From Antedon bifida (taxonomy: Eukaryota; Echinodermata; Crinoidea; Comatulida; Antedonidae), in assembly GCA_963402885.1 (NCBI GenBank), contig OY727102.1, forward strand, positions 11,160,001 through 11,224,000: 64,000 bases of DNA, in the 5' to 3' direction. Made by a program: the position numbers and the translations under genes. Position 1 is the first letter of the stretch, and every line of letters starts with the position of its first letter. The notes below the pieces were generated by a model. The model did not search any database, was not told the DNA's origin, and was given only the letters and a program-made list of their open reading frames with translations. Shown here piece after piece: positions 1 to 64,000 of the stretch.

Positions 1-750
1 GAAATCCGATTTGTCCAAAATGGGGAAATTTTGTCTAAAATAGAGAAATTTTTTAGCAGAAAAATATAATTTTGACAAATTTCTCCAGAATAGAGAAGTG
101 CTGTGTCCAAATTAGAGAAACTACAGTATCCAAGGCCTAATAAATTCGATTTTTCCGAATTGTATAAAAGAGAAACTGTCAAATATGTGCCCAAAATGAC
201 TTACCATTACAAGGATTATGAACTTGGTATTTATAACTATATAATATATAGAAATATAGAGAAATCCGATTTGTCCAAAATGAAGAAATTTCTGTCCAGA
301 ATGGGGAAATGCTGGGTCTGAAATAGAAGCTGTCCAATATAGAGAAATCCGATTTGTCCAACATGGGGAAATTTCTGTCCAGGATGGGGAATTGCTGTGT
401 CCAAAATAAGGAAACTGTCCAATATAGATAAATCCGATTTGTCCAAAATGGGGAAATTTCTGTCCAGGATGGAGAAGTGCTGTGTCCAAAATAGAGCTGT
501 CCAATATAGAGAAATCCGATTTGTCCAAAATGGGGAAATTTTGTCTAAAATAGAGAAATTTTTTAGCAGAAAAATATAATTTTGACAAATTTCTCCAGAA
601 TAGAGAAGTGCTGTGTCCAAATTAGAGAAACTACAGTATCCAAGGCCTAATAAATTCGATTTTTCCGAATTGTATAAAAGAGAAACTGTCAAATATGTGC
701 CCAAAATGACTTACCATTACAAGGATTATGAACTTGGTATTTATAACTAT
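1..750. repeat. Left terminal minisatellite array with a 240-bp direct duplication
   Basis: Related 26-30 bp subunits of the form GTCCAxAATxGGGAAAT make a compound unit of roughly 85 bp. Positions 1-240 recur almost unchanged at 511-750, including a tail that is not part of the array (the CAAGGCCTAATAAATTCGAT region). So a block of about 510 bp was duplicated in tandem. The open frames here, on both strands, are shadows of the repeat. Confidence 0.8.
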
Positions 751-2632
751 AATGATTCATTTTGTATTGGATTTTGATGTTTGCCTATGGCTTAGGTCAG
801 GCGTGGATCATCACATAGCTACTGGTAGCATTGTTAAGCAGATATGCGAAACATCGGGCATAGAAATTGATCAAACATTGGTGTTAAATGCTTATTTAGC
901 ATTTGAAGCTCAATCAAATATCAATGAAGATATGCATTGCAATATATGTGGTTACCATCCCACAATAATGATCATGGATGTGAACAGAAAGGTTCATTTT
1001 AGGACAGCTTTGTCTGAACTTGGCAAGCCTCATGAATGTAAAGAAAAAGTAGATTGCATAGAATTTTATGAACGAGTTAGTTTGCATATACTATCTAGAG
1101 GCCTCGTAAATCCTTTTCCAATAACGGCTGGTCTGAACGAATGGTCTCCGTTTATCGGTGAGCATACAAGAAAAGACAATTTAATTTACAACACAGAATT
1201 CAGGAAAGTTTCAGAAGACGGTAACTTGACTGCTGACTGCAGACATATGAGTGAGGAGAGACTTTTTGAAATGCTCCACCAATCTACTGTGAAGGAAGTC
1301 AAGAAAATAGCTAAAACTATCAATCTTGCATCAAAAGAAAGTAAGTTGGACATTATTTGTAGTATAAGGAAGGCTTTAGCCAAGAACTATTATAATTTCA
1401 ATAAAATAATGAAGAAAATCTGGGGGTGTTCCGGGGGAATATTAACATCACATTGTCCCCATGGAGTAGTCTACGGAATTAAGTTTGTCCTACGAGCAGA
1501 ATCGCCTCGAGATTACACAGACATAATCATGTCAATGAAACATAAGCCAAATATAATAATTGTGGACATGACACACGTTGTTGCAAACTTTGGTAACAAT
1601 TTGCATTATGATGGTCAAACAGAACCAATGTTCTTTCCATTCGAAGGAAGAGAAGCTGATTCTACAGAGGAGAATATTTGGTGTGCAAAAGTTAACACTT
1701 TATTAATAGACATGCCATGGCTTAATGGGCTTCGTGCGACGTCGCAAACCGGGCATGTAACTGGACAAAGCAGCACGTACGCGCTTTTCGACCGATTTCA
1801 TGAGGCTAACACAAATAGTGAAACTGAAATTTTTTTTTAAATTAATTTTGTACCACAATTGAAGTCTAAAACAAATACACAAGTTGCAGAACAATTTTAT
1901 TCCTAATTAAATAAGTCCAAGCATTTTTTAAATGAAATGTCAATAGCGAATCATTTATTTATGGTAAAATCCTTAGTACACCGTCGAAATAATAAATTAA
2001 ATGGAAACCACATTAAGTACATTAACAAGTCGTTCGGTCTGAAAACAACCAAAGATAGTCTTGGAAGACTGATTATTACAACGCCTAAGTCAAGTGTTGT
2101 AGCACAAACGACTGATGAACCCAATGACTGGTGGCTGGAGGAATACCAACTAAGATTACACCATAAAAAGCTTGTAGAAGAGAGACATAATGAGGTAGAT
2201 AATAGGATTATAAATGCCGCCAACATAATTCTAAAGAGAAACTATCCAGAAACATGTGGATTACAAGACACCATCTATCAACAGCAAATGCACAATTTTG
2301 TCAAGACTACACAATATGTTCAGTTTATAAACCTAAGAAACTCGCACTGGATTACAATATCAGACAAGCATTGGTACTTCAATTGCATAAGAATAAAATT
2401 GGTTCCTTATCAATAATAAATATTAATAGTGAAAATGCTGCAGATTCGACGAGTGAATTGCTTAATACTATGGCTCATGAAATGATCCATATGAAAATTT
2501 TTCTTGATGGAATTAGAGATGATCGGCAGCAAGTTTTCATGAAAATGGAAAGAACATCAGTAGCCATAATAAATCAGCACAGCAATTCACCCCTGGTAAA
2601 TTTAAAGGAATACACATTGACAGAATAGTTGC
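728..2632 (+). pseudogene. Decayed transposase, Zisupton/KDZ (HMGXB3 C-terminal-like), with Ulp1-like and SprT-like segments
   Basis: 728-1840 is open for 370 codons. In order it shows a CNICG...DVNRK cysteine segment, a SAP-like helix pair (TVKEVKKIAKTINLASKESK), CSGGILTSHCPHGVVYG, then SPRDYTDI and KHKPNIIIVDMTHVVANFGN, and finally YALFDRFHEANT. These motifs resemble the transposase-derived C-terminal half of HMGXB3-like proteins and the KDZ (Zisupton) group. Homology resumes after a frame change and a stop near 1840-1935 (TQVAEQFYS, LNKSKHFLNEM) and continues in 1937-2416 (ANHLFMVKSLVHRRN), ending in GLQDTIYQQ and VQFINLRNSHWITIS, which look like a C48/Ulp1-type protease fold. A further frame change leads to 2254-2628, which has an HExxH motif (TMAHEMIH). 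At least three breaks make it a pseudogene. The family call is by recalled motifs. Confidence 0.6.
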
Positions 2633-3535
2633 TCACTAATAACATTTGTATAGACACAAAGATTTTGAGAGAAATTTAACCAAAAAAACAAATCTAATTG
2701 AGCATAAACCTTACAGAAAATGCGAAGCACTGGCTGTTAATCATATTTTAATATCAACATAATTATTAGCCCTAAACTATGCCTATTTGGAGTAGGAAAT
2801 AACGCATTTAAAGCACTAATTAATACTACTGTATGTTACAAATATACAAACACTCGTATACTATTGTAAAATGAGAAAAATTAGGCCAAATATTGCACGA
2901 TTTGTCAATGATATCACTTTGTTTATAGCTGAAAATTAATGATTCGGCGTGTACGTTTGATTTTAAATCATTGAGTTACTATAATAACTCAAGGATTCCA
3001 TCATGTGGTCGAAATTCCATGTGGAATTACTGCATGTGACGGTAGATTAATACCCGCGGCCTGTGGTAAAAAAAAACAAAAACAAATAAAGAAAAAATAA
3101 AAAGGATAAAAAGAAGGAAAAGAAGTGACAACATGTATTAAATATATTAATAAATATTCTGTACTCTTACTGATGTGGTATAATAATGGCGGTGTCGGTA
3201 CTACTTTTTTTTTGTGATTTTTATGGTTGGAATTTTATATAATACACTGTAGTTTTTAACGTTAGATAAATGTATAGATTCAGTAAACATTTACTTCAGA
3301 AGTAAATTGGAACCACATCCCTCACTAAATGTTTATTATACTTAAAATTAGCTGATAACGGTGTTAATTAATTAATTAATAGAACACCTTTCCACTTCAA
3401 ATGTACTTGTAAAGTGTTAACATACTAGTACTGTTATTATTATGTACATTTTGTAATGTTTTCAGATTAGAAGTGTGAACTTAATTAAAGTTTTTAAAAC
3501 AAAAAAAAGTTTCTTATGTTGTTTTAATGTTTTGC
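2633..3535. other. Non-coding interior of the transposon
   Basis: AT-rich sequence with frequent stops in all frames, between the decayed transposase and the right array. No gene, RNA or internal repeat was recognised. There is a run of TTAATTAATTAATTAA near 3366. Confidence 0.6.
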
Positions 3536-3539
3536 CTTC

Positions 3540-4020
3540 TCTATATTGTGCAGCTTCCCTATTTTGGACACAGCACTTCTCCATTCTGGACAGAAATTTC
3601 TCCATTTTGGACAAATCGGATTTCTCTATATTAGACAGCTTCCCCATCTTGGACACAGCACTTCCCCATTCTGGACAGAAATTTTCCCATTCTGGACAAA
3701 TCGGATTTCTCTATATTGGACAGCTTCCCTATTTTTGACACAGCATTTCCCCATCCTAGACAGAAATTTCCCCATTTTGGACACGATATAGCGCCACCAC
3801 TTCCCCATCCTGGACAGAAATTTCCCCATTTTGGACACGATATAGCACCACCACTTCCCCATTCTGGACAGAAATTTCCCCATTTTGGACAAATCGGATT
3901 TCTCTATATTGGACAGCTTCCCCATCTTGGACACGATTATAGCGCCACCTATCGCTTTTGTCCTTATTCTGGACAAAATATTTCCCCATTCTGGACAGAA
4001 ATTTCCCCATCTTGGACAAA
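3540..4020. repeat. Right terminal minisatellite array, inverted relative to 1-750
   Basis: Units alternate between ATTCTGGACAGAAATTTC and ATTTTGGACAAATCGG types with TCTCTATATTGGACAGCTTC. A variant with GGACACGATATAGCGCCACC occurs at about 3780, 3835 and 3930. It is the reverse complement of the left array. Open frames on both strands here are repeat shadows. Confidence 0.8.
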
Positions 4021-4459
4021 ATTCACCACACCTATTGCATTTTTACGCTAAAAACAGCCTTTTCTAGTAATTTTACCAATTTTTAAACAATTTCGACTTA
4101 AAATTACGTCATACAAGCACGTCGAATTGGACAATTTGCGTGCATTTTTGAAAAAAACAAATTATGCCTTTTTTTAAACAGTCATAGATTCTAAACTATG
4201 TGGTGAACTTTTTTTTAATTACGTATTCTGGAAGTTGATGAGTTGTAGATATCGGATCATGAATCAATATGGCTAACCGGACATTGTGACATCATCATAT
4301 TGCCACTCGAATATAAAACATAAGATTTTTGTCTCTTTCGTCATAGCTCATCACATTTAATAGAGCGCATCTCCACTTATCCGTATTTCATTTTCCCCCA
4401 TATTTTGATATTGTCTAGGTCAATCAATTATCTTTCGCATGATTTACCATTTTTAAAAT

Positions 4460-4910
4460 TTTGATGACGTCATCATGCTCAAAAGCGTGAATAACTTTGG
4501 TCACTTATTTTCATCATTCCAATAAATTTCAATATGTTATAGCTCCTCAGAATGAAAAGTGATACTCATGATTAAAACGTTTTTTTGAAGCTGTTGAAGT
4601 GTAAATACGAATTCATGTACAAATTATGGCCATCGAATGGTGTGACGTCATCATATGGTCAGTTGAATTATAAAAGTTGTATTTTCATATTTTGCGTCAT
4701 AGTTCATGACATTTAAAATAGCGCGCATCCATATTCTACATATCCAAATTTCTTCAACACGTTGATATGTTGTTGCTCAGATAATTTCCTTCCAAAATTG
4801 CTATCTACGTATTTCATTTTGATGACGTCATCATGTTAAAAATTGGATTCAAAGATGGGTATCGTAATTTTATCTATGCTACACTGTATATAACATATAC
4901 AGTGTATTGA
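4460..4910. repeat. Dispersed repeat containing TGACGTCA (copy 1)
   Basis: It contains GATGACGTCATCATG three times (about 4463, 4641 and 4822), plus TATAGCTCCTCAG and TCATGAC segments. The same arrangement of a TGACGTCA palindrome, an ATTCATAT...AAATT stretch and a GAGCTATAA motif occurs near 8340 and 12480. It ends with a perfect 11-bp-arm hairpin, ACACTGTATAT-AAC-ATATACAGTGT, near 4881-4905. Probably a non-autonomous DNA element. Confidence 0.5.
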
Positions 4911-7600
4911 ACATTTTGTGCACATCCCCAATTAGTGAGTAGTGCTAGGTTAGACTAGGTTTAATTTAAATATTTTTTTTGTGGTATAATTGTATTCCTT
5001 TTTTAAATTATTATTAATAAATTAAAGTTCTTTAATTTTAGTTTTGTATTTAGTGTATTGCTTTTCTGCTGTGTGACGTAGCTCTGTACCGGCTGAGTGG
5101 TTAACCGTAAACCGAAAGGTGTCAGATGAAAACGGTAACGTTTGAAAAAAAATGTCAATAGTATTAATAATACTATTAACATTTTTTTAAACTTAATCAG
5201 TATTATTTTTTAAGTACAGTAAATGTTTATCTCATGATTTTATAATAATTTAAATTAGAAATCTTTTAAAAATGTTTTTTGAAAAGATTGGCATGCCACT
5301 GTTTTAAAGTTTTGAAAATGTTGAAATAATTTAATAGTTAAACAAGTAGACACGCCATTGCATATTTTTTAATCACAGAGTTAATTACGAAAGTGGATAC
5401 CAGTTCAATGAGGTTCATGTAATAAGTAAAGGAATATGATGCATGATGGTTTTTGCATTCCGCCACTCTGTTGTGAGCATTTTTTTAGGATAATAATAAA
5501 TTAAATAGATAATATGCCGTTATAAATCAATCTACCGGGCCTACAGTAGGCCTATGTACATTATAGATGTGAGAATAATCATGGATGGATAATAAAGGGG
5601 GACACGATTCTCAAAGAGGTATATCTGCAATATTTAAACATTTAGATTTACGAATGTTGTATGTATATGAGACACTGAGTTGTACTTGCATAATTATTTA
5701 CGTTAAAATGATTATATAAATGAAGAAATAAAAGATATTCGAACTTACACGCAAGTTATATACATCGTTTAAAAAAAAATGTGCAGGAGGCCTATAGACG
5801 TTTCAGAACGTATGTTTATTAGACGTCATCTTTACCTGGCCATGGACAACGATCATACATGTTTTGTCCGTTATTTGACACACTAATATGACATGTGCAT
5901 GTTTTTAAACAGGGGAATCCCCATCAGAAAAATAATGTTACTGTTAGAGGAAACAGCTGCACGGTCATAGAAGGCACAGCTCCGATATGGTTTATTTCAG
6001 TAACTCGCCTTTTAACCATCCGCATATATGATCATTTTATTAAAAACTATTTTAAACATTAGAAAAAAAACGTGTGATTTGCCTCAACAATAATTATTAT
6101 ACACCTAATAATATCCTACATAACAGATATCATCAAAAGTATAGCTCTAGTGGCGCGCCATACAAAATGCCAGAAGAGTTGATTTTATCGTAACCGATTT
6201 CAGCGCGACAGATTTCAGTGCGACCGATATCATCATAAACCAACCAAAACCCCACTATGCCTTAATGTCGTTTTTTATTAATTCGGAAGTTCGAGAGACC
6301 ATGTCCGAGTAGATATATTATTTGTAGTTCGCGGTGATAGAATTGCGAAAAACGCATGCTAAGAGGAGTGAACACCTGCTACATTAATTTTAAGCTATGC
6401 TAGCTACTGTAGCTTGCATGAATTCATATGCCTATGTATTCATAGGTTCGAAAAGACTTGGTCATTTTCCCCCATTTATCCCTCCTGGATTTTCTCGCAC
6501 ATGATCCTCTGCAAAACAAGACTGATATTGCTCAGAATAGTTAAGTGATATGGAAGCTTAGGCCTGAGTGAAGAGCAATTATTCAGGCACCCTACCATGG
6601 GTAGGACGACTGATCAAAATTCACTGCTATAAGGCTATTCAGCTTAGCTAGGCCAAGCAGCATCGGCTGTACATACCTACAGTAAACTCTAGTTAGGCCT
6701 AGCTTTATAGCCACGTCTTTCTCAGATCTCGTTTGACATTTTAGTAATAAATTCTTATAATCACATTACTCCACTGTGAAAACATGATAGGGTCACATTC
6801 AGAATGTTTTAATATACTTTACGTGCAGCTACAGCAGCAGTGTGATAGTGGAAAATGTCACGTGGTCATACTCCCTAGCATAATAAAAAAAAAACCAGTT
6901 GCACCCTAACAGGGGAAAGTGTTTATTTACACCCTAATGGCGGAAAGTGTCTATTTACACTCTAATGGGGGAAAGTGTCTATTTACACAAAATTGCGGCA
7001 AGTATACTTAATAAAAATCTGGAAAAATTACATTAAAAAAAACATTTTAATATTTTTTTTTTGTGAAGAAATAATTTTTTTAGGATTATTCAAATTGCTC
7101 TTTTGCATGTAAAAGAATAGGAAATTACAAGGAATCCCCCCAAATCGTGAAAAGGCGTGACTTTAAAGAAAATTGTACATGTTGAAAACAATTTCTTTTA
7201 CATATGAAGTATGAGGGATGATATTTTAAATAACAGTTGATTTTGGGGTGGAGCTCAAGCATTTATAGTAAAAACAATGAAGGCTCTTAATATCAGACAA
7301 GGAAAAAGTAGAAAATGTGTTGGAGAAACCCACTTTTTACCTAGTAGAACCTTTAGAACACCCCTATTTCCTTGACATGAACAAGAGGAAATATATGTTT
7401 TTAACACCTTGAAACATCTATTTATAAAGGGATCACTTTTTTAGTTCTTGACTGTGTACTGTATGTAAAAAGAAGACCTAGTAGTAAGCCAATAAAATTG
7501 TACATTATTAGAAAGCTTTTCCCCCACATAAAAATAACCCTGAGTGATGGGAAGGTAGCTCAAAACATTGGGAACCTCCTATGATTGTCAGGGAGATAGT
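4910..7600. other. No gene recognised; AT-rich intergenic or intronic DNA
   Basis: No convincing open frame or sema-domain exon on either strand. A near-perfect hairpin lies at 5147-5193 (arms AATAGTATTA and TAATACTATT with flanking A/T runs). A short minisatellite occupies 6893-6990. If the semaphorin gene runs on to the left, this is its intron. Confidence 0.5.
6893..6990. repeat. Three-copy minisatellite, about 32 bp
   Basis: Three tandem units of the form CACCCTAATGGGGGAAAGTG followed by TCTATTTA. Copy differences are few. Confidence 0.75.
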
Positions 7601-7614
7601 AGATGTATACTTAC

Positions 7615-7739
7615 TTTACAGACAGCAGCCACTCTAGCATACACTGCATCTCCTTCATTCTCAAATTCTTGAGCATGTTCTCGAAAGAAGAAATACACAC
7701 GATCTCCATACTCAATTGGTTTTCCAACAAATTGTGGTG
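7615..7739 (-). CDS. Semaphorin coding exon 7 (VYFFFRE motif)
   Basis: 125 bp, phase 1 to phase 0, encoding APQFVGKPIEYGDRVYFFFR and EHAQEFENEGDAVYARVAAV-CK. GDRVYFFFRE is diagnostic of semaphorins. Acceptor TTTTTTAG, donor GTAAGT. It is the last exon found; the next would be expected to begin with the NDVGG-type motif, which is not visible to the left. Confidence 0.93.
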
Positions 7740-10700
7740 CTAAAAAAGTCAAGTTGAATGAATTTATTTAATCAATTGTTGTTGGTTGACATCAAAATTT
7801 CCACACAAAAAAAAGTTAGTTCATTGTGCACATGCAAGGGTATTGTATTGTATGTCCTCGCTCACCTCAACACAGGTTTGATGGTTTCTAGGAACAGACG
7901 ACGACCGATGACACCTGTTGGTCTTCGGTTGTAGCACTTAGTGCATAACTTATTTGTTAAATTTACAGTAAATTTCAAGTACTACCTGTATTTAACTTAC
8001 CATCTAACCATTTCTCGTATGACTTGTCAATTATAACTTTTGTTTTATCATCCAAGTCTGAAATGTTGGATCTTCGAATCATTGGAATGGTCTCAGCACT
8101 GTTGTGCGTTGTCGCTGTGTACAATCTCTTTTCATCTATGATTATAACAAAATAAACAAATATTGTTTATAAGTTATCAAATTGTATACTGTATTTAGCA
8201 ACTGAATATCATGTAATTTACTTGGTTATAATAATCTTATGTTCTACTCATATCATAGGAAAAAATGTCATGAAGTTGACGATAATAATTTGAACTAGAT
8301 TTGTCGTCACTTTGACAATTTAGTTATCTGCAAAAATCCTATATTTTATATTCTGGTGGCCATACGATGACGTCATAACATGCGAGAGGTAACAATTTTA
8401 CATGAATTCATATCTACATATCTTATCTACTTGCATTATAATTTAAACAAATTTGGGGTCATGATTGATCACGGGGAGCTATAATAGATTAAAAATAGGC
8501 ATGATTTTGACAATACTTTTAAAATTTTTAACTAAATTGTCTAATAATTCAATTTGCTTGTATGATGTCATTGAAAATGATCTACCTTTTTTTTTCAATT
8601 ACCAAAAAAAGCTGGAAAATATAATTCAAGTGAAAAAACTTTTGAAAAAGTTTGTGCGCGTGGGAATTTTTTACATGCGCAAAATGCCATGATTGATCCC
8701 GTAGAAAGTTAATTAAAAATTAATTTTGCGCATTTTATGTGTCTTGTATCATTATCTATTATTATTATCGTATTATTATGTATCTATTTAATCATTGAAA
8801 TTCATAAAATCGTGCACAAGTCATGTTGTGCAGCTCTGACATTTTTCAAAAATAGGAGGTGCACAACGTCACGTAAATGTCGATTGAACCAATATTCATA
8901 AGAATTTGTAGAAAAAATACAAAAAAAGCATGTCTTATGAAAACTAGGTGTAGTTATTACACAAGTGTCAATGGGAAAAAAACCCACAAGAGAGGAGCCC
9001 TTGATCAATGTTAGGACCAATCAAGGTGCTTTAAACAGTACTGGCTTTGTTTGTATCAAACCTATTAGTGGCGGTAATTATCGCTGTTGGTTTTGATTAA
9101 TAATTTGATAAAATAATTCCAATAATTAATGTTATATACCTGTACTGTACTCTTGCTGGGAATCATATCCATTGAAATTTGTGAATATGTTATATGTGAA
9201 TTTATATAGTATAGTTTGGTTTATAAATTATTGTTATTCATTTTTTTGTATATATTTCGATTTAAACTAATATCATCGGTGTATATTGTAGAAAGCTGAG
9301 AAACCAGATACTGAGACCACAGGAATTAACTTGACTAAATTTAGGGATCACCTGGGGATGTTACATTTCAGTAATGGCTTGAAGATTTTGAGACATATTT
9401 ACGCATTATAATTTAGATGGGGATGTAAAATATGATGCCCTAGTAAGTCATTTGGGGGGATTGGCTACAGAGGAGGTACATTACCAAATGTCCATATTGG
9501 GCAAAAGGTAAAAATGGACATTTAAGTATTACAAACTACCTTTTCTTCAGGTGAATGCGTACTGGCTTTGTATTCTTGTAATATTCTTATCTTTTCAGCC
9601 ACATTTGAAGAACATTTGAATCGTCTAGATAAGGTGTTTAGTAGGTTAGCAAAGTATGGGTTAATGGTGAATGAGCGGGCTCTCAGCGGGATGATAACCA
9701 GATTCTTCTTTTGGTTCTTATATTCAGAGTTCTAAAGCTATAGTTTACACTGATAACAATCCTTTGGAGCGATTTAAGGTGGGTTGCCCAGCTTGCAATA
9801 TTTAATATAGAAATAAAGTATAAATCGGGTTTAAACAATAAGTGTGCGGATACTTTAAGTAGATATCCGTCTGAAAAAGCGAGTGTAAATAAGGAAGCGT
9901 TGGAGTATGTTGCTTGTTGCTTGTGGGTACATGTTCATACTGCTATTATTTATCACAATTCGGATAATTCTATCTCATTGGCAAAGTCCCTTTCGGAAAC
10001 TAAGTCTATATTTCTTCTGTTCTACCAAGTTATACATTTCAGCAACTTACAGGTATGCAGCAGAAAGATGACGAGCTATGTGAAGTTTGGAAACTATGGA
10101 AGGCTGGATGGTGTAGAGAAAAGGATGGACATCCAGAAACAGAGTTTGTATCTTGTTGGTTGTGCGAGAGGTCTAATTACGGTGATTTTAATGGTGTCTT
10201 GTATTCAATTTGTGTTCAACTTAAATTGAATTATGTCATGATAAGTGGGCTCATTGTGATTGGCTGGGGATGAATAATGAAGACTTTACAGTTCTTTTCT
10301 CTACTGTTAAACCACCACCTCGACACTTATTAGCCTTTCGTCCTCAAGAGATTTTGGCATTTCTTAAAGTTATGAAGATGTTCTGGTTTATATGACCGAT
10401 GTTTTTTGTAAATTTTCTTTGTCTGTTCCATGTAAAAATCAGGCAGCAATCAATGTTTTAAGGGATTCATGGTTTGTACATTATGGTGTTCCTGTTCCGA
10501 TCAAGGGACAGAAAAAAAAATGTGATGTAAGAAAGAAGTAAGAGTTAAGAAAGAATATGAAAGGTACGTAAGAAGTGAGAGTTAAGAAAGAAAATGTGAG
10601 GTAAGAAAGAAGTGAGAGTTAAAAAAGAAAATGTGAGGTAAGAAAGAAGTGAGAGTTAAAAAAGAAAATGTGAGATAAGAAAGAAGTGAGAGTTAAGAAA

Positions 10701-13700
10701 GAAAATGTGAGGTAAGAAAGAAGTAAGAGTTAAGAAAGAATATAAAAAGTACGGAAGAAGTGAGAGTTAAGAAAGAAAATGTGAGGTACGGAAGAAGTGA
10801 GAGTTAGGAAAGAAAATGTGAGGTAAGAAAGAAGTGAGAGTTAAGAAAGAAAATGTGAGGTATGGAAGAAGTGAGAGTTAAGAAAGAAAATGTGAGGTAA
10901 GAAAGAAGTGAGAGTTAAGAAAGAAAATATGAGGTAAGAAAGAAGTGAGAGTTAAGAAAGAAATTAATAGAGTAAACAAATTCTCCTTCTATTGCCGTAT
11001 CCATTCAATTATATAACTAATTACAGAAACCCTATCTCATATAATTACACACAATATACATTTACCTGAGTGTGGTATATTGACAAGTATAGATGATATA
11101 TTTTGATTTGGATTGAATGCTCCAATCTCTTTACCACTGTATAATCCAAGGACAGGATTCTCACCATTGTTATCAACTACACATGTATCATTTAACTTGG
11201 GATTTCTTGGATCTCTTTCGAAATTCTTAAATAAAAAACCATAGATAAATAATGAATTAAGCGCTCGGAAACTGAGCATAATACTTGACATGAATAAGGA
11301 GAGTAACAGAAGGCATGATAATTTCGGCTCATATTGAAGATAAAGATAACCCTAGTAAATGCAGTTTTAGACAATGCGAGCACCCTCTATTTATATAGGT
11401 TAAGGTTCAGGAGTTGAAATGTAAATGAGACAGTTACTGACAACAACTGATTTGAAAAGATTTAGAAATGCAAGGAGGTAAACAATATAGTTTAAAACTT
11501 AGAAATAATAATATATATATAACGAAGTTTCTTGCACATCTACAGTTAGAGGTCAATCTTCTAACAGTATTTACGGAATACTCTGTATTATGTTATATAC
11601 AGTGTAGCAAAGATGAAATTAGAGTGGAATCAGCTATCTCCGATCCTGTTTCTATAGATTTTGGTGTCCCCAAGGTTCCACCCTGGGGCCTATTTTGTTC
11701 TTAATTTACATGCGCCCTCTTGGTGATATTATTCACAAACATGCAATCAAGTATCACATTTACGCTGATGATACTCTGTATACTTCTTTCAATCTAGAGA
11801 ATACCACTGAGTCAATCCGCATCCTAGAGGCATGTATTGATGATGTACATTCGTGGCTGTCTTCCAACATTCTTCCTTTTTTTATTTGTTTTCAAATCCA
11901 TTCATCATTTGTCCCCAGCGTATATTTCAGAGTTAATCAAGTTTCGCTCGGCGACCTGTACACATTCCCTCCGGTCAACTTAACCACTCTTGACTATCCA
12001 TGGTGTAGATTGAAGTCATATGGGGAGCGATCTTTCGTGGTCGCTGCTCCAAAATTGTGGAACTCTTTGCCTTTGGTGATTCGTGAGTCTCCCTCCGTTT
12101 CAATCTTCAAAGCTCACTTGAAGACTCACTTGTTTCGTTCTGTGTGAATTCATTATTTTTTCATATACCTTTTATTCATTTTATTGTTTGTTAGGCAGGA
12201 TAGTCAGATGCTCACATCACTATGACACTTGTGAATAAATAGCTAGCTTGTCTTGACAAGTTAGTGAAACAGTGTGGTGATGTGAGATTCCGCTTTCTGT
12301 TGTCTTGGTCAATTTATTCGGTTTTTTAGGCTATTTCGTGGTTTATTTTACATCAACATTTTCACACTTGTGCTAAACAGCGCATAGAGACTATTTGTAT
12401 TTTGCGCTATATAAATTTAAAACCATTAAACCATTTGAGTACTAAAGTGAAAAAAATTCAATTTTTTAAAATTCGAGTGGCCATATGGTGACGTCAGAAC
12501 ATCCAGTAGGTACAAATTTTACATCAATTGATATCTACAACTCATCAGCTTCTATAATACATTTTAAAAAATTGGGGTAACCAATCCTGAGGAGCTATAA
12601 CTGATTAAAAATAGGTATATTTTTGCACAAATTGGCATTAAATTACCTATTCTTTAGCGCACGATTATTAAAGTTTAACAAAAAAAAAGATCCTGACAAT
12701 AACAAGGCGGGGGGTGTTATCCACCAAGTGCGGATAACCAATTAAATCATTAAAACAGGATTACCTAAATGTCATAACAAAAATAAATATATTATTTTCT
12801 TACCTCTGTGATATAGTAGCAAAGAGGTGTCCGAGCATTTGTGCCACAAACAAAATATTTTCCTTTAGGATCATCTGATAATTCTATGATTGTTCTGATG
12901 TAGTTTTGACAGTAATACTGAAAGAAAAAATGTTTTGGGTTGTGAATTTGTTTTTTCATAGATTTTTAATGTTTTATATTTAGATTTTAACTACTGTAGT
13001 GTAGTTTGCAATTTTACATTTTCAACTATTTCGCAACCTTTTATTTTCGCGATTTGGGTTTCTTGTGTAATTTGTTGAAATATATTTAGTTTCTCAGCGA
13101 TGAACGTCAAAACAACAATTGAATAGCATCAGTAAAATTACAGAATACGTGATTGTAAATTTAGGGAGATAGATAAATAAATGTTTTGGACAGTGGGTGA
13201 CGCATATGTTTAATAGGCTCTTAGATAGTGAACACCCCCATAATTATGTACTCTACCAAAGAGAATTCATGAGAGGGACATGCACGTTGAACTCTGTCAA
13301 TCAGTCAGCAGTTTAAAACTACAGCTACTTACGGACTTAAAATTATGGTTGTGGTAGTCAAAATTAGATGATGCACGCAGACACTAACGAAATTATAAAA
13401 TATATATATTTTTTCATGGTGTATTATTTGATATTTTGTTGTTTTTTGTGTGAGCGCTTTGTTTTTAATTATACTCAGAAATAGTTACTCAGAAATAGTG
13501 AGTGTTACTATTGGTGAGGTAATACAAAATCATGGATAAAGAAAACCTAATTGTAAAATAATTACCAACATTACACTGTCAAAATTCCATATACAATGTT
13601 GGTGTGACCAATAAATATATAAATGATGACACCTACAATAGACAATAGATTTATAAACACAGTCATGGATATTAAAGAAAATTAGAAAATATCCTATAAA

Positions 13701-16700
13701 AAATAAAAATAAAAACTCAAACTTAAAGTTCAGAGACCTGACACAACTAAAAAACGCAATTATACTTAGGCCTACTTACTTCTTTTGTTGTAGCCTTTGC
13801 CTGTTCACATGTAATATGACCCGAAGGAAGGTCACAAACTCTGAAATCTAACGAATTCTAAAGAAAACATGATATAATAAACTTTATTATATTTTATATA
13901 CATATATACATTTTATATACACACATTAGGCATAGAACATTAATTTCAAACCGCCAGATGATATACTGAAATTTAATTAATTTGAAAAGATAAGATGAAG
14001 AAATCTGTGAGACACTGATTTCCTCATCTTATCTTTTCAAATACATATATACATTTTATTTTCAGTTTTAAAATAAAATATGCAGGTAGTAGTAGGTTTT
14101 GTTTAAAAAAAACATATTTAAAATTTAATTTGAAATTGCATGAGTGCTGCCGGTTCAGAAGGGGGAACTGTCAATATAGCCTACAAAGATCATAAAATCA
14201 ACATAGGTGGTGGAAGGTTTTGATGGTAAAAATAAATTTTAAGCAATACTTACAATCTCTGAAAGGTTAAAGTTCAACTGAATGAGTTTATTTTTACATC
14301 CAACTAATATCTTATCTTCTGATCGAACAAGTGTCCTGAAGTTAAAACAATCTTCACTAAACACTTTATCTGAAATAATACAGAGTGGAAATTAGGTGAA
14401 AAATCGATAAAAGAAGTAAATAGTTATAAATATTTAGGGGTCTATATTTCCTCAAACATGAGTGAACATTCACATTATGAACATGTTATCCAAAAGGGCA
14501 ACCGGCTTATAGCTTATATCAAAGGTATCATAGCTAACCTTGATGACTTTAACCGGGTGTACTATGGAAACATACTGTGGAAAACCATTGCAATTCCTTC
14601 AATAAATTATGCTTGTAGCATTTGGTATAATAATTCCAAGAAGGATAACGAAGACCTAGAGAAAGTGCAATTGCAAATGGCCCGCTTTCTTCTCAAAGCT
14701 CCACGGTATACTCCAAAAGAGGCACTTTATGGTGACCTTGGGTGGGTTCCATTATCCAAGTTACACAAACTGTCCAGAGTTAAATTATTTAATCGTTTTA
14801 TAACTATGGATGACCACAGGTGGCCTAATATTGTACTTAATTCTATGCTACAATTGAAATGTGACTTTGATCGTTTAAAATATAAATTTCTTAGTAGTTG
14901 TGTTGACGTATTTGAAAAATGTACAGATATAGGCTTTTACAACAATGTTTTTGATAATGATAGTTTAACTCTTGTTCCTTTCTCAGCCAGCAATGTCGAG
15001 CGATGTGTGTCAGAATCATATAAATCAGAGTGGTCAAATAATATAATGCAAAAAACCTCATTAAATTTATACTCAAAATTGAAACCTTTCCCTAATTCAG
15101 AAAAATATTTACATGATAAAACACATTTTTATGAGACAAGTCTGAAATTTAAATTAAGATCCAACACTCTACCTTTAGATTGTAAAACTTATAAATGGTC
15201 CAATGATGTGTCCGGTCTTTGTACTTTATGTGGGAATGGTGAAATTGAAGACATTAAACATTTTTTATTAAACTGTAAAGCATTTGATAATATTAGAATG
15301 AAAGAATTATCCATTCTACAAAATAATCTTGTGCTCTGTAATGATTATGACACATGGAATCGTTACACAACAGCCAGTGATGATGATAAATTACAGTATA
15401 TTTTAGGTGGAGATTCTATCGCGATTTGTAAAGAATCTGAGACCTTTTTTGATTTGTTTTGTAAACAATACACAAGAGCTGCATGGGAGAAACGGTCAGA
15501 ACTTAAATCTCCCAATATATAGATTGTTTTTCTTTTGTATTGTTGCTTTTATATATGATTTGTAAATATTATACACCTGTGATAACAACTATAGGTCTTC
15601 AGTACCTGATGTTGAAACACAATGGTTTGTAATGTAAACTCTTTTCTATATATTTTATGTTTATTTTTATATACCTTTTTAAATTATCAACTCAAACCTA
15701 TGATACTGTAGGACAATTTAATACAGTACCTGTATTACCATGTTGATAATTATTTTTCCTTTTATATTTTTGCAAATAGTTTAAGAACCTGTATCCGTCA
15801 TATTAAGTATTGTTTTGATGTATTACTATTATGTTAATTTGGATGCACCACTTCTGTGTGTGCCACCGATGCAAAGGTGTCATTTCCTAATAAATTATTT
15901 ATTATTATTTTATTTAATACAGATCTAATTTTGTTTAATATGGGGAGACAGGGCTTAAACAACTGATAAAACTGTGTAAATTGGATACACACATAGGTGG
16001 TCCATGCAGACCATGTGATCTAATGTAACATAACAATTAAAATGCCAACCAATGTGGAACATAATAGTCAACTGGGTTTATTATACCTTCTTAGGAAAAG
16101 GGATAATGAAAGTTCCTAAGTGATATCAACTAACATCTGTCCAGCAAAATTATAATTGTAAATGCACGATTTACATAATTTCCAAATTCATAATCTGTTG
16201 TTTCTTGCTGGTCATGATTTAGATGTAATATGCCAATGATAACACAGTATTTCCTTATAGCCACACCCATTTACAATCAATCAAAAGTACACATACTACT
16301 ATATTAATAATATTAAGTCATCATAACATATTGTATATTTCATAAATAATAATAAACACCCACCTAACATTACAATTAAGATAAATAAATTAATGTTAAG
16401 CCATCCAAGGTTATTAATTACAGAGTGTATATAATACAGTACTTTATGTGTACTGGAAACAATTCCTACCTATTGCCTTGTTGTTGTCAATAGAGTTTAA
16501 TACTACTTTCAAATCTCCTAGTGGATATTGCACATATACAGGGGGTCAACACATGCATTTTGTATGATGTTGATGCAATTTAGCACAATACTTATAATTA
16601 GTGATTGAATTGAATCCAGACATCCAATACAGTTTCACCATCAAATTACCCTCGCTAATTAAATAGGGCTGCTTAAAAGTCTTTGGACAAAGTATTGGTG

Positions 16701-16971
16701 GAGGTGTATCATTTGTTATCATTAAAATAAAAGAATATTATTGTTGATGTGAGCTTCATTATGAAGAATTTATCTGGTGTGAAGGTCTGTGAATATGTTT
16801 CCAACAAATAAACAATACATACCAACTATTTGACTGTCTCTGATCTTTAGGCTGGCTTCAGCAGGAGTGTATGATTGTGCTGACAAAAAATGAACATTCG
16901 TGGCAGCAAAAATGACAATTGCAATGCACAGCGTCATGATGCAATTAAACCTTCAAGTAATTCTGCTGATT
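7615..16971 (-). CDS. Semaphorin, N-terminal seven coding exons (partial gene)
   Basis: Seven exons join in frame into 281 residues. Residues 1-20 form a hydrophobic signal peptide (MTLCIAIVIFAATNVHFLSA), so the product enters the secretory pathway. The sema-domain hallmarks follow: EDCFNFRTLV (from residue 45), LVGCKNKLIQLN, CQNYIRTI (106-113), VCGTNARTPLC (126-136), GLYSGKEIG, LYTATT, and GDRVYFFFREHAQEF (251-265) ending VYARVAAVCK. These are the blades 1-4 signatures of the semaphorin beta-propeller, a ligand of plexins used in axon and cell guidance. All splice sites are GT-AG and all phases agree. A 5' UTR segment precedes the ATG, behind an acceptor at 16972-16973. The remaining sema half, the PSI domain and any membrane anchor are not in the window. 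Class cannot be assigned from this part. Confidence 0.92.
8001..8135 (-). CDS. Semaphorin coding exon 6
   Basis: 135 bp, phase 1 at both ends, encoding DEKRLYTATTHNSAETIPMI and RRSNISDLDDKTKVIIDKSY-EKWLD. LYTATT is the usual blade start in semaphorins. Acceptor ATCATAG, donor GTAAGT. Confidence 0.88.
8335..8700. repeat. Dispersed repeat containing TGACGTCA (copy 2, intronic)
   Basis: Shares GGCCATACGATGACGTCATA, AATTTTACATGAATTCATAT and GGGGAGCTATAATAGATTAA with the 12.5-kb copy in the same order. The short frame at 8465-8692 is not protein-like. Confidence 0.55.
8701..9290. other. Semaphorin intron 5 sequence, nothing recognised
   Basis: AT-rich intron DNA between the TGACGTCA repeat and the Gypsy fossil. 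The 72-codon minus frame (9020-8802) resembles no family and has no splice context. Confidence 0.5.
9290..10510 (+). mobile_element. Ty3/Gypsy LTR retrotransposon fossil (gag-pol scraps)
   Basis: In order along the plus strand are a gag-like stretch (about 9290-9540), a reverse transcriptase C-terminal piece (about 9600-9690), an RNase H piece (about 9745-9890, ending near GLNNKCADTLSRYP) and an integrase-core piece (about 10420-10500, near WFVHYGVPVPI). The order matches Ty3/Gypsy pol. No LTRs were recognised. The copy is heavily broken and old. It sits in a semaphorin intron, antisense to that gene. Confidence 0.7.
10510..10968. repeat. Minisatellite, unit about 36 bp (GAAGTGAGAGTTAAGAAAGA)
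   Basis: About 12 tandem units of GAAGTGAGAGTTAAGAAAGA plus AAATGTGAGGTAAGAAA. One strand is purely purine-rich. It starts at the edge of the Gypsy fossil. Confidence 0.85.
11066..11225 (-). CDS. Semaphorin coding exon 5
   Basis: 160 bp, phase 0 to phase 1, 53 residues beginning NFERDPRNPKLNDTC and containing GLYSGKEIGAFNPNQNISSI. Acceptor TTATTTAAG, donor GTAAAT. It includes a potential N-glycosylation site (NIS). Confidence 0.85.
11640..12435 (+). mobile_element. CR1/L2-like LINE, internally deleted 3' part
   Basis: The plus strand encodes FGVPKVPPWG, then FLIYMRPLGDIIHKH and YHIYADDTLYTSF, the GVPQGSVLGP and YADD motifs of non-LTR reverse transcriptase. It then jumps to the C-terminal signature ERSFVVAAPKLWNSLPLVIR...FKAHLKTHLF. 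The jump near 11880 removes most of the thumb region, and the GVPQGS-FLIY join near 11695 is out of frame. The 3' UTR ends with AGCGCATAGAGAC and TGCGCTATATAAATTTAAAA, typical of CR1/L2-type tails. Intronic in the semaphorin gene, antisense to it. Not functional. Confidence 0.82.
12455..12690. repeat. Dispersed repeat containing TGACGTCA (copy 3, intronic)
   Basis: Contains GGCCATATGGTGACGTCAGA, ACAAATTTTACATCAATTGA and GAGGAGCTATAACTGATTAA, matching 8335-8500. It lies directly downstream of the LINE 3' end, and 11580-11640 on the other side matches (inverted) the 4.87-kb part of the family. The LINE may therefore have split an older copy. Confidence 0.5.
12804..12917 (-). CDS. Semaphorin coding exon 4 (CQNYI and CGTNA motifs)
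   Basis: 114 bp, phase 0, 38 residues. It contains YYCQNYIRTI and YFVCGTNARTPLC, the two most recognisable sema-domain motifs. Acceptor TTTCAG, donor GTAAG. Confidence 0.93.
12920..13775. other. Semaphorin intron 3, no features recognised
   Basis: AT-rich intron sequence between coding exons 4 and 3, without open frames or repeats that stand out. Confidence 0.6.
13780..13857 (-). CDS. Semaphorin coding exon 3
   Basis: 78 bp, phase 0 at both ends, encoding 26 residues NSLDFRVCDLPSGHITCEQA-KATTKE. Acceptor CTTTAG, donor GTAAGT. The two cysteines fit the early sema-domain disulphide region. Confidence 0.88.
13981..14041. repeat. 61-nt near-perfect hairpin in semaphorin intron 2
   Basis: Arm TTTGAAAAGATAAGATGA pairs exactly with TCATCTTATCTTTTCAAA. 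After one mismatch the stem continues GAAATC/GATTTC, leaving an 11-nt loop. The size resembles a small hairpin precursor, but it could equally be a degenerate palindromic repeat. Confidence 0.6.
14254..14369 (-). CDS. Semaphorin coding exon 2
   Basis: 116 bp joining phase 1 to phase 0, encoding DKVFSEDCFNFRTLVRSEDK and ILVGCKNKLIQLNFNLSEI. Donor GTAAGT. The acceptor is ...CTGTATTATTTCAG. A LINE insertion begins only about 15 bp upstream of the exon, so most of the pyrimidine tract is LINE sequence in antisense. Confidence 0.9.
14385..15914 (+). mobile_element. 5'-truncated LINE inserted next to a semaphorin splice acceptor
   Basis: The plus strand is open from the truncated edge through 15522. 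It begins WKLGEKSIKEVNSYKYLGVY, the conserved post-reverse-transcriptase segment, and ends with a CTLCGNGEIEDIKHFLLNC zinc-knuckle-like motif, common at LINE C-termini. The 3' UTR ends GATGCAAAGGTGTCATTTCC, TAATAAATTATTTATTATTA. A 9-bp target duplication TAATACAGA lies at 14376-14384 and 15915-15923, which fixes both ends. The intact 354-codon frame and clean duplication suggest a young insertion. It is antisense to the host gene. Confidence 0.88.
14458..15522 (+). CDS. LINE ORF2 C-terminal fragment
   Basis: 354 codons from the first ATG; the frame is open further upstream to about 14385. It is the domain after the polymerase: thumb/connection, then CxxC-x8-H-x4-C (CTLCGNGEIEDIKHFLLNC). The catalytic polymerase and endonuclease were lost by 5' truncation, so it cannot mobilise itself. 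There is no internal stop. Confidence 0.8.
   Translation: MSEHSHYEHVIQKGNRLIAYIKGIIANLDDFNRVYYGNILWKTIAIPSINYACSIWYNNSKKDNEDLEKVQLQMARFLLKAPRYTPKEALYGDLGWVPLSKLHKLSRVKLFNRFITMDDHRWPNIVLNSMLQLKCDFDRLKYKFLSSCVDVFEKCTDIGFYNNVFDNDSLTLVPFSASNVERCVSESYKSEWSNNIMQKTSLNLYSKLKPFPNSEKYLHDKTHFYETSLKFKLRSNTLPLDCKTYKWSNDVSGLCTLCGNGEIEDIKHFLLNCKAFDNIRMKELSILQNNLVLCNDYDTWNRYTTASDDDKLQYILGGDSIAICKESETFFDLFCKQYTRAAWEKRSELKSPNI
15924..16815. other. Semaphorin intron 1, right part; nothing recognised
   Basis: AT-rich intron DNA, no open frame of note. Confidence 0.6.
16823..16971 (-). CDS. Semaphorin exon with start codon and signal peptide
   Basis: Acceptor TTTTTTTTTCTAG, then 34 bases of 5' UTR, ATG at 16937-16935 and 38 codons, ending with one base before donor GTATGT. 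It encodes the signal peptide and SYTPAEASLKIRDSQIV. The acceptor in front implies at least one more upstream untranslated exon to the right, which was not located. Confidence 0.88.
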
Positions 16972-16974
16972 CTA

Positions 16975-18080
16975 GAAAAAAAAAGAATACTTAATACTTT
17001 ATATTACAAGATTCAAGCTACTAAAAACTCTAAGATAATGTTACTGCTTAAGAAGCTCCCTTGAAGTAACTTAATAATATATTAGACTGGTTTTGATCAG
17101 ATTTTAAGGACTTATTCTATCGAAGCAGTGCCTGTAAAATTATCTGTTCTGGGGACAAACAGTAGAAATTGTACTGGAAAATTCACACTTTAAACAAAGG
17201 TTGAAAAAAGGGCAAAGATACTGTAGGCAGCTTCATTAAAAAGTCTTGTTGTATTCACTTTATACCAGGCCCAGATTTCGGGTCCGGCTCGATCATCGTT
17301 ATCATTTAAATTTATTTTCAACTTTAACGATTTGAAAATTTAAGGCAACTAGTCATAACGTTTCATCGACGGGAACACAGGCTTTAGGCGCAAAAAAAAA
17401 AAACAGTTCCGTATAGTCAAAATGGTCTATAAAACCCACTATATTCAGATAATTATATGACAAGAATTGACTGGCCAAAACACCTCAGATGCTATCTCCA
17501 GGCGTCTAGAAAACATTTTTTCCGGGGGAGCATGCCCTGACCCCACTAGACTTATTTTCTCATATCGGCCCCCTCTTTATCAAAATCCTAGATCCGCCCC
17601 TGTATACACCATTACCTAAAACAGCGTTCTGCAAACTTTTTATTTCCAGCCTAAAATATGATTCCCAAGACCAATGTGCGGCCCAGCAACCCAGCTGAAC
17701 CACATAATGAAGTTAATATAAATGAGTCTGTCACCTTAAGATAAAAGGTAAGAATATTTTAGGATTATGGACCTCTAGGAAATTGCATTCTACATTAATT
17801 TTTTTGGGTTTTTTTTTAGTGTAAAATTGCACTGATCCATTGACCAATCAAGAAAAAATTCAGCGCAGCACGGGGTTCACCTTTATAACGAACTAAAGGT
17901 TTTACACATGTACAATTATCATAATATATAATAATAATAATATCCTGGATTTATATGCCTAATGTTGTAAGCGCTGAACATTATTACCAATGCCATGCCA
18001 TGCCTCATTTATATTTTTTACGATTTATTTACAAAGTGTGTTTACTCATTTTGCGATGCACCTGTGTCGTCACAAATCAC
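16975..18080. other. Intergenic or 5' intron DNA with a dispersed repeat end
   Basis: 17480-17605 holds AAACATTTTTTCCGGGGGAG, CATGCCCTGACCCC and TATCAAAATCCTAGATCCGC. On the minus strand this reads GGGGCGGATCTAGGATTTTG, a dispersed repeat end of a kind I recall from marine invertebrate genomes. No exon was recognised. An upstream untranslated semaphorin exon should lie somewhere to the right. Confidence 0.4.
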
Positions 18081-18082
18081 AG

Positions 18083-19176
18083 GGGTGTCTCGAAAACAGA
18101 GACCTCGAAAACAGAGACCAGAGACCCAGGGTCTCTGTTTTCGAGAAAATCTCGAAAACAGAGACCCCCCCCTATATTACGTAATATTGAGACGTTTTAG
18201 TGGGGGTCTCTGTTTTCGAGATTTTCTTGAAAACAGAGACCCCCACTAAAACGTCTCAATATTAAGTCAATATTACGTTATATAGGGGGTCTCTGTTTTC
18301 GAGAAAAACTCGAAAACAGAGACCCCCACTAAAATGTCTCAATATTACGTCAATATTACGTTATATAGGGGGTCCCCACTAAAACGTCTCAAAATCACAG
18401 AATGACGTATCAGTAATAAACGGTAACTGATATGCCTATCAAAGAACATGCCGCAACGATAAGAAGAGATTGATGAATTCTTGAACGCGTGTGAAAAGAC
18501 TGTCATTTTGGAATACAAGGTCGACGTCCTAGAAGTAATATGTATAAATGCATGCTGTGCCTTTTAGAAGCTAAAAAGCGGGAGATTATTTCAAAAGCTG
18601 ACACTAGTTTCGTAACATTTATTTACAAGCATAAAAGATAATAACGTACAATGCAATAACAAAATGATATGAGGTCAGACTTTGAGGCAGACTGGAGGAT
18701 GAAGACAAATATATTGTGTTGGGCGAGCCTTAAAAAAGAAATGAATTAAAAAAAATAAATAAATTGATAAATAAATAAACATAAATTCACGGTTTTTGCG
18801 ATAAAAGTTGGGTTTTAATAATTTATGACCAAGCTCGTTGGTGGGTATTTGCAACACTCTTAATAAACAGGGATTATATTAGGGGGTCTCGGGAAATCTC
18901 GAAAAAATAGACCCCCAATATAATGAGACGTTTTAGTGGGGGTCTATGTTTCGAGTTTTTCTCGAAAACAGAGACCCCTTATATAACGTAATATTGACTT
19001 AATATTGAGACGTTTTAGTGGGGGTCTCTGTTTTCGAGAAAAACTCGAAAACAGAGACCCCCCTATATAATGTATATTGAGACGTTTTAGTGGGGGTCTC
19101 TGTTTTTGAGAAAAACTCGAAAACAGAGACCCCCTATATAACGTAATATTAAAACGTTTTAGTGGGGTCTTTGTTT
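18083..19176. mobile_element. Element with inverted arrays of palindromic GGGTCTCTGTTTTCGAG units
   Basis: Left array 18083-18395 and right array 18880-19176 are reverse complements in design. Each unit is itself a hairpin: GGGGGTCTCTGTTTTCGAG, a 4-6 nt loop, then CTCGAAAACAGAGACCCCC, joined by ACTAAAACGTCTCAATATTA and CGTTATATAGG linkers. The core (18396-18880) has no gene. A 6-bp direct repeat TCACAG flanks it (18077-18082, 19177-19182), which may or may not be a target duplication. Confidence 0.6.
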
Positions 19177-19373
19177 TCACAGCAATTTACGGCGACGGCT
19201 GTACGGCGGCGATATCCTTAATCTTGCGATGGTTCTGAAATCATATGTACATCTCTAATACGTTGTTAAAATATGGTCCTCGGTCAAGTTGTCCTTTAAA
19301 TTTTCTTGTCAGGGACCTATTACTAGGCTACCTAGTACTACTCTAGTAGTAGTAGTAGTAGTGGTAGTAGGCC

Positions 19374-21917
19374 TAGGAGAGGGGTGCTGGTCAACCCGTA
19401 CCCAAACCAACCCGTACCCATGCCAACTCGTACCCAACTTGGCTAACCCGTACCCAAATAATTGGTCAACTCGTACCCACTTTGGCTAACCCGTACCCAA
19501 ACCAACCCGTACCCATGCCAACTCGTACCTAAATATTTGGCTTACTCGTACCCAAGTATTTGGCTTACTCGTACCCATTATTTGGCTTACTCGTACCCAT
19601 TATTTGGCTTACCCGTACCCATTTTTGGCTTACTCGTACCCATTATTTGGCCTACTCGTACCCAATTTGAATAATTACTTGTAATGATTTGATCGGCGCA
19701 AAACTAGTGGTATGCTTTTGCCATATGAATATTTCTATATTTAAATTGTTTTTTTATTTTACAGGTCTCGGTGAAATGTGTGCTAATAAAAAAATTAATG
19801 ACCATTGATTTGATTGTAGACTTCGTTTAATTAGGCATATATTTGTTAACATTTATTTAAATGTAGTATTATAGTTTTATAAACGTATGTTTGATGTGTC
19901 TTTTTTATTTACGTAAGAGAACATTAATTAATAAAAAAATATTTTAACTGTTGTATAGTTAGTATTACAATTCAATTAAGCCCAGGTAAAGTACCAACAA
20001 CGTATAATTTTATACTTATCAAATTTTATTCTTTTATTTTATTCTAATTATCTTCCCTGATTACATTCGATCAAGTAATTATTATTTCTATTGTATTGGT
20101 ATATTTAAAATTGGTTGAATTAACAACGCCCTGTTTTAAGCAAAAAGCCTGCAGGGCTATGGGGTCGAATTACTCGTAGATTTCGTGTTACGTGTTTTTG
20201 CTGACCGGGATTAACCTTTTATTATAAAAAACACGCATTTATAGGGCCGGCGTCAAAGAGACGACTCAGTAATGACGTATGATCGTTTTCCATATATTTT
20301 ATTTATTAATAATTCAGTGAAATGATCATATACACGTACTGTCGTACTGTAAGGCAATTATTAAACATTTTGGCAGATTTTCTTCTATAACAGCTACGTA
20401 CGTGTTTTTGCTGAATGGGGATTCCTCTTTAATATTAAAAAAAACGCATTTGTACGGGTCCATTTGTAGTGTGTCCAAAAATAGAAAAACGCAATGTGGC
20501 GTATTTTTTTTCTTAAATAATTCAGTAAAATTATCTGTTTGTTTACGGTAATTAAACATTTTTGGTAGATGTTTCCTCAATAACTTACAGCTACGTGTTT
20601 TTGCTGACAAGGAATTCCCTTTTTAAAAAAAAAATACAAAAATAGACAACGCAATGTGGCGTATGATCGTTTTCTATTTATTTTTTTTCTTAAATAATTC
20701 AGTAAAATTATCTGTTTGTTTACGGTAATTAAACATTTTTGGTAGATGTTTCCTCAATAACTTACAGCTACGTGTTTTTGCTGACGAGGGATTCCCTTTT
20801 TTAAAAAAAAAAACGCATTCTATAATGTGTCAAATAAGACAAATGAATGAACTACGATCGTTTTTCCATGGCAACGGATGTCGTCTTATTTACTAAAATA
20901 ATATAAACGTTCTGAAGGCCTACCTACACGTGTCTGAGTACTTACGTATCTGTCAGCGATAAGATGATTTTTTTAAGTTTGTAGTATTTATTTCGGTTTT
21001 TAGTCATAATAATACAGTAATAATCATTATAAAATGAAAACGTAATAACAGCAAATGTCGTCATTTGTAATTAAATGTTAAATTATTGGGAGGTTACCTT
21101 TGATTATTACTCTCACATCCGTCATTGTATACTAGATAAACGGCAATAATCTAATCTACTACTAAGATGCTCATAGCAGCAATGAGGCTGGTATCAACTT
21201 AAATAGTTTCGTGATTTTAAAATACGAGTGACTACTTAAAAATGTATTAAATATTTTCGAAATGTTAAAACAGTTTAATATTTTCCAAAACTTGCTAAAC
21301 ATAACAACAAAAACCATTCGTTTTAAAACGATTTTAAAAAAGCACCTTACTTCATTATCTGTAAAATAAAATGAAAATACAAATTATGTATAAAAGATAT
21401 TCATGTTTACTTTTAATAATTCAAGTTTTCATCATCACAGTGTTTCAATGTCCGTGTACTACTATTCGTAGAAAATAATAGATTAATAACTCATAAATGA
21501 AAAAAAATAGAATGCAGCACAGCCGACCACTGACATCTTCCAGAGCCATATAAAACAGCGCCCTCAAGTATTAACTTGACCAAATACGACGTACGCAAAT
21601 ACGATGAAAGCTGTGCTTTTTTCGTACGAGTCTGTACATATTATTATACTTTTTAGGTCAATAGTTTTTGCCATTATAATATCGAACATAGGATTGGTAT
21701 CTAAAAATTTAATAAAACTGGGTTTAAATGTAATAACTAATATAAATATACTTTAAATAGCATTAAACTTGGGTACGGGCCAGCCAATGATGGGTACGGG
21801 TCAGCCAATGATGGGTACGGGTCAGCCAAAATTTTGGGTACGAGTAAGCCGAAATTTGGGTACGAGTTGGTGGGTACGAGTTGGCATGGGTACGGGTTGA
21901 CCAGTATTCTAGGAGAG
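19374..21917. mobile_element. Element ending in inverted CCCGTACCCA arrays, with 8-bp target duplication
   Basis: The left array (19382-19670) consists of 20-23 bp units such as TTGGCTTACTCGTACCCA. The right array (about 21769-21909) is its inverse, with GGGTACGGGTCAGCCAATGA and GGGTACGAGTTGG. The outer ends match: GGGTGCTGGTCAACCCGTAC on the left against GAATACTGGTCAACCCGTAC on the right (inverted), differing only by transitions. TAGGAGAG flanks both ends (19374-19381, 21910-21917). The interior has no transposase, so it is non-autonomous. Confidence 0.8.
20191..20890. repeat. Four tandem units of about 180-210 bp inside the 19.4-21.9 kb element
   Basis: Each unit starts with CGTGTTTTTGCTGA at 20191, 20401, 20594 and 20771. 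It continues with GGATTCCCTTT, an A-run, ACGCAT, TATGATCGTTTTC and an AATAATTCAGTAAAATTA part. Units 3 and 4 are the most alike. The 94-codon minus frame (20610-20326) is a shadow of the repeat. Confidence 0.75.
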
Positions 21918-22224
21918 TACTGTTTAGGTTTAACCATGGCCATCACCCATCACCCATGCCGATGACAGTTTGAGTTAGGGCCTAGCTCGATTACCTTTTT
22001 TTTAAATCAAGCAAGACGTAGCTACAGTAGGCCTAGTCCGAAGTAGAAAGAGTAATCACTCATTCGTTCCACATTATCAATCATTATACATACATGTTTC
22101 GTATGCCTACTTTAGTTAAGCCTAGCTAAAGCCTAACCAACACAACCCAACCGACCAAGGCACTTTCTGTATTCTGTAGTCTGTTGTGTAATACAGTAGT
22201 ATGTATAACCAAGGTATATCCCGG

Positions 22225-22320
22225 TATAACCACCTAGCTAGGCCTATAGGCTAGGCTAGAAGGGCAGGCCTAGCCTAGTCTAGGTGGATAGGCCTAGCCT
22301 AGCTAGGCCTAGGCCTCCTA
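22225..22320. repeat. AGGCCTAG-type low-complexity run
   Basis: Overlapping TAGGCCTAG / CTAGCCTAG words. The same composition occurs inside the palindrome arms (about 55800-56110, 61600-61890, 62930-63220). Confidence 0.7.
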
Positions 22321-22329
22321 GAGATTATT

Positions 22330-24430
22330 CCTATAATATAACCCCGACAAAACAAAATACATTTATGGTTGTTTCGTCTTACCTATTTGACGTCTATAAA
22401 TAGAAATATAATTTCAACTGTTTTTAATGCAAGAAGTTGTTAAATTCACATATTCAATGTAAATTAATGAAAATTAACCAACAACATCTTTTTGTTTCAT
22501 AAAAATTAGTCGGAAGTACAGTACGTAATTAAATTAAAGTAAAGTGCGCCTCCACTAAATTGTTACGGTTTCGTTGATTACGTCATTTAAAATAAGGGAA
22601 ATTCCCCTTTTTATTATTCTAATTCTACGGACGGGCTTACAATTCAACAAAGACAAATAATATTTGGCTTTGAATATGCTATACATAAATTACCTGACTG
22701 TAATTCAATAAATTGTACTTTTGTCAATGGATTCATTCGTTCAAAAGACTTTTTGTTACTTTAAACCAGGAATATGTTAGATGCGATGACAATGACCAGG
22801 CAATAACGGGAAGAAGAACGTGCTTCTGAATGTTTTTTCTGTAATCTTATAAAAGAATCCTATCTGCACCATTATAAACAGATTGTCCATTACACCAAAC
22901 GCATACAATACAATGAAGCAAGCATTGACAAGATAATTACATCCAATCCAAAAAGGATTTACCGCGTAATAAGCTTCTTTTGTAGTTTGGATTCTTCGGG
23001 AGTATCGTTTTTAATTCCACAGCAAAACAACGAAGGAAGTTTCTACACAACTTTCAAACTTGTAGGCCTATTCCAACAGGTTTTCGTAAGTTCGCCTATT
23101 TATATAAGATGAATGAATATAATTTTATGGGAAGAATCATTTTGATATATTATCTCCGGTGCACATGCGCAACAAGAGATCAAGTGGCACGTCACTCATC
23201 TTAATGACATGAATTTACAATAGTACCTCCGGATATTAATAGATAATGGTACCATAAAAAAACAATTCCAGCGATAATGCTGGACTGACGGAAAAAGTAT
23301 TGTGAACAGATCAAGAGAGAAATAGCGGCGATTAAGCAAGCTTTTGTATTTTGTTTCGGCATGCTAGATTACACACATAGCAAACAAGTTTGTGAAATTA
23401 TAAAATCAATTACAGTAAATAGTTTCAACGAAAAAAATAGTCCAAAAGACTCGAACTGAGAATTTATAGGTCTTTATTGAATCCTTGATTTAAACAAGTG
23501 TTTTGGTTGAAAATTTGTTTTAACTTTTTGGATTTAACATATTAATCAAATATAGATCAAATTTCAAGCTAAATTGTATTTTTATACTACGCTGGTAAAT
23601 GAAGACAATCATAGAGATATTATAGGGGGACAATTTAACGTCAATAACCAATGGCCAGCAATGATCAATATACAGTATAACGTGTGATTGGTGTTTCATG
23701 ACTATTTAAAACCTGCTTTCTCTATGAACTTTGCTATAGTTTGGCCTACGTGCGCAATTCCAATCTAAGCATGCCAAGGGTACTACAAACAAAATACTTC
23801 TCAGCTCAGAAAAGTTTAATAATTATCTCGACAGAACATAGACAGATTATGAAAATAATGTAGGCCACTATGTAATTTCGTGTCATTTTTTTAAAGCAAA
23901 ATTCCAGCTGATTTAGTGTCTTTAGGATGTAAAGTAATAAAAACAAAATATGTTGCCACTTTTTTTTAAAAGCTTAAGGGAGTCAAATCCAACATGGCCG
24001 CCAATACGTAAAATATCCAATAAATGTACGTACCATATTGGACAAAGTAACACCCATTATGAATAATAATTTAAGTTAAAATTAATGCCATATGGGTTCT
24101 CTGCTATATAAGAATTATTATAAACCTATATTCATCAGTAGGCCTATTCTGACATTTTGAATTTCAAAATGGCCGCCATTAAAAAAAAATGATTAAATTT
24201 CTTATTAAAACATTAAAATTAAACCACATAAAATGATTGGCCTATGACAACAACGTTTTGTGATTAACACAAAATGGCGGCCATTTTGAAATTCAACCCA
24301 TTTTAAAAAATGGGTTAAATATCTTATTGAAACGTGTGTAAGTTAAATAAAATTAGATTGAAATGACACAAAATGATATGCCTATGACAACAACATAGAG
24401 ATGAGATAACACAAAATGTTGACTATCAGG
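22330..24430. other. No gene recognised
   Basis: AT-rich DNA. A loose inverted repeat with TTTCAAAATGGCCGCCAT (about 24160) and ATGGCGGCCATTTTGAAA (about 24271) suggests a small foldback element at roughly 23985-24310. Confidence 0.4.
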
Positions 24431-24439
24431 AGGTCTACA

Positions 24440-25250
24440 GTACAGTACACGTCTTAATATTAAAACATCTCATAAACTTTTTCAGTTAAATGACTAACTC
24501 TGCCAAAGTCCTTCAATGAAATATGTCTAATCAATGAGCTGTCTTGAATGCCATACAGTAATTTAACCTTCCTTCGTTCTCACCCTCTACTATATATTGT
24601 ATCCATCAAACTTCAACAGACTGATCTGCGATCCTAACAAGCTTGTTCATAAACAAATCAGCAAAAGTTTCACCGCCAAATTAATACTCATACTTTCCCA
24701 TATACAGTACTGTACCGGCTGATTATGTGATACGACAAAGAGTCCTCTTTTACTTTAATAAGTTTGTCACCTATATTCACCGTCATATATATTTTTTGCC
24801 AATATTCGTCCCTTCTTAGGATCCCATAGACAGTTTACAAGACTTTTACCAATGCCTCAAACATTTTCTGTCCAATGTCATCATGCCATGGCCAACAAAC
24901 ACCTCTGTGAGAATTGCAGCATTCTTCATTAATCGGGATATCATCTCTCTTTAAATGTTGACTTTCAAACTCATCAACCAGATTTGCCAGCTCTGATGAA
25001 ATCATTTTAAATTTGTGTTATTCAAATGATAACCACGCTCAATGACCTTGATCAATATTGATGTAAATCCAGCAAGTCTACGTGTCTCTGACAATACTTT
25101 AGTTTAACCCCATCATTTGGATTTCGTCGACTCTCTGTATTCAAGTTAATATTTTTATGATCAGCGTCTTTCAAACAAAAGGATACGTCACTTAGTTATT
25201 TCTCTGTCTGTATTGTTTCTAGAAATGTGTCAGAAGTTGTAGTGAGAAAG
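24440..25250 (-). pseudogene. Possible decayed coding sequence, family unknown
   Basis: On the minus strand, protein-like stretches follow one another in shifting frames: RRNPNDGVKLKYCQRHVDLL, then ISSELANLVDEFESQHLKRD with CCNSHRGVCWPWHDDIGQKM, then MTVNIGDKLIKVKEDSLSYH, then GGETFADLFMNKLVRIADQS and YIVEGENEGRLNYC. The composition is less AT-rich than the surroundings. No family was recognised, and no intact frame exceeds about 60 codons. Confidence 0.3.
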
Positions 25251-25508
25251 CAGAGTAGGCCTAAGTAGGCTGTTCTGTGACGTCTTTTAGAGATGTTTTC
25301 CATTTAAGATATTTGTGTTACTGTTGTATAAGTTCAGTTTCAACAAAAGCACTGGCCTTAACACTATTTTCACAATGCTACATGTCCAAAAGCCATATAG
25401 TTCACCGGGTCGAAATGAGAATTGCTTCTTGACGTCATCTCTGTCCACCTCCCCTCTTCTCGGGCAAGATAGGGCGAGTAACAAATAAGGGCGCTATGTA
25501 TGGATGTG

Positions 25509-25690
25509 TTTAATCAGCCGTTCCGCAACCTTTTTTGACCGCGACCCCAACCCCCCAACCCATGCATATCTCGCGGTGGTGTTTACAACCAAAACATAGG
25601 CAAGACAAGACATGTTTTTCATCCGCGAAACGTTTTTTTTTTTCGTACACAAAAATGATCGTTTAATAGTGCACGCCATGTAATGCAATC
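25509..25690. mobile_element. Possible hAT-like element end
   Basis: CAGCCGTTCCGCAACCTTTT, then TTGACCGCGACCCC, resembles the CAGNGNTTCTCAACCTTTTT ...GCGACCCC terminal sequence of hAT (Charlie-type) elements. Only one end was seen; no target duplication was established. Confidence 0.4.
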
Positions 25691-26045
25691 ATAATTATAA
25701 AATACTATTACTAAAACAATTTTTTGATTTTAATATATTTACAGTTATTACACATCTTACTTACAAACCACTGACACAAGACACATTGGAATGTTTAATA
25801 TTATTAGTTATATCAGGTTAATATTATTTAGCAATATTAATTAATTAGTTTTAATATTGGTTCTCTCTATGAGGTTTAACTTTAACCATAATGTTAACAG
25901 AAAATTTCTGTAAATGTAAAATAAAACTTATCTAAACATTAGAACTGAATACAGTAAGTACGATATAACCCAATTTTTATAAAATGGTTTTAGATAAAAC
26001 AACAATCATCCCAGGCCAATAAATATATCAATTTCTCTAAATCTT

Positions 26046-26173
26046 GATTCCCACTAGGATGTAAGCGCAACACCTATTTGACCAATCACAAAAGACAGTT
26101 TGAATAATCCAGCACATGTGATTGATCAATTTACTATGTGCTTACGTCCTTGCATTGCGTCCTAGTGGGAACC
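26046..26173. mobile_element. Short MITE, TTCCCACTAGGA ends (copy 1)
   Basis: Left TTCCCACTAGGATGTAAGC pairs with right GCGTCCTAGTGGGAA. Length is about 128 bp. A related copy lies at 28343-28470. Confidence 0.6.
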
Positions 26174-26179
26174 AATGTT

Positions 26180-27190
26180 TAATAAAAAATAATGTGTTAA
26201 AATAAATACAATTCAATTGAATACAAAATTATTTTACTTTAAAATATTGGAAAATTCATGTATACAAATTGTTGATTATTCAAAAGGTTATTGAAAGTAA
26301 AACTCAATTGTTTGAAAACATTGATCCAAATAACATTATTGCCATTTTATTGATGTTTTCCGTATTTTCTAAAATTTATAAATACAAAATATAAACGATA
26401 AAATATTGGAAGACATCTGAAATTAGTAAGACCATTTAAATTCTAAAATTCCTGCTATTATAACTTTATCAATCTATGTAAAATTTGTTCCTGTTGTATA
26501 AAATTTGAAAGAATTAGATAGGCACTTTTATCTTCATTCTATTGAATATAAAATTGATTAATTCTATAAATTTCCTGAACCACACTTGCAATAACTATTA
26601 TCATGACAGAGCAGCATATTTGACAGTGTGAATGTATCAATTCCAGTACTTAAAACAGTTCCTATAGCAAAGTACATTCATTTTATGAAGTAGGCCAGGG
26701 CCACAACAATACAAATAGGATTCAGTATATTTTTACAATCTTTTAAACCAGAGTACACTTTTGTTAGCATTCCTCAAATACTCGCTACTTATTTAACTGC
26801 CAAACAATGTTACATAGCAGTTGGAATACTTAATTTTCATGTCCTGCCTGAATTATGAGAAACTACAGTAAAACATACATTGCTACTATTGCTTTTTGTC
26901 AAACTAACACAAAGAATTAATCACTTTGGAGTCTGGATTGTCATTTCTAGTGACCAATATCCCATCTATTTTAGTTTGTTCAAAAACATTTTTTACGTCT
27001 AACATGTTTATTTTTGACATAAATTGCTTGGTGTTAAGTAGGGTACCCTAAACTATAATACAGTACTACTATTGTGGATCTACCCACAAATTCTGACCAA
27101 TAAGCTTTACAATATACAGTACTGATATTGTGGAACTTTACGCCCCCTGACTGTAGGATACAGTATTGCTATCTTCTTTTATCATCTATA
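26180..27190. other. Intergenic DNA downstream of the ASB gene, no gene recognised
   Basis: AT-rich sequence without long frames. It holds no recognisable exon. Confidence 0.5.
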
Positions 27191-27212
27191 TATTTTTTAT
27201 TTTCATGAATGG

Positions 27213-27343
27213 TCACCAACTAAATTTAAATTTTAGATATTTTATCATAAATGTTGGAAGTGGTAAGCGATGAAGTTCAGTCTTGTGGACCACAACTGCT
27301 CTGATAACAAATCTACACAGCTCCTGTAAACTTCTTGGGTTTC
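27213..27343 (-). CDS. ASB-type gene, SOCS-box exon with stop
   Basis: 131 bp, 43 codons and TGA: GNPRSLQELCRFVIRAVVVH, KTELHRLPLPTFMIKYLKFK, FSW. The BC-box and the LPLP Cul5-box motif are both present. Confidence 0.9.
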
Positions 27344-30105
27344 CTATTAAAAAAAACACAGTTTGTTACAATGATTGTACAACTGAATGTACTGTATTGA
27401 ATAAAAAGATAAATTATTAATATTTCATTTATTGTTTGTGTGTAATATGAAAGCATTGAATTTTTATAAAAAAATTGACAATTTGGATAATTAAATTAAA
27501 TTCAAAATATTTTAAATATTGGCGATAAATTAATACTGTACCTGCTAATTGTGATATTATTGGCAGGCAGGATCTATTACAAACTTGACCATCAATAAGA
27601 ACTTGTAACTTTGCAATGTCTAATGGAGTTTCATTATCATCATTCAGTACATGACAAAGAGCACCAAATCTATAAAGTATTTTACACATCTCAACATCAT
27701 CTCTTAGTACAGCTAGGTGTAATGGAGTTTGACTGTCTTCCTCCCGGGCTAGAGTAGCATCAGCCCCTTCATGTAAAAGTAGTTCAACTTCTTTGTGATA
27801 ATCCTTAATAACTGCATATCGCAAGGGGAACCCATTCTGGATGTTAATTTTAGCTTTTGCTCCTATTAATAACCGGACACAATTTAACTTTTGTTTTATT
27901 ACAGCCAGTTGCAGAGGCGTCGTTCCCTTCGTGCTCAACATGTCTACAGACGCTCTGAAATGTAGAAGTGTCCTAACAAACGAATCGCGACCATAGTGTG
28001 CCGACACATGCAAGGGGGTCCAACCATCCACGCTTTGAGTGTCAATGAATTTGAATTTATCTTTGGTAACTTCTAATAGGATGCGAGCTAGCCGTGTACG
28101 GCCGTGCATCGCAGCATAATGTAAACATGTAAATCCTCCAATACGATCTACAATTTCAGGATTTCCTATGAAACAAAATAAATCATCAATATTTAATGTT
28201 GATCTTAAATCGGAATGCATATTTCCCATCCACGATACCTGTGGTTGGATTGATCAAACTTGATTAGCATTGCAATTTTGTAAAGTCAATGATTTTGCTT
28301 AATTTATATAAACACATAGGTATACATAGGATCTACTATATACTTGGTTCCCACTTGGATGCAAAAACATAAGCACAATACAACGTAGGCACGACGATCC
28401 ATTGCGTCGTGATTGGTCAAATTACTAGTGATACACTTACGTCCTTACGTGTTGTGATTAAGTGGGAACCAAGCTTTAATAGTAAGTGATATACCTCCAT
28501 ATTGTAAAAGGATTCGTAAAACGCGGTCAGTGCCTCTTGATGCTGCCAAGTGTAACAACGTCCAGCCATTTGAGTCAACAGTGTTTGGAGATGCACCCTC
28601 TAACAACAATTTCTGCACCTACAGTAATAATAGATAATTATTATTAAAATAATGTTACAATTTATAAATAAGAAATGTATTATAAAATAATAAGGGTGTC
28701 AATTGTAACATGGTTCAATAATCTGGTTATTATTCAGCACTTGTTAATTTAGTCTAGGAGTTTTGACTTAATATTAGTAAAAAGATAAATAATTTGGCAT
28801 ATATGGTGTTTCATATGTATCCTGAGCTTTCAGAGAAAAATCAAAGGCCGTGACTAAAGATACGGTACTGTATCCTAACTTCCATTTGCTAAAGGTACTG
28901 TAAAATTGCATTACGTCATAATCAGCCAATGGGGTGCTGGTACGTGTGTGACGTCATCGTATATGGACTTTGGATTTTTTTTCATATCGCGTCTGTAGAG
29001 AATGCCTATCCAGGCTGCATGGATGTGTGCGCTGATTCTGTGACTCAGCCCCGGGGCTAGACCTAGCAATGTTGAATCCAGAAGTTTAATAACGGGCGAC
29101 AACGTCGATGCTGTAGTAATAGAGCAAGTTCATGTGGTAGGTGGACGTTACATAAAGCGTTTAAAACATGCACTCAATCTCAAATATTATTTCATTATAC
29201 AACATAGTAAAGGAATTATAATTCAATGTTGCATCTAGTTCATTCATCCATAGTTACTATGAGGGTTTTATTTTTATTCCAAATGGCCTCTATTTTTTAT
29301 TAAACTTTGTTTACAGATGGTGACCATAAACAAGCAAATGTGGACAACAAAGGGGCCCTCAAATATTATGATTTAGACAGTAGCCCAAGGCAGAGTCACA
29401 GAAATCAGCGCACACATGCAGCTGGCCACAGCCTGGCACCCTTTTCCCTACACAAACAAACTCATATAATGAGGCTATAGGTTATAGTACGTAGTAGGCC
29501 TCCTTTGAAACGGTTTTCTGTATTCTAGAATTAAAATCAACATGTTATGGCTACATTTAGTTTTTGTCACACACGACGGCAATAATAGCGATAAATGAAA
29601 CATAAAGAAAATGTTAAGCGGTTGATCACTGTTTTCGCGATAAAACAAATCCGATAAAACAAATCCAAAGTCCTTATATACGATGACGTCACACACGTAC
29701 CAGCACTCCATTGGCTGATTATGACGTAATGCAATTTTACCGTACCTTTAGCAAACGGAAGTTAGGATACGGTACCGTATCTTTAGCCACGGCGGAAATC
29801 AAAACGGCTAACATAAAAAAAGAAAGACAGCAAGTCTATTGTCAATTTTATGACCCACTTTAGCATGGCTTGAGGTTGGTAAAAAAGCAGGGGCTTTATG
29901 CCAGTTGCACAAGACTTGTATGGCATGCATTTTAACTGAAAACTTTCTTAACCTTATTCAAATTGCCTGTGGCTACTGCTTTTCTGATTTCTCTGTCATT
30001 GCTGTTCTGTATTGCTAGTTGGATTGCGTGACTTCTTGTGCACATTCTTCTCTCCATCTTGTTGTTGGATAGATACAACCTTTCTTGGTTTACACTCTCG
30101 TCAAT
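27213..30105 (-). CDS. Ankyrin-repeat and SOCS-box (ASB-type) protein, four exons seen
   Basis: Exons 29953-30105, 28495-28618, 27542-28165 and 27213-27343 join in consistent phases into 343 residues. About seven ankyrin repeats run from AVATGNLNKVQKLLLEGASP through NGWTLLHLAASRG, GGFTCLHYAAMHGRTRLARI, GWTPLHVSAHYGRD, KGTTPLQLAV, QTPLHLAVLRDDVEMCKIL and ETPLDIAK. The last exon is a SOCS box: BC-box SLQELCRFVI, which binds Elongin B/C, and LPLP, the Cullin-5 box motif. The family acts as substrate adaptors of Cul5-RING ubiquitin ligases; the ankyrin repeats choose the target. The start is uncertain: MERRMCTRSHA at residue 17 of the first exon is one candidate, but the exon has an acceptor, so translation could begin upstream. 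AATAAA on the minus strand at 27201-27196 is a likely polyadenylation signal. Confidence 0.9.
27542..28165 (-). CDS. ASB-type gene, main ankyrin exon
   Basis: 624 bp, phase 1 at both ends, about five ankyrin repeats from GNPEIVDRIGGFTCLHYAAM to SCLPIISQLAG. The acceptor TTTCATAG at 28167-28166 was chosen because it keeps frame with the previous exon. An alternative acceptor upstream (near 28238) would not. Confidence 0.88.
28343..28470. mobile_element. Short MITE, GGTTCCCACTTGGA ends (copy 2, intronic)
   Basis: Left TTGGTTCCCACTTGG and right AAGTGGGAACCAA form the ends. The interior shares CTTACGTCCTTACG with the copy at 26046-26173. Confidence 0.6.
28495..28618 (-). CDS. ASB-type gene, ankyrin exon
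   Basis: 124 bp, phase 0 to 1: VQKLLLEGASPNTVDSNGWT, LLHLAASRGTDRVLRILLQY, G. It completes one ankyrin repeat begun in the exon before and contains the next. Donor GTATAT is a weak variant. Confidence 0.88.
28838..29803. mobile_element. DNA transposon with about 140-bp inverted repeats and 8-bp target duplication
   Basis: Inverted repeats 28846-28985 and about 29655-29795 share CTAAAGATACGGTAC, GTATCCTAACTTCC, GCATTACGTCATAATCAGCC and GTGTGACGTCATCGTATAT. AAATCAAA is duplicated at 28838-28845 and 29796-29803. The interior has no transposase; the small minus frames lie partly within the repeats. It sits in the first visible ASB-gene intron. An 8-bp duplication fits hAT- or KDZ-like elements, but the family is not assigned. 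Confidence 0.78.
29953..30105 (-). CDS. ASB-type gene, most upstream exon seen
   Basis: Acceptor after a T-run (TTTTTTCAG), 51 codons ending AVATGNLNK, donor GTTAAG. It contains an in-frame ATG (MERRMCTRSHAIQLAIQNSN) that could be the start codon. The frame stays open to the acceptor. Confidence 0.75.
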
Positions 30106-30109
30106 CTGA

Positions 30110-30554
30110 AAAAAAAAATTAATTTTAGCACTGTAGTACTGTATGAAAGCATTGACTATTCTCAGCATCAACAGCAGAGGTCAAAACAGAAAAATGAAAT
30201 ATCAGAGAATTTATGAAAGCACAGCCAAATAAGAGAGGGCGCTGCTATAAAATTTTTAAAAAATACAAAACTATAATAGGCCTAGCACCATTGTATAGAT
30301 TTACTTAGAAAGTTGGAAAAAAGCTTGTCGATTAGGGCCATAAGCCGATATTTCGGCATGTCAAAATTGACCCGATTTAGTGGCGTATCCAGGGTTTTGA
30401 AATATAAATAGGAGGACTTTAAAATGGTGAACCAGAATTAAAATAAAATTGGATGTGGTCAACGTATGTAGTTTCTCTGTGACTGTGAGGTTAGGTCCTA
30501 TATAGCGCTATTATAGTCTAAATAGAAGTGGGAAAATTCTCTTTTCCTGGCTGA
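30110..30554. other. No gene recognised
   Basis: AT-rich. TTAGTGGCGTATCCAGGGTT near 30377 resembles the dispersed repeat end seen near 17595. Confidence 0.4.
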
Positions 30555-31176
30555 TGGTGGTTGGGGTTCAGGGACGATTCGGCCCTGAGACGATTCGGCC
30601 CGGGACTATTCGGCCCACTTTTGGTGGGACGATTCGGCCCACTTTTGGGCCGAAACATCCCACTTTGTGGGCCGAAACGTCTCACCTCAGATCAAATTCA
30701 TATTCATTTTTGTGGGTATTTATCAAGTTTTTAAAGGTGTTTAACAATCCGTATTTTATTGATATTGACATTTTGATATAATATATATAATAAATTACTA
30801 AAAAAAACGTAATTTTATAATGAATTTATTACTCTTAAACCTTGTTTATTTCGTGCATTCGCCAAGCGGCCAACAGAGGGCGTAACTTGTTTACATCGTT
30901 CGCGTGACTAAAAATTGATCATTTTCGACAGTTTTCAAAATGTTTGCTTTATTGCATCTTTATCCCTAGTAGTACTAGGCTACCCCATAGTCTCTCTGGA
31001 AATAAAGTTTGGGGAAAAAGCTTATTTTTGCTTATAAAATGCATATCAAAGCCGATAAATGCAAGTGTGCCGAATCGTCTCAGGGCCGAATCGTCCCGGG
31101 CCGAATAGTCTCGGGCCGAATCGTCCCAGGGCCGAATCGTCTCAGGGCCGAATCGTCCCGTTACCGTGGTGGTTGG
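30555..31176. mobile_element. Short element with inverted CGATTCGGCCC arrays
   Basis: The left array (about 30565-30690) has ACGATTCGGCCC units; the right array (about 31069-31160) has GGGCCGAATCGTC units. The outer ends match around GGGACGATTCGGCCC. TGGTGGTTGG (10 bp) is repeated at 30555-30564 and 31167-31176. Because the ends are G-rich, the true duplication could be 8-10 bp. The interior (about 380 bp) is non-coding. Frames read through the arrays are shadows. Confidence 0.75.
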
Positions 31177-31582
31177 TGCAGAATGAGCGAGAGTGGTGGT
31201 GTTCGGTGGGGTGGATGCGATGGGAGTAGCCTCCTATCCTAGCTAAAAGATAGGCCTAGTAGCCTAGTAACAAATCAATCGGTTAAAAACAAGTTAGCAG
31301 CGTACCAGTGCCAAGAGTATGGCATTAATTACATAAATCACTAGGCTAGACACCTACAGTAACACACAAGTTACACGACACACCGCTCCCCTCTCCTCAC
31401 CCACTCTCTCTGGCGATCTGCTGAGGAGCTCTGAACATGAATACAATGAGTGATTTTTGCATTAGAAATTTGTAACAGAGAGTGATGCCCGCCCTCATAA
31501 GGGCGGATGTATACAGACTACTAAAGAATATTATTTTGTCACACATTAAAGATGTATTGTATGACGTGTCAAATCAAAGGCT

Positions 31583-31912
31583 AACGAAATAATATTTCGA
31601 GGGAACGAAATAATATTTCGAGGGAACGAAATAATATTTCGAGGGAACGAAATAATATTTCGAGGGAACGAAATAATATTTCGAGGAAACGAAATAATAT
31701 TTCGAGGGAACGATATAATATTTCGAGGGAACGATAACATATTTCGAGGGAACGAAATGATTTCGAGGGAACGAAATAATATTTCGAGGGAACGAAATGA
31801 TATTTCGAGGAACGAAATAATATTTCGAGGGAACGAAATGATTTCGTTCCCTCGAAATACTATTTCGTTCCCTCGAAATAATATATATTTTTTCAACTAA
31901 TGTCCCTTTACG
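31583..31912. repeat. 21-bp array CGAGGGAACGAAATAATATT (copy A)
   Basis: About 13 units, each near-palindromic (CGAAATAATATTTCG). At the right the orientation flips (TCGTTCCCTCGAAAT). It is followed by AACTAATGTCCCTTTACGGG CTCCG, which also follows copy B at 33.9 kb. Frames rich in FPRNIIS or FRGNE are shadows. Confidence 0.85.
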
Positions 31913-31914
31913 GG

Positions 31915-33010
31915 CTCCGTAATATTCAATATTATTCAAACATTTATATAGCGTCAATTGAAGCGTCAATGATCAACTGTGCATTGTATATTGCATATGA
32001 TAAATAAATGAGTCTTTATATTATTTTAAATGCATACAAATTGGGTGAAAGTTTGACAAAAGGTGGGAGTTCCAAAGAGAAGATGCAACAAAGAAAAAGT
32101 CTTATTGTGGAAACAGGGAACAGATAGTAATAATTTGTCAGAGGGAACGAAGGAAGGCGTCGAGATATAAATATTGAGGAACAAATTGTGGTGATATAAG
32201 ACGGACAGAGACAAAATAAAGAGGATTTAAATGTTAAAACAAGGATCTTGAATAGTATACGTTGTTTAATGAGGAGCCATAAAGGTCGATAACCGGATCC
32301 GAAGAAGAGGAGAGTAAAGGAAGTTGTTGTCAAGATACTGTCTGATACTACATGGATATTTCGAAGATAGTAATTGGACGATTTGCAGATGGAAGTACAG
32401 AATGTCGTCAGCATACATTATAAAATGTCATATTGTGAATGAATTATACTGGCGTCAGAGGGAAATAGGCCTATACAAAGACAATTATAGGCGCGAGAAC
32501 AGAACTGTACAAAGAAATATGGGACTAATATAAGGCCTGTACACTGTATTTTAGATTAATGGCTTCAATGTCCACGAAATACGCCGAACGACATAAATAC
32601 ATTGTAATATTTATAACGTACTAATATTTTAACACGTCAATCGGTACGGTAAATAAAACATTTATAATATAATAAAACTTGAAAAACTAAAAAATGAATT
32701 AGCTGATAGTCAAATTTTAAATCTTTTAATTTCAAAGCTTTCTTTAGTAGTGTAAATCTACTAATGTAGTATAAAACTAAACTTTATCTATTTCACTTTT
32801 TTATTAAAAAAAAACATCAAAAACTTTAATGATAAACTTTTTATGAACTACTGTATTTAAATCAAAAAAGTTTTATTTGAAATAAATAAGTCATTTTTAA
32901 TAGTTTACATAATGTATATTAAAAACGTTAATATTAAACTTTTAATGAACTATAAAGCAAGTTTAATTTGAATGTTTATCTGCAATAACTACATCTTTTA
33001 TTTTCAAAGC
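31915..33010. other. Non-coding interval between arrays A and B
   Basis: AT-rich, no recognisable family. The minus frame of 132 codons (32414-32016) looks low-complexity and unrelated to known proteins. Confidence 0.4.
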
Positions 33011-33330
33011 CAGATATAGTTCGGTCCCTTTGATGTGTACACCCGGTGCAAAAGTCGTCTTTTTAGTCTCTGGCTTGTACCTACTGGGTCTAATACTTTG
33101 AGTATTATTCGTATGTCCTCTTACACCGACAATTCTGTGCAAGACATTTTGCATACATCCAACGCCCCAGAGTTCTGTATCTGACTAGGTACAAATTTCA
33201 CAATATCAGCAATGTCACTGTAATTTTTCTTTCGGAACAATCCCATTCCACTTAATAATCGTTTCAAATGACGTAGTGATATAACTAACCCGTGCTCTAT
33301 AGCCAACAACCATACGATATCCTTATATTT
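33010..33330 (-). mobile_element. DDE/rve-type DNA transposase remnant (IS3EU/Ginger-like)
   Basis: The minus strand contains AIEHGLVISLRHLKRLLSGM and FRKKNYSDIADIV, a helix-turn-helix-like N-terminal region, and further along ILKVLDPVGTSQRLKRRLL and VYTSKGPNYIW, the lead-in to an rve catalytic core. These are typical of an integrase-like transposase family widespread in fish and marine invertebrates. It is broken and short; the catalytic acidic residues are not present. Family naming is by recall. Confidence 0.55.
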
Positions 33331-33489
33331 AAAACAAAGACGAATGGACCCTTCCTCTCTCCATCTTCGTTAACGATTACTATAGTAATTCATAGGTCAG
33401 TTGACACAAGGGAATCTAACAACATTGTCTTGGTTGACACTACATCAGGTAGTGTGAGATTAGTACTATAACGTGTAGAATTTGAAGAA

Positions 33490-33909
33490 AATATTATTTC
33501 GAGGGAACGAAATATTATTTCGAGGGAACGACATAATATTTCGAGGGAACGAAATATTATTTCGAGGGAACGAAATATTATTTCTATCTAGGGAACGAAT
33601 AATATTTCGAGTGAACGAAATAATATTTCGAGGTAACGAAATAATATTTCGAGGGAACGAAATAATATTTCGAGGGAACGAAATAATATTTCGAGGAAAC
33701 AAAATAATATTTCAAGGGAACGAAATAATATTTCGAGGGAACGAAATGATTTCGAGGGAACGAAATGATTTCGAGGGAACGAAATAATATTTCGAGGGAA
33801 CGAAATAATATTTCGAGGAAACGAAATGATTTCGAGGGAATGAAATAATATTTCGTTCCCTCGAAATAATATATATTTTTTTTAACTAATGTCACTTTAC
33901 GGGCTCCGG
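33490..33909. repeat. 21-bp array CGAGGGAACGAAATAATATT (copy B)
   Basis: About 17 units, same orientation as copy A, again with an inverted unit at the right and the shared tail ACTAATGTCACTTTACGGGC. Two same-direction copies flank the transposase remnant. Confidence 0.85.
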
Positions 33910-34289
33910 ACGTTTACGTTTTTATTGTTTATAATGAGCTTAGTTAGTTATTCGAGCAGCATCTACTGTGCATATTTCGTTAGTGTTGCCTTTAGAATTA
34001 TAGGACTATTGTTGATATAAAGTTAGGAATCTATGTAAGCATTGATTATATTATTTACAATATATACCGAGTGCGGAGGTAGAAGCACGCATGGCGTGCA
34101 CCGAGAGGTTGACCTTTGAGCTCATATGTTGGAATATGTTGTTTTACACTTTAAACTGTTAGTTGAATTGTTAATATTGTTACCATAGCTTCTATTTACT
34201 ATTACTGAGTTTACTGAAACATTAGTAGTATTATTACTGTTACAGCTTATTAAACCATCACCATATTATTACTGACTACATCAATACAT
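33910..34289. other. No gene recognised
   Basis: AT-rich spacer between array B and the LINE fragment. Confidence 0.5.
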
Positions 34290-34530
34290 TTATACAGAAG
34301 GACAGGAACAAAACCAATTTCGTTAGAAATAGTCGACGCAAGATGGAGACTATTGGGTCACATACTTAGACAAGACCCATATACACCAGCCAACACAGCA
34401 ATAAGCTATTATTCAGCAACACTACCAATATGAAATTTCGAGGAAGACCGAGAACCACCCTACCAATAACTCTCAGCAACGACCTACTCACCCTCACTCA
34501 TAATGATAACGTAGTGACACCAATGATGTA
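34290..34530 (+). mobile_element. LINE C-terminal fragment
   Basis: Plus-strand reading gives VDARWRLLGHILRQDPYTPA followed by FRGRPRTTLPITLSNDL with a frame slip. The RRW..LGH.LR and RGRPRTT signatures are common at the C-terminus of non-LTR retrotransposon polymerases. Confidence 0.6.
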
Positions 34531-34544
34531 AGTAGTGAAGTAGT

Positions 34545-34945
34545 TAGTCCTACAATACCTAATGCTAATTCAGCTATCCTGGCGGAACTAGCAGAATTTA
34601 CAGGTAACAAATTGGAATACTTTCCCTTTATTACCGAGTTTCACAACCTAATGGAAGGGGAAGAGGAAAAGATCAAATTGGTATATCTGCTTCGACACTG
34701 TAAAGGTGAGGCATTTAACGCAACACAGTGCTGTGCCATTCATACTACATGAGCGATATGGTAATCAGGGCACAATTGTACAACATTGGATACAGAAAAT
34801 AAAATCAAACCCTAGAGTGGAGACTGATACCCTTAGAACATTTTCGAATGATCTACATAATTGTGTTGAGACCATAAAGGCATTGGGATATACCCAACAA
34901 GGGTTGCAGATGATTGTTAATAAACTGCCCAGATTATTATTTTTG
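34545..34945 (+). mobile_element. BEL/Pao LTR retrotransposon fossil (gag part)
   Basis: The plus strand resembles BEL/Pao gag (DUF1759-like): a stretch around LEYFPFITEFHNLMEGEEE, then a second around ERYGNQGTIVQHWI and LGYTQQGLQMIVNKLP. No LTR or pol was seen nearby. Broken and probably old. Confidence 0.6.
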
Positions 34946-35022
34946 TTGTTATTGTTAATTAATAATGTTTCCTGAAAATACTATACAATGCTGAGATATT
35001 AATTCAATTGTTTTCTTTATAG

Positions 35023-35247
35023 GTTTTCAATTCAACTGATTCAAATTCAAAACCTAACAACTCATTCCAGTTTGGGCAGCAAACTTCTTCACTTTTCCAG
35101 TTTGGAGGAAAGAGTTCAGAGCTGTCATCAACCACACCAGCCCCTAGTGGTGGTTTTAATTTTGCATCAACACCATCGGTACAACCACCCAACTTTGGTT
35201 CATTTTCCAACCATGGAAACGACTCAATGGCATTTCAATCCAAGTAG
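35023..35247 (+). pseudogene. FG-nucleoporin-like terminal exon, duplicate copy 1
   Basis: Acceptor TTTCTTTATAG, then VFNSTDSNSKPNNSFQFGQQ, TSSLFQFGGKSS, GGFNFASTPSVQPPNFGSFS and FQSK with TAG stop. FQFG, FNF and NFG dipeptides in a Ser/Asn/Thr-rich context are typical of FG-nucleoporins, whose disordered repeats line the nuclear pore. No matching upstream exon was found, since a BEL/Pao fossil lies immediately upstream. So it is probably an orphan duplicate. Confidence 0.55.
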
Positions 35248-35346
35248 GTTTAGGAACTGAATTTAAAGACTACAAAAGTTTCTATCCAGGACTAAAACTC
35301 TGTCTACACTATTAAACTTTATGACAAAAAATAAATAATTCAACAG

Positions 35347-35655
35347 CACCGACACTTGGTAACAGCGTAAATTCTACCACAGGCGGTGTTACCTTCAATG
35401 CATCCAGTAACAATGGTGGTGGTTTCAATTTTACCCCTAGCAATGCTGCTCCCAAGTTTGGTGCCACGTCATCCACACCAGCCTTTGGCGCTACAGTCAA
35501 CCCAGTAGCTCCAACCTTTGGCGGTCAGAGTAATTCAACAATAGGCTTTGGTATGGGGAATAGTAACTCTGTTGCTTTTTGTGGTGCCAGTGCTAACAAT
35601 ACCCTTGCTCCAGCATTCGGTAGTATGGCACTACAAACTAATGGACCAGGTGGTG
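35347..35655 (+). pseudogene. FG-nucleoporin-like internal exon
   Basis: Reads APTLGNSVNSTTGGVTFNAS, GGGFNFTPSNAAPKFGATSS, TPAFGATVNPVAPTFGGQSN, IGFGMG, APAFGSMALQTNGPGG, then donor GTAAG. Clear FG-repeat composition. The acceptor (AATTCAACAG) is weak. The phase at its donor does not match the following terminal exon, so the locus is a fragment or lacks an intervening exon. Confidence 0.55.
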
Positions 35656-36147
35656 GTAAGAATTCATGTAACAATTTTTACTAGATTAGATCTCTCTTTA
35701 GTCGTGAATCTGAATATCCTTGTTGCACATTATGTCTGATGGAGACCAACAACAAATGTCTTCAAAGTATCTTAGTCTATTCTTAAGTGTATAACTTTAA
35801 ATGACTTTCCCTTTACTTATTTTTCCTTCTCACTCTCTTCTCATTACTTTCTTTCCCTTCCTATTAATCTTCTGTTTTATCATTTTAAATAAACAGGGGA
35901 AAATTTCATTTTTAAATTTTATTGCTAATCAAACTGATTTTTGAGTCGAGAAACATAGTTTTGTATTGTATTTTTTGCTACACAATTTAAAAAATCTGTA
36001 GCAAAAAGGTTGTTTTTTAAAACTTGTTGCTATGCTACACTGGCGAAATTATTCCCTGTTTAATTAGTGATGTTTCCTGAACATACTATACAATGCTGAG
36101 ATATGGTCAAAATGGAAAATTTAATTAAATTGTTTTCTTTATAGGTT

Positions 36148-36369
36148 TTTAATTCAACAGTGATTCAAATTCAAAACCTAACAACTCATTCCAGTTTCGG
36201 CAGCAAAACAATTCTTCCTCACTTTTCCAGCTTGGAGGAAAGAGTTCATCAACCACACCAGCCCCTAGTGGTGGTTTTAATTTTGCATCAACACCATCGG
36301 TACAACCACCCAACTTTGGTGCATTTTCAAACCCTGGAAACGACTCAATGGCATTTCAATTCAAGTAGG
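36148..36369 (+). pseudogene. FG-nucleoporin-like terminal exon, duplicate copy 2
   Basis: Very similar to 35023-35247, with upstream identity through ATACTATACAATGCTGAGAT. A two-base difference near the start (AACAGTGAT versus AACTGAT) shifts the frame unless the acceptor moves to AACAG. With that acceptor it reads DSNSKPNNSFQFRQQNNSSS and ends FQFK, TAG. Confidence 0.55.
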
Positions 36370-36389
36370 TTTAGGAACTGAATTAAAAA

Positions 36390-39300
36390 AATTTATGCCA
36401 CAAAAAATGTGATATATGGATATGATGATGTCATATCACTACCATATTTAAGCGTATCATTACAATATTTGGGCACATCAAACTTTTTTTTGTCAAAATA
36501 ATTTGAATTCCTTGCAAATATCATAAATGGAAGAAAAAAATTGATTTGTTTGAGTGAATTGTCAGTTCGTTATTTTCATGAATCCCGTTTCACACTACTT
36601 TCTACTACGTATTAGTTCATTAGTTCTCGGATAAGGACTAAAAATAATAAAATATTTTTTTAAGGACCCTTCATTTTTTTTAAGGGTCAGTGCTACCAAT
36701 GATGATCCTATCTATATATAAATGGGGCTTCACTATGACTTGTCTATTGGTTACTATACTTGCTCTTGAGTTTGTTCTTCACAAGGCAAACTATACAAAT
36801 GGCCAATCAAAAACCATTATTCAAATCAGAAACCTGGCTAATGCGTTTAAATAGCCTATAATGTCCACATTCCTGCTACTTATTTGAGGATAAGATCACA
36901 ATTGCACAATTATATTCTAGTAGGCGATGCAATAGATTTGACCATTTTACCTTTTGTTTTATTAGTATTGTTTGTGTTGAATTAAATGTTATGTTTTTGT
37001 GATGTTTACCATACAGACATCTAGTATATGCCTCAAGTTGAACAATTTATACGATATGATTTATAATAGAACCACACAATTGTATTTATTTATTTCAACT
37101 TTATAGAAGGTATGACACTTCCAGCTGAACCCACAGGCCAGCTGATATCCATGGCCCTCTTTTTACAATTATGCAAATGAGATTGATTTGTTAAATATTT
37201 TGGTTTTCTACGCTTGAGTCTATATGGTAATCCTTTAAAATTATGTTTGCATATATCTCTACCACTGTACTTACAGTCTAACACCAAAAACTAATATGAT
37301 TTTACATTTTTATTAACCACTTGATATTTTTAATCCATCTAATTTGAAACTTGTGCAGATGGTAGAACACATTTCAATCAAATTTCTTTTTGTTGATTTT
37401 TATTTAAAATTTATATTAATAATTAATTAAAATTAATTAATTACTAAAAAATAACAATAATTTCAAACACTTGACATGAATGTGAAATGTTCTTCTCCAG
37501 CATACTTTTTGGCATTTGAAAAAACTAAAAAATAATCACAAAAATATAATTATTTACACAAAATATTTGTTTGTGCTTGCTAATTTCAAATGATAAGCAA
37601 GTCTATGGGTGCTCATGCTAATGTAATCTGGTTAAAATTAACGCCATTGTCTTTTAGGTTGGTCTAGATTAGTCTAAAATTACATAATGTATTCGGTCGT
37701 ATTTTGTACTCCTATCATACCGATATTGGAATCGTACTACTTTACTAAAACACAGCTATGTTGAGATACTAGGTGCGGGTTTAGTTTCTTATCAGATATT
37801 GACGTACCACAATACTATCATATTGCGCAGGTCACTGCATCGGTCATTCATACTCTTGTACTATAAACTGTTTACGATTCTTGTTTGTGCTCCATAATTA
37901 ATATTCCTTATTAATAATACTCAAATCAACTATTACAAATAATCTATATGCACATTGTTTGTGTTAATACCAGGACGGTACCTTTTATTTGTAGCATTCA
38001 ATAATGTCATAAGATCAGATGGGATTCTGCATAATTATAGTTGTACATTGTTTAGGCTTGTTTAGGCTAGTTCTGAATATTCCTCAATATAATAACTACT
38101 AGTACTACACAATTATTAAATGTAGGAATCATACGTGATATTTGACCAGTTTTGGGTGGGTTTGTATTTCAGTAATGTTGGGTCATATTATGTATAGTAG
38201 TTTAGGAACCAAAGAAAAATATTCTACTGCTTCTTATATCGGTTGGGTGAATTAATTTTTTTTTCTCGATTGAGTAGTTCAGGTATTTGTTGGAATTTTA
38301 ACCTTTCTGTTTTTCAAATATTAAAAAATAATGAATTTTTCCGTTTTTAGATATTTTTTTTTTTCATACAAATAGTGTTTGTTATAATGGTTAAAGTTCA
38401 AACATAAACAATCCATAAGCAGCTATTGTGCAAATTTGCTACATAAGAGACTTGTGTAGTTTTGCTTTGTGTAAAGATTTTTTCCAATACAGCATACTTG
38501 TACCTTGTACATTTAAGCACAATACTGTAATACTTATGAACTGAAATACCCCATATTCATGAATACAATATTGTATGTACAATTATTTTAATAATGCCAA
38601 ACAGGTGTGTCAATCACTCCAAATACATTTAAAATAACAATTTTTACTGTGTTTTCTCGATATGTATGTTTTATAGTTCGCTTCCAAATGAAATTCCCAT
38701 GTAAATGAATGGAGAACATACACTCTTTAACATACAAATTAGATGAATTACTTAAAAATGCAATACTTTTGTTGATAAAGGTAGTTGTTAGGGAACAATT
38801 GAACTAGATGTGGAATATGCTGTTGTATATAAAGCATCGGACACAGTATCTTATTTGTTTACTATTTTTATGTTTCCTTGTAAATAGCTAATAAGTCTGT
38901 AAAAAATTAAGAGAGAGAGACAGTACATCTCATATTTCAACCATCCCACCTTGAGGCGGCGTTATATATATAACCAATTTCGAGCAAAAATAGAAAACGA
39001 ATAGAAATCTTTTAGGGAAAGAAATGTTAGGAAATGAATTGTATAAAAAGTTTATTTTTATGTTACTATATAGAATATTTGAGCCAATTTAGTATTGGTG
39101 GGAAGTGAAAACGTGAGATGTGCTATTTGTCTGAGCATGCAAATAAGCAAAATTAATATGCAAATAATATGTAGATTGTATATACAGTATAAACCATGTC
39201 AAAAAGATAAACAAAAAGTTTAAATATTAATATTTTAGTGTATTAAAATATACCCCGTATGAGGGTTTAGATCGTAAGTATTGTAATTTTGGGCCCAGTT

Positions 39301-39640
39301 TTTGTAATTTTTGGTACTTAAAAAAGTATGAAAAACAGAAGTCGCTGTGTTTTTTGGTATGGTGCTATATAAAGAGATGTATGTATGATCCAGTGCTGTT
39401 AATGAAAGGGATGATAAACTAGTTTAGTTGCATTATTTAGTTCAATTAAATGACGGATGCGAAGAAGGAGATTTTAATGTTTTGGTTGGTGAATATATAT
39501 CAAAATATAGAGAAACTGATAATAAGTTCTGTAGAGTATTTGTTTGTATCAATTGCCGGTTTAATTTGTATTCACTTTTTGATTTACATTATGTACAACT
39601 ACAGTCAACTTAATTGAAATCTGACTTTGGAAAAAGTATT
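36390..39640. other. About 3.2 kb without a recognised gene
   Basis: AT-rich sequence with no array, inverted repeat or convincing exon. The 65-codon minus frame at 37287-37090 has a mixed composition but no recognised motif. Part of it may be 3' UTR of the nucleoporin-like locus. Confidence 0.4.
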
Positions 39641-39641
39641 G

Positions 39642-42600
39642 GTATTACAGTGCTGTGGTTGGCAATGTTACACCATGGACCTATAAATTAATGTCCATGG
39701 TATTACAGTGCTGTGGTTGGCAATGTTACACCATAGAGCTATACATTAATGTCCATGGTATTACAGTGCTGTGGTTGGCAATGTTACACCATGGACCTAT
39801 AGATTAATGTCCATGGTATTACAGTGCTGTGGTTGGCAATGTTACACCATGGACCTATAAATTAATGTCCATGGTATTACAGTGCTGTGGTTGGAAATGT
39901 TACACCATAGACCTATAAATTAATGTCCATGGTATTACAGTGCTGTGGTTGGCAATGTTACACCATGGACCTATAAATTAATGTCCATGGTATTACAGTG
40001 CTGTGGTTGGCAATGTTACACCATGGACCTATAAATTAATGTCCATGGTATTACAGTGCTGTGGTTGGCAATGTTACACCATGGACCTATAAATTAATGT
40101 CCATGGTATTACAGTGCTGTGGTTGGCAATGTTACACCATAGACCTATAAATTAATGTCCATGGTATTACAGTGCTGTGGTTGGCAATGTTACCATGGAC
40201 CTATAAATTAATGTCCATGGTATTACAGTGCTGTGGTTGGCAATGTTACACCATGGACCTATAAATTAATGTCCATGGTATTACAGTGCTGTGGTTGGCA
40301 ATGTTACACCATGGACCTATAAATTAATGTCCATGGTATTACAGTGCTGTGGTTGGCAATGTTACACCATGGACCTATAGATTAATGTCCATGGCATTAC
40401 AGTGCTGTGGTTGGCAATGTTACACCATGGAGCTATACATTAATGTCCATGGTATTACAGTATTGTGGTGGACAATGTTACACCATGGAGCTATAAATTA
40501 ATGTCCATGGTATTACAGTGCTGTGGTTGGCAATATTACACCATGGAGCTATAAATTAATGTCCATGGTATTACAGTATTGTGGTGGACAATGTTACACC
40601 ATGGAGCTATACATTAATGTCCATGGTATTACAGTGCTGTGGTTGGCAATGTTACACCATGGACCTATAAATTAATGTCCATGGTATTACAGTGCTGTGG
40701 TTGGCAATATTACACCATGGACCTATAAATTAATGTCCATGGTATTACAGTATTGTGGTGGACAATGTTACACCATGGAGCTATAAATTAATGTCCATGG
40801 TATTACAGTACTGTGGTTGGCAATATTACACCATGGAGCTATAAATTAATGTCCATGGTATTACAGTATTGTGGTGGACAATGTTACACCATGGAGCTAT
40901 ACATTAATGTCCATGGTATTACAGTGCTGTGGTTGGCAATGTTACACCATGGACCTATAAATTAATGTCCATGGTATTACAGTGCTGTGGTTGGCAATAT
41001 TACACCATGGACCTATAAATTAATGTCCATGGTATTACAGTGCTGTGGTTGGCAATGTTACACCATGGACTTATAAATTAATTTCCATGGTATTACAGTG
41101 CTGTGGTTGGCAATGTTACACCATGGACCTATAAATTAATGTCCATGATATTACAGTGCTGTGGTTGGCAATGTTACACCATGGACCTATAAATTAATGT
41201 CCATGGTATTACAGTGCTGTGGTTGGCAATGTTACACCATGGACCTATAAATTAATGTCCATGGTATTACAGTGCTGTGGTTGGCAATGTTACACCATGG
41301 ACCTATAAATTAATGTCCATGGTATTACAGTGCTGTGGTTGGCAATGTTACACCATGGACCTATAGATTAATGTCCATGGTATTACAGTGCTGTGGTTGG
41401 CAATGTTACACCATGGAGCTATACATTAATGTCCATGGTATTACAGTATTGTGGTGGACAATGTTACACCATGGAGCTATAAATTAATGTCCATGGTATT
41501 ACAGTGCTGTGGTTGGCAATATTACACCATGGAGCTATAAATTAATGTCCATGGTATTACAGTATTGTGGTGGACAATGTTACACCATGGAGCTATACAT
41601 TAATGTCCATGGTATTACAGTGCTGTGGTTGGCAATGTTACACCATGGACCTATAAATTAATGTCCATGGTATTACAGTGCTGTGGTTGGCAATATTACA
41701 CCATGGACCTATAAATTAATGTCCATGGTATTACAGTATTGTGGTGGACAATGTTACACCATGGAGCTATAAATTAATGTCCATGGTATTACAGTATTGT
41801 GGTGGACAATGTTACACCATGGAGCTATACATTAATGTCCATGGTATTACAGTGCTGTGGTTGGCAATATTACACCATGGAGCTATAAATTAATGTCCAT
41901 GGTATTACAGTATTGTGGTGGACAATGTTACACCATGGAGCTATACATTATTGTCCATGGTATTACAGTGCTGTGGTTGGCAATGTTACACCATGGAGCT
42001 ATAAATTAATGTCCATGGTATTACAGTGCTGTGGTTGGCAATATTACACCATGGAGCTATAAATTAATGTCCATGGTATTACAGTATTGTGGTGGACAAT
42101 GTTACACCATGGAGCTATACATTAATGTCCATGGTATTACAGTGCTGTGGTTGGCAATGTTACACCATGGACTTATAAATTAATGTCCATGGTATTATAG
42201 TGCTGTGGTTGGCAATGTTACACCATGGACCTATAAATTAATGTCCATGATATTACAGTGCTGTGGTTGGCAATGTTACACCATGGAGCTATAAATTAAT
42301 GTCCATGGTATTACAGTATTGTGGTGGACAATGTTACACCATGGAGCTATACATTATTGTCCATGGTATTACAGTGCTGTGGTTGGCAATGTTACACCAT
42401 GGAGCTATAAATTAATGTCCATGGTATTACAGTATTGTGGTGGACAATGTTACACCATGGAGCTATATATTAATGTCCATGGTATTACAGTGCTGTGGTT
42501 GGCAATATTACACCATGGAGCTATAAATTAATGTCCATGGTATTACAGTATTGTGGTGGACAATGTTACACCATGGAGCTATAAATTAATGTCCATGGTA

Positions 42601-43276
42601 TTACAGTGCTGTGGTTGGCAATTTTACACCATGGACCTATACATTAATGTCCATGGTATAGTGCTGTGGTTGGCAATATTACACCATGGACCTATAAATT
42701 AATGTCCATGATATTACAGTATTGTGGTGGACAATGTTACACCATGGAGCTATAAATTATTGTCCATGGTATTACAGTATTGTGGTGGACAATGTTACAC
42801 CATGGAGCTATACATTAATGTCCATGGTATTACAGTATTGTGGTGGACAATGTTACACCATGGAGCTATACATTAATGTCCATGGTATTACAGTGCTGTG
42901 TTTGGCAATGTTACACCATGGAGCTATACATTAATGTCCATGGTATTACAGTGCTGTGGTTGGCAATGTTACACCATGGAGCTATACATTAATGTCCCTG
43001 GTATTACAGTATTATGGCCGACAATGTTACATCATGGACCTATAAATTAATGTCCATGGTATTACAGTGCTGTGGTTGGCAATGTCACACTATGGACCTG
43101 TAAATGAATGTCCATGGTATTACAGTGCTGTGGTTGGCAATGTTACACCATGGACCTATAAATTAATGTCCATGGTATTACAGTGCTGTGGTTGGCAATG
43201 TTACACTATGGACCTGTAAATGAATGTCCATGGTATTACAGTGCTGTGGTTGGCAATGTTACACTATGGACCTGTA
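39642..43276. repeat. 58-bp satellite, about 62 units, with two unit types
   Basis: Consensus is GTATTACAGTGCTGTGGTTG, GCAATGTTACACCATGGACC, TATAAATTAATGTCCATG. A second type has ATTGTGGTGGACAATGTTAC and CATGGAGC. The first part (to about 40400) is almost all type 1. From about 40440 to 42950 the types alternate in blocks of a few units that recur, indicating higher-order repeats. The last units (from about 43000) are the most diverged. Frames at 42319-42934 are shadows. Confidence 0.95.
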
Positions 43277-43419
43277 ACACTCAAAGCTGTAATTACAAAG
43301 GACACAGTAAAAACATATCAAATTATGATCAGTTGTGTATGTTTAATACTCCATTCTGAGTATGAATACTGATAAGTGTATAACAATATTATTTTAATTC
43401 AATTCTATGCAGCATTTGA

Positions 43420-44460
43420 AGCTGAATGGTGAAGTAGATGTTCCCCACACTGTGCTCAAAGCGTGTTGCCATTATTTTTTCTGTCGTTTTATCATCACTT
43501 TCAAGTTTCATAACTCTCCAAGTTAATTGTCACAATGTTTCCAATTGGAACCTCATTTTTTTTCACCTAAAGAATTAAAACAGGCAGGTAATTTCATATT
43601 AGTATTGCATACAAATTGTTTACCTTTCTGACTATAATGTATTAATTAAATCATTGTGAATTTTGAAATATACAGGTAGTATATTTTTATAAGCAAAACT
43701 AATTTCTTTACATTTTACAAACCTTTTAGATCTGTTCAAGTTTCCACTGTCAATTAATATCTGACTTCTGTTGAATTCTGTCAAGTTTGAAAGAGTGTTG
43801 ATGTTCCTCACATCATGCGCAAGTCTTGGTATTACAATATTTTGCAAGATTTCCCAGTCTCGTATTATTATCATCTCTTTGATGTTTCTAACTGAAATTC
43901 TCTCAATTGGCGCCTTGTTTATCTAAAGAATTCAAGCAAAGGTAGGTAATTTAATATTAGTATTGCATACAAATTGTTTAACCTTCTGACTATAATGTAT
44001 TAATTCACAGTCAAATCATTGTGAGTTTTTAAATAGTGTATATTTTTAAAAGCAAAACTAATTTCTTTTACATTTTACACACCTTAGATCTGTCCACTGT
44101 TGATTACTATTAGACCATGCGCCCATAAAATTTATTCATGTGAAAAGCCACAAGAGGTTTGATTGGCTGATTATGTAGATATGTAGCTAAGATGCAATAA
44201 TCAATATTGCTGCCGGGTCATATCCTGTAAATTTACCCTGGGGACACCAAATAGGAGGGTAAAAATGGATTTAATCATGTGATACAGTGGAATGTTCCTC
44301 ACATTCTGCGCAAGTCTTGGCATTACAGTATTTTACAGTTCTCCCAGTATCGTATTATCATTATCATCTCTTTGAAGTTTCACAACGAATCAATTGGCAT
44401 CTAGCCTTTGTTTATCTAAAGAATTAAAGAAAATATAGGTAATTACATAATAGTAGTATA
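43420..44460 (+). repeat. Repeated exon-like units with splice-site-like borders, no coding frame
   Basis: Units of about 200 bp start after a TTTTACAxACxTTTTAG acceptor-like stretch with ATCT. They contain GATGTTCCTCACATxxTGCG and TCTCAATTGG, and end TTTATCTAAAGAATTAAA before GTAGGTAATT. They occur near 43430, 43729, 44097/44289, 45150 and 46277/46598. No strand gives a shared open frame. The longest frame, on the minus strand at 43874-43632, exists in one unit only. Could be non-coding exons of a transcript or just decayed duplicates. Confidence 0.45.
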
Positions 44461-46276
44461 ACAATACAAATACATTAACGTTTTAACTTTATTGCTATAA
44501 CTCTTTAAAGATGTATTGTCCCTTGAAACACAAAAAATGAAAAAAAAATATTCTAAATTTAAATTGGCCATATCAAAGTAATATTAAAGGTATTCACTTT
44601 AGGTCGAAAATTTGAGCCGAAAAAAACAAGTTTACGTTATTAACAGGTCAATTAATTTGATTACATTTCGTCTGGAAAATCATCACAAGCGAAAGTAAAC
44701 AAAGATTTCAAACCACGAGTATGCATTATACATGATGCTAATTAGGATTGTTTACAACTCGTCGCGGTTGAGAAGGTGTTTTCACACAGATCGCGAGGAA
44801 ATTTTATGATTATGCATACAGAGTAGCCAAAAAAGCGCGTTGCATTATGAGTTATGCTTTGATCGAAAACTTTGACTGGAAGTCAAAGTTATTTTTTGAA
44901 CAAAAAAATGTCTGTATTTCGGTTAAATAATTTTTTTTTTTACTAATTTTTGTTAAAATTAAGTTAATAACTATTATGATACTTCAAAATGACCCACTTT
45001 TTTTCGAAATTAAAAAAAAAATTTTGTTTTGAATTGGTCAAAGGGACAATACATCTTTAATTCACTATCAAATCATTGTGAATTTTAAAATAGCATCCAT
45101 TTCCTAGTAAAACAAAATTAATTTCTTTTACATTTTACACACATTTTAGATCTTAATCTGAAGCTGGTGATTCCTTTGTCACTTGATGTCAGGATTCTGT
45201 TTGATTTTTCAAGGTGTGGTGTGGTGACACGGATGTTCCCTGCACCCTATTTTGCACCCTGTCCCCGTCTTGTATCATCATATCTTTCACAACTGTCCAA
45301 TTCATTATCTCAGTTGGAATGGTTTTGTTTATCTAAAGAGTTAAAACAAAGGTAGATAATTTAATAGTAGTTAAAACTACAGTATTATAACACTTTGTTG
45401 TTTTAACTTTCTGACTACAGTATAATTTCTGTAATAGTAACACAGTGAATTATAAAATAGAGTTAGCACAATCATTTCCATTGTGTGCAATTAGGGTATA
45501 ATGGTTAACACACTTTTTTTGATTGAGCTATAGCAATTATGTTATCATGTACAATATATTGTAATAGAAATGTATGAAAGAATTCGATTCTAACGCTAAT
45601 CAAATTTCCGCTAGTGTCTGCCCAGGTACTAAAAGAGAAAAATAAACAAAAACGTAAGAAGTTGCATAAAGTCTTTGAAATTCTGGTTAGTTGATATTAG
45701 TATAACCAATTTTTACCATACTTTACTTTTTTATGTTACTGATACTTTTCTACACTGTGGTGTTATTTTGCATTATTTTTCTCATCTTGGGATTTCCATT
45801 CTTGTGGATTCCCCTTTTTGGGTTTTTCCTTTCTTGTGGGGTTTTCCTTTCCTGTGGGTTTTCCTTCACTTAATTCAATACTGTTGACTATTTGCATCAT
45901 GAATCTGAAAGTTAAAGTTACTTTTATGTTTTTTGTTACATTGAAAATTATAACTAGTATGCATGACAATTTTTTTTGTAATGTTTGGAAGATTCACATA
46001 TTTATTTACCTGTTGTATACTTGTATAGAATCCATAAACTCATCAACCTAGTTGGTTTCACTGTATAATTGAATTCTTTGGGTCGGTTGACACACTTATT
46101 GCCAGGGTTTCATAATTTATTTTGTCATATTTTCTTTTAATAGTACTTTATTAAACTTAATTTTTTTTTCTTCTTCTTTTTTTGTAGGTTGTCAACCCCA
46201 CAGAATTCCAGTTAAGTTGAAGAGTCTATAGCTGTGAAATCCAAGTTAAACATAGCATCAAAATACCATGGATAAA
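44289..46276. repeat. Tandem duplication, copy 1 (carries a MITE)
   Basis: Matches 46277-47842 along its length apart from the 548-bp MITE at 44509-45056. It begins AATGTTCCTCACATTCTGCG and ends ATAGCATCAAAATACCATGG. It includes an acceptor-like TTCTTTTTTTGTAG followed by a purine-rich stretch. Confidence 0.85.
44505..45060. mobile_element. 548-bp MITE with AGATGTATTGTCCCTT ends at a TTAA site
   Basis: Inverted ends AGATGTATTGTCCCTT (44509) and AAGGGACAATACATCT (ending 45056). TTAA lies on both sides (44505-44508, 45057-45060). The paralogous site at 46508-46511 has a single TTAA and no insert, which proves insertion. Because the ends continue the TTAA palindrome, a TA or TTA duplication cannot be excluded. 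The TTAA reading suggests a piggyBac-like mover. Confidence 0.85.
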
Positions 46277-47842
46277 CAGTGGTAATGTTCCTCACATTCT
46301 GCGCAAGTCTTGACATTACAGTATTTTACAGTTTTCCTAGTATCGTATTATCATTATCATCTCTTTGAAGTTTCACAACTGATCAAATTGTCTCAATTGG
46401 CACCTAGCCTTTGTTTATCTAACGAATTAAAGAAAATATAGGTAATTAACTAATAGTAGTATAACAGTACAAACAAATTAACGTTTTAACTTTATTGCTA
46501 TAACTCTTTAATTCACTATCAAATCATTGTGAATTTTAAAATAGCATCCATTTTCTAAAACAAAATTAATTTCTTTTACATTTTACACACATTTTAGATC
46601 TTAATCTGAAGCTGGTGATTCCTTTGTCACTTGATGTCAGGATTCTGTTTGATTTTTCAAGGTGTGGTGTGGTGACACGGATGTTCCCTGCACCCTATTT
46701 TGCATCTTGTCCCCGTCTTGTATCATATCTTTCACAACTGTCCAATTCATTATCTCAGTTGGAATGGTTTTGTTTATCTAAAGAGTTAAAACAAAGGTAG
46801 ATAATTTAATAGTAGTTAAAACTACAGTATTATAACAATTTGTTGTTTTACCTTCCTGACTACAGTATAATTTCTGTAATAGTAACACAGTGAATTATAA
46901 AATAGAGTTAGCACAATCATTTCCATTGTGTGCAATTAGGGTATAATGGTTAACACACTTTCTTTGATTGAGCTATAGCAATTATGTTATCATGTACAAT
47001 ATATTGTAATAGAAATGTATGAAAGAATTCGATTTTAACGCTAATCAAATTTCCGCTAGTGTCTGCCCAGGTACTAAAAAAGAAAAATAAACAAAAACGT
47101 AAGATGTTGCATAAAGTCTTTGAAATTCTGGTTAGTTGATATTAGTATAACCAATTTCACCATACTTTACTTTTTTATGTTACTGATACTTTTCTACACT
47201 GTGGTGTTATTGTACATTATTTTTCTCATCTTGGGATTTCCATTCTTGTGGATTTTCTTGGTTTTTCCCCTTTTTGGGTTTTTCCTTTCTTGTGGGTTTT
47301 CCATCACTTAATTCAATACTGTTGACTATTTGCATTATGAATCTGAAAGTTAAAGTTAAAGTTACTTTTATGTTTTTTGTTACATTTAAAATTATAACTA
47401 TGCATGACAATTTTTTTTTTTTAATGTTTGGAAGATTCACATATTTAGTTACCTGTTGTATACTTGTATAGAATTCATAAACTCATCAACCTAGTTGGTT
47501 TCACTGTATAATTGAATTCTTTGGGTCGGTTGAGATTAGATTTACTGCCACCAGCCATTAAATGGTTGAGTTTATAAGTCTGCCACCATCGTTACCATCA
47601 CCAATTAAATAAAGCTACATTTGTCACATTTTGGTTTGTAAGGTGACACACTTATTGCCGGGGTTTCATAATTTATGTTGTCATATTTTCTTTTAATATT
47701 ACTTTATTAAACTTAATTTTTTTTTTCTTTTTTTCTTCTTTTTTTGTAGGTTGTCAATGTAACCCACAGAATTCCAGTTGAGTTGAAGAGTCTGTAGCTG
47801 TGAAATCCAAGTTAAACATAGCATCAAAATACCATGGATAAA
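46277..47842. repeat. Tandem duplication, copy 2 (MITE-free)
   Basis: Counterpart of 44289-46276. It has about 110 extra bases (47534-47642, with CTGCCACCAGCCATTAAATG) not in copy 1. Small frames at 45167/46615 and 45675/47120 are paired products of the duplication and look like no known protein. Confidence 0.85.
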
Positions 47843-48103
47843 ATAAAGCTATTTAACCATATTATTTTCAACAATTTCTTTGAATGCTGAAGATGTACTG
47901 TAACTCATTGTATAGCAGACTTATCCATCATTTAGCATAGTATTTCATTTGGTGGCGATATAAAAGTACATTATATTTTAATCTTCCCTGAACCTGCAAA
48001 TTCAGAGTATCCGGCACTGCTATTTAGTATTCGTTTCAAGTGAAGTACCGTTGAAAAATTGACAACATTGCTTTATTGGTGATGGACGATGGTGGCTGAA
48101 GAT

Positions 48104-48372
48104 TTAACCTAGTGTCTTGGGGCCGTTTGGACGAGTCCGCGGGCCTCTTGCTGCACCAGGTCTTAGGGTGTTCTTCAGTGTTGCAATGACTATCTCCAAG
48201 CTTGGTCTGTCTTCTGGTTTCTGCCTCATGCATTCCTTTCCAAGTCTCTTCATCGATGCTACATAGCCAAATGATCCAAGTTCATAAAGGATAGTGCCAA
48301 GACTGTAGACATCGGTTTTGATGGATGGTAGTGCACCCTGTTGGTACAACTCTGGGGCGAAGTCGTCCTCAA
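48104..48372 (-). CDS. Pseudokinase exon 3 (C-lobe and stop)
   Basis: 269 bp: IEDDFAPELYQQGALPSIKT, DVYSLGTILYELGSFGYVAS, MRQKPEDRPSLEIVIATLKN, then a basic tail and TAA. Acceptor TTTTCACTAG. Confidence 0.9.
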
Positions 48373-50504
48373 CTAGTGAAAATAAATATAATATGGTTAT
48401 ACAGTAGAACCCTTTCTTTAGGACATCCTATTAAGAGAATACATTCCTGTGAAACAAATGAACAATGTTTGTTTTAATACTACAGCTAACCCCTATTAAG
48501 GAATAAATACTGTAAAACCACATAAAGAAATCTATTTTGTGTGAGCTGCTGTTTATTTTAAAATAAATAGAGTACTTACTTTCATTGACTATAGTAAATG
48601 GGTTAGTCTTGATTCCACTGTGCTTGATATCAAGACCAATTGGTGCATCAATGAGGCATGTGTTTCCAAGCTTAATGATCTTCACTGTATAGCGAGGCTC
48701 ATTTGGCTTGATGAGCACAGACTTGCAGGTCAGGTTGCAGTGAAGTAAGCCAGCCATATGCATGCTACGAAGAGCATGAGCGATGTCAATTCCCATCTTG
48801 ATGGCAGTTATTCGAGAGAATCCCATCTCGATCTTCCTGCTGACACATACCTCATCCAGAGTGTAGGATAAATGACTTTCCTCATTTCCGACGAATTCAG
48901 TGATGAGAGCAAAATCCCCAAGTCGATGATGACGGTTAGCGACATCATTAATGGATCCGTGGATTTTGAGGAATTTGTTGACAAATAGTTGCATCACTCG
49001 TGCTTCTATCTTTAGTTTCCTATCACTCCGGGTGGATTGACTTCCCTTGAAGATGACAAATTGAAGGTCAAGTCCATTGTTTCCAGCAAAGCTTCCAGCA
49101 AATATTGTGCTGAGGAAGGTCTTACGGTAGAAGTTTGGCTCATTGCTGCATGATGCTGGGAATGGATTGACTCTGCCACTTAAACGAACTCTAAATGGTG
49201 GAAGCATATCTTCTAGGCGTTCCAATGGCGTCATATCCTTCACTCTATTGTATTCAACAGTCTGGTCTGTCTTGCTTCCACTTGCTATCAATTCAAGGAT
49301 GCCATTGCAAACTGAATCAAGACTATCAACACATGGAGATTTCTTCCAGAACAGGTCTTCTTCATTTTCACTCTTCTCTGATGGAGAACTGCATACCTTC
49401 TTAGGGCTAAACCTGTAGCAAAGTGGTTTTGCACCAGGAGCTGAAGGAACAATTCTAAAGATCTCGTCGATGTCGGCTTGGAGTCTAGTCTCTTCATCTT
49501 CAAATTCATTGCTGGCGTTGCAAGACACTCCAAATGATGGCATATCATCACCAGTGATTTCTGATAATTCCATTACAGGAAGTTGTACATCCACTGATGG
49601 AGTTGGACTATCCATAGTAAGAAGTGGAATATCAGATGTAGGAACCTTCTGAAGTGTTGGTGTTACAATTTCTTCCTCCTCTTTCTTCACCAAGGTCATG
49701 GCTGGTACAGTTTCCTTCAGCATATTAATTGGTGATGTTGGAAGACTCAAGTTTAGAGTGGCCACCGGTCTAACTTTTGACTTCCTTGTCTTCAGAAATT
49801 GATGTTCAACAGGTTCCTCTACTGGTGAAGCTGCAGTTGCCAATGATGCCCCACTCTCTGTTGATGGTGCTGGCGTTGGTGGAGGCACCGGAGGAGGAGC
49901 TCGTGCTGCAGGAGCCTGCCTTCTTAAAACAAATGGGAAGCAACACCCAAAGATCCTTCTGAAGAAGGACTGTTCCTCTTTAATCTCCTGCTGGCTTGGA
50001 GGAGGTGCAGGAACAAGATCCCTAAAAGATAATAACTCCATAAGAAATAGTTTCAAATTAAATGTGATTTTAAAAATAAATTATGCTTACTGATGCTCAA
50101 TAATATGATTTAAATGTAAAAGGCAAAAAATACAGAATACAGTAGAATCCCTCCTTTAGCATGGGGCACCCCTATTAAAGGGACACTTTACCATAAAATG
50201 AATAATGGGAAATGTATGGGGGGGGGGAAGGTGTGGGTAAGGGGGAACTTTATTGGGTCCAGAAGGTGTCCTCCTTATAGGGTTACTGTACCAGATCATC
50301 ATTTTGGAATTGTATTGTATTAAAAACTAACGATTACATTGTGACAGTCTGTCTCCAAATAAGCATAATAATTTATATATACAGTAGTTACATTATGCTG
50401 TTATGTAATTATACTGTAGTAATGATAATATCTTACAGCGTTGGATTCCTCCTATGAGTTCTCCGATTGAATAGATTACGAAGGCTTCTTCGTTCTCCAG
50501 GCAT
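48104..50504 (-). CDS. Pseudokinase, complete three-exon gene (592 aa)
   Basis: Exons 50437-50504, 48580-50021 and 48104-48372 total 1779 bp in frame. The N-terminus is basic (MPGERRSLRNLFNRRTHRRN), followed by a double cysteine in RRIFGCCFPFVLRR (49-50), possibly acylated. A long Pro/Ser/Glu-rich region probably is disordered. The C-terminal kinase-like domain keeps VIFK (K348) and a helix-C glutamate (KIEARVM, E362). HRD is HCN (450-452) and DFG is LGN (474-476), so proton-acceptor and metal-binding aspartates are gone. APE (FAPELYQQG), DVYSLGTILYEL and RP.DRPSLEIV of the C-lobe are present. So it should fold as a kinase but not phosphorylate; likely a scaffold or regulator. AATAAA on the minus strand at 48077-48072 follows the stop by about 30 bp. 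Family not assigned. Confidence 0.9.
48580..50021 (-). CDS. Pseudokinase exon 2 (linker and N-lobe to activation segment)
   Basis: 1442 bp open throughout from LDLVPAPPPSQQEIKEE to TNPFTIVNE. Acceptor ATCTTTTAG, donor GTAAGT. It contains the FGCCF cysteines, the low-complexity linker, VIFK, and the HCN and LGN replacements. Confidence 0.9.
50437..50504 (-). CDS. Pseudokinase exon 1 (start)
   Basis: ATG at 50504-50502 three bases after TTTCAG, giving MPGERRSLRNLFNRRTHRRN, PT and two bases of the next codon; donor GTAAGA. Phase 2 fits exon 2 (CT+G, Leu). The TTTCAG could be an acceptor behind a 5' UTR exon. Confidence 0.82.
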
Positions 50505-50930
50505 GCTGAAATAATTATATCAAATGCATGTTTAAAAAAAATGCATAATGATTATTAATATCAATAGGCCTACATTTTAGTGTGCAATATAATATTGTCA
50601 TTAATGATTTGATATAAAGAATGTGCATTATGCATCTCACTTGTAACATTTTGAATAAATTATTGTTGGTCAATGATATAGGCTACTATGTTTTTAATTA
50701 TTTTAATTATTATTGTATATATTAATTAATTTGAATAATACTAGTCAAAGCATATACAAATTGTTGTGAGTGAGTTAAAACAAGCATATACAGCACAAAC
50801 AGGACTAATAGTAGATCTTAAAATAAATGTTGCCAACATAATTTCGGTTTTCAACATTATTTTTATTGTGTCACACGTGTGTTGTTTTATTACACTGTGT
50901 ACATTGTGACGTATGGATGGTAAGTCGATC
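50505..50930. other. Upstream of the pseudokinase gene; promoter not resolved
   Basis: AT-rich. No TATA or initiator could be assigned with confidence. The nearest transposon end lies about 430 bp upstream of the start codon. Confidence 0.35.
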
Positions 50931-51748
50931 GTCACGCGCGCAGAGACTTCGCGATCTATGAATTCACCGCGCTGAAGTTCGCATTGTTGAAATCGATATC
51001 ACACGCATTATAGTAGAGCAGTTAGTGCCATAAAAATAGCCAAGTTGTGCACTTTATTACCAAAGCATGAAACTTGCCACAAAGTTTCTTTGATGTATAT
51101 AGATTAAAAATATCGGGGGGTGCCAAGTGTCCAACGTCCGGTATGGCGGCCATCTTGATTTCAAAATGGCCACCATAAAAACAAAAAGTGCTCATATCTT
51201 GGCAACTATAAACAGTAGAGACTTGATTCTGGTGTTAAATTGTTCACAAACCACATATTTCTATTTGCTCTAATGAAAATTTTCGTCAAAAAATGACCGG
51301 AAATGACGTTTCTCCCAGTTTGACCTTTGACCTCTTATCTGTATATCTCAGTAACTACTGATCATTTTCAATCGATTTTGGTGTCATTTTGTTCAGAATA
51401 GAGACATTTATATTCGTAGTAATGAAACATTTTCACATAAAATGACTGGAAATACAATTTATAACCTTTGACATATATAATATGTGAACATACTGTATGT
51501 GGTTTACATTGGTATAAATGCACCTAATTTTTTTTAACGAAATAAATGACACTGCAAAAATGACCAGGAATTATTATTCTGAATTTTTGACTTTTGATGT
51601 GATAGGATAGGCGTAAAGTATGACAGATCACTGAGAAACAGCAATCACTGAGCTCATCTATGCCGACTTGTTTGCTAAACTGTGATGTGTCAATCGTTAG
51701 ATAAAAGTTTTGGTCCTCTCTCCATCATCTTTTTTTTTTTGCAATGTA

Positions 51749-52093
51749 TTATACCATATGGACAATTGTCTGAAATAAAAGTTGAATTGAATTGTTAGAT
51801 GCCATTTGGAAATATTTTTGATGTAAAGTAGCATTCTTTCGTTGGCCTCTTTGATGTTGCATATGAGACAAGTTCGGAAAGTTTTCATTTTCATGAGTTA
51901 AAAGAATACCGTCTTTCAAAGTACTTACTACAAACTTATCCTGCATTTGTGCAGTAGACCTACTTTCATTAGTCAGAAACTCAGATAATTCTTGTTCATT
52001 TTCGTTGCATCTAAAAAAATGTACTCCATTTTTATGGTAATGGGCCTTTGCTGTAAACCATCTGAATCCTTTTCCTCGATTTTCTCTACTCAT
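51749..52093 (-). CDS. Unrecognised 114-codon frame inside the long-TIR element
   Basis: MSRENRGKGFRWFTAKAHYH, then KNGVHFFRCNENEQELSEFL and so on. Mixed composition, basic and aromatic at the N-terminus; no known motif. It could be a remnant of the element's own protein, or chance. No splice signals decide. Confidence 0.25.
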   Translation of the reverse strand: MSRENRGKGFRWFTAKAHYHKNGVHFFRCNENEQELSEFLTNESRSTAQMQDKFVVSTLKDGILLTHENENFPNLSHMQHQRGQRKNATLHQKYFQMASNNSIQLLFQTIVHMV

Positions 52094-52309
52094 TGATTTT
52101 TTAGCAAAATCCGAACCAAATCAATTCGTAAAAGACATCTTAATATAATTATTCAAGTAATTCTCAAATTAGTGACATGGACCTACAATATACTGTTCTG
52201 TACAAGACCTTTTTAGGCATCCACCTGTGGACTTTCACTTTGAAGGTCTTGGTCTCCTAATCATACAAGTAAAGAAACAATGTCTGATTTAATCAATCAA
52301 AGTAGTGGG

Positions 52310-53445
52310 TCCAGACAAAGAAGGGGGTATAAGACCATCCACAGACAAAGAAGGGGGTATAAGACCATCCACAGACAAAGAAGGGGGTATAAGACTATCC
52401 ACAGACAAAGAAGGGGTGTAAGACCATCCACAGACAAAGAAGGGGGTGTAAGACCATCCACAGACAAAGAAGGGGGTATAAGACCATCCACACACAAAGA
52501 AAGAGGTGTAAGGCCATCTACAGACAAAGAAGGGGGTGTAGGACCATCCACAGACAAAGAAGGGGGTGTAAGACCATCCACACACAAAGAAAGGGGTGTA
52601 AGACCATCCACACACAAAAAAAAGGGGTGTAATACCATCAACAGACAAAGAAAGGGGTGTAATACCATCAACAGACAAGGAAGGGGATATAAGACCGTCC
52701 ACAGGCACAGAAGGGGTGTAAGACCGTCCACAGACAAAGACAGGGGTGTAAGACCGTCCACAGACAAAGAAGGGGGTGTAGGACCGTCCACAGACAAAGA
52801 AGGGGGTGTAAGACCACCCACTGACAAAGAAAGGGTATAGGACCACTTACAGACAAAGAAGGGGGTATAAGACCATCCACAGACAAAGAAGGTGATGTAG
52901 GACCATCCACAGACAAAGAAGGGGGTGTCGGACAATCCACAGACAAAGAAGGGGATGTAAGACCACCCACAGACAAAGAAGGGGGTGTAAGACCATCCAC
53001 ACACAAAGAAGGGATTATAAGACCATCTACAGACAAAGAAGGGGGTATAAGACCATCCACAGACAAAGAAGGGGGTATAAGACCATCCACAGAGAAAGAA
53101 GGAGGTGTAAGACCATCCACAGACAAAGAAGGAGTGTAAGACCATCCACACACAAAGAAAGGGGTGTAATACCATCAACAGACAAAAAAAGGGGTTTAAT
53201 ACCATCTACATACAAAGAAAGGGGTGTAAGACCATCCACAGACAAAGAAGCGGGTATAAGACCATCCACAGACAAAGAAGGCGGGTATAAGACCATCCAC
53301 AGACAAAGAATCAGGTATAAGACCATCCACAGACGAAGAAGCGGGTATAAGACTATCCACAGACAAAGAAGGGGGGTATAAGACCATCCACAGACAAAGA
53401 ATGGGGTATAAGACCATCTACAGACAAAGAAGGAGGGGTAGGACC
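52310..53445. repeat. 30-bp minisatellite, about 38 units
   Basis: Unit is GACAAAGAAGGGGGTATAAG plus ACCATCCACA, with variants GGGTGTAAG and CACACAAAG. Because the period is a multiple of three, both strands stay open for hundreds of codons (up to 302). All these frames are shadows. Confidence 0.95.
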
Positions 53446-54469
53446 ATATTACCGAGGAAGCATAGGCCTACAAAAAGACGATGCAATCAAAATAGGCCTA
53501 CCACTTGGAAAACAATAAATTGTAGAATAACTGAGGCTTGATTGTTGAAATATAAAGGTTTCTTTGTAAGGTCATTAATAATATATTGATATAAACACGA
53601 TCATCATACTATTCATTTGACATTCAAATACAGTCTATCTCGAAAAGAAGCTCATGCTATCACCTTTTCGAGGTTTTACGGTATTCCATAACATGTATGT
53701 TATTTCCTCTGTCAAACTATTAAAACTTTTAGCGAATCAGAAGGTGCCACCATCATTTAACTAATGGTACCACCAAGCACAATGTTTACCAATTTTATGT
53801 ACTATATACAATTTAAGTCCATTAATTATTTAATATAATTACGCCTATCAGGTCAAAGTTCAAAATTAGGTGCATTTAAGACCACCAAAAACCACATACA
53901 GTATATTCACATAATTAAAAATCAATAATTAAATGTCAAAGGTCATAAATTGTATTTCCAGTCATTTTATGTGAAAATGTTTCATTACTACAAATATAAA
54001 TGTATTTATTCTGAACAAAATGACACCAAAATCGATTGAAAATGACCAGTAGTTACAGAGATATACAAATACGAGGTCAAAGGTCAAACTGAAAGAAACG
54101 TCATTTCCGGTCATTTTTGGACGAAAATTTTCATTAGAGCAAATAGAAATATATAGTTTGTGAACAATTTGAGACCAGAATTAAGTCTCTAATGTGTATA
54201 GTTGCCAAGATATGAACATTTTTTGTTTTTATGGTGGCCATTTTAAAATCAAGATGGCCGCCATACCGGACGTTGGACACTTGGCACCCCCCGATATTTT
54301 GAATCTATATACATTATAGAAACTTTGTGCCAAGTTTCATGCTTTGGTAATAAAATGCACAGCTCATGTCATTAACTGCTCTACTATTATGTATCTCTGC
54401 TGCTTGTTTCAATTCCCAACTTCAACGCGGTGAATTCGGTCACTGGCGCCCCCCGCGCGGCGTGCAAAA

Positions 54470-55320
54470 TTCGCTTTAATCTGACCAATCAAATCACCAG
54501 ATCGAAGGTGTTTGTGTGACGTCAGATACATTTTTTCTTTTTACGAACGCGACGTGTGCAAAAACAACAACGCGATCGACGTGATGATATAAAAAAAGTT
54601 ACAAACATTAACAAAGTTGAAATAATATTTATTTCGGAACACTTTAATTAATAATAATAAAATAACATGCACTTAAAAACACAAAGTTTTGAATAAAAAA
54701 TCTAAATAAAAAGTAATTAAGCCAGTCTATGTAGGCCATGCCAAGTCTCGAGAGTTGGCTGGCCAGCTAGCCAAAGAAAGTAGTAAGTAAAGCAACTCTG
54801 CGCGCATGACGTTCCCCAGTCAGTGGCTGCGCGTGACGCTTTCTCCGGGCTTGATGTGTAAAGTAGGCCTAGCCCATTGGAACAAATACTCAAATTTGTG
54901 TTTAAAAGCTATAAAACATTCCTTTAAAACAATATACACAAAAATAAAATCTCATAAAATACGTACGTAGTTTGAATAAACTGAAATAACTTGCTATTAT
55001 AAACTTTAAAGTAAAACTTTAATCAACTCGTGTGCGGATGATGTGAAAGTTTTTTGGTTGGTAACCATGGGTGTAAAGTAAACAGAATCTTGTTGTGATG
55101 TTACGCACGGCGCATGCACGTGACAGAAACATCCAATAAAACGCGGGCGTTTTACACGTCATCAACACTGCCAAAAACTCATTTTCCAGTTTATAGCCTA
55201 ACTAATAAGTAATATTATAAAGGCTTTTTTTACGGTGTATTAGTTGTTGCATTGTAAGAAATAATCTATATATTTAGAGTACATGCAGGTACAAATAACA
55301 ATACATATACAATATAGGCC
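54470..55320. other. No gene recognised
   Basis: Mixed composition spacer between two large elements. It contains AAGTAGGCCTAGCCCA-type words only. Confidence 0.45.
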
Positions 55321-55369
55321 TATTTAGTATGGCAAGCCTCAGCTGTCTGAAGTATTCAAAATATTATAT

Positions 55370-55680
55370 TATTTATCATTTTTTTTTTATATTATATATT
55401 GTATTGTAATGAATTATACGTTTTGCATTATATTACTTGGTTTTAGCATTATATTATATCTATTTCTAATATATTATGTGAAAAATGTAACAAATTATTG
55501 ACTTTTTGTATTATATTATTCGGTTTTTGCATTATATTATGAACATTTACTATTATATTATTAATAAAATACATTATATTATAATATAATTGTATTATAT
55601 TAAACCCATTTACCTTACTTTATAACATACAACATTATTATATTATACGGATTCGTTAGTTATATTATTATTTTGTATGA
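55370..55680. repeat. Subterminal ATTATATTA-rich zone of the palindrome
   Basis: Many spaced copies of ATTATATTA, mirrored at about 62020-62320 and repeated at 62480-62810. Subterminal motif clusters of this kind often serve as transposase binding sites; that role here is inference. Confidence 0.55.
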
Positions 55681-56144
55681 TGTTTATTATACGTCACGGC
55701 TCATTTCAGTTCTTCTAACTCTTTCTCTCCCTCCCCCTGTTCACTAGCAATCAGCGGCAGAATCTGAATTGTGTGACTGTTGAAGAATAACTACTACGTA
55801 CTAGGCCTAGCCTAGGCCTACTAGGGGATCTAGCCTAGACGTAGCTAGTTAGACAAGTGACCAAGGACCACCGGACAGCTACAACTAATACTACAATACA
55901 ATAATACTACTAATGCAATAACTACTACTGCTAATACTTAGGCCTAGCTAGTAGAGTACTAGGTAGGTTAGCTACTACTAGGCTCTAGGGGGTTAGGGCG
56001 TATGTATGATGTTAACTACTAGGCCTAGGCCTACTAGTACTAGCCTAGGCTAGGCCTAGACTTAAGTTGTAGTAGGCTAGGGCCGGGCCTGCTGCCTTAG
56101 GCTAGGCTAGGCTACTACTACTACTACTACTACTACTAGGCAGC

Positions 56145-56245
56145 CAGCCCATGATGGTTACGAGTAAGCCAAAATTTTGGATATAAGTAAACCAAAATTT
56201 GGGTACGAGCGAGTTGGCATGGGTACGGGTTGACATGTATCCTTC
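56145..56245. repeat. Short GGGTACGAGT array in the palindrome left arm
   Basis: Contains AGCCCATGATGGTTACGAGT, TTGGGTACGAGCGAGTTGGC and ATGGGTACGGGTTGAC. This matches the right terminal array of the 19.4-21.9 kb element. Mirror copy at about 61485-61570 and a third at about 63240-63335. Confidence 0.8.
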
Positions 56246-59200
56246 TTTCTAGCTAATCGTACTAGGCCTAGGCCTCAAGTAAGTCTACGCTACCCAGTCC
56301 GGCTACAATATGGTCTATTTTGTTTTATAGCTTTATTGATAGCTGGGTTCAAATCTGGGTTGGGACGGCTTTTTCTCATTCTAAAACATTCCTTATCATA
56401 ATAAAATAATATATGAATTTATTTGTAATAGTACCTAGGCCCTAATTGCCATTGCATTTATTATTATTAATTATATATTATACGGTTACCCCTTAATTAA
56501 TTATACTATAGTATAATTTCCTTGTTATATTTTACAATATTTTCTTTATAATTCTACAATTTTGTCTTTCACAGCACAAATTTATCATACTGTATTTGTC
56601 CAAGCTACTCCAGCTACATGGTATTGCCTTGAGGCTAAACTACACGGTATACTGGCACTACCATCATTCCTGGCTCGTCAACCTGGACCACATAAGCACA
56701 GTTTCAGTTTCAGTTTATTTACCATTTCAATTTCTGAACATAAGAGATGAACAACTTATATGGATGGATAACCATAAGAGCGAAGCTCGTTTACCGGTCA
56801 CCCGTTAGTGCAGTGACATTACGGACAACATAAAGACAGGACAAAGGTGCAATACATAACAAGACATGTGAACACTTGTGTTTGCAACCCCTTGGATAAA
56901 ATAATATATTTATATAAAGGAGAAAGATAGATATTATAATATTTCTTTTTTATCATACAATACATAGTACCTATTGGTATTATATCTAAAAATACAAAGG
57001 CGGCTAACACAGATAGTTCCATATATACAGTACTCTCTTATAAATAGATGTATCTCTCCAATCTACCTAATCTAATAATAGTACTATTAGCATACTACTA
57101 TACACTTTGTAGACAAGAAGTAAGTTGTATACACCTAGAGGACTTATGGTAGTACAGTCGAACGCCCTCTCACTGGCCCGGTCAACATAATCTATACCTA
57201 GATTATTACAGTAATTAAAGTACATTATTACAGAGATTTTTTTTTTTTTTTTGCAGAAATCAAAGTTATGTGTATAGAAAGCAGTACTCGTATTAAAAAC
57301 TAAGCAGGTTGTACTCTTGAACGCAAACTGGCAGGATATTTTGAATATTTTTTATTGTTGAAATGAATGGAATCCTAACTTCTTTGCAACAACTGGAGAC
57401 GAAGACATATTATGACCCTTTTATTTAAATTTATTTGAATAGACCTTCATGTAAATTCATTAAAGGCTATATGTTTGTTTTATATTTTAATATGTGATAG
57501 TAGAAAATCATTGTGTATAATGAGGACTAAGAATCTGATATTCACTTGCATTCTCATCTTTTAAAAATTTTATTTATAATGCTGGTAATGAGTTTAAAAT
57601 TTAATTATATTGACTAGTTTTGATAATCATTATGTCCTTATAAATTCATTTATATTTCTTTTGTGTAATATAGTTCATATATTATGTATTGAATAAATTG
57701 GTAAGGCCCTATACTGTTATTATTTAAGGAAAGTTTATATACACTTATTTTATGCCTACTTAGTATTAATTGTTTATATAAATATTTTGTCTAATTGCCT
57801 TGATTTTTTGTATAGGCCAATGGCATCAATGTTTTTGTCAACGCAAATTAGCCTAATAATGCCACATTTAAACACATGATTCATTGATTTCTGATATTCT
57901 GTACTTGAGTATGCATTACTAAAATAACCAAGTAGTTAATATATTTCATTTGTAATGTATGTATAAACATTAAGTTTTTTTTCACATTTTTAAATTTAAA
58001 AATTATTACAATACCTACCTCTCTGATATTGTTACTATTGTATAATATATTTTGAGGCAGCAATAAAAAAAAATTAAAACAATTAATTTGACTTATACTG
58101 TACTATGTTAGTTCAGGATATGAAATGTGTGTGGGCATCTGGTGTGTTGGAGGTTGGTGGTGTGAGGTGTATATTTGTCACTTTAAGACCTAAATTAGAT
58201 GTTTTCTGAAGAAAAGAAGTAAGAGGATACGCTTTCAAACAATTCCAAGAAGATTCACACAAAAATAATTACTTTCCAATAAAATAGTATAACAGTGTAT
58301 ATTACAGTACATTGAATAAACTCGAGCGGAAAAATAACGCACATAAAAAAACACTCATATTCTTGTCGAAAAGTGCCCTCTATAGTTTTCTATTAATTTA
58401 TTAATAATTATTATTAATTAATGAGTAATATGAACATATTTTTAACATTCAATGCTGGAAACTGGTTCTACTCCTAACAAAGTTTCATACCTCCAAATTT
58501 CATCAACGTATTCAAAGCACTTCAATATTAAATATCACATTTAACATAAAAAATTCGGGTTTTGGATAGAATTTTGCTTAAAAACATATACAAAAAACAT
58601 CGATAAAAAATACTTTTCGTATTAAAAAACAGATGATACTTGGTATAAATGTTCACTATAGGTTGCTCTATTCACAGAAACAAAATTGCATTCATGAACT
58701 TTTTTGTTGGTTGTTTTTTCAAAATAGTTATTAGCTTGAAAAAAATGAGTTGGAATTGTATAGTCTTTCATAAGTGTACATTTTGTAAAAACGTAAATTT
58801 AAAAAATCAGTGATATGGCTTGATAGTTAATTTTTTTTTTGCAATATGGATGGAGCAACCTATATTGAACATATATACCAATTATCAAATGTTTTTGAAT
58901 ACGAAAAGTATTTTTTATCGATGTTTTTTGTATATGTTTTTAAGCAAAATTCTATCAAAACCTGGATTTGTAATGTTAAATGTGATATTTATTTAAGTGC
59001 TTTGAATACGTTGATGAAATTTGGAGGTATGAAACTTTGTTAGGATTAGAACCAGTTTCCAGCATTGAATGTTAAAAATATGTTCATATTACTCATTAAT
59101 TAATAATAATTATTAATAAATTAATAGAAAACTAGAGAGGGCACCTTTCGACAAGAAAATGAATGTTTTTTTATGTGCGTTATTTTTCCGCTCGAGTTTA

Positions 59201-60876
59201 TTCAATGTACTGTAATATACACTGTTATACTATTTTATTGGAAAGTAATTATTTTTGTGTGAATCTTCTTGGAGTTGTTTGAAAGCATATCCTTTTACTT
59301 CTTTTCTTCAGAAAACATCTAATTTAGGTCTTAAAGTGACAAATATACACCTCACACCAGATTCTGCCCACACACACTTCATCTCCTGAACTAACATAGT
59401 ACAGTATAAGTCAAAATAATTGTTTGTTACAATTTTTTTTTATTGAAAACAATCTGCCTCAAAAAATATCATACAATAGTAACAATATCAGAAAGGTAGG
59501 TATTGTAATAATGTTTAAATTTAAAAATGTGAAAAAAAAATGAATGTTTATACATACATTACAAATGAAATATATTAACTACTAGGTTATTTTAGTAATG
59601 CATACACAAGTACAGAATATCAGAAATCAATGAATCATGTGTCTAAATGTGGCATTATTAGGCTAATTTGCTTTGAGAAAAACATTGATGCCATTGGCCT
59701 ATACGAAAAATCAAGGCAATTAGACAAAATATTTATATAAACAATTATACTAATATTGGTAGGCATAAAATAAGTGTATATAAACTTTCCTTAAATAATA
59801 ACAGTACAGGGCCTTACCAATTTATTTAATACATAATATATGAACTATATTACACAAAAGAAATGTAAATGAATTTATAAGGACATAATTATTATCAAAA
59901 CTAGTCAATATAATTAAATTTTAAACTCATTACCAGCATTATAAATAAAATTTTAAAAAGATGAGAATGCAAGTGAATATCAGATTCTTAGTCCTCATTA
60001 TACACAATAATTTTCTACTATTAGTATCACATATTAAAATATAAAACAATCATGTAGCCTTTAATTAATTTACATGGAGGTCTATTCAAATAAATTTAAA
60101 TAAAAGGGTCATAATATGTCTTCGTCTCCAGTTCGTAGAAAATGAAGTTAGGATTCCATTCATTTCAACAATAAAAAATATTCAAAATATCCTGCCAGTT
60201 TGCGTTCAAGAGTACAACCTGCTTAGTTTTTAATACGAGTACTGCTTTCTATACACATAACTTTGATTTCTGCAACAAAAAAAAAATCTCTGTAATAATG
60301 TACTTTAATTACTGCAATAATCTAGGTATAGATTATGTTGACCGGGCCAGTGAGAGGGCGTTCGACTGTACTACCATAAGTCCTCTAGGTGTATACAACT
60401 TACTTCTTGTCTACAAAGTGTATAGTAGTATGCTAATAGTACTATTATTAGATTAGGTAGTTGGGAGTAGATTGGAGAGATACATCTATTTATAAGAGAG
60501 TACTGTATATATGGAACTATCTGTGTTAGTTGCCTTTGTATTTTTAGTTATACTGTAATACCAATAGGTACTGTGTATTGGGATGCAATTCAACAGTTAT
60601 GAATAAAAATAGTCCTATGTACTCTGTATGTGGAAATAAGCATAAGAGCAAGTCTTGACCACAGGGTGTAAGTCAGTCACTATTTTGAATCAGTAGTATG
60701 ACTTCTTAGGATTTAATTAATTTTAAAATTATCATTGTATGATCGAAAAGAAATATTATAATATCTAACTTTCTCCTTTATATAAATATATTATTTTATC
60801 CAAGGGGTTGCAAACACAAGTGTTCACATGTATTGCACCTTTGTCCTGTCTTTATGTTGTCCGTAATGTTACTGCA

Positions 60877-61158
60877 CTAACGGGTGACCGGTAAACGAGC
60901 TTTGCTCTTACGGTTATCCATCCATATAAGTTGTTCATCTCTTATGTTCAGAAATTGAAATGGTAAATAAACTGAAACTGAAACTGTGCTTATGTGGTCC
61001 AGGTTGACGAGCCAGGAATAATGGTAGTGCCAGTATACCGTGTAGTTTAGCCTCAAGGCAATACCATGTAGCTGGAGTAGCTTGGACAAATACAGTAGAA
61101 ATTTATGAGACTTGGTGTGTGATGATTCAGTATGATAAATTTGTGCTGTGAAAGACAA
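60877..61158 (-). other. 93-codon frame kept in the palindrome arms
   Basis: MSFTAQIYHTESSHTKSHKF, then LLYLSKLLQLHGIALRLNYT and so on, stop after LPVTR. The same frame is open at 63669-63944 (91 codons, two residues shorter in an SV repeat) and interrupted by a missing stretch at 56562-56808. It is preceded by an acceptor-like GTCTTTCACAG. No known family. May be only a product of the recent duplications. Confidence 0.35.
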
Positions 61159-62446
61159 AATTGTAGAATTATGAAGAAAATATTGTAAAATATAACAAGG
61201 AAATTATACTATAGTATAATTAAGGGGTAACCGTATAATATATAATAAATAATAATAAATGCAATGGCAATTACTTATATTATGTATACATTACAATATT
61301 ACAAATAAATTCATATATTATTTTATTATGATAAGGAAATCTGTTTTTGAATGACAAAAAGCCATCCCAACCCAGATTTGAACCCAGCTATCAATAAAGC
61401 TATAAAACAAAATAAACCATATTGTAGCCGGACTGGGTAGCGTAGACTTACTTGAGGCCTAGTACAATTAGCTAGAAGGATACAGGTCAACCCGTACCCA
61501 TGCCAACTCGCTCGTACCCAAATTTTGGTTTACTTATCCAAAATTTTGGCTTACTCGTACCCATCATGGGCTGACTGCCTAGTAGTAGTAGTAGTAGTAG
61601 CCTAGCCTAAGGCAGCAGGCCCGGCCCTAGCCTACTACAACTTAAGTCTAGGCCTAGCCTAGTACTAGTAGGCCTAGGCCTAGTAGTTAACATCATACAT
61701 ACGCCCTAGAGCCTAGTAGTAGCTACCTAGTACTCTACTAGCTAGGCCTAGGTAGTAGCAGTATTAGTTATTGTAGTAGTATTATTGTATTGTAGTATTA
61801 GTTGTAGCTGTCCGGTGGTCCTTGGTCACTTGTCTAACTAGCTACGTCTAGGCTAGATCCCCTAGTAGGCCTAGGCCTAGTACGTAGTAAAAATAATTAG
61901 TTATTCTTCAACAGTCACACAATTCAGATTCTGCCGCTGATTGTTAGTGAGCAGGGGGAGGGAGAGAAAGAGTTAGAAGAACTGAAATAAGTCGTGACGT
62001 ATAATAAACATCATACAAAATAATAATATAACTAACGAATCCGTATAATATAATAATGTTGTATGTTATAAAGTAAGGTAAATGCGTTTAATATAATACA
62101 ATTATATTATAATATAATGTATTTTATTAATAATATAATAGTAAATGTTCATAATATAATGCCAAAACCGAATAATATAATACAAAAAGTCAATAATTTG
62201 TTACATTTTTCACATAATATATTAGAAATAGATATAATATAATGCTAAAACCAAGTAATATAATGCAAAACGTATAATTCATTACAATACAATATATAAT
62301 ATAATAAAAAAATGATATAATAATATAATATTTTGAATACTTCAGACAGCTGAGGCTTGCCATAATTTAGTCTCTGTTGAACCTGATTATATTGTAAAAA
62401 GAGGCTGTATAACTTTTAAAAAATAAAAAAATATTATTTATTTTAT

Positions 62447-64000
62447 TATGGCAAGCCTCAGCTGTCTGAAGTATTCAAAATATTATATTATTATATCATT
62501 TTTTTATTATATTATATATTGTATTGTAATGAAATATACGTTTTGCATTTTATTACTTAGTTTTAGCATTATATTATATCTATTTCTAATATATTATGTG
62601 AAAAATGTAACAAATTATTGACTATTTGTATTATATTATTCGGTTTTGGCATTATATTATGAACATTTACTATTATATTATTAATAAAATACATTATATT
62701 ATAATATAATTGTATTATATTAAACGCATTTACCTTAATTTATAACATACAACATTATTATATTATACGGATTCGTGAGTTATATTATTATTTTGTATGA
62801 TGTTTATTATACGTCACGACTTATTTCAGTTCTTCTAACTCTTTCTCTCCCTCCCCCTGTTCACTAGCAATCAGCGGCAGAATCTGAATTGTGTGACTGT
62901 TGAAGAATAACTAATTATCTTTACTACGTACTAGGCCTAGGCCTAGGCATGGAGCTACTAGGGGATCTAGCCTAGACGTAGCTAGTTAGACAAGTGACCA
63001 AGGACCACCGGACAGCTACAACTAATACTACAATACAATAATACTACTACAATAACTACTACTGCTACTACCTAGGCCTAGCTAGTAGAGTACTAGGTAG
63101 CTACTACTAGGCTCTAGGGCGTATGTATGATGTTAACTACTAGGCCTAGGCCTACTAGTACTAGGCTAGGCCTAGACTTAAGTTGTAGTAGGCTAGGGCC
63201 GGGCCTGCTGCCTTAGGCTAGGCTACTACTACTACTAGGCAGTCAGCCCATGATAGGTACGAGTAAGCCAAAATTTTGGATAAGTAAACCAAAATTTGGG
63301 TACGAGCGAGTTGGCATGGGTACGGGTTGACCTGTATCCTTCTAGCTAATCGTACTAGGCCTAGGCCTCAAGTAAGTCTACGCTACCCAGTCCGGCTACA
63401 ATATGGTTTATTTTGTTTTATAGCTTTATTGATAGCTGGGTTCAAATTTGGGTTGGGATGGCTTTTCTCATTCTAAAACAGATTTCCTTATCATAATAAA
63501 ATAATACTGTATATGAATTTATTTGTAATATTGTAATGTATACATAATATAAGTAATTGCCATTGCATTTATTATTATTAATTATATATTATACGGTTAC
63601 CCCTTAATTATACTATAGTATAATTTTCTTGTTATATTTTACAATATTTTCTTCATAATTCTACAATTTTGTCTTTCACAGCACAAATTTATCATACTGA
63701 ATCATCACACACCAAGTCTCATAAATTTCTACTGTATTTGTCCAAGCTACTCCAGCTACATGGTATTGCCTTGAGGCTAAACTACACGGTATACTGGCAC
63801 TACCATCATTCCTGGCTCGTCAACCTGGACCACATAAGCACAGTTTCAGTTTATTTACCATTTCAATTTCTGAACATAAGAGATGAACAACTTATATGGA
63901 TGGATAACCGTAAGAGAGAAGCTCGTTTACCGGTCACCCGTTAGTGCAGTGACATTACAGACAACATAAAGACAGGACAAAGGTGCAATACATAACAAGA
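62447..64000. mobile_element. Second copy of the palindromic element, left arm, cut by window end
   Basis: Starts TATGGCAAGCCTCAGCTGTC and follows the left arm of 55328-58690 closely: AT-rich zone, AGGCCTAG runs, GGGTACGAGT array at about 63240-63335, and the conserved frame at 63669-63944. It begins 76 bp after the 6-bp duplication that follows the first copy. It resembles the right arm of copy 1 in keeping the stretch TCATCACACACCAAGTCTCA. Confidence 0.85.

Follow-up and report, generated by a model that had tools for sequence, protein, structure and literature searches.

A 64,000-bp stretch of the Antedon bifida genome (contig OY727102.1, positions 11,160,001 to 11,224,000; hereafter the window) holds several elements with different repeats and the same layout, which raises the question whether these are members of one mode of transposition, separate transposon families or satellite expansions. 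A preliminary description had four of them (here A to D) ending in inverted arrays of short repeats, and a palindrome (E) with dense subterminal repeats. Three of the five, namely A, C and D, are indeed dispersed elements whose outer ends are fixed, adjoined on the outside by abutting target duplications and followed inward by inverted arrays, while B fits the description in part. Because of the abutting duplications and the common outer tips, A, C and D are regarded as transposons with defined borders rather than independent satellites, as had been proposed, and they are very probably separate cut-and-paste DNA transposon families whose ends converged on the foldback layout.

Element A extends beyond the left edge of the window:

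-379..4037 (in the window 1..4037), + strand: element A, KDZ-like foldback transposon; its first 379 bp precede the window and start at C15:11159621
1..630, + strand: in-window part of the left repeat array, ~20-bp units TGTCCAAAATGGGGAA... with higher-order 54/85-bp repeats (TRF)
710..1837, + strand: open stretch, middle part of a KDZ-like transposase gene (98% match to a 377-aa frame of copy L046)
1907..2625, + strand: further open stretches, protease-like by eye, with a SprT-like end (frames, profile scores)
3537..4022, - strand: right repeat array, in inverse orientation to the left one (TRF; inverted repeats I11, I16 and I25)
4038..4045, unstranded: right target duplication CATTTTTA, 8 bp (flank comparison)

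The outer ends of A, GAGACGGGTT... and ...ACACCTATTG, are common to copies at other places, and place its borders at -379 and 4037 instead of the 1 and 4030 first given. The window copy has 28 units in the whole left arm and 18 in the right, and is flanked by the exact 8-bp duplication CATTTTTA, the left one outside the window. The sample comprised 12 of the 14 A-related loci (the partial matches L055 and L058 were left out), six of the 12 having one end only, and L053 and L054 were excluded because they represent the insertion already counted with L052. All four independent insertions have an exact 8-bp duplication, the length reported for Zisupton (PMC12730594). A first exchange of flanks between A copies gave 8 bp in 4 of 28 pairs, which was read as an effect of the duplicated flanks of L052-L054; recomputed with one row per insertion, 0 of 12 swapped-flank controls reach at least 8 bp, as do 0 of 56 each for C and D. 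Random borders placed at element lengths in the window and the loci do so in 7 to 471 of 200,000 cases, and the higher figures stem, in our reading, from tandem and duplicated DNA. Two size forms of A have identical ends, a coding form of 4.4-4.7 kb and a short form of ~2.66-2.68 kb, so that the suggested pairing of autonomous and non-autonomous members holds within A as a sharing of ends between coding-size and short forms, but is unsupported across families.

The open stretch at 710..1837 matches no curated family above cut-off. In copy L050 (3-2282), however, the KDZ-associated domain CxC4 reaches 28.1 bits (cut-off 26.9), while CxC5 stays below its own cut-off, likewise 26.9, with 22.9 bits. 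Judged by this CxC4 domain, A carries a KDZ-type gene, in agreement with the Zisupton/KDZ-type transposase first ascribed to one of the elements, and with its 8-bp duplications A is assigned to a KDZ/Zisupton-like family. The SprT-like domain (cut-off 25.6) is found in L046:4190-4495 (29.1 bits) and L050:2231-3691 (26.6 bits), but scores 16.3 bits in the window copy; at window position 2376 this copy is without a segment of ~670 bp that is present in L046, L048, L049 and L050. Against the KDZ assignment stands the catalytic model PF18758, which matches none of the A proteins and nothing in a profile search of the genome, a search that left the control genomes empty as well. CxC4 was used for the genome search in its place, and found no match in the control genomes either, yet three places in the A. 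bifida genome, namely the A family and two relatives. One relative (C10:8179618-8179908) has CxC4 and an open frame of 1464 aa, and is 61% identical to the A fragment. In those A copies for which frames were listed, several frames share the gene between them, so that no active element is seen among these copies. An AlphaFold model of L050:900-2282, computed without relatives, had a mean pLDDT of 30.8 and was discarded.

Elements C and D lie further downstream:

19374..19381, unstranded: left target duplication of C, TAGGAGAG (flank comparison)
19382..21909, unstranded: element C, 2528 bp, arrays of CGTACCCA units at both ends
21910..21917, unstranded: right target duplication of C, TAGGAGAG (flank comparison)
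30565..31165, unstranded: element D, 601 bp, MITE-sized, near-palindromic units of ~15-16 bp, GGGACGATTCGGCCC (TRF, copies)

The borders of C are exactly those first described, and those first given for D are off by one base. In copies of A, C and D the tips are unequal and are followed by matching arms. Inverted tandem-repeat ends of copy-variable length, the hallmark of foldback elements, are seen for A and C in the unit counts per arm and copy: C has 13 units on the left and 7 on the right in the window, and 7 to 13 and 3 to 8, respectively, over nine copies. Even within one insertion, as which L012 and L018 are counted because they share their flanks, the left arm has 11 versus 7 units. 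For D, the inverted arrays were established by TRF and by the spacing of pattern matches, since its unit is nearly palindromic and the arms are inseparable by unit count.

Exact target duplications of 8-9 bp occur in six of eight independent C insertions (8 bp in four of the six) and in four of eight independent D insertions (9 bp in three of the four); the window C copy has an exact 8-bp duplication, the window D copy a 10-bp match only, displaced by one base. The 8-bp duplications expected of full-length copies are thus found throughout in A and in part in C and D, and the absence of an exact duplication from half of the D and two of the eight C insertions speaks against our preferred explanation. 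These counts refer to the best-scoring loci of larger families rather than to a random sample. For C, 14 loci were taken (L016, L020 and L059 with one end only), of which L015, L018 and L019 were excluded, since they repeat the insertion of L012; L010, L011, L013 and L014 were left out as the same copies as L059-L062. For D, 12 loci were taken (L036 and L040 with one end only), with L038 set aside as a repeat of the L037 insertion and L041, whose diverged duplication matches exactly over 3 bp only, as a repeat of that of L042; in L043 the left end can be placed in two ways, of which the 599-bp version was used. Copy L036 starts within the array and has, by eye, the 9-bp match CTAGCTAGA on both sides, which was left unused because the flank is a CTAG run.

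Could the arrays instead be independent satellite expansions that flank unique cores by chance and do not move? Apart from the duplications and tips of A, C and D, the genome-wide distribution argues against this: the array patterns are found across many contigs of the 315.6-Mb genome, at 598+565 places for D and 74+78 for C, as opposed to none for the reversed patterns. Some C copies on C11, however, are clustered ~30 kb apart in what looks like a segmental duplication, and foldback repeats can expand into satellites, as described for Tetris (PMC4079207). The remaining point in its favor comes from B, listed here with the last of the five elements:

18083..19176, unstranded: element B, a short core between inverted arrays whose 72-83-bp units are palindromic themselves
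55328..62364, unstranded: element E, palindrome of ~7 kb with AT-rich subterminal repeats; ends TATGGCAAGCC...

Three of the four close copies of B have a common left border, whereas no common right border is seen by eye in the four, and the flanks of the window copy are similar over at most 6 bp (TCACAG). B as an array-ended transposon is therefore only partly confirmed, and B may still be a satellite expansion, while for the set as a whole this reading is very unlikely. The palindrome and the subterminal repeats of E are as described, but its ends are not repeat arrays, and E was rejected as an array-ended element; it has a 6-bp flank match (ATTTAG), and a second inverted copy follows from 62447. 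At 31.5-33.9 kb, arrays with units of 21 bp resembled a further array-ended element and were likewise rejected, as they are apparently one segment present twice in direct orientation.

The preliminary description had proposed that the elements may be autonomous and non-autonomous members of one mode of transposition, in which the transposase binds fast-changing arrays; for A, B, C and D this would mean that related KDZ-type transposases move them all. The similar layout, the KDZ-type protein of A and the 8-bp length that four of the six exact duplications of C have in common with A would fit. However, the array units of different families are no more alike than shuffled ones (scores of 5 to 6, which 96 to 277 of the 300 shuffles attain as well), three of the four exact duplications of D are 9 bp long, and B shows none. 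Candidate autonomous C copies, read from inverted array pairs 5.8-9.3 kb apart, are found at C7:24437716/24447058, C7:18001502/18010270 and C10:6620368/6626136 among the 100 of 152 C places listed, and longer D pairs at C1:20089458/20092011 and C1:24293343/24296565 among the 100 of 1163 D places listed; arrays that face each other may also belong to two distinct copies. By eye, neither the CxC4 domain, with its three places in the genome, nor the A protein has a match inside these three C and two D intervals. Given the dissimilar units and the absence of a KDZ-like gene from these intervals, the idea of one mode is unsupported, and we consider it very unlikely.

If the families are separate, C and D could be Mutator (Phantom-like) foldback elements of the Tm1 kind, which is compatible with convergence and would name their transposase. 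Their 8-9 bp duplications fit the description of Tm1, as do the short tips that lie outside the inverted arrays and are unequal, and MULE genes are present in the genome (33 matches); yet none of the 33 lies inside the listed three long C or two long D intervals, which leaves this assignment possible but rather doubtful. The hAT dimer (39 matches) and IS1595-type DDE/Merlin (18 matches) domains are likewise absent from these intervals, and that none of them ties a transposase to C or D also weighs against our own explanation. C is apparently non-autonomous and D looks so too, both being moved by transposases that none of these matches pins down.

On the reading of separate, convergent families, A, C and D are built alike: a tip of 5-10 bp, unlike at the two ends, is followed by an inverted array of short repeats and then the core. 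We infer that the transposase would bind several array units at once, the array supplying affinity and specificity and the outer tip setting the position of the cut, while unequal exchange would keep altering the number and sequence of the units. It is possible, if short of probable, that KDZ-like transposases adopted the foldback architecture independently, that the transposase of A can recognize the ends only through an array of sites, and that several transposase superfamilies converged simultaneously on this solution in this genome.

The preliminary description knew of no class of such elements, but the layout is named foldback in the literature, with FB, Galileo, Tetris and Tm1 as examples, and arose with different transposase types; according to one published account it need not imply kinship, with P-type, MULE-type and one Tc1/mariner-like case being cited. 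A KDZ-like case would join these groups and strengthen the idea that arrays are a general route to end specificity. Galileo of Drosophila (P superfamily) has similarly long, internally repetitive ends, in whose tandem repeats THAP-domain sites were identified (PMC3688188), but a P-type transposase, unlike the KDZ-like protein of A. The Mutator/foldback element Tm1 of root-knot nematodes resembles the present families in its composite ends with a varying number of a ~14-bp repeat, in 7-bp tips that are unequal and lie outside the inverted repeat, in duplications of 8-10 bp (mostly 9) and in having coding as well as MITE-like forms (PMC3169594); its transposase is of the MULE type, whereas A is KDZ-like and the MULE matches tie none to C or D. 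Tetris of Drosophila virilis is a foldback element with tandem repeats in its ends, 8-10 bp duplications and no transposase found, but its TIR-220 repeats seeded a satellite, and its authors assign it to Mutator (PMC4079207). Zisupton/KDZ elements have TIRs besides the duplication length that they share with A (PMC12730594), whereas array ends are unmentioned in the excerpts of PMC12730594 and PMC9297572, and the nematode KDZ elements, unlike A, showed no target duplications according to the latter excerpt. The foldback layout as such is therefore already known and has evolved repeatedly, and the novelty would at most be a foldback family that is KDZ-like and has short derivatives of its own; with coding and short A copies in one genome, next to a relative that has a long open frame, multi-site binding would become testable beyond the P superfamily.

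The source genome comprises 315.6 Mb in 27 contigs, the window lying at C15:11160001-11224000 (C15 and the like are contigs), and all counts from genome searches are lower bounds. Three of the window's five candidate elements (A to E) extend as follows:

Window -379 to 4037: element A, full copy of 4417 bp as seen in locus L045, its start preceding window base 1
19382-21909: element C, 2528 bp
30565-31165: element D, 601 bp

Element A has fixed tips, inverted arrays and target duplications, and occurs in coding-size and short forms. Its tips are two different 10-base sequences, GAGACGGGTT versus CAATAGGTGT, inside which the ends are alike over 90 bases save one mismatch; directly inside the tips lie inverted arrays of ~20-bp units within 54- and 85-bp higher repeats, the window copy having 28 units in its left arm and 18 in its right. 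Among 14 A-related loci, 12 were examined, six of which held both ends and represented four independent insertions, each abutted by an exact 8-bp duplication (CATTTTTA, CGCTTTTG, GGAAGAGC and GTCTGAGC). The short form (2656-2683 bp) has the ends of the long form and is found as one of these four insertions, L052, as well as in duplicated flanks at L053 and L054; the copy at L047 is larger through what by eye is a retrotransposon-like insertion.

The window copy of A is damaged, being ~670 bp shorter at one gap than the copies L046, L048, L049 and L050, and the coding frames are split across more than one frame in the five copies listed. The KDZ-type gene proposed in the preliminary description was recovered in A, since the KDZ-associated cysteine cluster CxC4 exceeded the cut-off in the L050 frame 3-2282 (28.1 bits, cut-off 26.9); the second such cluster, CxC5, scored 22.9 bits in this frame, under the cut-off of 26.9. 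PF18758, the KDZ catalytic model, matched neither the A proteins nor anything in the genome search, for which the control genomes were likewise empty. At least 19 matches were found when the genome was queried with the L046 frame, among them two relatives: one at 61%, whose open frame runs to 1464 aa (C10:8178613-8179704), and one at 42% that is broken (C8:18687242). CxC4 was found in at least three places in the genome, namely the A copy L050 and these two relatives. By eye, the A protein also carries what we take to be a SWIM-like motif, a C48-like protease pattern and a PHD-like finger, none of which was returned by Pfam for the A frames tested. A is here classed as KDZ-like, rather than as a proven Zisupton. 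A SprT-like metalloprotease end was observed on this KDZ-like transposon gene, scoring 26.6 bits in L050 (frame 2231-3691; cut-off 25.6), 29.1 bits in L046 (L046:4190-4495) and 16.3 bits, under the cut-off, in the window copy (window 2206-2625).

For C, 14 loci were examined, 11 with both ends and eight independent insertions; for D, 12 loci yielded ten with both ends and likewise eight insertions. The tips are unlike at three of the first five bases in the window copy of C, where the arrays follow next, and at three of the first six in D. The array patterns occur in the genome at least 74 + 78 times (C) and at least 598 + 565 times (D), with none in either reversed control. Defined borders with abutting duplications were found for A (4/4), C (6/8) and D (4/8); the exact duplications are 8 bp long in all four A insertions, four of C and one of D, and 9 bp long in two C and three D insertions. 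Those of C without an exact duplication are L017 and one common to the C11 cluster, three of the eight D insertions have no duplication at all, and the window copy of D shows a 10-bp flank match offset by one base. When flanks were swapped, no pair reached 8 bp (A 0/12, C 0/56, D 0/56), and with borders drawn at random both in the window and in the longer loci (200,000 per element length) this occurred 7 times for full-length A, 129 for its short form, 32 for C and 471 for D.

In nine copies of C, the left array has 7 to 13 units and the right array 3 to 8. Because L012 and L018 share flanks, yet differ in left units (11 versus 7), C arrays change after insertion. Pfam returned no family for the single C frame tested. 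At C11:11174237-11648542 many C copies lie on one strand, spaced roughly 30 kb apart and with common flanks among those read, a series that is probably a segmental amplification; from coordinates only, C11:13870811-13873417 is an inverted pair of C left halves, a hairpin derivative of C.

Borders of this kind did not extend to B and E. The four close copies of B (18083-19176), the array units of which are each a palindrome, share no right border discernible by eye, three have the left border GGTGTCTCGAAAACAGAGACC in common, flank similarity in the window copy is 6 bp at most, and B cannot be called a transposon. E (55328-62364) is a single palindrome of ~7 kb, after which a second inverted copy starts at 62447. 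The ends of E (TATGGCAAGCC) do not consist of arrays, and its flanks share a weak 6-bp match, ATTTAG. Other repeats nearby include a 58-bp unit in ~63 tandem copies (39640-43277); inverted arms of 435 nt, 94% complementary, enclosing a 30-bp x 38 tandem array (51043-54364), with array inside and arms outside, the reverse of the foldback layout of inverted tandem-repeat ends; and two direct copies of an array whose 21-bp unit is AACGAAATAATATTTCGAGGG, each closing with a flipped unit and followed by similar sequence (31581-33859). Loci L024 and L065 both hold a similar short element, starting with TTAAAGATRTATTGTCC and ending with GGACAATACATCTTTAA, which by eye looks like a TTAA-site MITE.

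The proposal that the families share a single mode of transposition is not upheld, since the families differ in duplication length and in array units, and the CxC4 genes found all belong to the line of A. Across the four families, array units scored no higher than shuffles, of which 96 to 277 in 300 matched or exceeded the observed scores. Matches to CxC4, the A protein, MULE, Merlin or hAT were absent from three long C intervals (among 100 of 152 C places listed) and from two long D intervals (among 100 of 1163 D places listed); a transposase gene may still lie between C or D ends. A would move by cut-and-paste using its own transposase, and its arrays, like those of C and D, may turn over via unequal exchange. 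C and D may be moved by other transposases, for which MULE is a candidate type, a first guess prompted by duplications of 8-9 bp and by tips that are unequal.

The preliminary description took array-ended elements to be undescribed as a class, a view that gives way to the published foldback group (PMC4079207; PMC3169594), first found in Drosophila, with later finds from rye, Arabidopsis, sea urchin and a midge (PMC4079207). Tm1, a MULE foldback family, has unequal 7-bp tips and duplications of 8-10 bp, and its authors state that foldback-like elements need not be related, citing examples of P type and of MULE type as well as a similar one that is Tc1/mariner-like (PMC3169594). Galileo has a THAP-domain site near the end, located by footprinting, and more sites identified within the tandem repeats (PMC3688188), and by analogy the A transposase might bind several array sites. 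In the Zisupton/KDZ literature searched, partly as excerpts and with the original Zisupton paper outside its scope, no foldback family of KDZ type is described. The nematode Zisupton elements of one study showed no target duplications (PMC9297572). Zisupton duplications are elsewhere given as 8 bp (PMC12730594), the length also seen in A.
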